Origin: an uncultured Hyphomicrobiales bacterium
Lineage (GTDB): Bacteria > Pseudomonadota > Alphaproteobacteria > Rhizobiales > Beijerinckiaceae
NCBI GenBank assembly: GCA_903889985.1
Contig: CAISZN010000430.1
Location: 1 to 41,798, forward strand
Length of the DNA stretch: 41,798 bases
Reading direction: 5' to 3'
Below the pieces are notes generated by a model that was given only the letters and a program-made list of their open reading frames with translations, made no database searches and was not told the DNA's origin. A program made the position numbers and the translations under genes. Numbering within the stretch: position 1 is the stretch's first letter; every line of letters starts with the position of its first letter. Positions 1 through 41,798 of the stretch are shown one piece after another.

Positions 1-276
1 AGCCAATCCGCCAGGGACTCCGGCAGCTGCGAACACCAGTTGCCCGATGGCCATTCCTGCCATGAGAGTCGCATGATCCCATAGGGATGCGTTGCCAGAA
101 TCATTCGCCATCAAGTTCGCGGGTAGCGTCATGATCGCCCAGGCCGCTGACACGGATAACCAGATTGAGAAGAATGCCAGGGCGGCCAAAATCTTCACCA
201 CGGTGAACCCGATCCCGACAGCTTTATTTTGTCGGACCTGGTTCGAAATCTCGTCATGCGCATGGTTTGCCGACAT
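1..276 (-). CDS. Partial membrane protein, N-terminal part, function unknown
   Basis: An open frame starts at ATG 276 and runs leftward off the window edge for 92 codons without a stop. The translation begins MSANHAHDEISNQVRQNK, a hydrophilic N-terminus. It continues with a hydrophobic stretch at about residues 22-47 (VKILAALAFFSIWLSV and following) and a second one at about 70-90 (ATLMAGMAIGQLVFAAAGV), so this is an integral membrane protein. I do not recognise the family. TctB or TctA would be attractive given the orphan receptors nearby, but nothing in these 92 residues shows it. The upstream sequence has only a weak purine-rich ribosome site (GAGATCC). Confidence 0.6.
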   Translation of the reverse strand, partial: MSANHAHDEISNQVRQNKAVGIGFTVVKILAALAFFSIWLSVSAAWAIMTLPANLMANDSGNASLWDHATLMAGMAIGQLVFAAAGVPGGLA

Positions 277-724
277 AATGGATCTCACATCTCATAGATG
301 CCTTCGCGAGATGATCATAGCGAGACCTGCAGGGCCCCCGCCGCATCAGAGCCAAGAATAAATATAACGAGTAATTGCCAATCTGTCAGAGCGCGATTCA
401 AGGCCGCTTTTGATGGGCATATTTGATGGCCATTGAGCCAAAACAAGTAAATGGTTGGAAATCAAATTCAGAAAATTCATGTCGAACAGGATGACTGGTC
501 TAATCCCCAAAACAGGGAGTTTCCCTGAAGCATGGCATTGTGAACGGCGAAACACTGAGAATGCATGGTCCACCGTGTCTATAAGGTTTTCGCAGATATC
601 AGATGGAAGTTCTGTTTGACCCACTTTGCAGTTTCGATTTAGCACACCCAAAATTTCAAAGACGCAGGCAGACCAGATTCGACAGTTCTTTTTTGCACAT
701 GTATTGAGTTTAAGGCGACCGCGA
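277..724. other. Gene-poor intergenic stretch
   Basis: This stretch lies between the partial membrane protein and the 3' end of the first Bug-type receptor. It is visibly more AT-rich than the clusters to the right. A 101-codon frame on the minus strand (346-651) is open, but it has no recognisable motif and no good ribosome site, so I do not call it a gene. It should carry the promoter of the membrane protein, but I cannot point to one with confidence. Confidence 0.5.
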
Positions 725-1789
725 TCATGGCGCCGAATCGCGAGTTTCGCCGACCTTGAGGGCAGTGATCAATCGCTCGATCATGAGCGGTGGCGTGGAA
801 TATATAGACCGCAATAAAACTTCTATATCTCGACCGTGCATGGGAGAGTTGATCTCCAAGCTTGATTGCTCCGCATCAGCGAGAAACGCCGCATCGCGCA
901 CCATCTGCTCGAACCCGCTGCGCAAGATCTCAATGATCTCGGCTGGCGTGCCTTCTGGAGCGGCATAGGGGCGCCCCATCGTTTGTCTTGAGAGCACAAT
1001 CTCCATGATCTTGCGATCCTCATCCCGATCAATCAATTCAGTCGCCAGCGGCAAGTTTAACAACTCGGGATGTGGCGACGTAGAGAACTGTAACAGGGGC
1101 GTAATTCTTTGGTCACGCAACCAATCAGACCTTGCGCGCTTTAAATTATCCCAGGAGAAATTCAGTCGACCATCAATTTCCCCCCGTTCCATCGCAAGAT
1201 CCTGCGCTGCAGTTCCCTGAAAACAGCAGATCATTTTGAAACGGGTGTGGGCTAAAGTATTCAAGAGCGTTCCAAAAATGGAAGCATCACCTGTGACGCC
1301 GCCAATGGGTACTATGAGTTCACGATCCCGGAGTTCTGATGCGTTCTTGATGCCCGTCTTATGCCAGGCGAGAGCAAGGCTGACTTCGTGGTTCAGGCTA
1401 TAGAGCCAAATCAATTTCCGGGAGGCGAAATTACCAGCGAAGTCTGATCCGCTTAGCAAAGGCTCGACGGCAGCACCGCGATAGAGTGCAGCAATAACCG
1501 TCCCGTCTCTTGGTGCCACTTCAGACAGGTAGTTAGCTGCGATTAGGCTGCCGGCTCCAGGCATCAGCTTGATGTTGATTGTAGGAGCCCCTGGAAGATG
1601 CTTTCCCAGATGCCGCTGCACAAGCTGCGCATAGCTCACATATGCACTACCCGCGGTGTCTCCAACAATAATAGTGAGTTGCTTGCCCCGGTAATAGGCA
1701 GATCCCAAGTCTTCCGCTTTTGAGGAAACAGACGCAAAGCAGCCAATTACGAATACAATCCTATATAGTACTGCAATAATCGCCCTCAC
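725..1789 (-). CDS. Bug/TctC-family periplasmic solute receptor (no. 1)
   Basis: Predicted periplasmic receptor of the tripartite tricarboxylate (Bug) type. The best start is GTG 1789, placed 7 bases after GAGGG; it gives a typical signal peptide (MRAIIAVLYRIVFVIGCFAS) and 354 residues. An ATG at 1819 would add 10 residues that hide this signal. The mature part has the family features: a first strand with YYRGKQLTIIVG, RHLGKHLPGAPT, MPGAG followed by AANYL and APRDGT, and a C-terminal DAAFLADAE. It is divergent from the ACMSD-like amidohydrolase at 2112, the same gene pairing as 18049/19085. One line I counted inside the gene (1681-1740) is 32/60 GC, lower than cluster A. No TctA/TctB membrane subunit is near. 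The ligand is unknown. Confidence 0.85.
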   Translation of the reverse strand: MRAIIAVLYRIVFVIGCFASVSSKAEDLGSAYYRGKQLTIIVGDTAGSAYVSYAQLVQRHLGKHLPGAPTINIKLMPGAGSLIAANYLSEVAPRDGTVIAALYRGAAVEPLLSGSDFAGNFASRKLIWLYSLNHEVSLALAWHKTGIKNASELRDRELIVPIGGVTGDASIFGTLLNTLAHTRFKMICCFQGTAAQDLAMERGEIDGRLNFSWDNLKRARSDWLRDQRITPLLQFSTSPHPELLNLPLATELIDRDEDRKIMEIVLSRQTMGRPYAAPEGTPAEIIEILRSGFEQMVRDAAFLADAEQSSLEINSPMHGRDIEVLLRSIYSTPPLMIERLITALKVGETRDSAP

Positions 1790-2111
1790 GATTGATCCCT
1801 CAAAACAAGAATTTTGCATTTTTAAATAGGGACAGCATGGTCAGTCTAATTGGAAGCGATCGCGATATTCAATCAGAAATGAAATCGATGAACCCTGCAA
1901 CCACTCGAAGTCCGACCCGCAATAGCGATCAAAAATGTCTGTTCCGAATGAGCGCTTTCTCATCCATTAAGCAAAAGCTGAACGAAGGCATCCCGCTCAA
2001 ATCCTATGTTGGTGTCGCAAGGCCGCCCCGCCCGTGTGTAACCGGGACGTGACGAAGTTGAGAATTGCTGATATCCTCAGCAGATAGGTAAGACTGCGAG
2101 CGAGGGCAGCC
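1790..2111. other. Divergent intergenic region, receptor 1 / amidohydrolase
   Basis: A 322-base region between the divergent starts at 1789 (-) and 2112 (+). It must hold both promoters. I see no convincing -35/-10 pair at good spacing. The left half (1800-1960) is AT-rich, and the right half contains a small perfect hairpin listed separately. The amidohydrolase ribosome site is GAGGG, 6 bases before ATG 2112. Confidence 0.5.
2066..2082. promoter_or_regulatory. Small perfect dyad upstream of the amidohydrolase
   Basis: TGCTGA, a 5-base loop (TATCC) and TCAGCA form a perfect 6-bp inverted repeat that ends 29 bases before the start codon at 2112. It could be an operator half-site pair or a hairpin in the 5' leader. 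It is short enough to be chance. Confidence 0.25.
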
Positions 2112-3140
2112 ATGCACATCATCGACTCCCATTTTCATTGGTGGCCGCGGTCGGTCATGGATGAAATGTGCAAGCGTCGTGAGTTCCCCTCCTCCGTACC
2201 AAACGAACGCGGCGGCTATACAACCACCCTGCGCGCGGGCATTGATTGCGTCTTGTCCGGCGGAGCCGAGTGGTACGATCTCGACGCGCAATTCGAACAT
2301 ATGGATAAGCTTGGGCATCAGGTGGATGCTGTCGGCTCCATTGGTCCGTTCTCGGTATTCTTTTCCGCCCTGCCCCTCTCAGAGGGACGAGCCCTCGCCG
2401 TCCAGTGGAACGAGGAAATGTCGGCAGCCCAGCGCCGTCATCCCGGTCGTTTCTTTGCCAGCGCAGCCATCCCCTTCCAGGACGAGACCCTCGCCATGGA
2501 GGTGTTGGAGGATGCCATCGGACGTCTCGGCTTGATGGGCGTAAACCTGCCGGGCTCTATTGGCTTTGACCCGAATATCGATGCGGAACGTCTGCAGCCC
2601 TTCTATGCGCGCTGCGCCGAACTTGGACTTCCCATCTTTCTCCATCCAACAGATGCCATGTTCAACAACATGCTGACCGGTTATGCCGGCGCGCTGCATT
2701 CCTCGCTCGGCCGAGTCGTGGAGGTAAGCGTCGCGGCCATGCGGCTGGTGCTGTCAGGTACGATGGAGCGGCATCCAGGACTGAAAATCATCATGTCCCA
2801 TACGGGCGGCGCGCTGCCATATCAATCGGGCCGTATGGACAAGAATACCAAAGCTGCCAAACTTTCAAAGCCAGCCAGTCACTACATGAAGCAAATGTAT
2901 ACAGATACTGTTTCACCTCATGCGGCTGGAATTCGCTTTGCTATCGACTATTACGGCATCGATCGCGTCATGTATGGTACCGACTATCCATGTTGGAGCC
3001 CGGCCGAGTGCCTAGCCTATATCGATGATCTCAACTTGTCGGATGATGAGAAGCAGAAGCTTTTCTTCGACAACGCCAAGCGAATTTTGAACCTGCCAAT
3101 CAATCAGAAGAGCGACGTCCGGCGCGCAGCGGCTGCCTGA
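2112..3140 (+). CDS. ACMSD-like amidohydrolase (amidohydrolase_2 family), copy 1
   Basis: A 342-residue TIM-barrel metal-dependent hydrolase or decarboxylase of the aminocarboxymuconate-semialdehyde decarboxylase-like group. The expected ligands are visible: H7 and H9 (DSHFHW), H178 (FLHPTD), H230 (IIMSHTGG) and D291 (YGTDYP). Members decarboxylate or hydrolyse cyclic or unsaturated carboxylates. It is a close paralogue of the gene at 19085: both share SHTGG.LPYQSGRMDKNTKAAKL and the C-terminal DYYGID.VMYG.DYPCW. The start is ATG 2112 after GAGGGCAGCC. No signal peptide, so cytoplasmic. Its neighbour on the other strand is a Bug receptor, as with copy 2. The substrate is not inferable. Confidence 0.85.
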   Translation: MHIIDSHFHWWPRSVMDEMCKRREFPSSVPNERGGYTTTLRAGIDCVLSGGAEWYDLDAQFEHMDKLGHQVDAVGSIGPFSVFFSALPLSEGRALAVQWNEEMSAAQRRHPGRFFASAAIPFQDETLAMEVLEDAIGRLGLMGVNLPGSIGFDPNIDAERLQPFYARCAELGLPIFLHPTDAMFNNMLTGYAGALHSSLGRVVEVSVAAMRLVLSGTMERHPGLKIIMSHTGGALPYQSGRMDKNTKAAKLSKPASHYMKQMYTDTVSPHAAGIRFAIDYYGIDRVMYGTDYPCWSPAECLAYIDDLNLSDDEKQKLFFDNAKRILNLPINQKSDVRRAAAA

Positions 3141-3175
3141 GACAAGAGCCTTGACAACGGAACCAAGCAGCGAAT

Positions 3176-3206
3176 TCGTCGGCAGGCTTCAGGGCCTCGC
3201 CGACGA
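3176..3206. terminator. Hairpin between convergent genes, likely bidirectional terminator
   Basis: TCGTCGGC (3176-3183) and GCCGACGA (3199-3206) are perfect 8-bp arms around a 15-base loop that itself contains GGC...GCC. The hairpin lies between the 3' ends of the amidohydrolase (3140, +) and the cupin (3245, -). No strong T run follows on either strand, so termination is inferred from position. Confidence 0.45.
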
Positions 3207-3244
3207 TTGAGCTAGTTCTTTGTAACAGTTCGGCGCAAAAGAAC

Positions 3245-3757
3245 TCAGCCTTTGTACATTGGGGAGAGCTCTGTCTGCGTGAACTCCGAGGCGTTGTAGT
3301 CAAAGAACGGCATATAGGAAAACGCAATCCAGTGGCATTCACTTCCTGGCACGGAGTTGAAGTGCTGATGTTCGACTCCGCCCTTCTTGATGGGGAGAAG
3401 CAGCAGATCGCCAGCTTCCCAATCGACACGCTCTCCATCAACCACCGAATAGCCCGTACCTTCGATCACGTAGATCACCAAACCACCCTGGTGACGATGC
3501 TTCCCAGAATGAGAGATGAGGCTGTGGGTGAAGACACGCCAGTCCTGAAGCGGCGTGTTCTTGTGGATCTCCCCGTTGATGTAATAGAGCAGCTTGCCCT
3601 GCTTGGTGTTGTAATACTCGCGGTCTTCAAGCCGGACGACAACCTGTCCGGTGTTCTGCCGTTCGAGGAATTCCAGGCGGCTACGAATGAAGATGTCATA
3701 GGGCGTCATCGCGCCAGGATCTCGTTCGCGGGTGCGTGTACGTTCGCCTTCAGCCAT
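3245..3757 (-). CDS. Single-domain cupin, metal-competent partner (cluster A)
   Basis: A 170-residue cupin and the last gene of the cluster A operon. Cupin motif 1 is present as H87-R-H89 followed by IYVIEG, although the usual glutamate after HxH is not evident. Motif 2 is seen as LPIKKGGVEHQHFN, with H130/H132 and N134. Three histidines could therefore bind a metal. It is a paralogue of the next cupin upstream (3788-4297); compare GGLVIYVIEGTGYSVVDG with GGQIIFVIEGQGYTVIDG. The start ATG 3757 follows AGGA by 8 bases. Cupins in catabolic clusters are often dioxygenases, isomerases or decarboxylases; which applies here is unknown. The two genes resemble the two halves of the bicupin at 28751. 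Confidence 0.8.
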   Translation of the reverse strand: MAEGERTRTRERDPGAMTPYDIFIRSRLEFLERQNTGQVVVRLEDREYYNTKQGKLLYYINGEIHKNTPLQDWRVFTHSLISHSGKHRHQGGLVIYVIEGTGYSVVDGERVDWEAGDLLLLPIKKGGVEHQHFNSVPGSECHWIAFSYMPFFDYNASEFTQTELSPMYKG

Positions 3758-3787
3758 GGTTGATATCCTAAATATCGCGTTGAATGA

Positions 3788-4297
3788 TCAGGGTTGCGCG
3801 GTCGGCGCGGCTTCGAGCTGTTCAAAGCCGCATCCGCGGTCAACAGTCGTGGCGGCATAGAGGTTTGGCTCGACTACGAGCACGCGGGCCGGCTTGTCAT
3901 CCGAACTGTTGAAGTGCTGGACGATGATGCCCTCCTTCTTCAACGGAAGGTTGAGGACGTCACGATCTTTCCAGGGATGCTTGACGCCATCAATGACCGT
4001 GTAACCCTGCCCTTCAATCACGAAGATGATCTGGCCGCCCTGAAATTGCAGGCGACCGGAACGGCTGCGTGGCGGAATCTCCTGTTCATAGATGGCGAGC
4101 GTAGAAAGCGCGATGTCCTTGATCGCCGGGTGCATGTACCAGCGCATCTGACCCTGCGAGTTGCTTTCAAGTGGCAGGTCGCGACGCCGGACCACCTGCA
4201 CGGATGACGCGCGTTGCGCCCGCTGCTGGTCTCGCAGCTCCATCAGCTCATTCCAGTAATTATGCTGGGCGAGATTTTCCTTGCGGTCGGTGCTCAT
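3788..4297 (-). CDS. Single-domain cupin lacking motif 1 histidines (cluster A)
   Basis: A 169-residue cupin. The start is placed at ATG 4297, five bases after a strong AGGAGGGG site; an upstream in-frame start at 4324 would abut the preceding stop and lacks this site. The fold signature is clear (IIFVIEGQGYTVIDG, then VLNLPLKKEGIIVQHFN). However, where its partner has HRH this protein has L83-Q84-F85, so the HxH metal ligands are gone and only H128 of motif 2 remains. It is probably non-catalytic or structural, perhaps pairing with the cupin at 3245, or it uses no metal. It lies 27 bases after the receptor gene and 30 bases before the partner. Confidence 0.8.
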   Translation of the reverse strand: MSTDRKENLAQHNYWNELMELRDQQRAQRASSVQVVRRRDLPLESNSQGQMRWYMHPAIKDIALSTLAIYEQEIPPRSRSGRLQFQGGQIIFVIEGQGYTVIDGVKHPWKDRDVLNLPLKKEGIIVQHFNSSDDKPARVLVVEPNLYAATTVDRGCGFEQLEAAPTAQP

Positions 4298-4324
4298 GCG
4301 TCCCCTCCTTTCATGGGTCGTCAT

Positions 4325-5350
4325 TCAGTGGAAGAATTTCTTGGCGATGGCGATCTGCTCCGGCGTGGCCTGAAAAGCCTCCGCGACCGATTTCTCGAGC
4401 GCCTGCCAAGTCGCGGGCGTCAGCGCGAGCTGCTGCTTCTCAGCATCGGCGAGGTAGCCAGGATCCTTGATGGTCGCTTCGAAGGCGCGCCGGATGGCAT
4501 CCACGCGCTCGGCCGGAACATTTGGTGGCAGCGCAAGCGGTTGGCCAATCTCGTCGGGGCCAAAGAACAGGTTAAAGACGCCACGCAGGTCTGCGGTCTG
4601 AGCCAGCTCGAAGATGGTCGGCACCGTCGGCAGGTCAGCAATCGGTGAGCGCGTATAGGGCGCGACGACATTGACCTTGCCCTGCGAAATCCAATCCGGA
4701 TGGGACAGCTTCATGAAAGTCCACGGGAAGATGCCGGCTTCCACTTCGCCGCGTTCGAGGGCGAGGATAGCATCGGTGGTTCCCGTGTAACCTGGGATGA
4801 TCTTGAACTTCGTCCCAGCCAACCCATTCATCATCTGCGAGGTAATTTCTGCCTGGCTGAGCGGACCGGTGCTCGCAATCACCGTGTCATGCGTACGCAA
4901 ATCGCCCACGGTCTTGGTCGCCGAAGTGTGCCAAGTGAACAGCGTCGCGGTTGGAGCGACTATTCGACCGACCCAGTTGTATTTGCGGACGTCGTATTTG
5001 ATCTCCGGCATACTGATGACCTGTGCCATGGCAATGTTCGGAATCAGGATTCCCATTGCCGTGCCATCCTGCGGCGCAATGCCATAGAGCCAGTTTCCGG
5101 CAATCATGCCCGATGCGCCAGGCATATTCTGCGGGACGAGTGTTGGTTGGCCCGGAATATGTTTGCCGAGATGTCGCGCGATGAGGCGCCCATAAAGATC
5201 AAAGGAGCCACCCGGCGCGTTGGGAATGATGAGCGCAATGGTCTTTCCCTTGAAAAATTCTGCGACATCCTGCGCCTGGGCTGCGACCGTCACGCTCAAT
5301 GCGGCGAGAGCCAGGAGGATGCCACTCAAGACTCGCACAGGTTGCATCAT
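4325..5350 (-). CDS. Bug/TctC-family periplasmic solute receptor (no. 2)
   Basis: A 341-residue receptor with a clear signal peptide (LLALAALSVTVAAQAQ, cleavage near residue 26). Family features: FFKGKTIALIIPNAPGG, RHLGKHIPGQPT, MPGAS followed by AGNWLYGIAPQDG, and DPGYLADAEKQQ near the C-terminus. GGGAG precedes two adjacent ATG codons (5350 and 5347); the second has the better spacing. It lies within the cluster A operon, 28 bases after the CDC48-type gene and 27 bases before the cupin start. No cognate TctA/TctB is present, so it is either an orphan sensor/receptor or works with a transporter elsewhere. The ligand is unknown. Confidence 0.85.
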   Translation of the reverse strand: MMQPVRVLSGILLALAALSVTVAAQAQDVAEFFKGKTIALIIPNAPGGSFDLYGRLIARHLGKHIPGQPTLVPQNMPGASGMIAGNWLYGIAPQDGTAMGILIPNIAMAQVISMPEIKYDVRKYNWVGRIVAPTATLFTWHTSATKTVGDLRTHDTVIASTGPLSQAEITSQMMNGLAGTKFKIIPGYTGTTDAILALERGEVEAGIFPWTFMKLSHPDWISQGKVNVVAPYTRSPIADLPTVPTIFELAQTADLRGVFNLFFGPDEIGQPLALPPNVPAERVDAIRRAFEATIKDPGYLADAEKQQLALTPATWQALEKSVAEAFQATPEQIAIAKKFFH

Positions 5351-5378
5351 CGTCTCCCTAAAATGACAATGTTCGAAT

Positions 5379-7532
5379 TCAGGACGCTACTGTCAGCCGG
5401 AAGGCTTGCAGCAGTTCTTCGGCCGTCGGCGGAACAGCCTGCGTGAAACCAGTCCGCTTCAGCGCCGCGCGCTTTGCCATGTCACAGGCCTCGCGCAGAT
5501 CAGCTCCCGACTTTCCATTGGTCTTGAGAGCGATTTCCTCGATCGCAGCGGCCAGCGCCGCCGCATGTGGACCGAGGCTCAGCCGCAGGATGTCGTTGCG
5601 TGCGGCCGTGTCCGGCAATCCGACTTCGATATGCGTCCCTAGCCGTCCTGGACGCAGCACCGATGGATCGACGAGGTCAATGCGGTTTGTCGCGCCAATC
5701 ACCACGACCCGCGACAACTGTGCCATGCCGTCCATCTCGGCGAGCAGCTGTCCAACAACGCGCTCGGTGGTCATGGAGCCGTCATATTTGCCGCGGATCG
5801 GCGCAAGCGATTCAAGCTGGTCGAAGAAGATGACAGCAGGCGCGACTTGCCTTGCGATACGGAAGACTTGTCGCACCCCCTCCTCCGATTCACCGAGCCA
5901 TTTGGTGAAGAGTTCAGACCCATTCACTGCGATGAAGTTCACGCCACATTCATTGGCGATGGCCTTGGCGAGCAGCGTCTTGCCGGTGCCCGGAGGCCCA
6001 TAGAGCAGAACGCCCGAATGCGGCGGCAGTCCCGCCTGCATGAGTAGGTGCGGATTGCGCAGGGGTGCTTCAACGGCTTCCTGCAGGCTTTCCTTGACGT
6101 CGGCCAGGCCGCCGATCTGGTCCCAACGAACATCGGGAATCGTGATCAGGGTTTCTCGCAGCGCCGAGGGCCGCGTTTCCCCAAGCGCAGCCTCGAAATC
6201 TTCCGGTTCGATGCGCAAGTCGTCAACATTGATGCGAAAGGCGACGCGGTGGTCGGTCAGCGCACCAGCACCACGTCGCAGGGCGTTGAGGCCAGCGGTT
6301 CGGCACAACTCCATAACATCAGCGCCCAGGAACCCATGGGTTCGCCGCGCCACCTCCGGAAGGAAGGCAGTTCCGGCATCCGACAGAGGCATCTCTCGCG
6401 TATGGATATTGAGGATCTCAAGTCGACCCTCAGCATCCGGCGGGCCGATAAAGATCTCGCGATCGAAGCGGCCTGGACGCCGCAGAGCCGTATCCACGGA
6501 ATCGACACGGTTGGTGGTGCCGATGACGATCACGCTGTCAACACGCGTCAAGCCATCCATCAGCGAAAGAAGCTGTGTGACGGCACGCGTGTCGGCGTGA
6601 GCTCCTGTTTCGCCACGCTTGGGCGCTATGGCATCGAGTTCGTCAATGAAGATGATCGATGGTGCGTGGTGGCTTGCTTCTGAAAACATGCGCCTGAGAT
6701 TGGCTTCCGTCTCGCCCGTATAGGTGCCAACAACGTCGGGGCCGTTGATGTAGTAGAAACGCGCATCGACCTCATTCGCCACGGCCCTCGCCAAATGGGT
6801 CTTGCCGGAGCCCGGCGGCCCGTAAAGGATCAACCCGCGAGGTGCAGTTATGCCAAGCTGGCGATAGACATGCGGAAAGCGCAATGGCAGTTGCACGAGC
6901 TCACGGATGAGCCGGATCTGCTTGGTCAGTCCACCAACATCTTCGTAGGTGATGTCGAAGGCGCCTTCGGGCAGATGGCTGTCGTGGTAATCGAGCGTGA
7001 CTTCCGTTTCGGCAGTAATGACGCCAGCCGATCCCTTCAGGATCTTGGCCTCATAGGTGATGCCCGCACTCGATTTCGGGAACGGGATATAGAGGATACT
7101 GCCGGTGCTGACAGGCGTGTGCGCCTCGATGAGCTTCTGCTTCAGATGGGGGACGAGATCATGCGCCATCGAGACATCTACGGCGGGACGTAAAACAACA
7201 CTTGTCGCAGCTACCTCCGCCGCACGCTCGACTTCGATGGTCTCATTGAGATGAGCCTTCAAGGCCTGTCGTGCGAAGCGATCAAGACGGACGTGTCCAG
7301 CACCTTCGCTGGTCGGGATGGGGGTAGCAAGCCGCGCCAGAAGCGATCGGCCTCGATCGGTCGCGAGGCGCACAAGTGCGCCTTCCTGGACAGCGAGATC
7401 ATGCATCAGTGCCGCGTCAAGACGGATCAATACGGCAAGGCTCCCCGCCTGCTCGCTCGCAAGATGGTCTATCGTAGCATGTGCGTGGCTCGCACCCATG
7501 CCGTGGGAATGACCGATCGTATGGTCAGCCAT
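5379..7532 (-). CDS. CDC48/p97-type double AAA+ ATPase with DQ in D2 Walker B
   Basis: A 717-residue CDC48/VAT-type unfoldase. The start is ATG 7532, four bases after AGGAGAGG; a GTG at 7559 would put that site inside the gene. Order: a His-rich tail (H4, H8, H10, H16, H18, H23), an N-domain to about 190, D1 and D2. D1 has Walker A GPPGSGKT (238-245), Walker B IIFIDE (D297, E298) and arginine fingers R352/R355. D2 has Walker A GPPGTGKT (512-519) and R627/R630, but Walker B reads VIFFDQ (D571, Q572). In p97 the engineered E578Q change at this site blocks D2 hydrolysis. Fusion to a protease or membrane anchor is absent. It sits between the ABC permease and a Bug receptor in a catabolic operon, so I infer remodelling or activation of an operon enzyme. 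Bacterial CDC48 proteins are uncommon. Confidence 0.93.
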   Translation of the reverse strand: MADHTIGHSHGMGASHAHATIDHLASEQAGSLAVLIRLDAALMHDLAVQEGALVRLATDRGRSLLARLATPIPTSEGAGHVRLDRFARQALKAHLNETIEVERAAEVAATSVVLRPAVDVSMAHDLVPHLKQKLIEAHTPVSTGSILYIPFPKSSAGITYEAKILKGSAGVITAETEVTLDYHDSHLPEGAFDITYEDVGGLTKQIRLIRELVQLPLRFPHVYRQLGITAPRGLILYGPPGSGKTHLARAVANEVDARFYYINGPDVVGTYTGETEANLRRMFSEASHHAPSIIFIDELDAIAPKRGETGAHADTRAVTQLLSLMDGLTRVDSVIVIGTTNRVDSVDTALRRPGRFDREIFIGPPDAEGRLEILNIHTREMPLSDAGTAFLPEVARRTHGFLGADVMELCRTAGLNALRRGAGALTDHRVAFRINVDDLRIEPEDFEAALGETRPSALRETLITIPDVRWDQIGGLADVKESLQEAVEAPLRNPHLLMQAGLPPHSGVLLYGPPGTGKTLLAKAIANECGVNFIAVNGSELFTKWLGESEEGVRQVFRIARQVAPAVIFFDQLESLAPIRGKYDGSMTTERVVGQLLAEMDGMAQLSRVVVIGATNRIDLVDPSVLRPGRLGTHIEVGLPDTAARNDILRLSLGPHAAALAAAIEEIALKTNGKSGADLREACDMAKRAALKRTGFTQAVPPTAEELLQAFRLTVAS

Positions 7533-7571
7533 CAAACCTCTCCTGTGCAACGCGGTCACCGCGTCTTATTG

Positions 7572-8351
7572 TTAGCGATTGGAACGCGCCGGTTCGTCGT
7601 CGCGCCACTTACCCATGTGTCGCTCGATTCGGCGCATGCACGCGTTGATGGCCATGGCCATCAGGGCAAGCGCCGAGATCAAGGCGAAAAGCTTTTGTGG
7701 TTGGAACGTCTCGGTAAACTGTCGCGTATAATGGCCTATACCGCCGGACGAAACATAGAGTTCACCAAGCAGCACGCCCAGCAGGCAGGCCGTGACCGAC
7801 AGGCGCATGCCCGTAAACAAGCTGGGTACGAGCCACGGCAGGATGATGCGCCTGAAGGTCAGCCAGCGGTTGGCTCCCATGGAACGTGCACTTTTGACCA
7901 AAACCGGGTCTATCCCCTGTACGCCGGACACCACGGAAATCACGATGGGAAATACCCCATGGCTGATGCCAAAGGCGACCTTCGAAGCGGGCCCCGAGCC
8001 AAAGTACAGCACGAACAGTGGCAGGATAGTGATCTGCGGGATGGCGTAGATCAGCAGGACGAGCGGGTAGAAGGTCTGATAGGTGAAGCCACCCGCCGCA
8101 ACCCCAAGCCCTAGTAACAGGCCCACGAGCAACGAAACAGCGAAGGCGATGACGAGTTCCCAGCCCGTCGTGCCGAGCGCCGAAAGGACAGCGGGATCTG
8201 CAAAGATCCGGCTGCCGGACGAGACAACCGTTGATAAGGGGCTGACAAAGAGATCACTGCCAAATCGGCCCAGCACTTCCCACAGGCAAAGAAGGCCGGA
8301 GATCAGCAACAGCCTCGCCTGGAGCGGCGACAGGATGGTTGAAGGCGTCAT
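7572..8351 (-). CDS. ABC importer permease, SsuC/TauC type (second)
   Basis: A 259-residue inner-membrane permease with about six hydrophobic segments. The cytoplasmic EAA loop is visible (SARSMGANRWLTFRRIILPW), where it docks on the ATPase. The start ATG 8351 overlaps the upstream permease stop as ATGA, which suggests translational coupling; an upstream in-frame ATG at 8366 is less likely. Family members import sulfonates, taurine, nitrate, pyrimidine precursors or similar small nitrogen or sulfur compounds. Paired with the paralogous permease just upstream it would form a heterodimer. The C-terminus is charged (RRIERHMGKWRDDEPARSNR). It is followed after 39 bases by the CDC48-type gene. Confidence 0.9.
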   Translation of the reverse strand: MTPSTILSPLQARLLLISGLLCLWEVLGRFGSDLFVSPLSTVVSSGSRIFADPAVLSALGTTGWELVIAFAVSLLVGLLLGLGVAAGGFTYQTFYPLVLLIYAIPQITILPLFVLYFGSGPASKVAFGISHGVFPIVISVVSGVQGIDPVLVKSARSMGANRWLTFRRIILPWLVPSLFTGMRLSVTACLLGVLLGELYVSSGGIGHYTRQFTETFQPQKLFALISALALMAMAINACMRRIERHMGKWRDDEPARSNR

Positions 8352-9136
8352 GAGCGCGGGCTCCAATGTCGCTCGAGCATAGAGAGGAAGGCATTCATCA
8401 GCACGGACATGAGGATGACGAAGATCACATAGGCGAACATCTTCGCCGTCTCCATGCCTTCCGCGTACCAGACAATCCGATGGCCGAGGCCTTCAAGGGA
8501 GGCAATGGTTTCACCGCCGATGATCGCAAGGAAGGTCAGCATGAAGCCGAGCCGCAGTCCACCGAGGATGCTCGGCAGGGCTGCAGGTAGCAGGATGCGC
8601 TTCACTGTCTGTGCAGGCGTCGCACCCATGGAGCCAGCAAGCCGCAGGTAGACGGGATCCACCTTGGCGAATCCCTGGATCGTACTCAGGCAAATGGGGA
8701 AGAAACCGAACAGCACCCCATGGGCAATCTTGGATTCAGGACCGATGCCGAAGAACAGCACCGACAGCGGATAAAAGATGATGATTGGGATCGCATAAAG
8801 CGCGGAGAAAATCGGCTCGAACACCCGCACTCGATAGCTGGTGCGGCTGCACAGGTACCCAGTCGCGATCCCCAGCACCGCAGCCAACGGACAGGCCAAC
8901 GCATATTCAAACAATGTGACCTGGATATCCTCCAGCGCCTCGCCATTGGCGAGAATAGTCCAGAAGGTCTGAAAAACCCGCTCGGGCTTCGGCAGGAAGA
9001 AGCTGCTGACAAGCCCGTTCACTGTGACCCCATGCCAAAGAACCAGGAAGCCAAGCAGGAACAGGACGCGTGTTGCGCTGCTCCAGGCAGCCTGCCGGCC
9101 GCGCAACGGTCGAAGGAGGCTTCCCGGCGCACTCAT
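8348..9136 (-). CDS. ABC importer permease, SsuC/TauC type (first)
   Basis: A 262-residue inner-membrane permease. After a basic N-terminus come multiple hydrophobic spans and the EAA loop AGSMGATPAQTVKRILLP. It overlaps the ATPase gene upstream (ATGA at 9133-9136) and the second permease downstream (8348-8351), so the three genes are translationally coupled. It belongs to the binding-protein-dependent transport family that serves NMT1/TauA-type receptors such as the one at 9927. Two different permease genes imply a heterodimeric channel. Confidence 0.9.
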   Translation of the reverse strand: MSAPGSLLRPLRGRQAAWSSATRVLFLLGFLVLWHGVTVNGLVSSFFLPKPERVFQTFWTILANGEALEDIQVTLFEYALACPLAAVLGIATGYLCSRTSYRVRVFEPIFSALYAIPIIIFYPLSVLFFGIGPESKIAHGVLFGFFPICLSTIQGFAKVDPVYLRLAGSMGATPAQTVKRILLPAALPSILGGLRLGFMLTFLAIIGGETIASLEGLGHRIVWYAEGMETAKMFAYVIFVILMSVLMNAFLSMLERHWSPRS

Positions 9137-9930
9137 GGGCGCAGGCCTGGCATGTCTTCACGCATGGTGGCCAGCACCTCTTCTCGCAGCAACTCGTAAA
9201 GCTTGTTGCGCAGGGTCGCAAAGCGCTCAGACACCATGAAGGCGGGGTCCCGCGGATGCGTCTCATTGACGTCGAGAACTGCCTTAATGCGGCCCGGGCG
9301 CGAGGTGAAGACGAAGATGCGATCCGACAGGAAGACGGCTTCCGCAAGGCTATGGGTGACAAGAACGATGGTTTTTCTTTCGCGGGCGAGCAAGCGCGAC
9401 AGGTCCTCGCCGAAGACCATACGCGTTTGTTCGTCGAGAGCTGCAAAAGGTTCGTCCATGAGCAGAACTTCGGTTTCCAGGCTCAGCGCCCGCGCCAGCG
9501 CCACGCGCTGGCGCATGCCGCCTGACAGCTGTTGCGGATAGGCATGGGCAAATTTCATCAAGCCGACCGACGTCAAAGCTTTGACCGCGCGTTCCTCGCG
9601 CATCTGATGGTCGACACCCTGGAATTCGAGGCCAACCTTGATGTTGTCCAGCACCGTGGCCCAAGGCAACAGCGCACTCTCTTGAAACACGTAGGAAATC
9701 TTGCGGGGTAACGGGCCTTGAATTTTAGACCCGGCGACGGACACCTGTCCTTCAGAAGGCTCTGTCATTCCACCGATGATATTGAGCAATGTGCTCTTGC
9801 CGCAACCGCTAGGCCCGATAAATGAGACCATCTCGCCGACTTGTATCTGCATATCGATGCGATCCAGCGCGAGAAGACCCTCGCCCTTGGCTCCGAAGCG
9901 ATGCTGAACGCCCTCGACCTCGATCATCAT
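9133..9930 (-). CDS. ABC importer ATPase, SsuB/TauB type
   Basis: A 265-residue ATPase with intact motifs: Walker A GPSGCGKST, Q-loop FQESALLPW, signature LSGGMRQRVALARAL, Walker B VLLMDEPF and H-loop VTHS. SsuB/TauB-type proteins energise import of small organic N- or S-compounds. The start ATG 9930 overlaps the receptor stop (ATGA), and its own stop overlaps the permease start. It is cytoplasmic, bound to the two permeases. It should be functional, unlike the decayed ATPase at 36.8-37.9 kb. Confidence 0.95.
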   Translation of the reverse strand: MMIEVEGVQHRFGAKGEGLLALDRIDMQIQVGEMVSFIGPSGCGKSTLLNIIGGMTEPSEGQVSVAGSKIQGPLPRKISYVFQESALLPWATVLDNIKVGLEFQGVDHQMREERAVKALTSVGLMKFAHAYPQQLSGGMRQRVALARALSLETEVLLMDEPFAALDEQTRMVFGEDLSRLLARERKTIVLVTHSLAEAVFLSDRIFVFTSRPGRIKAVLDVNETHPRDPAFMVSERFATLRNKLYELLREEVLATMREDMPGLRP

Positions 9931-10895
9931 TTCTTCGCCGGTAAAAATTCTTCCGTGTAGAGCGTCTTGGGGTCTGGCTTCTTGTCCAGAATTTCCAACT
10001 CTATGAAGGAATCGACAAGCACCGATAGCGCCTTGTCATTGAAGCGCAAGTCGCGCGACATCATCGGCATGACCTTGTCGAACTCTTCTTCCTGTATTTT
10101 CAGAGGTAAATCGGTGGTCTTGTGCGCGAGCTCGATCGCTTCCTGCCGATGCGAAAACATATATTCCACGGTCTCCTGCCAACCGGCGAGAAAACGGCGC
10201 ACGACATCGGGCTGTTCCTTGATGACTTTGTTCGTGGCAAAGATCAGATGGGTGTGGAAGTCCTTGATCTCGTCCCCAAAGTGCAAGAGAACCTTGCCCT
10301 CGTTGCGGTCCGCCAGCATGTAGCCGACTGAAGCCGACATGATGAAGCCATCCACCGCTCCGCTCTTGAGGCCGGCGATCTGCCCTGAAATCGTCCCCAT
10401 TGGGACCGTGCGGATCGCATCAGGCGCCCATCCGTGGCGTCGCGCAAGCGCGCGTGCAAGCCAATAGGTCAGCGAACCATTGGTGGTGATTCCGATCTTG
10501 CGGCCCTTCAAATCCTCAGGGGTTTTCACGACGGAGTTCTGACTGACGATGAGCCCCATGCTGAGGGGTTCATTGGCAATGACGCCGACAGTCTTGGCTG
10601 GCACGTCCTTGGCGATGAAACCCATCGCTGGGCCCGAGCCGAAACCGAATTCGATTTCATTGGCGATCAGGCCCTGCTGCATCTTGCCGTCGCCGGCATA
10701 TTGCAGGACCGTGATCTCAATTCCGTGCTTCGCCCAGATGCCCGTCGCCGTCCCGATCTCCGCCGGTGTGAACGCGAGAGCGTTGGACGCAGTCTTGCCG
10801 ACGCGTACGAGATCGAGCGCCTGCGCTGCCCCGCTCTCCATGACAAATGCCAAGATGACTCCAGCGAGCCAAGCCATTTGACCCCGATTGATCAT
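9927..10895 (-). CDS. ABC importer substrate-binding protein, NMT1/TauA-like
   Basis: A 322-residue periplasmic receptor. The start is ATG 10895, eight bases after AAGGAG; the GTG at 10904 sits on top of that site and is rejected. A signal peptide (MAWLAGVILAFVMESGAAQA) ends near residue 27. NMT1/THI5-like features: VRVGKTASNALAFTPAEIGTATG with the KHGIEIT strand, EFGFGSGPAMG, DLKGRKIGITTNGS, and a C-terminal helix with LYTEEFLPAKK. It is the first gene of the four-gene importer and lies 5 bases after the M24-like gene. The importer is therefore embedded in the catabolic operon and probably brings in its substrate. The ligand is unknown. Confidence 0.9.
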   Translation of the reverse strand: MINRGQMAWLAGVILAFVMESGAAQALDLVRVGKTASNALAFTPAEIGTATGIWAKHGIEITVLQYAGDGKMQQGLIANEIEFGFGSGPAMGFIAKDVPAKTVGVIANEPLSMGLIVSQNSVVKTPEDLKGRKIGITTNGSLTYWLARALARRHGWAPDAIRTVPMGTISGQIAGLKSGAVDGFIMSASVGYMLADRNEGKVLLHFGDEIKDFHTHLIFATNKVIKEQPDVVRRFLAGWQETVEYMFSHRQEAIELAHKTTDLPLKIQEEEFDKVMPMMSRDLRFNDKALSVLVDSFIELEILDKKPDPKTLYTEEFLPAKK

Positions 10896-10900
10896 GGTCG

Positions 10901-12016
10901 TCACTCCTTAGGATCGGATCGCAAGAGGATTTCACATTTTCCGTCTGCTTTTACTGCAACCATCGCAGAGGCTATGGCACCCTCGGGCGAGCCAACACGC
11001 AGTGCATAGGTGGTGCCGGGGACAATGGTTTCTCTCGAATTGGTAACAAGCAAGCGGCCTTCGTTCGGTGACAGACCAATGCGATGGCCAAAGCTGCCTT
11101 GCAGAGCTGGGTGTTGTGGCCCAGCGCGTTCCAATACGCGACCCACGAGCGTGCCGACAGGCGCATGCGCCTGCAGGCCATCGATGAGAACATCAAGGGT
11201 CTTGGAGGATTGCGTCCGGCTCTGCTGCGAGGCGCCACTCGAAACGAAGCTTTCGGCCCAATAACCGAGATACTTCAAAGCGATATAGGCGAGCAACTTT
11301 TCCGGACGATCTCCAAAACTCGCCGCATAAGGTTCGAGGGTGCGGCCACCGTCCCGGCTGACCAGTGTGCGCACATCCTGCACTGCCATGGACCGCGCAA
11401 CGCGTTCACCCGCCAGCGCTGAGTTTTCGAGATCGCCGCCGGCCGCCCAATGCGCGGCAATAGCGTCGCGTGCCGCGCGAGCAATTTCGCTCGCCCTGCG
11501 GATGATGGAGATCTCGCGGGGACGCTGCGCCGCCCGCGCCACATCGGCAATGTCGTCGCAAGGCACGAGAAAGAATCGTGTTACCAGTGTTTTGTCGAGT
11601 TGGTTGAACAGAAGCGGCGTCATCAGGTCGAATCCCATCGAGCCGATGCGACCGCTCTCACCGAGCATCGCAATAAATTCCTCAAACCACTTCCATTCCC
11701 ATCCGGATTTGACGTCTGGCACCCATGTCATCGTGCGCATTGCCGGCATGTCACGCGAGCTCATGGAGGCGAGAAGGCGCGGTGCGCCTTTGGCCGGAAA
11801 CAACGCCATGGCCCAACGCATGCGCGGAATGAAATTGGTGAAAAAAGCCAGCGCCTGATGTTCGCGCGCATCGCCATAGACGAGCATCGCGGTAAGGCCA
11901 CGCTCAGCCATCGCTGCTTTCAGCGGCGCCATGCGTAGGTCGAACTCATCGGACGGAACGAGATCCTCGTCCCAAAGATAAGAGCCCAACATGATTGAGG
12001 GATGTACCGTGAGCAT
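10901..12016 (-). CDS. Degenerate M24-fold protein, beta partner (cluster A)
   Basis: A 371-residue protein with the pita-bread (creatinase/aminopeptidase P) architecture: an N-terminal creatinase-N-like domain to about 155, then the C-terminal fold. The canonical metal ligands D-D-H-E-E are mostly missing. The strand that should carry the two aspartates reads IALKYLGYWAESF. A single histidine is kept at FGHRIGL (H311), and the late E-containing strands are absent. It is homologous to 27585-28733, in the same position after the alpha partner. GAGG precedes ATG 12016. It is probably a non-catalytic subunit pairing with the alpha partner, or a metal-free hydrolase. Confidence 0.8.
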   Translation of the reverse strand: MLTVHPSIMLGSYLWDEDLVPSDEFDLRMAPLKAAMAERGLTAMLVYGDAREHQALAFFTNFIPRMRWAMALFPAKGAPRLLASMSSRDMPAMRTMTWVPDVKSGWEWKWFEEFIAMLGESGRIGSMGFDLMTPLLFNQLDKTLVTRFFLVPCDDIADVARAAQRPREISIIRRASEIARAARDAIAAHWAAGGDLENSALAGERVARSMAVQDVRTLVSRDGGRTLEPYAASFGDRPEKLLAYIALKYLGYWAESFVSSGASQQSRTQSSKTLDVLIDGLQAHAPVGTLVGRVLERAGPQHPALQGSFGHRIGLSPNEGRLLVTNSRETIVPGTTYALRVGSPEGAIASAMVAVKADGKCEILLRSDPKE

Positions 12017-12025
12017 GGGTAATCC

Positions 12026-13147
12026 TCAGTAAGCCACGGTGTCGAGTTCCGAGTCACGCTCGGACAGCGAGATGGCACCATTGTGTGAGATGACGACCGG
12101 TTCGCCGCACATCAGATAACCGGTTTCGGGAATATACTGGTTGGGATGCATCACGAAGATCATGCCCTCTTCAAAGACGGTATGATTATCGACGGTGAGA
12201 TCGCCTGGCTGATCAGAAGTAATTCCAAGCCCATGGCCACGCACGCGCATGTAGGGCGGACGACAATAGTCGCCGTAGCCTGCGGCGCGCAGCACGTCGT
12301 TCATGGCCTCGCAAGCCTGCGCGACTGTCGCGCCAGGAACGGCAGCATCCATGCCCCGACGCATGGCATCCTGCAAGAGCCTGTACTTGTCCTGCAGAAC
12401 CGGCGTGGTCTTGCCGATCACCGCTGTGCGGCAGATCTGCACGAACTGTCCCTGAAAGCAGGGTGTAATCTCGCCGAGGATCACATCGCCCTCTTCCAAC
12501 ACACGACGCCCAGCCGCGCGCACGGCGAGATTGTGCTGGGATGCGCTCATGAGCAGGAAGTTGTCCTCGGCCCCGAGGCCCTTCATATAAGTGTAGATGT
12601 CGGCGGCTAGTTCGAACTCGCGCATCCCAGGGCGCGCGACGTCGAGCAGGCGCTTGTATCCTTGTTCCGCGATAACGGTCGCCTTGCGAGAGGCCGCCAA
12701 TTCCTCGGCACTGCGCAAGCGCGCAAGATGCGAAGCAAGCTTTTCTTCCGGTCTGGCCGGCTGAGCCAGCATCCCGCCAACCTGCCGCGCCAGCCTGATG
12801 CTCTGCTTCGACAGGGCAACGGTCGCCACTTTCGCGCGATCGAGACCGGTTTGAGCCAGCACCTGCGCCAGCGCTACGGGCAGGTCATCGGTAGCGATAA
12901 CCTCCTGCGTGACAGCAATCCGGATCGCGCGCTCGAGATCGCTCGCTGGTTCGACGATCAGTATGGACGAACCGTTGCGCGCCAGCACCACGGCACTGCG
13001 ACCAATGGGACGCGAGCCGCTGAAGACATAGACCGCATTGCCGTCCAGAAACGAATTCTGCCCGTCGTTGAACGCAATGAGGCCATCTAGCTTCTGCTCG
13101 TCGAGCCAAGTCCGCGCTTGCGACAGCCTGGCATTTTCAGCGGCCAT
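12026..13147 (-). CDS. M24-fold (creatinase-like) protein, alpha partner (cluster A)
   Basis: A 373-residue pita-bread protein. By eye alignment to the M24 motifs, the ligand positions read E226 and Q237 (in GEITPCFQGQFVQICRT), H305 (RGHGLGI), H334 (VMHPNQYIPETGYL) and G348. Instead of D-D-H-E-E this gives E-Q-H-H-G, so a dinuclear metal aminopeptidase is unlikely. Creatinase is the known precedent for a metal-free member that hydrolyses a C-N bond using the conserved histidine. The same substitutions occur in the paralogue at 26451, so they are selected. Start ATG 13147 follows GGGAGG by 5 bases. It sits between HyuB (20 bases) and the beta partner (9 bases). Confidence 0.85.
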   Translation of the reverse strand: MAAENARLSQARTWLDEQKLDGLIAFNDGQNSFLDGNAVYVFSGSRPIGRSAVVLARNGSSILIVEPASDLERAIRIAVTQEVIATDDLPVALAQVLAQTGLDRAKVATVALSKQSIRLARQVGGMLAQPARPEEKLASHLARLRSAEELAASRKATVIAEQGYKRLLDVARPGMREFELAADIYTYMKGLGAEDNFLLMSASQHNLAVRAAGRRVLEEGDVILGEITPCFQGQFVQICRTAVIGKTTPVLQDKYRLLQDAMRRGMDAAVPGATVAQACEAMNDVLRAAGYGDYCRPPYMRVRGHGLGITSDQPGDLTVDNHTVFEEGMIFVMHPNQYIPETGYLMCGEPVVISHNGAISLSERDSELDTVAY

Positions 13148-13167
13148 CCGATCCTCCCTTGGCGCTA

Positions 13168-14910
13168 TTATGCAGCGCCCGATGGCATTCTGCCAGCGCG
13201 TGCCGCCTCTGTGGCCGCAGTATCAACCGTCAGGCTCTGCGGATCGATCACAACGCCGTAGGATGTACGGGCCGTCTCCACGCTGACATAGCCTTCGAGC
13301 ACGTCTTCCAGCACCTTGTCCGGGTCGCGGTCGAAAGGATAGCCCCAGCCGCCACCGCCTCCAGTCCGAATCACGACTTCCGAGTTGGAAGGAACCGGCC
13401 GCATGACCTGGTCGATCGACTCGAAGCCGTCCTTGCCTGAGAGCTTGAGGAAATATTCCGCCCCGCCCCCGGAGATGCCATCCCAGAGACCCCAGGGCGG
13501 ACACTTGCGACGGCGCGGGCGCGCGAGGTTCCATTTTCCCTCGACGAGGTTGCGGACGCGCACGTCGATGCCCAGCCCGCCGCGGAAGCGCCCGGCGCCT
13601 CCAGAATCGCGGCGCAAGGACCGCTCCTCGACGACAACCGGCGTCTTGATCTCCATGCTTTCGATGGGAGAGTTCTTCACATTGCCCTGGCAGACGGAGA
13701 CCGAAGCGGACTCGCCATCCTCCATGGGCCGCCCGCCCCAGCCGCCGCCCTCAAGGCTCTGCAGCACAAAATTGCGCGAGGTCTTGGGGTCCTTGCCGAG
13801 GAACACGATAGAGCCGCCGAGCAGGCCGTGATGCGCTGCTGGAATTCGATCGGGGATCGCAGGCGCCAGGGCCTTGAAGATCGTGTCGACCACTGTCGGC
13901 ACGATCAGGCTCCAGCCACCCATGGGGGCCGGATAACGAGCCATCATCACATTGCCGTCCGGGATGATGCTGGTGAGCGCGTTGAAGGAACCCTCGTTGA
14001 CCGGCGCACTCGGCTCGGTCAATGCCTTGTAGGCAACGCGAGTGCCCGCCAGCGTGCGGGAATTCAGGCCGCCAATACGCTGCTGGGAGCAGCCTGACAG
14101 GTCTATGGTCATGTCCGAACCGGCGACGGTGACGCGTGCATGGATCTTCACCGGGTCATCCGGGTTCACGCTGTCATCGTCATACACAGACTCGGCCTCG
14201 TAAACGCCGTCCGGGATCTGCTCGACCACATTGCGGCAGCGGGTTTCGGTCTCGCGATAGATCGCGGCGATTGCGCCTTCGATCACCTCGGGGGAATAGC
14301 GCTCGACGAGATCCTCGAACCTGCGCACGCCCATCCGGCAGGAAGCGATCTGAGCCCGCATGTCGCCGAGCGATGATTCCGGATAGCGGATATTGTCGCG
14401 GATCATAGCATGCAGTGTCTTGTTGAGCTTGCCCGCCTCATAGATCCGCAGCTGGTCGATCTGCAGGCCTTCGAACCACGGGTCCGAGATCAGCGGGCTG
14501 GCGCCCAGCCCGGTGCTCGATCCACCGACGTCAATCCAGTGCGCACGCGTCATGGCAAATCCCATGAGCCTACCGCGATGCTCGAATGGCATGTAGATGA
14601 CGACGTTGTTGAGGTGCTGGCCAGCCACCCTTTGATGGTTCGTGATGAAGACGTCTTCCGACGAGAAGCCGTCCGGCCCTTCGCGCGCGACAATGTCCTC
14701 GATGATGACGCCAAGGTCGGCGACGAAGTGCGAGACGCCGCCCACGTTCTGCGAAATCAGCTGGCCCTTCGCATCGGTCAGCGCTGTGCAGAAGTCACAG
14801 ACTTCGTAGATCATCATGTTGTAAGAAGTACGCTGCAGGTCGGCGGCCATCTCATTGGCGATGGCGGGCAGCGTGTTGCGGATGACTTCGAGGGTGACGG
14901 GATCGAGCAT
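13168..14910 (-). CDS. hyuB: Hydantoinase/oxoprolinase B subunit (HyuB), cluster A
   Basis: A 580-residue HyuB-family protein. The start is ATG 14910 after TTGAGG; a TTG at 14922 would place that site inside the gene. Typical blocks are present: LDPVTLEVIRNTLPAIANEM at the N-terminus, NHQRVAGQHLNNV, DRTSY-like LQRTSYNMMIYE, GGGWGGRP and CPPWG. HyuB works with HyuA in ATP-dependent opening of cyclic amides (5-oxoproline, N-methylhydantoin, caprolactam) or, in related enzymes, carboxylation of acetone or acetophenone. It follows HyuA by 8 bases. The paralogue at 24694 is very similar in every block. Cytoplasmic. Which reaction applies is not decided by sequence. Confidence 0.93.
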   Translation of the reverse strand: MLDPVTLEVIRNTLPAIANEMAADLQRTSYNMMIYEVCDFCTALTDAKGQLISQNVGGVSHFVADLGVIIEDIVAREGPDGFSSEDVFITNHQRVAGQHLNNVVIYMPFEHRGRLMGFAMTRAHWIDVGGSSTGLGASPLISDPWFEGLQIDQLRIYEAGKLNKTLHAMIRDNIRYPESSLGDMRAQIASCRMGVRRFEDLVERYSPEVIEGAIAAIYRETETRCRNVVEQIPDGVYEAESVYDDDSVNPDDPVKIHARVTVAGSDMTIDLSGCSQQRIGGLNSRTLAGTRVAYKALTEPSAPVNEGSFNALTSIIPDGNVMMARYPAPMGGWSLIVPTVVDTIFKALAPAIPDRIPAAHHGLLGGSIVFLGKDPKTSRNFVLQSLEGGGWGGRPMEDGESASVSVCQGNVKNSPIESMEIKTPVVVEERSLRRDSGGAGRFRGGLGIDVRVRNLVEGKWNLARPRRRKCPPWGLWDGISGGGAEYFLKLSGKDGFESIDQVMRPVPSNSEVVIRTGGGGGWGYPFDRDPDKVLEDVLEGYVSVETARTSYGVVIDPQSLTVDTAATEAARAGRMPSGAA

Positions 14911-14918
14911 GGGGTGCC

Positions 14919-16940
14919 TCAAGCCTGAACACTTATGATGAGTTCGCCGGTCGGTGCAACGGTGCAGAAATCCTGCGGGAAGACGACTGTGGTTGAGCCA
15001 TATTCCTGGATCAGCGCGGGTCCCTGGATCACCTGTCCGGAGGTAAGGCTGGCGCGCTCCAGGACCTGGCAGCCGACCGCCGGCCCCGCATTCATCACGA
15101 CCATGCGCTGGCGAGCCGGAGCCGTCGCAGTGCCAGCTCTTGGCATTGCAGGCTTCTGGCGCCGCACCGAGGCGACGAGCCGGATGTTAATCATCTCGAC
15201 GGGCTCATCATCGGCGCTATGGGCGTAGCGCTGTTCATGCAGCGCATCGAATGCGGCACGGATGCCGGCACGATCCCCCTTGCTGATCTGCTCGCGAGTG
15301 ACCGGCACCGACAGGCTGAATTCCTGACCGAGATAGCGCAGGTCGAGCTGGCAAACGATTCGCGCATCCCGACTGCGGCACATCTTGCGCAGGTCTGTTT
15401 CAAGCTCTTCGACAACGCCACCGAGATCTTCAAAGTCGAGCATGTCGAGCCCCGCGGGATAGGTGCGCACAGCATCGTGACGCTCATCGGCCATGAGCAT
15501 GCCCATGGCTGAGAAGTGCGATGGAAACCACGGGATGATGACGGTGGGGATGCGAAGATCACGCGCGATGGCAACTGCATGCAGCGGTCCAGCACCACCG
15601 GAGGCGACCATTGCGAAATCGCGCGGATCATAGCCTTTTTCGACAGAAACCTGACGGACAGCGAGTGACATCTTGGCGACGCCGATCTCGACGATGGCGC
15701 GTGCTGCGGCAGCTCCATCGAGGTTGAGCGGCTTTCCGATCGAGGTCTCAATACCGCTGCGAGCAGCGATTGCATCGAGACGCATCTCGCCACCCAGGAA
15801 TTCCTCGGCACCAATGCGACCGAGCGCGACATTGGCGTCAGTGATCGTGGGCTGCGTGCCGCCGAGGCCATAGCATATTGGGCCTGGATCAGACCCCGCA
15901 CTGCGTGGCCCGACCTTCAGCGCACCGACCTCGTCGATCCAGGCGATGCTTCCTCCGCCCGTGCCGACCTCGACCACATCGACAACCGGGATCATGACAG
16001 GATCGCCGCTGGCATAACCGCCAACGAAATAGCCCTCTGCCATGGCCGGCACGGAGTCTAGGATGAGGCTAGCCTTGGCCGTAGTGCCGCCCATGTCGAA
16101 GGAGATGACATTGCTGTAGCCAAGGCCGCGCGCAATTTCTGCGCTGGCGATGATACCACCCACGGGCCCTGATTCCATCATCATGACCGGCCGCTTAACC
16201 GCGACCTCCGGCGACATGACACCGCCATTGGATTGCATGATCGAGAGCTCGCCAGCAAATCCATACTTGCGCAAGGAGCCTTCGAGATTGCCGACGTAGC
16301 CACTGACCTTGGGACCGATATAGGCATTCACGACAGTCGTCGAAATGCGCTCATATTCGCGATACTCGCGCATGATCTCATGCGACAGCGAAACATAGGC
16401 GTCCGGCAGATGCTCGCGCAGGACGGCGCCCGCCCTCTGCTCGTGGCGCGTATTCGCGTAGGAATGCAGGAAACACACCGCCACCGCGGTGACACCGGAG
16501 GCACGGATCTCCTTCGCGACCTCGGCGACCTGCGCAGGATCGATCTCGGTGCGCACGATGCCTCCAGCAAGCATGCGCTCGTCGATCTCATGGATAGCGC
16601 GTCGTGGCACCAGTGGCTTGGGACGGGCAAAGAACAGATTGTAACTGTCCGGCCGGTTGCCGCGGCCGATGGCATAGACGTCGCGTGTGCCGCGCGTGAC
16701 CAGCAGGGCCGTCGGTGCGCCCTTGCGCTCGATCAGCGTGTTGATAGCCACTGTCGAGCCATGAATGAGCTGGGTGATATCGGCCATCGGAAGGCCGCTG
16801 CGGTCGACGCAGTTCAACGCGCCGAGTACGAGATTATCTGGAGTGGTTAGGCGTTTGGCGGAATAGAGTTGCCCGGACGCATCGTCGAATCCTACGAGAT
16901 CCGTGAACGTTCCCCCGATGTCGACTGCAACAAACAGCAA
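14919..16940 (-). CDS. hyuA: Hydantoinase/oxoprolinase A subunit (HyuA), cluster A
   Basis: A 673-residue HyuA-family ATPase subunit and the first gene of cluster A. The start is TTG 16940, about 8 bases after GGGAGG, which puts the phosphate-binding DIGGTFTD at residues 7-14 as usual. An open frame extends 89 codons further to 17207, but that part overlaps the divergent LysR gene and has no family similarity, so it is rejected. Other blocks: HGSTVAINTLIERKGA, MGGTTAKASL, GGGSIAWID and VASGGAGPLHA. It partners HyuB in ATP-dependent ring opening or carboxylation. A likely promoter lies at 16971-16999. The paralogue at 22625 shares all blocks. Confidence 0.92.
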   Translation of the reverse strand: MLFVAVDIGGTFTDLVGFDDASGQLYSAKRLTTPDNLVLGALNCVDRSGLPMADITQLIHGSTVAINTLIERKGAPTALLVTRGTRDVYAIGRGNRPDSYNLFFARPKPLVPRRAIHEIDERMLAGGIVRTEIDPAQVAEVAKEIRASGVTAVAVCFLHSYANTRHEQRAGAVLREHLPDAYVSLSHEIMREYREYERISTTVVNAYIGPKVSGYVGNLEGSLRKYGFAGELSIMQSNGGVMSPEVAVKRPVMMMESGPVGGIIASAEIARGLGYSNVISFDMGGTTAKASLILDSVPAMAEGYFVGGYASGDPVMIPVVDVVEVGTGGGSIAWIDEVGALKVGPRSAGSDPGPICYGLGGTQPTITDANVALGRIGAEEFLGGEMRLDAIAARSGIETSIGKPLNLDGAAAARAIVEIGVAKMSLAVRQVSVEKGYDPRDFAMVASGGAGPLHAVAIARDLRIPTVIIPWFPSHFSAMGMLMADERHDAVRTYPAGLDMLDFEDLGGVVEELETDLRKMCRSRDARIVCQLDLRYLGQEFSLSVPVTREQISKGDRAGIRAAFDALHEQRYAHSADDEPVEMINIRLVASVRRQKPAMPRAGTATAPARQRMVVMNAGPAVGCQVLERASLTSGQVIQGPALIQEYGSTTVVFPQDFCTVAPTGELIISVQA

Positions 16941-16970
16941 ACGACCATCCTCCCTTTTTTCAGTGCGCCA

Positions 16971-16999
16971 ACTATGTCTGGGACCGCCAGGCTCGACAA
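16971..16999 (-). promoter_or_regulatory. Predicted sigma-70 promoter of the cluster A operon
   Basis: On the minus strand TTGTCG (16999-16994), a 17-base spacer and CATAGT (16976-16971) form a -35/-10 pair, each 4 of 6 to consensus. Transcription would start near 16964, about 24 bases before the HyuA start. A LysR-type dyad lies about 70 bases upstream of that point, where activators of this family usually bind. Confidence 0.4.
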
Positions 17000-17025
17000 T
17001 GGGCGGACCAGCTGTCAAAGTAATA

Positions 17026-17042
17026 GGTATTTGGTGATTACC
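17026..17042. promoter_or_regulatory. T-N11-A dyad, candidate LysR-type binding site
   Basis: GGT, 11 bases and ACC form an inverted repeat with T at 17028 and A at 17040, the T-N11-A form typical of LysR-type sites. It ends 10 bases before the divergent LysR start, so binding could repress the regulator. It is centred about 70 bases upstream of the predicted HyuA start point, so it could also activate cluster A. Confidence 0.4.
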
Positions 17043-17052
17043 AGGGGGCAGC

Positions 17053-17952
17053 GTGGTCAGTGCCAGCGGTCGGCGGCTCGATGTGTTCCGCGCGATCATC
17101 GAACATGGCGGCGTCAATGCGGCCGCAGATCGTCTGGGCGTGTCGCAACCCTCGATCACCGCCCATGTGCGGGCCCTCGAGCGGCAGGTCGGTGCTGCCC
17201 TGTTCAAGCGCCAGCGTGGCCGTCGAAACGTTGTGACCCCGGCCGGAGAAGCGCTTTATCTCTATGCCTGCGAGTCAGCCGCCCATCGGAGCGAACTCAC
17301 GGGCAAGCTGCGAGGCCTCGCAAGCCAGCAGGCGAACAGCCTGTCCCTTGCGGTCCAGCGCAGCATCGCCAACTATACGATGCCTGCCGTTCTGGCCGCT
17401 TTCCTCAAGGCGCATCCCAACGCGCGTGTCACCATGCACAGCGAGACGCAGGAGGCGGTGCGCGACCTCGCCCTCAGCGGTAGGGTGGATGCAGCCATCC
17501 TGTTCGGGACCGACGAAGGCGTTTCATCCGCAATGGGCCGTCAGGATCTGGTGCTGATCGCCGCTGCAAATCATCCGCTGGCCCGGCGCAAGCGGGTGGC
17601 GGTGAGCGAGCTCGACACCTATGCCTTCGTGGGCGGCCTTCCCAGGTCCCAGTTCTTCGGTTTGGTAGAAACGGCTCTCAACCGCGCCGGTGTCAAGAAT
17701 TACCAGGTCATCCTGCACTTGCAGGACTCCGTCGCGGTCAAGAATGCAGTCCTGCAAGGCATCGGCATCGCCTGCACCCTGGCTTGCGTGGTCGAGCAGG
17801 AGATTGAGAGCGGGCGCCTCGTCGTCCTGCGAACCGACGTGCCACTGCAGCCACTACCCATTGAATTCATCCTCCCGGACGCGACGCCATCGCCGCTATG
17901 GAAGGACTTTCTGGAGGTTTGGCGCAAATCTCAGGCGGGTTCGTTGCGTTGA
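17053..17952 (+). CDS. LysR-type transcriptional regulator
   Basis: A 299-residue regulator starting at GTG 17053 after AGGGGG. The N-terminal winged helix-turn-helix covers about residues 8-67 (LDVFRAIIEHGGVNAAADRL, GVSQPSITAHVRALERQVG, LFKR). The effector domain follows from about 90 (LSLAVQRSIANY, VTMHSETQEAVRDLALSGRVDAAI). It is the only regulator in the window and is divergent from cluster A, which it most likely controls together with its own gene through the dyad at 17026. Its effector is probably the pathway substrate or an intermediate. Whether it also controls cluster B is open. Confidence 0.93.
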   Translation: MVSASGRRLDVFRAIIEHGGVNAAADRLGVSQPSITAHVRALERQVGAALFKRQRGRRNVVTPAGEALYLYACESAAHRSELTGKLRGLASQQANSLSLAVQRSIANYTMPAVLAAFLKAHPNARVTMHSETQEAVRDLALSGRVDAAILFGTDEGVSSAMGRQDLVLIAAANHPLARRKRVAVSELDTYAFVGGLPRSQFFGLVETALNRAGVKNYQVILHLQDSVAVKNAVLQGIGIACTLACVVEQEIESGRLVVLRTDVPLQPLPIEFILPDATPSPLWKDFLEVWRKSQAGSLR

Positions 17953-18048
17953 CAGCCTCAAAGGGCGGTCCTAGCCTCTGGCCCAAATCAATGGCCAGGT
18001 GCCGAGAATGCGCGCCAGTATCAGGCGCGCTTATGGGAGGTTATCGGC

Positions 18049-19068
18049 TTGGTGCGGTGCTGCACGATCCTTGCGAGACTGATAGCCCTCCCGGCGCTTT
18101 TCGGCTGGCTGTCGCTTCCCTTGGTGGCGCAGGAGCAGGCTGCGGGAAAGATTTTGGAAATCGTCGTTTCGGAGGCGGTCGGCGGGGGATCTGACAGTGT
18201 CGCGCGCCTGGTGAGCCGGCACATTGGCCGACAGCTCCCCGGGCAGCCCACGGTGGTCGTGCGGAACATGCCCGGTGCCGGCGGCCTTGCCGGTGCGAAC
18301 TATCTTTTTAATATCGCGCCTCGGGACGGCTCGACAATCGGAATGGTCGACCAGTCGATCGAGACCCAGCAATTGTTCCATAGCAAGGGCCTGATGGCCG
18401 ATGTGCTGCGCTTCAATTGGCTTGGCCGCGCGATGAGCAATAATGCCGTGCTGTTTGCCTGGTACAAGGCGCCGGTCAAAACGATCGAGGAAGCCTTTCA
18501 GCGCGAGATCGCCGTCTCGGCAAGCGGCCAGTCGTCTCTCATGCGCTGGACGGCGCTCAAGCGCATCACCGGCATCAAGTTCAAGCTCATCGTCGGGCAC
18601 CAGGGAACCGCAGAGGCGACACTCGCAATGGAACGCGGCGAAGTCGACGCACTCAGCGCGCCATGGACCCTCGTGCGCTCGACGCACGCAGATTGGATCC
18701 GTGACGGCAAGATCAACCTCCTGCTCCAGACCGGTCTGGACCGCGATCATGATCTGCAAAACCTGCCGCGACTGGTGGACCTCGCCCGTGATGACCAGCA
18801 GCGCAAGGTGCTGGAGCTTTTGTCGCAGCCCGAACGCATTGGCCGCTCCCTGACCGCGCCGCCCGGAGTACCCTTGGAGCGTGTTGCAATGCTTCGGAAG
18901 GCCATGGCGCAGATGTTCATCGATCCGGAATTCCTGGCCGATGCAAAAACAATGAAGATCGACCTCGACCCACTTGGCGGCGAGGCCCTTCAAGACATGA
19001 TTCGCTCCGGAATGACCTATTCGCCCGACGTCGTCGCCCGCGCCGAGTCATTTGTCCAACCTGACTGA
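18049..19068 (+). CDS. Bug/TctC-family periplasmic solute receptor (no. 3)
   Basis: A 339-residue receptor starting at TTG 18049, eight bases after GGGAGG. The signal peptide (LIALPALFGWLSLPLVAQEQ) is cut near residue 28. Family blocks: EIVVSEAVGGGSDSVARL, RHIGRQLPGQPT, MPGAGG followed by ANYLFNIAPRDG, and DPEFLADAKTM. It is 16 bases upstream of the ACMSD-like amidohydrolase on the same strand, so the two are probably co-transcribed. The same gene pair, but divergent, is at 725-3140. It lies downstream of the LysR gene (96 bases). There is no membrane partner in the window. Confidence 0.88.
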   Translation: MVRCCTILARLIALPALFGWLSLPLVAQEQAAGKILEIVVSEAVGGGSDSVARLVSRHIGRQLPGQPTVVVRNMPGAGGLAGANYLFNIAPRDGSTIGMVDQSIETQQLFHSKGLMADVLRFNWLGRAMSNNAVLFAWYKAPVKTIEEAFQREIAVSASGQSSLMRWTALKRITGIKFKLIVGHQGTAEATLAMERGEVDALSAPWTLVRSTHADWIRDGKINLLLQTGLDRDHDLQNLPRLVDLARDDQQRKVLELLSQPERIGRSLTAPPGVPLERVAMLRKAMAQMFIDPEFLADAKTMKIDLDPLGGEALQDMIRSGMTYSPDVVARAESFVQPD

Positions 19069-19084
19069 CCTGCAAGGACTTGCC

Positions 19085-20107
19085 ATGCATATCATCGACT
19101 CTCATTTTCACTGGCGTCCGAGATCCATGCTTGACTGGGCCTGCAACGCCAAGGGTTATCCGCGGGCGGAGCGTGACGGAAAGGGCGGCTACAATTGGTT
19201 TATCCGCGAAGGCTATGTGGTGAATATCCGCAAGGATCATCCCGCCTGGGCGCCGCTAGAGGACCAGCTCGCCGATATGGATGCACTCGGCCACGAGGTC
19301 GATGTTGTCTGCACCATCGGCCCGCTTTCGGTCTATTTCTCCGACCTCGACCCGGAGGCCGGCCGCGATGCGGCCATGCTCTGGAACGAGGAGATGGCGG
19401 CCGCTCAGAAGCGCTATCCGGGACGCTTCTGGGGTACGGCCGCCGTTCCGTTGCGCGACACGAAAATCGCCATCGACGTGCTGGAACACGCGATCAACAA
19501 GCTCGGCCTGTTCGGCGCCAACCTGCCCGGCAGCGTCGGTCTCGACCCGCGCATCGACGCAGAGCGCTTGTGGCCTTTCTACAAGCGGGCAGAAGAACTC
19601 AATGTCCCATTGTTCTTGCATCCGACCGATGCGATCTTCGCGGAGATCCTCAGCGGCTACAATGACACGCTGCATTTCAGCTTGGGGCGCGTCATTGAAG
19701 TGAGCGTCGGGGCTGCACGTCTGGTGCTGTCAGGCCTGATGGACCATTGCCCGAGCCTCAAGATCGTCATGTCACATACTGGCGGTGTGCTGCCCTACCA
19801 GTCCGGCCGCATGGACAAGAACACCAAAGCTGCCAAGCTGCCGCGCCCGACAAGCGAGTATCTGCATCGGATGTATACGGATACCGTGTCGCCACATTCA
19901 ATGGGCATCAAATTCGCCATCGACTACTACGGCATCGACAACGTCATGTATGGCTCCGATTATCCGTGCTGGGAGCCGAGCGAGGCCCTTCGCCTGATCG
20001 ACGAGATCCCTCTGACGGAAGAGCAGCGGCAGAAGCTTTTCGTGGGCAATGTGCGGCGTATTTTTGGGCTTCCGGATCAGGTCAGGGCTGCCTCAGCCGC
20101 CGAGTAG
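19085..20107 (+). CDS. ACMSD-like amidohydrolase (amidohydrolase_2 family), copy 2
   Basis: A 340-residue TIM-barrel metal hydrolase or decarboxylase. The start is ATG 19085, seven bases after AAGG; an earlier in-frame start at 19052 lies inside the receptor gene and is rejected. Ligands visible: H7 and H9 (DSHFHW), H179 (FLHPTD), H231 (VMSHTGG) and D292 (YGSDYP). It is a paralogue of 2112-3140 along its whole length. Its 3' end overlaps the 3' end of the convergent MmgE/PrpD gene by 15 bases, so there is no room for a conventional terminator between them. The substrate is unknown. Confidence 0.87.
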   Translation: MHIIDSHFHWRPRSMLDWACNAKGYPRAERDGKGGYNWFIREGYVVNIRKDHPAWAPLEDQLADMDALGHEVDVVCTIGPLSVYFSDLDPEAGRDAAMLWNEEMAAAQKRYPGRFWGTAAVPLRDTKIAIDVLEHAINKLGLFGANLPGSVGLDPRIDAERLWPFYKRAEELNVPLFLHPTDAIFAEILSGYNDTLHFSLGRVIEVSVGAARLVLSGLMDHCPSLKIVMSHTGGVLPYQSGRMDKNTKAAKLPRPTSEYLHRMYTDTVSPHSMGIKFAIDYYGIDNVMYGSDYPCWEPSEALRLIDEIPLTEEQRQKLFVGNVRRIFGLPDQVRAASAAE

Positions 20108-21406
20108 GAGGTCTCCAAGCCGGCGTGCAAATGTTTGATCGGTGAAGGCAGTGGCGCCGCAGGACATGATCTCCTCGGCGCTCTTCACCTGTCCGCCGTG
20201 GGAGAGAACGGCTCTTGCTTTCTCAAGTACTTGGCGATCATCCATCCGGTTTTCGGGCGATCCATATGGGTGGAGAACCGTGCGGCTCAATAAACCGGCT
20301 TCGGTATCGAGATCCAGCCGCGCGCCCCAGACATTGGGGAATACCTTATCGAGGTCGTCATCACCGATGACCGAGCACTTCGCGGCAAAAGCCATCACGT
20401 CGGGATCATGCACCACCTTCTCGCGTTCGGCATTGTAAAGCTGTTCCGGGCGGATAGCCGCGATGGCGACTTGCGTGCCGATGCTCATGAAATTACGCGA
20501 ACGGATCGCTGGATCGAAGGGCGCACTGACGAGGCCCAGATGGGCGCTGGGAATCCGAATGGAGAGGCTCCGCACGGTTTCAACCCTTAACCCGTCCGCC
20601 ATGAGTCCCAGCATGGCGTCGGCAGCACTCAGGGTCTGCCGCGATGTCGCATAGGGCTTGAGCGACAGTTCCGGGAACAAGCTGCCCTTGCCAAGATCCC
20701 TTGTCATCATCTCGGCAGTGAATGGAACACCAAGCGTCCCGCTGATCCATTCAGGGGAAGGCGGACGCGGGCCGCCATTGAACCCCGCCCTCCCTGCCAA
20801 GGCCGCCCGTAAGCCGGTCTCCACGGCCTGTGCAAACAGTACCCAGCGGCCAGACGGCGACTGCACGAAGGGGCCGCCACGACCGGAACTCATGGTCAGT
20901 GCCAGGGACAAGGCTTCATGTGCCTGCCCGCGCGAGAGGCCCAGCATCCGCGAAGCCGATGCGCAGGCCCCGAGCGCGGCAGCAGCGCGGGTCGGCCAAA
21001 CGCCTTTCATAAGTGAGCGCGAGCCGTCCATGGCAAGGCCAAAGCGCACAACCAGTTCAGTCCCGACATAAATCGCGCTTTCGAGATCAGCGGGGAAGCT
21101 TTCCCCTTGCGCAGCAAGCCCGAGCGCAACAGGGACCGTCACGGAGCTCGGTGTCGTGGTGGACTCGATATGAATGTCATCCATTTCGGTGAGGCGAACA
21201 AGCCCTGCCGCAGCGGCGATGGCCTCTGCACGAGACTCGCGCGGAAACACCTTGAGCAGCTCTCGTCCCTCAGTCGTCGCCTCCCCGGCTATGCGTGCGA
21301 CCACCACATCGCACATGTGCCGGCGCAGAATATCGCGATCGAGCCGCGGCAAATCGGTCGCCTGCGCCTGCACAACGAAGCCAGCCAGTTCCTCAAGAAA
21401 AGTCAT
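20093..21406 (-). CDS. MmgE/PrpD family protein, copy 1
   Basis: A 437-residue protein of the family that includes 2-methylcitrate dehydratase, cis-aconitate decarboxylase and iminodisuccinate epimerase. Recognisable parts: RLTEMDDIHIESTTTPSS near residue 70 (the DD-x-H active-site region), then the helical domain (LGLAAQGESF, GVWPTRAAAALGACASASRM) and the C-terminal lid with DPAIRSRNFMSIGTQ. The usual HPTG is replaced by WPTR. It starts 11 bases after the Bug receptor stop, so the two form a minus-strand operon. A second, more canonical copy is at 30943. Function in the pathway (dehydration, epimerisation or decarboxylation of a polycarboxylate) is an inference. Confidence 0.82.
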   Translation of the reverse strand: MTFLEELAGFVVQAQATDLPRLDRDILRRHMCDVVVARIAGEATTEGRELLKVFPRESRAEAIAAAAGLVRLTEMDDIHIESTTTPSSVTVPVALGLAAQGESFPADLESAIYVGTELVVRFGLAMDGSRSLMKGVWPTRAAAALGACASASRMLGLSRGQAHEALSLALTMSSGRGGPFVQSPSGRWVLFAQAVETGLRAALAGRAGFNGGPRPPSPEWISGTLGVPFTAEMMTRDLGKGSLFPELSLKPYATSRQTLSAADAMLGLMADGLRVETVRSLSIRIPSAHLGLVSAPFDPAIRSRNFMSIGTQVAIAAIRPEQLYNAEREKVVHDPDVMAFAAKCSVIGDDDLDKVFPNVWGARLDLDTEAGLLSRTVLHPYGSPENRMDDRQVLEKARAVLSHGGQVKSAEEIMSCGATAFTDQTFARRLGDLLLGG

Positions 21407-21417
21407 GTGTCGCTCAC

Positions 21418-22455
21418 TCAGTTCGAGCTGTTAAGTTCGCGGATCTTGGCTACAAGATTAGGCGGCGCACCATAGGCCTCCTCGAGAATCTTGCGCAGTT
21501 CCTCGCCGGATGTTGGGTCGTTGCATTCCAGATTTTGCCGGACGCATTCAGCCAGATAGGCGGGATCCTTCAGGGTTGCAACAAGTCCATCCTGCAGGGC
21601 CTTGATGCGGGCGGCGGGCACGTCCGGCGGCGCCATGATCGGACGGCCGACCGCCAAGGGCGCCGCCGCGACGGCCATCAGCGCGCGCTCCTTCGGCTTA
21701 TCCTTCAACAAGGTGTCGGCGAAGGGCACGTCGGCCAATTCCGGATGCGGCGCCTGGCCGAAATGCAGCAGCATCCTGATCTGCTTGTTGGCGATCCAGC
21801 CAGGTTTCACGGCCTTCAGCGAAGACCAGAATGCCGATGGATAGCCCTCGTTTTCGCCAGCCTCCATCGCCATGAAGGCTTCGTTCTGCCCGGGGTATCC
21901 GGCGATCATCTGGATCTTCATGTCGAAAACAGCAGCAAAGACCCTCGCGTAGAAGGCCGGCGTCGCGTTGAGGCCGCCAGAAACGCCGAGTATCAGGCCA
22001 CGCTTCTGAGCCTGCTCCATCGTGTAGACCGGCACCTTGTTCCAAACGATCAGGACACCAACATCCTTGTTTGGGCTCCCGATCCAGTTGGTCTTGTGAA
22101 TGTCGAATTTCGCTTTGTCGTTTCCATAGAGAGGTTCGAACAAAGCGCTGTTCTGAATCATGCCGATCGCGGTCCCGTCTCTCGGCGCGATATTATAGAT
22201 GTGGTTAGCAGCAGTGATTCCTCCCGCTCCCGGCATATTGCGCGGGATGATCGAGGGGTGTCCTGGGATATGGTTGGGCAGGAACCGGGCGATCAGGCGG
22301 GCCGACAGATCGTTGCCGCCACCGGGCGTCGATGAGATGAAAAGCTCGATCCGCTTGTCGAGATAGAAGTCCTCGACCTCATCCGCGGCCGCCGCCATGA
22401 CCGGCAGGAAGTGTGCACAAAGGGCAAGAAAGCTGCGGACCGTGCGCCGGTTCAT
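21418..22455 (-). CDS. Bug/TctC-family periplasmic solute receptor (no. 4)
   Basis: A 345-residue receptor. ATG 22455 is preceded by GGGGGGA at good spacing. The signal peptide ends near residue 24 (LALCAHFLPVMAAAADE). Family blocks: FYLDKRIELFISSTPGGG, RFLPNHIPGHPS, MPGAGG followed by AANHIYNIAPRDG, and DPAYLAECVRQN. It is divergent from cluster B HyuA and first in a two-gene unit with MmgE/PrpD. A predicted promoter at 22498-22526 overlaps an inverted repeat. There is no transporter partner in the window. Confidence 0.88.
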   Translation of the reverse strand: MNRRTVRSFLALCAHFLPVMAAAADEVEDFYLDKRIELFISSTPGGGNDLSARLIARFLPNHIPGHPSIIPRNMPGAGGITAANHIYNIAPRDGTAIGMIQNSALFEPLYGNDKAKFDIHKTNWIGSPNKDVGVLIVWNKVPVYTMEQAQKRGLILGVSGGLNATPAFYARVFAAVFDMKIQMIAGYPGQNEAFMAMEAGENEGYPSAFWSSLKAVKPGWIANKQIRMLLHFGQAPHPELADVPFADTLLKDKPKERALMAVAAAPLAVGRPIMAPPDVPAARIKALQDGLVATLKDPAYLAECVRQNLECNDPTSGEELRKILEEAYGAPPNLVAKIRELNSSN

Positions 22456-22497
22456 GCAAGATCCCCCCTTTTTATGACTTCCGTGACGCAGGCTCGC

Positions 22498-22526
22498 ATC
22501 ATCAGCCGGTTGTTCCCGGTGGTCAA
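22498..22526 (-). promoter_or_regulatory. Predicted sigma-70 promoter of receptor 4 / MmgE
   Basis: Minus strand TTGACC (22526-22521), a 17-base spacer and GATGAT (22503-22498) match consensus at 5 of 6 and 4 of 6. The predicted start point near 22491 leaves a leader of about 36 bases before ATG 22455. The -35 box lies inside the right arm region of the dyad at 22507-22529, which fits repression or activation from that site. Confidence 0.4.
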
Positions 22527-22529
22527 CCG
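22507..22529. promoter_or_regulatory. Perfect 6-bp dyad in the divergent receptor 4 / HyuA region
   Basis: CGGTTG (22507-22512), 11 bases and CAACCG (22524-22529) are perfect inverted arms in the 169-base divergent region. The spacing of about two half-sites on one helix face suits a dimeric regulator. The outer bases GGT and ACC also occur in the dyad upstream of cluster A, but there at a different spacing. Confidence 0.35.
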
Positions 22530-22624
22530 CGGCACCAGTACGACATGTGGCAGAAAGCCTCTGGAATCAGCAGGAGCGACTGACTACACTGTCCGGACTC
22601 AGGGTCACACGGCCCGAAGAAAAC

Positions 22625-24697
22625 ATGGCGGGGGAAAGCGTGGCACTTGTCGTGGCCCTGGATATTGGCGGAACATTCACGGATCTGGTCGCCTTTGATC
22701 TCGACAATGGACGCATCACCGAAGCCAAGAGTTCGACGACCCCCTATGATCTGTCCGTTGGCATCCGCAAGACGCTGGAGAAAAGTGGTCTCCCGATCCC
22801 GAAGCTCGATACATTCGTTCATGGGTCAACCGTTGCAATCAATACGGCCATCGAACGCACCGGCGCGAAAACGGCGCTGATCGTCACGCAGGGCACCCGT
22901 GATGTCTACCAGATCGGCCGTGGCAACAGGCCAGAGTCCTATAACTTCTATTTCAAGCGCGCCGAACCCTATGTACATCGTCGCAATACTTATGAAGTCG
23001 TTGAGCGGTTAAACGCTGCTGGCGACGTGCTCGTCGCGCTGGATAGCAACAGTGCAGCGACAGCCGTGCAGAGTGTCAAAGTACAAGACGCTGAAGCAGT
23101 CGCCGTATGCTGCCTGCATTCCTGGGCCAATCCAGACCACGAAACACGGATCGGCGAAGTGATCGACCGAGAACTACCGTCTGTGTTTCAGTCCCTCAGC
23201 CACGACATTCTACGCGAATATCGTGAATACGAACGCACCTCGACTACCGTCCTGAATGCCTACGTAGGGCCACGTGTCAGCCGCTATCTCGCCGATCTCG
23301 AAAAGCTGCTGAGTGAGCTTGGCTTCGACGGCCGGCTGCTCATCATGCAATCGAATGGCGGAACCATGTCGCCAGCCACGGCCATGCGGCTGCCCATCGC
23401 GACAATGGAATCCGGGCCTGTCGGCGGAATCATTGCAGGCGCTGAAGTGATGCGTGATCTCGGCATCAGCAATGTCATCGCCTTTGACATGGGTGGCACG
23501 ACTGCCAAGGTCAGCCTCGTACGGCACAGTGAACCCACGATTGCACAAGGCTATTTCGTCGGCGGAGAGGCTAGTGGCCACCCGGTCATGTATCCCGTTG
23601 TCGACATCGTCGAAGTCGGCGCAGGCGGCGGATCAATTGCATGGATCGACGAAGTCGGTGGCCTCAAGGTCGGGCCGCGCAGCGCTGGCGGCCATCCCGG
23701 ACCTGTCTGTTACGGACAAGGTGGAACCGAGCCGACAGTTACAGACGCAAACCTGGTGCTTGGACGCCTGGGTGCAGACCGGTTCCTTGGTGGCGAAATG
23801 CCCCTTGATGTCGAAGCAGCGCGTGAAGCCATCAAGCGCAAGATCGCCGATCCGCTCGGCCTCAGCATCGAAGCGGCGGCCCATGGCATCATCCGCATCG
23901 CCATCGCGGAGATGTCACTTGCCGTGCAATCGGTCTCAATCGGACGCGGCCATGATCCACGCGATTTCGCGATGGTCGCCTTTGGCGGCGCCGGACCGTT
24001 GCATGCCGCCGAGATCGCACGCGAGCTGCATATACCGCGTCTCGTAATCCCGCGGGTTCCGGGGCACTTTTCGGCGCTCGGCATGCTTCTGTCGGATCTG
24101 CGCCACGACTATGTGCGCACCTATTACAAGCCGCTCAAGTCATGTGACTTCGAAGCCCTGCAGCAGATTTTTGCCGAGATGCGTGCAGAGGGCGAGACCC
24201 TGCTTCAAAGCGAAGGCGCTGCGGTCGCAGATGTCGCCGTCCAGCTCTATCTGGATATGCGCTACAGCGGCCAAGAGTTCCCTATCCAGACGCCAGTTGA
24301 GCCGGAATGGCTGCACACGAGCGATCGCGAGGCGCTTCGACGCGCGTTTGATCGTGAGCACAACCAGCGTTTCGGCCATCAAGCCGAAAGTGAACAGGTT
24401 GAGGTGGTGAATTGCCGACTGACGGCACGAGGACGCCGACCGCGCGTGAGCTTCCCGCCGATCGCGCAACATCGCACAGAAAGTCCGCCAACGCTGCGGC
24501 AGATAATCGTCTCCGACCCTGCCAGTCGCCTACCCTGCCCCGCCCACGAACGCGATATGCTGGTGCCGGGCCAGATCATCGAAGGCCCGGCCTGCATCGT
24601 CGAATATGCCTCCACCACCATCCTGTTCGAGGGCGACCGGCTGACAGTCCTGCCCACTGGGGAGCTGATGATCGAGATTTCTGGAGCTGCATCATGA
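22625..24697 (+). CDS. hyuA: Hydantoinase/oxoprolinase A subunit (HyuA), cluster B
   Basis: A 690-residue HyuA-family ATPase subunit and the first gene of cluster B. The start chosen is ATG 22625 (MAGESVALVVALDIGG). GTG 22640, just after GGGGGAAAGC, is an alternative that gives an N-terminus like the cluster A copy. An upstream frame to 22547 shows no similarity. Motifs: DIGGTFTD, HGSTVAINTAIERTGA, MGGTTAKVSL, GGGSIAWIDEVGGLKVGPRS and FGGAGPLHA. It overlaps HyuB as ATGA. It should form the ATP-using half of a ring-opening amidohydrolase or a carboxylase. Paralogue of 14919-16940. Confidence 0.93.
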   Translation: MAGESVALVVALDIGGTFTDLVAFDLDNGRITEAKSSTTPYDLSVGIRKTLEKSGLPIPKLDTFVHGSTVAINTAIERTGAKTALIVTQGTRDVYQIGRGNRPESYNFYFKRAEPYVHRRNTYEVVERLNAAGDVLVALDSNSAATAVQSVKVQDAEAVAVCCLHSWANPDHETRIGEVIDRELPSVFQSLSHDILREYREYERTSTTVLNAYVGPRVSRYLADLEKLLSELGFDGRLLIMQSNGGTMSPATAMRLPIATMESGPVGGIIAGAEVMRDLGISNVIAFDMGGTTAKVSLVRHSEPTIAQGYFVGGEASGHPVMYPVVDIVEVGAGGGSIAWIDEVGGLKVGPRSAGGHPGPVCYGQGGTEPTVTDANLVLGRLGADRFLGGEMPLDVEAAREAIKRKIADPLGLSIEAAAHGIIRIAIAEMSLAVQSVSIGRGHDPRDFAMVAFGGAGPLHAAEIARELHIPRLVIPRVPGHFSALGMLLSDLRHDYVRTYYKPLKSCDFEALQQIFAEMRAEGETLLQSEGAAVADVAVQLYLDMRYSGQEFPIQTPVEPEWLHTSDREALRRAFDREHNQRFGHQAESEQVEVVNCRLTARGRRPRVSFPPIAQHRTESPPTLRQIIVSDPASRLPCPAHERDMLVPGQIIEGPACIVEYASTTILFEGDRLTVLPTGELMIEISGAAS

Positions 24698-26454
24698 CCG
24701 AATCCGCTCGTCTCGACCCGGTGACCCTCGAGGTCTTGCGCAATGCACTGCCGGCTATTGCCGCTGACATGGCCATTGATCTCCAGCGTACGTCCTACAA
24801 CATGATGATTTACGAGGTGCAGGATTTCTGTTGCGCGCTGCTAGATGCTCAGGGTCGCCTTGTCTGCCAGAATGTCGGTGGTGTTTCGCATTTCGTCGCC
24901 GATCTTGGCGTCGTGATTAGGGATGGCCTGCGCAAGTTCGGTGTAAATGGATTCCATCCCGGCGATGTGGTGATTACAAACCACCAGCGGGTTGCGGGTC
25001 AGCATCTCAATAATGTCTGTGTCTATACGCCCTGTTTCGTCGATGGCGTACTGGAAGGCTTCGCAACGGTCCGCGCCCACTGGGTCGATGTGGGCGGCCT
25101 CTCGACCGGCTTCAGCGCTGCGTCCATGGTCGTCGATCCCTGGATGGAGGGCCTGCAGCTCGACCAGATCAAGATCTACGAGGCAGGAGTTGCAGACGAA
25201 AAGGCCTTGCAGATCATCCGCGACAACATCCGCTTTCCAGACGCGGCCATGGGTGACCTGCGCTCGCAGGTGGCAGCCTGCCGCATGGCCGAGCGGCGGC
25301 TGTCGGACATCATCCGGCGATATGGCGCGCACACATTGCATGCCGCGGTCGAGCGGATCTTCTCAGACAGCGAGCGCAAATGCCGTCGCATCGTCCAAGA
25401 GATTCCGGATGGCGTCTACGAAGCTGAGTCCTTTCTCGACCCGGATGGAGCGGACAAATCGGACACGGTCCCGGTGCGCGTGAAGGTCATCGTGAGCGGT
25501 GACGACATGACCATAGACCTCACCGGCTGCTCGATGCAGCGAAACAGTGGTCTCAACGGGCGCACGCTGGCAGGCGCCTATATCGCCTACAAGGGTTTGA
25601 CCGCGCCACTCGAACCAGTGAACGAAGGCTCATTCCATGCGCTGAAGGTGGAGATCCAAGAAGGCAATTTCATGATGGCGAAGTTTCCAGCTGTCATGGC
25701 CGGGTGGTCGCGGATGTTGCCAACGGTCGTGGATACGATATTGCGCGCACTCGCACCTGCGCTACCCCAAATGATCCCGGCAGCACATCTGGGTACACTT
25801 GGCGGCTCGATGACCTTCTTCGGCCGTGATCCGAAGACCAATCGCGACTTCATCCTGCAAACGATCGAGGGCGGTGGTTGGGGCGGCCGGCCATGGGAAG
25901 ATGGCGTCAGCGCAACGGTCTCCGTGTGCCAGGGTGATGTGCGAAATGCGCCCATCGAAACCGTTGAATTGAAGACACCAGTCCTGGTTCGTCAGAGGGC
26001 GCTCCGAGAAGGTTCGGGTGGTCCTGGAAAATACCGCGGCGGTCTCGGCCAGGTCACTGAAATGATGAGCCTGTGCGAAGGGCGCTGGAGCGCATCCAAC
26101 GCCGGGCGTCGCCAGTGCCCCCCATGGGGGTTAGCAGGTGGCAAGGCTGGCGCGGCATCGCGCAATTATATGCGCATGCCGGGTGACGACGCCTTCCAGC
26201 TGCGCGATCCGGTGCGTGTCCTGTCCCCGCCGCAGACAAGTGTGCGCATCGAAACCGCCGGTGGTGGGGGCTGGGGCTCACCACTTGACCGGGAGCCTGA
26301 GAAAGTACTCGGCGATGTCCTCGACGCCTTCATCACCCTCGACTCCGCGCGTCGCGATTATGGCGTCTGCATCGATACGGTCACCATGACCCTGGATATA
26401 GAGGCGACCCGGGAGTTGCGGTCCACACTCTCCACAGTTGTGAGAAGACTATGA
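24694..26454 (+). CDS. hyuB: Hydantoinase/oxoprolinase B subunit (HyuB), cluster B
   Basis: A 586-residue HyuB-family protein. The start ATG 24694 overlaps the HyuA stop (ATGA); an upstream open extension of 94 codons lies inside HyuA and is not coding. It begins MTESARLDPVTLEVLRNALP and shares NHQRVAGQHLNNV, LAGAYIAYKGL, GGGWGGRPWEDG and CPPWG with the cluster A copy. Its stop overlaps the M24 start (26451-26454, ATGA), so the three genes are translationally coupled and the products may be needed in fixed ratio. Reaction as for HyuA. Confidence 0.93.
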   Translation: MTESARLDPVTLEVLRNALPAIAADMAIDLQRTSYNMMIYEVQDFCCALLDAQGRLVCQNVGGVSHFVADLGVVIRDGLRKFGVNGFHPGDVVITNHQRVAGQHLNNVCVYTPCFVDGVLEGFATVRAHWVDVGGLSTGFSAASMVVDPWMEGLQLDQIKIYEAGVADEKALQIIRDNIRFPDAAMGDLRSQVAACRMAERRLSDIIRRYGAHTLHAAVERIFSDSERKCRRIVQEIPDGVYEAESFLDPDGADKSDTVPVRVKVIVSGDDMTIDLTGCSMQRNSGLNGRTLAGAYIAYKGLTAPLEPVNEGSFHALKVEIQEGNFMMAKFPAVMAGWSRMLPTVVDTILRALAPALPQMIPAAHLGTLGGSMTFFGRDPKTNRDFILQTIEGGGWGGRPWEDGVSATVSVCQGDVRNAPIETVELKTPVLVRQRALREGSGGPGKYRGGLGQVTEMMSLCEGRWSASNAGRRQCPPWGLAGGKAGAASRNYMRMPGDDAFQLRDPVRVLSPPQTSVRIETAGGGGWGSPLDREPEKVLGDVLDAFITLDSARRDYGVCIDTVTMTLDIEATRELRSTLSTVVRRL

Positions 26455-27581
26455 GCCGGGAAGCAGATCTCAAGGGCCGCCTGGCCCGCGTGCAGGCCGA
26501 CATGGCCGCCCAGAACATCGCCACGCTTGGAGCCTGGTACGGCGCACAGCACAACATGCTGCGACCCGACCCGCTGCTGATGCTTGTCGATTATCGGGTC
26601 CTTGGACCCTCGGCACTGATCATTCCAGCGAAAGGCACACCACGCCTGATCCTCAGTCCACCCTGGGATCTCGCCCGCGCCCGCGACGCTATAGGTGATC
26701 TTGCGAGCATCGTCGCCGTTGAAGAAGGCAACTTGCCGGAGACCTTTGCTGCCGAGCTTCTGGCTCTTGGCGGGCCAATCGAGGTCGCGGGTTTCGAGGT
26801 GATGCCTGTCGGCCACGCGCGTCGCTTGATCGCAGCTATCGGCTCCAGGCCTGAGGACGGCCTGAACCTGCTTCGCAAGGAGACCATGACGCGGCTCCCA
26901 TTCGAGCTGGAGCGTGTTGCGAGGGCCGCGGAGATTGCGGATGCGGGCTTTGCCCATCTCTGCGAGATCGCCAGGCCTGGCATGTGGGAATATGAGATCG
27001 CGGCCGAACTCGAATGCGCCATGCAGAAGCTTGGATCCGAAGATAACTTCGGGTTGATGTCGACTGGCACTCACAACGTCGCTGTGCGCGCAGTCCGCGA
27101 CCGAAAGCTGGAGGCCGGCGACCTTATCGTGAGCGAGATCACACCCTGCTATCGCGGATATTTTGCGCAGCTGTGCCGAACGCTGATCCTGGGGGAACCG
27201 AGCCAATTGCAACAGCACAAATTCGATCTCCTCTTGCAAGCGGAGGACGCAGGGCTCGCTGTTGCGAAGACTGGCCTGCCCACAAGTGGCATCGCGAAGG
27301 CCGTCAACGAGGTAATCGGATCTGCCGGATACGCGGATTACTGTCGTCCCCCCTATATGCGCACGCGCGGGCACGGGCTTGGGCTTGGCGGCGTTTCCCC
27401 GAGTGACCTGAACGAGAGTTCCGGCGGCACACTGCAAACAGACATGACCATGGTCGTTCATCCCAACCAGTACATTCCCGAGACGGGCTATCTGATGCTC
27501 GGGGACACAGTTGCAATTGCACCCGAGGGACCGCGCCTGCTGACCCGCACACCGCGGCAACTCTTTTCAGCGAGGGCATGA
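26451..27581 (+). CDS. M24-fold (creatinase-like) protein, alpha partner (cluster B)
   Basis: A 376-residue pita-bread protein coupled to HyuB by an ATGA overlap. The ligand positions read E229 and Q240 (SEITPCYRGYFAQLCRT), H308 (RGHGLGL), H337 (VVHPNQYIPETGYL), and GD where the last glutamate is expected. The pattern E-Q-H-H-G matches the cluster A copy at 12026, so both have lost the dinuclear metal site in the same way. A creatinase-like metal-free C-N hydrolase, perhaps acting on the ureido or amide product of HyuA/HyuB, is my inference. It is followed after 3 bases by the beta partner. Confidence 0.85.
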   Translation: MSREADLKGRLARVQADMAAQNIATLGAWYGAQHNMLRPDPLLMLVDYRVLGPSALIIPAKGTPRLILSPPWDLARARDAIGDLASIVAVEEGNLPETFAAELLALGGPIEVAGFEVMPVGHARRLIAAIGSRPEDGLNLLRKETMTRLPFELERVARAAEIADAGFAHLCEIARPGMWEYEIAAELECAMQKLGSEDNFGLMSTGTHNVAVRAVRDRKLEAGDLIVSEITPCYRGYFAQLCRTLILGEPSQLQQHKFDLLLQAEDAGLAVAKTGLPTSGIAKAVNEVIGSAGYADYCRPPYMRTRGHGLGLGGVSPSDLNESSGGTLQTDMTMVVHPNQYIPETGYLMLGDTVAIAPEGPRLLTRTPRQLFSARA

Positions 27582-27584
27582 GCC

Positions 27585-28733
27585 ATGCGTACCATGCACT
27601 CCGTTGTCAAGCGCGGCGCACTTTATTGGGATCGAGAGCTAAGCCCTGAAGAGGTTTATCCGCGTAGGATCGCTGCAATCCAAAGCCGCATGGCAGCCGC
27701 CGGCGACGATGCCTGGATCCTTGTCGGTGATGTGATCCACCATGGACCCGTGGTTTTTGCGACGAATTTCATGCCACGGGTACGTTCGGCGCTCGTCTAT
27801 ATTCCGGCCACGGGAGCTGCGACCTTGTTCGCCAACATCAGCCTGCGCGACGTACCAGCCGCACGAACGATCACCAACATCGAGGATATCCGGCCCTTCA
27901 GTCGGTTGCCAAAGGAACTTTCGACATTCCTCGGGGAAGCCCTGCCGCAGGGTGGCACCGTCGGCCTGTGCGGCGTGGATGAGTGCCTGCCCGCCAATGA
28001 CTGGTTCTCCATCGAGCAAGCCCTGCCAATGATCAGCTGGGTGGCACGCGACGGTATCATCTCGGCGATGCGTGCACGCAAAGAGGCTTTCGAGATTGAG
28101 GCTGTCCGACGCTCGACAGCACTGGCGGATCTGGCGCTCGATGCCGCACAGAACCTCATCAAACCTGGCACCTCGATGCGCGTCGTAATTGCTGATCTCG
28201 ATAGACAGGTTCGCAGTCGGGGGGCTGAAGATGTGCGCTTCCTGATTGCAAGTGGACCGCAGGCTGGATCGGCACTGAGACCAGCCGATGACCGCCGGCT
28301 GCAGGATGGCGATACGGTGATCATCTATTGCGCCGTGCAAAACCAACGTTACTGGGGAGAAGCTGCGCAAACTTTTTGCCTGGGCGCCCCATCCACGAAG
28401 CTGCAGGACCTCCATGCGACGGCAATATCCGCACTCGACACCATGGCAACCAAGATCAAGCCCGGTGTTGCGGCAGGTGCAGTTGCGGACTCAATCCACG
28501 GAAGCCAGGCATCAGCCACACAATATGGCTTGGGCAATGCCATCGGCCTTGATGTGCAGGAAGGCGTCGTCATCGAAGCGGGTGCCAGCGAGGTCTTGGA
28601 ACCTGACACGGTGATTGCTTTGCGCATCATCCTGCATGAGGACGATCAAGGCGTTGCGGTCACACGCACACTGCACGTTGGGGCCACGGACAGCACCTTG
28701 CTCGCAGGGCGCGATCATCTAGCGAGCGTCTGA
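27585..28733 (+). CDS. Degenerate M24-fold protein, beta partner (cluster B)
   Basis: A 382-residue M24-fold protein, homologous to 10901-12016 (compare FATNFMPRVRSALVYIPATG with FFTNFIPRMRWAMALFPAKG). The catalytic features are even more reduced: the aspartate strand reads YCAVQNQRYWGEAAQTF, and the conserved histidine is N318 (GLGNAIGL). No metal ligand of the family remains, so it is probably a non-catalytic subunit stabilising the alpha partner or binding substrate. It starts 3 bases after the alpha stop, with GAGGG just ahead. Keeping a full-length open frame argues against decay. Confidence 0.8.
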   Translation: MRTMHSVVKRGALYWDRELSPEEVYPRRIAAIQSRMAAAGDDAWILVGDVIHHGPVVFATNFMPRVRSALVYIPATGAATLFANISLRDVPAARTITNIEDIRPFSRLPKELSTFLGEALPQGGTVGLCGVDECLPANDWFSIEQALPMISWVARDGIISAMRARKEAFEIEAVRRSTALADLALDAAQNLIKPGTSMRVVIADLDRQVRSRGAEDVRFLIASGPQAGSALRPADDRRLQDGDTVIIYCAVQNQRYWGEAAQTFCLGAPSTKLQDLHATAISALDTMATKIKPGVAAGAVADSIHGSQASATQYGLGNAIGLDVQEGVVIEAGASEVLEPDTVIALRIILHEDDQGVAVTRTLHVGATDSTLLAGRDHLASV

Positions 28734-28750
28734 CACGACTGGGCAACTCC

Positions 28751-29845
28751 ATGAACGACATTGCACCGCCAGCCGGCAAATTCCTGATAGACCCCTACCT
28801 TGAATGGACGAAGGGTGAAGGCATCCCCATCCACGAGGACTTCGGCCTTGACCTGCAAAAGGTGGAACTCAGCCAATGGACGCGCCTCGGCGTGCCTGGA
28901 TGCATAGCTCATGTGAAGGGCCGTGGTGATTTCATGACGATATTCGTCATCGAGATTCCACCTGGCGGCAAGACTTTGCCAATGCGCCACCTCTATGAAG
29001 ACGCTGTCATTGTCATCAGCGGCAACGGCAGTACCAGCATCGAAGGGCACGATGGAACGAAGCACAGTTTTGAATGGGGACCTCGATCCGTCTTCGCGCC
29101 GCCACTGAATCTACGCCATCAATTCTTCAATGCCTCAGGTCAGCATCCGGCCCGGCTCGCCATCTGCTGCAACATGCCTGCGGTCTATAATCTTTTCCGC
29201 AGCGAACAATTCGTCTTCGAAAACACATCGACCTTCCCGGACCGCGAAGGTGACCCCAGCCACTTCAAGGGTGAAGGCAGTTTTATTCCGGTCCGTCCCG
29301 GCAAGCACATGTGGGAGACGAACTTCGTACCCGACGCCTTGAACCTCGAATTGAAGACCTGGGCAGCGCGCGGCGCCAATGCGTCCCATATCCAGCTCAT
29401 CCTCGCCGACAGCATCCTGCACGCGCACCTGTCGGAAATGCCCGTGGGCACATACAAGAAGTCCCACCGACATGGTCCCGATTTGCACGTCTTCTGCCTG
29501 TCTGGCGAAGGCTACTCGCTGTTCTGGTACGAAGGCGACAAGGACTTCGTGAGGATCAACTGGACCGAAGGCTGGGTCTTCGCGCCGCCGGACATGATGT
29601 ATCACCAGCATTTCAATACGAGCGCGAACAAGACCCGTTATATCGCAATTGGCCATGGCAGCGTGCGATATCCGTTTACCCAGAACATGTGGAAGGTCTA
29701 TAGAGGCGTCGACGTCGACGTAAAAAGTGGTGGGAACCAGATCGAATATCGGGATCAGGACCCGCGCGTGCACCAGATCTTCCTGGACGAAATGAGGAAG
29801 AAAGGAATTGTCCCTCGTATGGATTCCTATTTTAACGCAGATTAG
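28751..29845 (+). CDS. Bicupin (two-domain cupin), cluster B
   Basis: A 364-residue protein with two cupin domains, like gentisate dioxygenase or oxalate decarboxylase in architecture. Domain 1 (about 60-145) has H80 and E83 in PMRHLYEDAVIVISGNG, with H123 and N127 in motif 2, so HxH is reduced to one histidine. Domain 2 (about 215-305) has H239-R-H241 and FAPPDMMYHQHFN with H285/H287 and looks metal-competent. It occupies the place of the two single cupins of cluster A, one metal-competent and one not. It starts 17 bases after the M24 beta gene. The reaction is unknown; ring cleavage or decarboxylation would fit the context. Confidence 0.85.
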   Translation: MNDIAPPAGKFLIDPYLEWTKGEGIPIHEDFGLDLQKVELSQWTRLGVPGCIAHVKGRGDFMTIFVIEIPPGGKTLPMRHLYEDAVIVISGNGSTSIEGHDGTKHSFEWGPRSVFAPPLNLRHQFFNASGQHPARLAICCNMPAVYNLFRSEQFVFENTSTFPDREGDPSHFKGEGSFIPVRPGKHMWETNFVPDALNLELKTWAARGANASHIQLILADSILHAHLSEMPVGTYKKSHRHGPDLHVFCLSGEGYSLFWYEGDKDFVRINWTEGWVFAPPDMMYHQHFNTSANKTRYIAIGHGSVRYPFTQNMWKVYRGVDVDVKSGGNQIEYRDQDPRVHQIFLDEMRKKGIVPRMDSYFNAD

Positions 29846-29858
29846 ATGGAGGCTGGTC

Positions 29859-30887
29859 GTGCGCATCATGTCCCTGCCCTGCATCGCAATCGCTTTCGGA
29901 ATAGCTGCTTCGCAGGCAGAGGCAGAACCACCGGCCGACTTCTATCGTGGAAAGACCGTAGAAATCACCGTAGGGACTGGTGCTGGTGGTGGCTATGATG
30001 CCAATGCACGGCTGGTAGCCCGGCATTTGGGGCGATTTATTCCCGGGAACCCTAAGATCATCGTGTCGAACGTTCCAGGCGGCGGTGGCATCACGGCCGC
30101 CAACAGGCTGTTCAATGTCTCGCCTCGCGATGGTCTTGCAATCGGAACCTTCAGCAATGCACTGTTGACTATGCCCATGCTCAACGCCGGCGCGACGCGG
30201 TTTCAAGCGGAGCAGTTTACATGGATCGGCAGCGTATCGCATGAGGATGGCGTCTGCATCACGTCAAAGACTTCGGGCGTGACGACCTGGTCCGATCTTC
30301 AAAGCAAGGACGTCATCGTCGGCACGACCGCGCCGGGCACCACGACGCATCTCTATGCGGCGCTGTTGCGCAATCTTTTTTCAGCACACTTCCGCCTCGT
30401 CTCAGGTTATCCCGACGGCAGCTCAATCGTGATCGCCTTCGAGCGCGGCGAAGTTCAGGCTTTATGCCAAACTTATTCAAGCCTCAACGTTCTGCATCCC
30501 GACTGGCTTCAGGAAGGAAAAGTAAATCCGGTCGTGGTAATGGGTCTTCATCGCATCGGCGCGCTGGACGGGATTCCTTCTCTCATGGAATTCACCCACT
30601 CGGACAGGGAACGAGACATCGTGCGGATCTTGCTCGCACCAACTGTCGCTGGCCGCCCCTTTGCGGCACCCCCTGGGGTTCCGACTGACCGCGCCGAGGC
30701 CCTGCAGCGGGCCTTCCTGCAAATGAGCACGGATACAGAGTTTCTTGCGGATGCTGCTCACGCCCGCATCGAAGTGCAGGCGATGCGTGGCGATGATATC
30801 GCTACCCTGCTTCAGATGATTTCAAAGACTGACACAAAGGTGGTGGGCGATGTCCGCACAATCCTGTCATCGGATCCCATCAAATGA
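29859..30887 (+). CDS. Bug/TctC-family periplasmic solute receptor (no. 5)
   Basis: A 342-residue receptor. The start is GTG 29859, six bases after GGAGG; a further upstream TTG at 29808 lies inside the bicupin gene. The signal peptide MRIMSLPCIAIAFGIAASQA ends near residue 22. Family blocks: FYRGKTVEITVGTGAGGGYD, RHLGRFIPGNPK, VPGGGG followed by AANRLFNVSPRDG, and DTEFLADAAHAR. It lies in the cluster B operon after the bicupin (13 bases). There is no cognate membrane protein in the window. Confidence 0.87.
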   Translation: MRIMSLPCIAIAFGIAASQAEAEPPADFYRGKTVEITVGTGAGGGYDANARLVARHLGRFIPGNPKIIVSNVPGGGGITAANRLFNVSPRDGLAIGTFSNALLTMPMLNAGATRFQAEQFTWIGSVSHEDGVCITSKTSGVTTWSDLQSKDVIVGTTAPGTTTHLYAALLRNLFSAHFRLVSGYPDGSSIVIAFERGEVQALCQTYSSLNVLHPDWLQEGKVNPVVVMGLHRIGALDGIPSLMEFTHSDRERDIVRILLAPTVAGRPFAAPPGVPTDRAEALQRAFLQMSTDTEFLADAAHARIEVQAMRGDDIATLLQMISKTDTKVVGDVRTILSSDPIK

Positions 30888-30942
30888 CAGCACGCCATCA
30901 AGCGCCCATAGCCGCACCAATTAACGATAGATCGAGGGAAAG

Positions 30943-32307
30943 ATGACATCGCTGACTCAGGATATCGGCACCTTCATTTCCGATCTGCGGTACGACCATC
31001 TTCCGGCGCTCGCCTCTCCTATCATCCGCAATGGCCTGACGGATTTCGTTGCGACGGTTCTGCTCGGGCAGGACGATGAGGTCACATCCTGCGTGCGCAA
31101 GACCCTGGTCGGTCGCAACGAGGAACCAGAAGCGCGTTTGCTTCTTTCCGCCATACGCAAGAGCGGCATCTCAGCAGCTCTCGTAAATGGCACTGCGAGC
31201 CATTCGCAGGATTATGACGATGTCGGGCTTGTGGGAATTCAGCCAACGCACCCATCGGCGTCGATTGCACCGGCCATCTTTGCCGAGGCTGAAACTTTGA
31301 AGCGCGACGGGCGCGCCATGGTTTGCGCCTATGCTGCAGCTTTCGAAGTCTGGGGGGAACTTGCATCACGAGATCCCGACCCGGTCCATGTCAAGGGCTG
31401 GCATCCAACTGGAACCTTCGGAGCCATCGCAGCCGCGGCAGCCGCGGCAAGCCTGCATGGCTTATCCGCCAATAAGGCTGCTCATGCGGTCTCCCTCGCC
31501 GCATCCATGTCAGCTGGCGTCATTGCCAACTTTGGCTCAATGGCCAAGCCCTATCATGCTGGCAGGGCCGCACAGAGCGGTGTGATTGCTGCACGCCTCG
31601 CCGCTGCCGGGATGACTGCATCGGAGGACGCGCTCGAATCCAACCTCGGTTTCCTTGCGGCCATTTCACCGAAGGGGCGTGTGGACCGAGAACGACCGGC
31701 GGGCTTTTCCGGCCGCTGGTTCCTCGAAAGCCATGGGCTTGGGTTCAAGCTCTTCCCCATGTGCTATGGCGCGCACCGGGCGCTCGATGGACTCTTCACC
31801 CTGTTAGCCAGCACGCCGTTCAAGGCAGACGACATCGAGCGCATCGAGGTCGAGGCCAACCGGGCACAATATTCCAATCTCGTCCACACGGATCCGCAGA
31901 ATGTGCTTGATGCAAAGTTCAGTATGGAATTCGCCATGGCGGCCGCTATCGTCGCCGGTCGCTGTACCCGAGCGGAATTTGTACCCGCATTCATCCATCG
32001 TCATGATGTGCGCTCGGTCATGGCAAAGACCCATCGGGTCTACATCGATACCCAAGGGCATCGGGGCGACGGCCTGATCGTCTATCTCAAGGATGGACGC
32101 CGCCTGGAGCAGCGCTTCACCTTTCCGCTCGGACACGCGCGCCGCCCCGCGACATTGCAGGCCTTTTGGACAAAGTTTGAGGATTGCGTCTCCGGCACCT
32201 TCACATCAACTGACGCACGCCATCTGTTTGATCAGTTGCAGGACATCGAGTCACTTTCCTGTGTCTCCGACCTACCGGTCAGCAGGGGGCCTTCAGACAA
32301 GGACTGA
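30943..32307 (+). CDS. MmgE/PrpD family protein, copy 2
   Basis: A 454-residue family member with the canonical signature: ALVNGTASHSQDYDD at about residues 84-98 and GWHPTGTFGAIAAAAAAA at about 153-170. The MmgE/PrpD group dehydrates, epimerises or decarboxylates di- and tricarboxylates (2-methylcitrate, cis-aconitate, iminodisuccinate). It is more canonical than copy 1 at 20093. ATG 30943 follows GAGGGAAAG. It lies 55 bases after receptor 5 and 78 bases before receptor 6. A role late in the pathway, on an opened dicarboxylate, is inference. Confidence 0.88.
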   Translation: MTSLTQDIGTFISDLRYDHLPALASPIIRNGLTDFVATVLLGQDDEVTSCVRKTLVGRNEEPEARLLLSAIRKSGISAALVNGTASHSQDYDDVGLVGIQPTHPSASIAPAIFAEAETLKRDGRAMVCAYAAAFEVWGELASRDPDPVHVKGWHPTGTFGAIAAAAAAASLHGLSANKAAHAVSLAASMSAGVIANFGSMAKPYHAGRAAQSGVIAARLAAAGMTASEDALESNLGFLAAISPKGRVDRERPAGFSGRWFLESHGLGFKLFPMCYGAHRALDGLFTLLASTPFKADDIERIEVEANRAQYSNLVHTDPQNVLDAKFSMEFAMAAAIVAGRCTRAEFVPAFIHRHDVRSVMAKTHRVYIDTQGHRGDGLIVYLKDGRRLEQRFTFPLGHARRPATLQAFWTKFEDCVSGTFTSTDARHLFDQLQDIESLSCVSDLPVSRGPSDKD

Positions 32308-32385
32308 CCAGTGCTTCTTGAACTCGTACTGCCCGCTCTGATACACTTGCAACAAGATAAACCCGGCCGGTTCAGGGAGGACCGT

Positions 32386-33495
32386 ATGTCGAAGGCCTGC
32401 CTGCTGACGGCACTCGGCTGTCTTGCATTGTCATCCCCCGCAATGGCGCAGTCGACGGACGTTGCTGACCTGTTCCGCGGCAAGACCGTGACCTTCATGA
32501 TCAACTTCACGCCCGGCGGCTCGACCGATTTCGAAGGGCGGGTGTTGGCGCGCCATCTCGGCAATCACATTCCCGGCAAACCTGCGGTGGTGGTGCAGAA
32601 CATGGGTGGTGCTGGCGGCTCCATCGGGACGAATTATCTCGGGCAAGTTGCGCGTCCAGATGGATTGACGCTCGGTTACCTGACTGCCTCGGTGGGCAAG
32701 CAGGCGCTCGGTGAATCCGACCTGAAGGTCGATCTGCGTGGACTCGAGTTTCTCGGCAACGTCCCCGACGTCAATGTCACCTATATGCGAACGGACGTGA
32801 AGCCAGGCGTTGCAGCTCCCGCCGACATCATGAAGACGAAGGGATTCTGGATCGGCGGGCTGACGCCTGACAGTCCCAAGGATCTGGCAGAGCGGCTACA
32901 GCTCGACATTCTGGGGGTCGAGTATAAATATCTGTCAGGGTATAAGGGGTCTCCGGAAGCGCGCCTCGCCCTGCAACAGAACGAGATCCAGTTCTATAAT
33001 GAGGGGCTGGCGTCATATCGCGCTGCGATAGAGCCGGGCATTGTCAAATCCGGCATGGTGCTGCCGCTCTGGTATGATCCTCTGGACGAAGGGGGACGCC
33101 TCGTTGCTGCGCCGACGGCAGCGGGAATTCCTGCACGGCCTTTCCATGAGTTTTATGCGAGCCTGAAGCAAAGCAGCTCCCTGCCAAACGATCTCAGATG
33201 GCAGGCCTATCTGCGCATCAACGAGTTGAGCACAAGTTTTCTGCGCATCCTGATGATGCCGCCGAAGTCGCCACCAGCTGCAGTTGCCGCAATCCAGCAA
33301 GCCCTCGTGGAAACCTTTGCCGACCCCGCCTATCAGGCCGATGCAAAGCAAACCTTCAACAATATCCCAGAATTCAAGACCGGAGCAGAGCGCAAGAAAG
33401 CACTTCTCCAGGTCCTTGCACCACAACCGGGCGTGCAGGAATTCCTCACAGACTATATTGCCAAAGGTTACCAGTCGGTCGGCGACAAGAAATAG
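32386..33495 (+). CDS. Bug/TctC-family periplasmic solute receptor (no. 6)
   Basis: A 369-residue receptor. The start is ATG 32386, five bases after GGGAGG; an upstream in-frame start at 32311 would add 25 residues that hide the signal peptide (LTALGCLALSSPAMAQ). Family blocks: LFRGKTVTFMINFTPGGSTD, RHLGNHIPGKPA, MGGAGG followed by TNYLGQVARPDG, and DPAYQADAKQTF. It is the most divergent and longest of the six receptors in the window; the usual APRDG has become ARPDG. It lies 18 bases before the dioxygenase gene. Confidence 0.87.
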   Translation: MSKACLLTALGCLALSSPAMAQSTDVADLFRGKTVTFMINFTPGGSTDFEGRVLARHLGNHIPGKPAVVVQNMGGAGGSIGTNYLGQVARPDGLTLGYLTASVGKQALGESDLKVDLRGLEFLGNVPDVNVTYMRTDVKPGVAAPADIMKTKGFWIGGLTPDSPKDLAERLQLDILGVEYKYLSGYKGSPEARLALQQNEIQFYNEGLASYRAAIEPGIVKSGMVLPLWYDPLDEGGRLVAAPTAAGIPARPFHEFYASLKQSSSLPNDLRWQAYLRINELSTSFLRILMMPPKSPPAAVAAIQQALVETFADPAYQADAKQTFNNIPEFKTGAERKKALLQVLAPQPGVQEFLTDYIAKGYQSVGDKK

Positions 33496-33513
33496 TCCCC
33501 CCGCTCCCAAAGA

Positions 33514-34578
33514 ATGGATGAAGACATGGTTGGCGTTTATGAACATCCAGCGGACTGGCGCGGAACGGACCTGGCGAAACGCGAGGACTGGATCTACCGT
33601 TTCACCAAGGCGGAAGTTTCAGAAATTCTAGCAGCCCTGTCCCGAGCACGCCGGCTGGGCAAGACACTAGAGACCCTGACGCGGGAGGATTTTCCCCTGC
33701 CGAATGTCAGCCGACGCCTCGAAGAATCGCGGCAGGTTCTGGAAGAAGGTGTTGGCATTTTTCAGTTCCGCGGGTTTGACGTGGAAGGCGTCAGCAAAGA
33801 CGATCTACGAATGATCTACTGGGGCCTTGGGAAGCATATGGGTACGGTCGTCTCCCAGAGCTCCGATGGTGATTTGCTAGGAGACGTTCGCAACATTGGC
33901 GTCGACATCATGAGCCCGCAGGGACGCGGCTATAAAACGAACCAGAAGCTTTCGTTTCATACGGATAGCTGCGATGTCGTGGGCCTTTTTGTCATGCGCG
34001 TTGCAAAAGAGGGCGGACTGAGCCTAATCGCCAGTTCCGTCGCCATTCACAACGAGATTGCTCGCAAGCGGCCCGACCTCCTTGAGGTTCTCTACCAGCC
34101 TTTTCCATGGAGCTGGCAAACGCAGGAGGCAAAAGGCGATCGGCCCTGGTATTTCCAGCCGATCTTTTCTATGCGCGGCGACAAGATTTCATGTCGATAC
34201 ATTCGCGGCCATATTCGCAACAGCCAGCTCTATGAGGATGCGCCACGGCTGACTGCTGTGCAGATCGAAGCAATGGACTACTATGACTCACTCTCCGCAA
34301 GCGGAGACTTCCACCTGTCTTTCATGTTCGAGCCAGGTGACATCCAGTTCGTAAACAATCACGTCTGCCTTCATTCGCGCACGTCCTATGTTGATTGGCC
34401 AGAGCCAGACCGCTACCGGCATTTGTTGCGCATGTGGCTGTCCGTGCCAAATTCCCGCCCGCTTTCGGACAGTATGGCGACCATTTATCAAGATCGCTCA
34501 CCGGGCGCCGTAAGAGGTGGCTTCCCGACCCGCACTGGGAAATACATCTATGAATCCGTGAATGCATTATCCGATTAG
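33514..34578 (+). CDS. TauD/TfdA-like Fe(II)/2-oxoglutarate dioxygenase
   Basis: A 354-residue non-haem iron oxygenase and the last gene of cluster B. The facial triad is visible: H149-T-D151 (SFHTDSCD) and H287 (FVNNHVCLHSRTSY). The 2-oxoglutarate-binding arginine is R306 (YRHLLRMWLS). TauD/TfdA relatives hydroxylate substrates such as taurine, aryloxyacetates, carnitine precursors or clavaminate. It probably oxidises a pathway compound, perhaps demethylating or N/O-dealkylating it. It starts at ATG 33514, 18 bases after receptor 6; MVGVYEHP four residues later is an alternative start. It converges on the amidohydrolase at 34709. Confidence 0.9.
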   Translation: MDEDMVGVYEHPADWRGTDLAKREDWIYRFTKAEVSEILAALSRARRLGKTLETLTREDFPLPNVSRRLEESRQVLEEGVGIFQFRGFDVEGVSKDDLRMIYWGLGKHMGTVVSQSSDGDLLGDVRNIGVDIMSPQGRGYKTNQKLSFHTDSCDVVGLFVMRVAKEGGLSLIASSVAIHNEIARKRPDLLEVLYQPFPWSWQTQEAKGDRPWYFQPIFSMRGDKISCRYIRGHIRNSQLYEDAPRLTAVQIEAMDYYDSLSASGDFHLSFMFEPGDIQFVNNHVCLHSRTSYVDWPEPDRYRHLLRMWLSVPNSRPLSDSMATIYQDRSPGAVRGGFPTRTGKYIYESVNALSD

Positions 34579-34640
34579 CAGGCCTGGTCCGTGCTGAAGC
34601 AGCCCTGGCATGGCAAGCAAGTGGTCATGGCGAAGCCTCG

Positions 34641-34670
34641 GCGAGATGACTTGTCGAGCTAAAATCTCGC
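34641..34670. terminator. Weak inverted repeat between convergent genes
   Basis: GCGAGAT (34641-34647) and ATCTCGC (34664-34670) form a 7-bp perfect stem with a 16-base loop between the dioxygenase (+) and amidohydrolase (-) stops. There is no T run. It is a possible terminator only because of its position. Confidence 0.3.
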
Positions 34671-34708
34671 TCTCAGTCAGGGCAGAATGATCAAAGCGGG
34701 CGCGTGTC

Positions 34709-35620
34709 TCACGCCCATCGCAACTTTTCCAGAATTGCCTTGCCCATCACCCAATCAAGATCTTCCGAAGTGAAGAACTTCAGCTCTTCGGTAAAGTGGG
34801 TGACGCGCTGATGGTAGCTCGCCTTAATGTAGGAATTCGTCACATCGGTGCCCCAGAAGCAGCGTTTTGGGCCAAATGCATCGAACAAGCGATGAATATG
34901 ATCATCCATGTCATGCCACGGATAGGCTTCCTTTGAGAACAATGGGGTTGCCGAAAGCTTCACCGAAACGTTGGGATATTTGGCGAGTGCGGCGGCAGTC
35001 TGGATGGTCTCTGGCAGCAGCCCATCTTTGAGAGCCTCCGATGAGACGCCCATATGATCGATGATCAGGGAGAGGCCTGGGAAGCGCTGGGCAATCGGGC
35101 CAAACAACCCGAGCTTGCCACGCGTGAGAAACATGACGGGGACTCCAAACTCCTGAGCAGCCGCCCAGAACCAGTCAGCGGTCCCATCGACCAGCCATTT
35201 CTCCTGGTCGCCGACGATGTTGAGGCGCACACCCAGAAGCGCAGGCTGTTCGCGCCATGTTGCCAGCCGTTTGGCTTCAGAGGGATCTTCAAGGCGGACA
35301 TGACCCATCGTGGCGAAGCGACCCGGATAACGTCGGGCGGCCTCCTGTCCATAATCATAGCGCTCTCCCTCGAGGGTCGGAGGCACGATGACAACGCGCT
35401 CGACGCCCGCATCGTCAATGATGGCCACGACACGATCAATCGACATGGGCTCCCAGATTTGCGGCCGGGTGCCAGGCGCCCAAGGCTTTTCAGGTGAATT
35501 CGGTCGCCAGAGATGGATCTGTGCATCAACGATGCTTCGCCGTTTCGGCATGGGTTGCGCCAAGGCTGTACTGGCAAGGGTTGCGCCCGCAGCACCCAGG
35601 ATGAATTCGCGCCGATCCAT
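34709..35620 (-). CDS. Tat-exported amidohydrolase_2 family protein
   Basis: A 303-residue amidohydrolase with a twin-arginine signal (MDRREFILGAAGATLAS, cut after ALAQ), so it acts in the periplasm as a folded metalloprotein. The start is ATG 35620, eight bases after GGGAGG; an upstream frame to 35758 would bury the Tat signal. The barrel starts at VDAQIHLW, where the usual first ligand is Q34 and only H36 is kept. LSLIIDHMG and FWGTDVTNSY are the other barrel motifs. It is distinct from the two ACMSD-like copies. Related proteins hydrolyse lactones or decarboxylate aromatic acids. It may act on the compound before uptake. Confidence 0.85.
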   Translation of the reverse strand: MDRREFILGAAGATLASTALAQPMPKRRSIVDAQIHLWRPNSPEKPWAPGTRPQIWEPMSIDRVVAIIDDAGVERVVIVPPTLEGERYDYGQEAARRYPGRFATMGHVRLEDPSEAKRLATWREQPALLGVRLNIVGDQEKWLVDGTADWFWAAAQEFGVPVMFLTRGKLGLFGPIAQRFPGLSLIIDHMGVSSEALKDGLLPETIQTAAALAKYPNVSVKLSATPLFSKEAYPWHDMDDHIHRLFDAFGPKRCFWGTDVTNSYIKASYHQRVTHFTEELKFFTSEDLDWVMGKAILEKLRWA

Positions 35621-36629
35621 GCTTTGTCCCTCCCTTGTAATTTTGGGAGATCTTGCGACCGTCCGGGTGCTCTCGTCAACGCGCTGGACGGTGAAACGCG
35701 AGCAATTCCTGAGCCTGCTGTCGGCTTGGCTCCAGCCAGCGCATTGTCCTTGCGACAAATCTCTCGATGCCTTCGAGCGGAGTGCAATTTAACAATCGCA
35801 AGCTTAAGGCGGTGCCACACCCGATCGATGAACCGCTTGATGATTTTCCCTTTCGCGCCAACAGCCGCCGCGCTACGCCGGCCTGCAATTTATGGCGTGA
35901 TATTGGGACATGCAGCTTGATCGCTCACGTTGGTGCCGTCGCCAAGTCGACCAACGACAGGCCATGGTAAGCATCCAAAACAATTCAGGTCTTGCGAACG
36001 CTAGCTGCAACAAATCGCATGGACCGCACTCGGTATGAAATTTGTTGGCGATTACCTCGTTCGTAATCATTTCAGCGCTGAGCAGCCTTGTTATTCACAG
36101 GCAAGCATCGTCCTCATGAGCACACATGCCGTCATCGAAATACCCAAAGTCCGGCCGCCAAACCGGAGGACCTCAGTGACTGAGAAGTCTGACAGGGCTC
36201 ATGACCACATTTCGGGGCGCTTCACGACCGCCGAAACCGCATGATCAAGGTTGGCCACAATACCTGGTGTTTCAGGCGACGCGGCCAAATGCATCACGGA
36301 AGATTCGGCCATCGGCTGGCGCGGATCAGGATAAGCGCAAGCGGCCACTTCAAGGCCTCACCCAAAACCCACATCTGGCCCTTTCAATGAGATCAGCTGT
36401 TCGGTCCGCCATCTCGGCAGATCGTTGGGTTGGATCATTGCGGAGGACTTCGACGAACAGACACGATCCTCGGATATTCGGGCAAAGGCTGCATCTTAAA
36501 TAAGGGGATCGATCGTGAGATCTTTCGTACCCCTCATTGCCCGGCAAAATCCGAAGGTCATATAATGAATGATCTTGAGCCCGTTTAAGCTGTCTATTTA
36601 TTTGTAATTATTGAGTTATTTTTATTGCA
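35621..36629. other. Gene-poor stretch of about 1 kb before the tRNA
   Basis: No frame here has a ribosome site and a recognisable product. Frames of 60-100 codons are open at 35767-35970, 36035-36244 and 36201-36503 (+) and 35873-36070 and 36350-36547 (-), with low-complexity or arbitrary translations. From about 36480 to 36690 the sequence becomes clearly AT-rich. It may be the eroded end of the catabolic region. I see no integrase or insertion sequence. Confidence 0.5.
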
Positions 36630-36652
36630 TTGGCGGGCCACCGTTCCGCCAA
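36630..36652 (-). terminator. Hairpin downstream of tRNA-Ser
   Basis: TTGGCGG (36630-36636), a 9-base loop and CCGCCAA (36646-36652) form a perfect 7-bp stem in an AT-rich setting, 37 bases beyond the tRNA 3' end. Read on the minus strand it is followed by TGCAATAAAAATAA, which lacks a clean T run. It is a plausible but unproven tRNA terminator. Confidence 0.35.
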
Positions 36653-36689
36653 AATTTCCCATTAAAATAAGGTACTTAAGGAGATTTTC

Positions 36690-36779
36690 TGGCGGAAGGG
36701 GTGAGATTCGAACTCACGGTAGGCTTTCACCTACGGCGGTTTTCAAGACCGCTGCCTTAAACCACTCGGCCACCCTTCC
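36690..36779 (-). tRNA. tRNA-Ser, anticodon UGA
   Basis: A 90-base cloverleaf on the minus strand with an encoded CCA. The acceptor arms GGAAGGG and CCCTTCC pair fully and the discriminator is G. The anticodon loop reads CTTGAAA (anticodon TGA, reading UCA). A long variable arm (GTAGGTGAAAGCCTAC) marks it as serine type. The T-loop is TTCGAAT. It looks intact and functional and has its own promoter. It separates the catabolic region from the decayed ABC operon. Confidence 0.96.
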
Positions 36780-36789
36780 TATCCGCGCA

Positions 36790-36818
36790 CTGATAGGCAT
36801 GGTCAGCTGCCTCGTCAA
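36790..36818 (-). promoter_or_regulatory. Sigma-70 promoter of tRNA-Ser
   Basis: Minus strand TTGACG (36818-36813), a 17-base spacer and TATCAG (36795-36790), 10 bases before the mature 5' end. The -35 matches at 5 of 6 and the spacing is ideal for a stable-RNA promoter. Confidence 0.65.
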
Positions 36819-36842
36819 CACCAAGTGTGCGCTCGCTCCGGC

Positions 36843-37905
36843 CTAGCCGGGAAAGATCCAGACCGCGTCCTTAGGCAGGCTGCACCAGACAAGCCCTGGC
36901 TCCCGCCGTTCCTCGCTGTGGACCTTCAGGCTGAGGCCAGGGCAGCTCAGGCGGTATTCCCAGGCACTGCCAAGGTAGAGCGAAGCATCAAGGGTCATCT
37001 GCAAATGGTTGGGGCCCTCGCCCTCTACCAAATGGATGCGCTCCGTGCGCACAACAGCCTGTGCGGGAGCGCCGGCGGTCGGCGTGGCGCCGTTGAAATC
37101 ACACCCTCAAGTGACCATCCCTCACCTGCGGGCACTGGCCCAGCAGCACCCTGAGCGAATGTCCCCTTCAGCACATTGTTGGTGCCCAGAAACTCAGCCG
37201 CATAAAAGCTTTTGGGCCGGGTGTAGATTTCGATCGGCGTCCCTTCCTGCACGATCACCCCGTTCTCGAGCAGCAGCACCTGATCCGCCATGGCAAGTGC
37301 CTCCGCCTGATCATGGGTGACCATGATGGCGCAAATGCCCAGTTTCAGGATCAGCTTGCGGATCCAGTACCGCGCATCCTCACGCAGCTTGGCATCGAGG
37401 TTGGACAGGTGCTCGTCCATCAGCAGCACACGCGGCTCATAGACGAGTGCTCTGCAAATCGCGACGCGCTGCTGCTGGCCGCCCGACAACTGGTCGGGAA
37501 ACCGCTGGCCAAGATGGGCGAGGCCCAGCTTTTCAAGAATAGCAGCCACCTTCGCCTTTGCGACATCTCCAGTGATGCCGCGCAGGGTCAGTCCGTAGGT
37601 GACATTCTCCGCCACCGTCTTGTGTGGCCACAGGGCATAGGATTGGAAGACAAGGCCAATATTTCGCGTCTCCGGCGGCAAGGCGATGCCCTTGCCAGCA
37701 TCGAGTGCCGTCAGGCCTCCGATATTGATGTAGCCCCCTCGGGCTGCTCAAGACCTGCGATACAGCGCAGGAGCGTGGTCTTGCCACTGCCCGACGCGCC
37801 AAGCAGCGCGACAATGGTGCCCCGGCTTGCCTCGAAGGAGGCGCCGCGCAGGATGTGATTGCCGCCGAGCCATTTCTCGACGCCCTTGACGACCAGGTCA
37901 GTCAT
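36843..37905 (-). pseudogene. ABC transporter ATPase with two frameshifts (ferric/spermidine type)
   Basis: Three frames together give one ATPase. The first part (from ATG 37905) has Walker [10 protein letters not shown] and breaks after LEQPEG. The middle part (from about 37735) has FQSYALWPH, LSGGQQQRVAICRAL, MDEHLSNLDA and VTHDQAEA. The last part (36843-37100) is the TOBE-like tail VRTERIHLVEGEGPNHLQ. The first break is in a G5 run at about 37734-37738, where one more G would restore GGYINIGG. The second is near 37101-37108, again cured by one base. Walker B has DEH where DEP is usual. The start overlaps the permease stop by 8 bases. Sequencing error in G runs is the alternative, but the neighbouring deletions favour real decay. 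Confidence 0.85.
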
Positions 37906-38734
37906 GGATGCGTGCTCCAAGCCGCAGGGCAAAGCCGAGGCCCGCAGCGGTCATGATGATGCTGATGAAGGCAAGTGCTGCGATTTGGTCCATCGCCCCT
38001 GATGTCAGCAGGGACACCATGAGCGAACCGATGACTTCGGTCCCCACGCCCATGAGATAGATGCCCGTCGCATATTCGCGCAGGAACACGATCATGATCA
38101 GCGACCAGGCGCCCACAAGGCCCGGACGCACGAGTGGAATCACCGTGTCGCGCCAGGTTCGAGCCAACGATGCACCTGTCGTGCGTGAGGATTCCTCAAG
38201 TTCCGGCGCCACCTGCAGCAAAGTCGACTGGATGATGCGCAGCCCATAGGACAGCCCCACCACCGTATAGGCAACGAACAGGCTCACGAGTGTCGGACGC
38301 AAAGGCTTCAGGAAGGGAACGAAAAGGAAAACCCAGAAGAATGCGAGGCCGATCACGATGCCCGGAAGGGCACGCGGCAGCAGCACCATGTAGTCGAAGA
38401 TAGCTCCGCTGGTGCCCTTGTTGCGATGGCCTGCGAGCCCAACAACCGTGTAGATAGCCACCGCCACCGCGCCGCCGAAGACCGCCAGCACGACAGTATT
38501 GATCATGCCGCGATAGAGGCTCGGCGTATCGAAGAGATGGGCGAAGTGCTGCAGGGTGAGGTGCTCCGACAGGATTACCCCCTCACCCCAGGCATTGACG
38601 AAAGCCCGCACGGTGATGCCGCCGATTGGCATGATCACGGAGGCGAATAGCCAAATACAGATGAGCGTCCAGGCCACCACCTGCCCTGCAGGACCAAGCC
38701 GCAGCGGCGTTGCGCGCGCGCCCTTGGTAACGCT
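37898..38734 (-). pseudogene. C-terminal half of a ferric-type ABC permease
   Basis: This part encodes only the second half of an FbpB/AfuB-like permease, which normally has two homologous halves and about 550 residues. Visible are several membrane spans, the conserved GITVRAFVNAWGE region and the EAA loop (SSRTTGASLARTWRDTVIPL). It is fused in frame to the receptor remnant upstream at about 38715-38745, around VASVTKGARATPLRLG. The first half of the permease and the end of the receptor are missing. The combined frame (to 39301) is 467 codons and would be read as a receptor-permease fusion, which cannot make a normal importer. Confidence 0.85.
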
Positions 38735-39465
38735 GGCGACGCGTTGGAAGGCGGCCGTGTAGTCAGTGGCGAAATTAACGCCAAGCACTGACGACTCCTT
38801 GATCCATTGCAGCGCATAGGAGCCAATGACATTGAAGGCTATGATCTGTTCGCCGGACAAGACCTTCTCGCGCATGGCGCCCGAGCTGCCATAGACCTTG
38901 CCTTCTGCTGCTCCAAAGCCGCGCGCCAGCTCCCAGAAGGATGAGGTGCTGTGCTCACCAGTCGTGGCAAGAAGGAAGCCGACACCGCCCTTCTCCGGAT
39001 CGAAGGATGCGACCTTACCCTTGAGGTCCGTGCCGTGATCCTTGAGAAGCTGAACAAGATCCGCGCGGGTCTTGGGCTCCCATTCCGGCTTCAGAAGGTT
39101 CTTGTTGTAGAGCATGGCAACCGGCTCGATGGACGTGCCATACACCGTGTCCCTGTAAACGGAACTCGTCGGCAGATTGGCCGCTTCCGGTGACTTGTAA
39201 ACGTCGAGAAGCCCCTTGGAAGCCAGCACCATCTGCAGGTCCATGGAACTGGTCCATGCAATGTCGCAACCAACCTGCCCTGCTGCGGATTCGCTGATCA
39301 CCCGGTTATAGACATCCGTCGTTCCGACTTCGCCTTGGTGATCAGCGCGGCATAATCAGCCGGATAGCCGGCCGGAACGCCCTGCGCGAAGGCATTGCCG
39401 ATCCCTTGAAAGCCGAGAGCGGTTGCACCCAGCACGGATTGCAGGAAGCTGCGACGTGACGTCAT
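38735..39465 (-). pseudogene. Ferric-type ABC substrate-binding protein remnant, truncated at both ends of the mature part
   Basis: The gene starts at ATG 39465 with a perfect twin-arginine signal (MTSRRSFLQSVLGATALGF). It runs into TGA at 39298-39300 after 55 codons. The family sequence continues in another frame from about 39330 (GTTDVYNRVISES), then AWTSSMDLQMVLASKG, NLLKPEWEPKTRADLVQLL and AFNVIGSYALQW. Relatives have roughly 30 more residues between AKSE and YNRVISE, so the first lesion is probably a short deletion that also shifts frame. The C-terminal lobe is lost at the fusion with the permease. GGAGGG at 39472-39477 is the old ribosome site. Family role: periplasmic Fe(III) or phosphonate binding. 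Confidence 0.85.
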
Positions 39466-39509
39466 ATTTTACCCTCCGGGATTGATCGTCCCCTCCATGG
39501 GCAGTTTAG

Positions 39510-39530
39510 ACCGGTAGACCGGTAGACCGG
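39510..39530. repeat. Tandem ACCGGTAG repeat
   Basis: The 8-base unit ACCGGTAG occurs twice, followed by a partial ACCGG, 45 bases upstream of the decayed receptor start. Each unit contains the palindrome ACCGGT. It could be an operator array of the former ABC operon. Confidence 0.4.
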
Positions 39531-39704
39531 CGGCGGCCAGTAGCCGGCCTGACCCGTCATGGGCAAGTAGTTTCAACTTTAGACGAATACCACCAGCAAG
39601 ATGTCAGCATTTCGATTTGAAATGCGATTGGAAATTCTTACCCACCATTTACGCGCGCCGTGGTTTTCTGTCTGCAGCCCCCGATCTTCGCCACGGAGCT
39701 TCAG

Positions 39705-39929
39705 ATGACACCGGTACTCCCGCGCAAGCTCACGATATCTCTTGGATTATTCAGCGGCTCAAGTTTGTCTGCCTGCTGGATCGCTGTGAACACGCGTGAC
39801 TTCGTGGGAGCCATTTCTGTTGGCACGGCTGCCTGCGCCATCATTCTGCTCCTGCTACGCTTCGAGGCAGGGACTTCGAGGCGCTCGCGCCGGCGTGGTG
39901 ATCCTGATGGGCAGGCTGCTTCCGCTTGA
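39705..39929 (+). CDS. Small predicted membrane protein
   Basis: A 74-residue frame starting at ATG 39705, five bases after GGAGC. It has two hydrophobic stretches (LTISLGLFSGSSLSACWIAV and FVGAISVGTAACAIILLLL) and a basic, arginine-rich tail (SRRSRRRGDPDG). This is consistent with a two-span inner-membrane protein with both ends inside. I do not recognise a family. It lies alone between the decayed operon and the secreted protein gene, so context gives no clue. Confidence 0.45.
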   Translation: MTPVLPRKLTISLGLFSGSSLSACWIAVNTRDFVGAISVGTAACAIILLLLRFEAGTSRRSRRRGDPDGQAASA

Positions 39930-40096
39930 GGTCAGGACCTCGCCCGACCTGGACAAGGATGGCGGCTCTGGGCCCTGTTCTGAGCGCGGTGGACAACCCG
40001 ATTTAAACCTCTACTGGCCATCTCGTTAGCTTAGCCAGCTATTGACCCGTCCGGAGGGAAACGACAGTTTGGCCCAATTCCGTCAACGGCAGCGCA

Positions 40097-40570
40097 ATGC
40101 GGTCGAACGAATTCGAGGCCAGACTTTCAGCCATGGCTGTATTCGCCACGCCGTCGCCGCACCTTCGAGCTCAGCTACGCGCTCATTTGGCTCGGCGCAT
40201 CGCCTCGACGTTTGCATTCTGCCTGATTGCAGGCACCCAATGCCTGTCAGCGGAGCGCGAAGTCCCCATGCCGAAGCCTCGCCCGCGATCCATCACCCAG
40301 CAACCAGCGATACCGCCGGTTGCTGCAGTGCCCGCACCTTCGCCTGACACAAAACCACCTGTCGCAGATGCTCCGCCAGAGCGGGAACAGACGAAGACAG
40401 AAGCCTTCGTCCCGCATGATCCCTATTTGCGGCTCAACCAATTACCGCGCGATCAGCAGCGATCAATCCTGCACAGCTGTGCAGCTGAGTGGGACAGACG
40501 CAAACATACCGGAACAATCGCCGGACTAATCTGGAGAGATTTTCTGGAAGGCTGCATTCCCACCCGATGA
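40097..40570 (+). CDS. Secreted small protein with C-terminal EW...W...C motif
   Basis: A 157-residue hypothetical protein. A hydrophobic signal-like segment (IASTFAFCLIAGTQCLSA, about 35-52) is followed by a proline/alanine-rich linker (about 57-95). The small C-terminal domain contains SCAAEWDRRKHTGTIAGLIW with C128, W132, W146 and C153. This spacing recalls a repeat common in small exported proteins of Hyphomicrobiales, but the function is not known. An internal ATG at 40133 would shorten the long N-region by 12 residues and may be the real start; neither has a strong ribosome site. It converges with the H1-like gene. Confidence 0.6.
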   Translation: MRSNEFEARLSAMAVFATPSPHLRAQLRAHLARRIASTFAFCLIAGTQCLSAEREVPMPKPRPRSITQQPAIPPVAAVPAPSPDTKPPVADAPPEREQTKTEAFVPHDPYLRLNQLPRDQQRSILHSCAAEWDRRKHTGTIAGLIWRDFLEGCIPTR

Positions 40571-40657
40571 TTGGGCGAGCACTTTAGCAGCGGGGCCAGT
40601 GGCCCGATCAAAACGGCCAATTCAGAAACTTGGCTCGTTACTCTCTGGATAAACCGC

Positions 40658-40693
40658 CCGTGTCGTCTTCCGGACAGCCGGAAGACGACACGG
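40658..40693. terminator. Perfect 16-bp hairpin between convergent genes
   Basis: Arms 40658-40673 and 40678-40693 pair perfectly over 16 bp around the loop ACAG. The structure lies between the 3' ends of the secreted protein (40570, +) and the H1-like protein (40758, -), so it is most likely a bidirectional terminator. Neither strand has a T run right after it. Confidence 0.65.
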
Positions 40694-40757
40694 ATGACCT
40701 GGGGAACCAGGGACCGCGGGTGAAGCATGCCGCCTGCGCCCGCGATCGGTCCTGAGG

Positions 40758-41165
40758 TCAGGAGTTCTCGGCCGGAGCCGGAGCAGGCGCAGCCTTCGGC
40801 TTGCGCGGAGCACGCTTCTTGGCAGGAGCCTTCTTGGCAACAGCCTTCTTGGCCACTGCCTTCTTGGCCACTGCCTTCTTGGCTCCAGCCTTCTTGGCGC
40901 CAGCCTTGCGGGTGGCCTTCTTGGCAACAGCCTTGCGGGCCGTCTTCTTGGCTACAGCCTTCTTAGCGCCAGCCTTACGGGTGGCCTTCTTTGCTGCGCC
41001 CTTACGGACGGTCTTCTTGGCAGCGGCCTTCTTGGCGCCAGCCTTCTTAGCACCAGCCTTCTTTGCACCAGCCTTGCGGGTGGTCTTCTTGGCTGCAGTC
41101 TTCCGCACGCCCTTTTTGGCGGCGGCCTTCTTAGCCGGTTTACGCTTCGTCGTAGCCTTGGCCAT
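40758..41165 (-). CDS. Histone H1-like Lys/Ala-rich DNA-binding protein
   Basis: A 135-residue protein made almost entirely of Lys, Ala, Arg, Gly, Val and Thr in short repeats ([17 protein letters not shown]), ending in a proline-rich acidic-amide tail (PAPAPAENS). This is the composition of bacterial H1-like proteins (Hc1/AlgP-type tails) that bind and compact DNA without a folded domain. The start ATG 41165 follows GAGGGG by 8 bases. Such repeats vary in number between strains. The role is general chromatin organisation, unrelated to the catabolic clusters. Confidence 0.85.
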
Positions 41166-41798
41166 CTGAGGTCCCCTCTGATTTGACTGCCGACGATTCG
41201 GAAAAGCGATCGCCGACGACAGGCATTAATACCGTAGCGCGGTTAATCGCTTGCGCAAGTCGTCCTGCGTGCTGAACACTTGTCGAGCGCATGAATCGGC
41301 GGCTCGAAACCTTGCCGTCGACACGTTTACAAGTGTTCAAATTGACGAATGATCTGACAAGACGGCGGCGTTTCATCGCCTCTGCCTGACCTTCTCCAGA
41401 GGCGACCTCAACGAGACTGTTCAAGACCAACGGTCTGCCTGCAGATCGACATGAGCAGATGATTTCAGAGTCAAAGCGCAGCAATCATCCATTTGGAAAA
41501 CAAGGAATTTTTTAAACACTGCGCATATCCGATGAAGCGCTGGTATGAGGTCACCAATCAAATGACCTTGAAGTTCAAAGCAGATATTTTCAAACTGCCT
41601 GGCGCCCCAGCCTGGCGCCGCGCGTCGCTCGTCGACGATGATTGGATCATGGTCCTTCGACAGGGTGTCGACGTCGCAACACGCCCGAAAAAAAAATTGT
41701 GCGAGGAAGCAAAAATCTGTCGCAGAGGTGCCCATCGACGGGGCAGCGACACACCGATTCGCGCATTCGATAGTTTTCAGCGCCTTCGATTCGTTGTC
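41166..41798. other. Right-end stretch without a convincing gene
   Basis: The left part should hold the promoter of the H1-like gene. A minus-strand frame at 41421-41735 and a plus-strand frame from ATG 41532 that stays open to the window end (89 codons, MKRWYEVTNQMTLKFKADIF) are both unsupported by a ribosome site or motif. The plus frame could be the start of a real gene continuing to the right. A run of nine A bases sits at 41689-41697. Confidence 0.4.

Follow-up and report, generated by a model that had tools for sequence, protein, structure and literature searches.

Twin HyuA-HyuB-M24-M24 gene modules as a candidate undescribed catabolic system

The four genes encoding HyuA, HyuB, M24α and M24β, which occur twice in the window (the whole analysed stretch of 41,798 nucleotides from an uncultured Hyphomicrobiales bacterium), form a conserved unit and most likely work in one pathway, which appears to be an undescribed breakdown route for some nitrogen-containing compound. 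An earlier note on this DNA knew of no named pathway with the full set, and the literature searched likewise yielded neither such a pathway nor a description of a HyuA-HyuB-M24α-M24β system.

Two oppositely oriented modules

The core order is present in two opposite orientations, and the Pfam families and ORF coordinates uphold the earlier reading of HyuA-HyuB-M24-M24 from 16940 down to 10901 (minus) and from 22625 up to 28733 (plus). Module 1, on the minus strand, comprises hyuA1 (14919–16940; Pfam Hydantoinase_A/Hydant_A_N), encoding a HyuA-type ATP-binding subunit; hyuB1 (13168–14922; Hydantoinase_B), encoding a HyuB-type subunit with a GQHLNN motif and Asn at the metal position equivalent to CapB Asp102; m24a1 (12026–13147; Peptidase_M24 and family alignment), an M24 alpha with an altered active site; and m24b1 (10901–12016; family alignment), a degenerate M24 beta in which Creatinase_N was the sole Pfam match and Peptidase_M24 was absent at E values up to 0.001. 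Module 2, on the plus strand, comprises hyuA2 (22625–24697; Pfam), hyuB2 (24694–26454; GQHLNN motif), m24a2 (26451–27581), which carries the family-invariant E229, Q240, C242, H308 and H337, and m24b2 (27585–28733), the last three assigned by Pfam and alignment. In both modules the core genes meet at 4-base overlaps or gaps of 3–20 bases; the overlaps had been described correctly, but the lower bound of 8 bases given for the gaps fails at m24a2/m24b2, where the gap is 3.

Between modules 1 and 2, BLASTP identity is 55% for HyuA, 57% for HyuB, 38% for M24α and 29% for M24β, not the similar values anticipated had the block duplicated as a unit. A recent block duplication is ruled out by these uneven identities together with the separate related modules that each copy has elsewhere. 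Both module types share one contig in two other genomes, convergently in G634 and in the same direction in G703, and the divergent, opposed arrangement of the window twins is not conserved. Since the same core order recurs in other genomes, its arrangement in the window is not a product of chance.

Co-occurrence and co-divergence of the core genes

An M24α profile identified at least 58 places in at least 34 of 397 family genomes, namely at least 30 of the 46 listed genomes of the same genus and at least four others; these counts are lower bounds because up to five first-pass candidates per genome were scored in the order, phylum and family searches. M24β lies directly downstream of M24α in all 58 places, and 40 of them (29 genomes) are collinear A-B-α-β, which bears out the proposed co-occurrence of the core genes. 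In six further places HyuAB is nearby in another order or spacing, eight are cut by contig ends, and four have no same-strand HyuAB in reach. Among the candidates scored in 396 order and 397 phylum genomes, no further match was found at E ≤ 1e-45; these samples overlap each other and the family sample, and outside the phylum the search covered a plasmid collection. In the best 11 of 41 weaker phylum M24 matches (108–138 bits), ten have no HyuAB nearby and one (L114) adjoins a different type of HyuAB, whose key position is Asp. A contig-level search used one protein as query and therefore reached close relatives only. The source assembly has an estimated contamination of 8.55%. In Neorhizobium galegae the module is present on two plasmids and M24α on a third, and the copy in HAMBI 540, a cultured plant symbiont, has full-length core frames. 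A match to the HyuB motif in G203, a distant genome, was a chance pattern match; no module gene was found in the region retrieved (L140).

The computed pairwise distances of the four core proteins correlate at r 0.945–0.987, with 0 of 999 permutations as high (Mantel test, 41 complete modules). These 41 are the entries with all four proteins long enough among 56 M24α entries, which represent N. galegae locus L123, 53 of the 58 places and, as double entries, L018 and L035; L079 and L107–L110 were too short or scored too low to qualify. G634, G703 and G718 contain related modules of both types, and thus, gene by gene, the relatives of the two copies correspond. Any block inherited as a unit would be expected to show such a correlation, and a mobile or selfish block whose genes travel together without a common pathway would fit the patchy spread over the genus and the N. 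galegae plasmids. We nevertheless regard this as highly improbable, as gene order and subtype-specific co-divergence were kept while identities between module subtypes fell to ~18–58%, the window shows operon-like overlaps, and modules are linked to LysR and transporter genes.

The suggestion that the proteins act as one pathway or complex therefore stands for the pathway, given that the core co-occurs and co-diverges, but a single four-protein complex is unlikely, because M24αβ is separated from HyuAB, or has none in reach, at some loci and related HyuBs of the source genome occur without M24 or HyuA. Indeed, the four M24αβ pairs with no same-strand HyuAB in reach, and three related HyuBs in the source genome without both HyuA and M24, indicate that the pairing is not obligatory.

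Altered active sites in HyuB and the M24 pair

The ATP motifs of HyuA (D-x-GGT...D, D-x-GGT and PGP positions) are invariant in 45 of 45 aligned sequences, 43 from family genomes and the window and two from N. galegae. In a scan of module 1, the nearest NCBIfam models are those of caprolactamase, with HyuA1 scoring 497 bits to CapA and HyuB1 237 bits to CapB, both under the cut-off of 1000. According to the available text of the caprolactamase study, the CapB metal ligands are Asp41, His99, Asp102 and His124, and mutants show the Asp at this position to be essential (PMC8453981). Every readable module HyuB has Asn at the Asp102 equivalent (47 of 47 tree rows, leaving out the duplicates L008, L009 and L012, the broken copies L110 and L122, and the cut copies L066, L105 and L107) and keeps the other three positions as D44, H104 and H129. 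On account of this substitution and the three retained ligands, we file the module HyuAB as a putative variant of the ATP-dependent HyuAB/lactamase family and not under either caprolactamase or hydantoinase; the Asp-to-Asn change at the metal site looks new.

HyuAB could alternatively be an ATP-dependent carboxylase of the acetone/acetophenone type, with M24αβ cleaving the carboxylated product. Shared superfamily membership, lower-scoring matches to subunits of acetophenone carboxylase and the linkage of ACMSD-like amidohydrolases are consistent with this, but the module 1 subunits score lower against these models (262 bits for ApcC, 100 for ApcD) than against CapA and CapB, and the gene set is two-subunit rather than multi-subunit, so that we consider a carboxylase unlikely.

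The M24 proteins depart further from their relatives. At the positions that read D,D,H,E,E in metallopeptidases, as mapped via the 1pv9 alignment, M24α reads E,Q,H,H,G without exception in an alignment of 58 sequences (one from each of 57 places, the cut L079 being left out, and N. galegae L123), so that four of the five dinuclear metal ligands are replaced. None of eight control M24s has this set, three reading D,D,H,E,E and five other sets. The site looks new, and E229, H308 and H337 could bind one metal. Conservation in M24α is higher in the catalytic half (0.472) than in the N-terminal half (0.318); in M24β, aligned from 57 of the 58 places (without L108) plus L123, this is reversed (0.264 versus 0.341). 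The creatinase-type N-terminal domain of the M24 fold reaches over the active site of the partner subunit. Single-chain models of m24a2 and m24b2, built from four-sequence alignments (pLDDT 77 for M24α and 71 for M24β), both match prolidases in Foldseek with a probability of 1.00, showing a pita-bread fold with the creatinase-type N-terminal domain; the top ten hits have query TM-scores of 0.66–0.77 for M24α and only 0.50–0.55 for M24β (rmsd ~10–11). Low pLDDT affects residues ~298–328 of both models and, in M24β, also those near 1–20, 61–66 and 87–106.

The best solved sequence matches of M24α are Xaa-Pro dipeptidases (prolidase 1pv9, 142.7 bits). These matches might suggest that M24αβ cleaves peptides or Xaa-Pro dipeptides, with HyuAB handling peptide-derived 5-oxoproline or cyclic dipeptides, and 5-oxoprolinases are indeed related to HyuAB in the available text of PMC8453981. 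The replacement of four of the five dinuclear ligands throughout the aligned M24α makes such a role quite unlikely. A strict creatinine/N-methylhydantoin-type pathway would assign N-methylhydantoinase or hydantoinase activity to HyuAB and creatinase or N-carbamoyl-amino-acid hydrolase activity to M24αβ, and appears rather improbable: N-methylhydantoinase is the best solved match of HyuB2 (279 bits), and the drawings of creatine/creatinine degradation clusters in the available part of PMC8864220 include genes for both hydantoinase and creatinase, but the metal site of the solved enzyme differs from that of HyuB2, and creatininase, N-carbamoylsarcosine amidase and sarcosine oxidase are all absent from the window ORFs scanned with Pfam. 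In addition, M24α scores only 56.8 bits to creatinase 1chm and 55 bits to DoeA, and these scores do not favour kinship with either.

Neighbouring genes and the proposed route

Downstream of m24b1, Pfam identifies on the minus strand a complete NMT1-type ABC transporter, absent from the earlier description, with an NMT1/THI5-type substrate-binding protein (9927–10904), an ATPase (9133–9930) and two permeases (8348–9136 and 7572–8366). It is followed on the same strand by a CDC48-like tandem AAA+ ATPase (5379–7559; NCBIfam CDC48 669 bits, under the cut-off of 803), which also adjoins three related modules (L078, L080, L093), a Bug/TctC receptor (4325–5350), single cupin B (3788–4324; weak Cupin_2 match of 19.2 bits, under the cut-off of 27.2) and single cupin A (3245–3757), the cupins being 40% identical over 98 aa. 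Between the modules lie, on the plus strand, a LysR regulator divergent from hyuA1 (17053–17952), a Bug/TctC receptor (18049–19068) and the Amidohydro_2 gene amh1 (19052–20107) and, on the minus strand, MmgE/PrpD 1 (20093–21406) and a Bug/TctC receptor (21418–22455; 82% identical in the related locus L009). Directly 3' of m24b2, the plus strand encodes a 364-aa two-cupin-like protein (28751–29845; 91% identical in L009), a Bug/TctC receptor (29808–30887), MmgE/PrpD 2 (30943–32307), whose closest solved relative is iminodisuccinate epimerase, a further Bug/TctC receptor (32311–33495), both receptors scoring below the Pfam cut-off, and a TauD-type 2-oxoglutarate dioxygenase (33514–34578; 85% identical in L009). 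Two more Amidohydro_2 genes flank this region, amh0 of the ACMSD-like decarboxylase group (2112–3140, plus; 81% identical in L009, where its counterpart sits beside module 2) and amh2 (34709–35758, minus), whose module membership is unsure.

Cupins and Bug receptors are thus present on both sides, as claimed, but the cupins do not form a matched pair: the single cupins, of 170 and 178 aa, are located ~6.6–7.7 kb downstream of m24b1, beyond the transporter, the AAA+ ATPase and a Bug receptor. Profile matches within 10 kb of M24α occur at 10 of 58 places for the bicupin and at five of 58 for each single cupin, so that a cupin is ruled out as a core member of a conserved module; ABC ATPases match at 32 and LysR at 28 of 58. 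The supposed duplication of the amidohydrolase and MmgE/PrpD genes holds for amh0 and amh1 (58% identical), but the two MmgE/PrpD proteins do not match one another in BLASTP at E 1e-3 and are therefore no recent duplicates. Cupins, MmgE/PrpD proteins and Bug receptors are accessories.

We tentatively favour, at somewhat under an even chance, ATP-dependent ring opening by HyuAB followed by a step at the remodelled active site of an M24αβ heterodimer, the core representing a two-enzyme catabolic block. ATP bound to HyuA would drive the opening, at the HyuB metal site, of a cyclic amide, imide or ureide, modelled on caprolactamase with Asn replacing the normally conserved Asp. From gene adjacency and reciprocal domain conservation, we infer that M24α and M24β form an unequal heterodimer, in which M24α would supply the rebuilt site (E229, Q240, C242, R243, H308, H337) within a pita-bread fold unable to accommodate the usual two-metal centre, and M24β, having lost its active site, would mainly contribute its N-terminal domain. 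The heterodimer may then cut a C–N bond of the opened product, as creatinase does after creatinine opening. Substrate uptake could be the task of the NMT1-type ABC transporter, of Bug-receptor systems or of both, and a set of accessory enzymes that varies from module to module (ACMSD-like amidohydrolase, MmgE/PrpD, TauD, cupins) would receive the products. The parallel paralogous modules suggest different substrates. With the same reserve, the module can be read as an undescribed system in which a rewired HyuAB (Asp to Asn) and an M24α/M24β enzyme-pseudoenzyme pair act one after the other, the new site of the pair being possibly mononuclear (2-His-1-Glu) or metal-free with the invariant Cys, and which may have been duplicated and then diversified in one alphaproteobacterial genus for several nitrogen-containing rings.

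With such a module, ATP-dependent ring opening would gain a second step, and bacteria would provide a case of an unequal M24 pair. The names hydantoinase and Xaa-Pro or M24 peptidase, under which such proteins are usually annotated, the N. galegae record being an example, are doubtful for the whole linked set, and modules may be recognized by GQHLNN in HyuB and E..P, Q.CRT, RGHG and HPN in M24α. The HAMBI 540 copy makes the pathway accessible to genetics in a cultured symbiont.

Relation to known systems

Caprolactamase CapAB shares with the module its two-subunit HyuA/HyuB organization, the HyuA ATP motifs and three of four HyuB metal positions, but differs at Asp102 and in the low NCBIfam scores of module 1, and the available text (PMC8453981) mentions no M24 partner for CapAB. 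The N-methylhydantoinase/creatinine clusters, as presented in the available part of PMC8864220, likewise combine a hydantoinase with creatinase, an M24-fold C–N hydrolase, in creatine/creatinine catabolism, whereas the module has two unequal M24 subunits, other active-site residues and other transporters, and the scanned ORFs of the window include neither creatininase nor sarcosine oxidase. Prolidase (Xaa-Pro dipeptidase) is closest to M24α in sequence and fold, with its D,D,H,E,E ligands exchanged for E,Q,H,H,G. Ectoine hydrolase DoeA/EutD is a homomeric, single-gene enzyme, and the C. elegans protein PID-5 pairs with active APP-1. DoeA/EutD (PDB 6twj/6twk/6yo9), with a role in ectoine catabolism according to the available text of PMC5924519, applies the M24 fold to a small N-heterocycle and matches both M24 models structurally, but is only a weak sequence match to M24α. 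PID-5, which has an aminopeptidase-P-related domain in the available text of PMC10377022, resembles the proposed pair as an M24-type pseudoenzyme partnered with a relative, but serves eukaryotic RNA silencing rather than a bacterial catabolic operon.

Organization of the two modules

HyuA, HyuB, M24α and M24β are encoded in this order twice in the window and in opposite orientations, with module 1 on the minus strand (16940 down to 10901) and module 2 on the plus strand (22625-28733), and the Pfam assignments agree with the earlier note for both sets. From the ORF coordinates, adjacent core genes overlap by 4 bases, as the note had it, or are separated by 3-20 bases, a wider range than the 8-20 bases it gave. 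The identity between the copies is 55% for HyuA, 57% for HyuB, 38% for M24α and 29% for M24β, rather than the similar values expected for duplication as a block. Downstream of module 1 are a complete NMT1-type ABC transporter, a CDC48-like AAA+ ATPase, a Bug receptor and two small cupins, and downstream of module 2 a two-cupin-like protein, Bug receptors, MmgE/PrpD and a TauD-type dioxygenase. Neither the cupin sets nor the two MmgE/PrpD proteins are matched pairs.

The CDC48-like protein, a double AAA+ ATPase within the module 1 operon (5379-7559, minus strand), is kept at 61-62% next to the related modules L078, L080 and L093, which places an unfoldase within a catabolic operon. The window is part of a 4.78 Mb assembly of 695 contigs with an estimated contamination of 8.55%. 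Its minus strand also encodes a 135-aa histone H1-like (HC2) protein rich in Lys and Ala (40758-41165), and the reading frames of an ABC transporter ATPase and permease (37025-39301, minus strand) seem interrupted or frame-shifted, reflecting either a decayed operon or an assembly error.

Conservation and distribution of the module

All 58 M24α places from the family search, including the window, were compared with the window's genes. M24β lies directly downstream on the same strand in 58/58, and the predicted co-occurrence with HyuA and HyuB is seen as full collinearity in 40/58, spread over 29 of 34 genomes. Six further places have HyuA and HyuB on the M24α strand and no more than 10 kb away, but differently ordered or spaced, and eight are cut by contig ends, among which L066, L077, L105 and L107 retain a partial HyuB and L104 a partial HyuA. 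Same-strand HyuAB was not found within 10 kb at four places, namely L092, L100, whose contig extends only ~5 kb each side of M24α, and the second M24αβ pairs of L086 and L087, which adjoin a complete module on the opposite strand. Among 11 control regions at the best weaker M24 matches of the phylum, ten are without HyuAB nearby and the remaining one, L114, contains HyuAB of another kind. Within 10 kb of M24α (n=58, both window modules included), matches were observed to ABC ATPases (32, some at low identity), amidohydrolases (32, identity 24% upward), LysR (28), Bug receptors (26), MmgE/PrpD (20), the bicupin (10), TauD (7), each single cupin (5) and the CDC48-like ATPase (3).

Elsewhere in the source genome, an M24αβ pair (L043, G000:C72) and a cut HyuA-HyuB set (L139, G000:C190) each lie at a contig end, and may belong to a single fourth module split between the two contigs. 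Other genomes of the family contain M24 pairs in tandem that lack HyuAB and have ABC-ATPase matches nearby (L047-L053), with one M24 of L053 having non-standard metal positions.

A search of named genomes with M24β2, the M24β of module 2, returned three loci, two of which are module members: L009 (Beijerinckiaceae MAG) keeps the module 2 order, flanked on one side by amh0 (the Amidohydro_2 gene at 2112-3140, plus strand, in the window) and the Bug/TctC receptor gene tctC3 and on the other by an ABC transporter, and L010 (Rhizobiales MAG) is cut immediately before M24α. The third, L011, contains a distant M24 (26% identity). The M24α profile A3, built from nine sequences, was run against family, order and phylum samples that overlap, with at most five candidates scored per genome, such that the counts are lower bounds. 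At E≤1e-45, at least 34 of 397 family genomes matched, comprising at least 30 of the 46 listed as the same genus and 4 from three other genera. Among the candidates scored, the source genome was the sole match in the order sample (397 genomes, E≤1e-45), and the best match beyond it in the phylum sample (398 genomes, 1e-25) reached 138 bits. Three Neorhizobium galegae records of the plasmid collection contain M24α, ~62% identical to the L046 type, and one of them, VafX2 (L122), is annotated with LysR, HyuA, HyuB, M24 and aminopeptidase-P proteins, an ABC transporter and an amidohydrolase. In its annotation HyuB and the two M24 genes are broken into pieces (12922-16807), whereas they are long single frames in the unannotated HAMBI 540 record, where the order is LysR, HyuA, HyuB, M24α, M24β, MmgE-like match, ABC transporter and amidohydrolase.

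Pairwise distances of the four core proteins correlate across 41 complete modules (r 0.945-0.987), with 0/999 permutations as high for each of the six protein pairs. While such correlation is expected for any block inherited together, it argues against unrelated relatives gene by gene, which the earlier note had considered. The modules form subtype 1 (6 members, containing window module 2), subtype 2 (12 members, containing window module 1) and subtype 3 (22 members, containing N. galegae), with a single outlier module outside these. Mean identity between subtypes is 47-58% for HyuA and HyuB, 27-35% for M24α and 18-25% for M24β; the divergence order is common to all four proteins and the rates are unequal. 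Relatives of both window modules are found in G634 (one contig), G703 (one contig, ~21 kb apart) and G718 (separate contigs), in a relative orientation unlike that in the window. At eight subtype 3 loci examined, the amidohydrolase close to the module shares 76-77% identity with amh0 (over 48 aa only at L073), but HyuA only 45-49% with hyuA2, which would fit a shared later step fed by varied front ends.

Active sites of HyuB and the M24 pair

In the caprolactamase paper (PMC8453981), the metal residues are Asp41, His99, Asp102 and His124, of which the last three are fully conserved among the enzymes compared, and the Asp102Ala mutant is inactive. Module HyuBs keep the three other positions (D44, H104 and H129 in hyuB2 numbering; D44 is unreadable in the cut L077 and broken L110), whereas the residue at the Asp102 position is Asn, as part of a GQHLNN motif, wherever a module HyuB can be read there, compared with Asp in all four solved relatives examined by alignment. 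In a tree of 57 HyuBs, where several long branches leave deep placements unsure, the 50 with GQHLNN (47 from modules and three from HyuA-less loci of the source genome) lie on one side of a branch with support 96/92. These three loci, L136 (HyuB at 5027-6736, minus), L137 (HyuB at 5328-7133, plus) and L138 (HyuB at 2181-3860, minus), have no HyuA at E 1e-4 on the contig stretches examined; genes nearby encode, among others, Bug receptors and proteins resembling acyl-CoA synthetase and PEP mutase. Six other HyuBs of the source genome (contigs C124, C196, C75, C556, C45 and C432) have Asp or His at the Asn site, and neither M24α nor M24β was found on the stretches examined around them. A DNA pattern for GQHLNN matched one of 248 other phylum genomes, which was dismissed as a module relative as no HyuB was found around the match.

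The ligand positions of M24α were mapped by alignment to prolidase 1pv9, whose dinuclear metal ligands we take to be D,D,H,E,E. These positions read E229, Q240, H308, H337 and G351, and are invariant in 58/58 aligned M24α sequences (57 of the 58 places and N. galegae), with C242, R243 and T244 conserved too. Eight control M24s have D,D,H,E,E (3) or other sets (5), and none has E,Q,H,H,G. Because of the changed ligand set, the usual two-metal centre is ruled out in M24α, which may hold either one metal via E229, H308 and H337, or none. By sequence, prolidases are nearest to M24α (143 bits), with creatinase (57) and ectoine hydrolase (55) scoring lower. In M24β, only G11, R28 and W257 are conserved at ≥95%, and mean pairwise identity is higher in the N-terminal (0.341) than in the C-terminal part (0.264), the reverse of M24α (0.318 and 0.472, respectively). 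In dimers of the M24 fold, a subunit extends its N-terminal domain to the active site of its partner. Both predicted models match the M24 fold in Foldseek, although that of M24β is modest (pLDDT 71, TM about 0.5).

Proposed pathway and comparison with known systems

Our best reading is that HyuAB would open a ring amide in an ATP-dependent manner and that an M24αβ heterodimer would then perform C-N hydrolysis, with the substrate taken up by the ABC and Bug systems. Of the pathway or complex envisaged previously, one pathway is retained, whereas a single four-subunit complex is less likely than two enzymes of one pathway, because M24αβ and HyuAB are separable or found apart. The transporters and accessory families (an ACMSD-like amidohydrolase, iminodisuccinate-epimerase/cis-aconitate-decarboxylase-like MmgE/PrpD and weak cupin matches) suggest no more than that the substrate would be a small acid or heterocycle containing N. 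The module is real and strongly conserved, and apparently undescribed so far: searches of open-licence papers yielded no description of the HyuA-HyuB-M24α-M24β gene set, in line with the earlier note, which knew of no named pathway with the full set. Its proteins belong to known families, with a putative joint function, and two of the active sites, those of HyuB and M24α, are altered. Creatinine catabolism, in which a hydantoinase and a creatinase take part (PMC8864220), is the nearest known logic to the proposed action of HyuAB followed by M24αβ.
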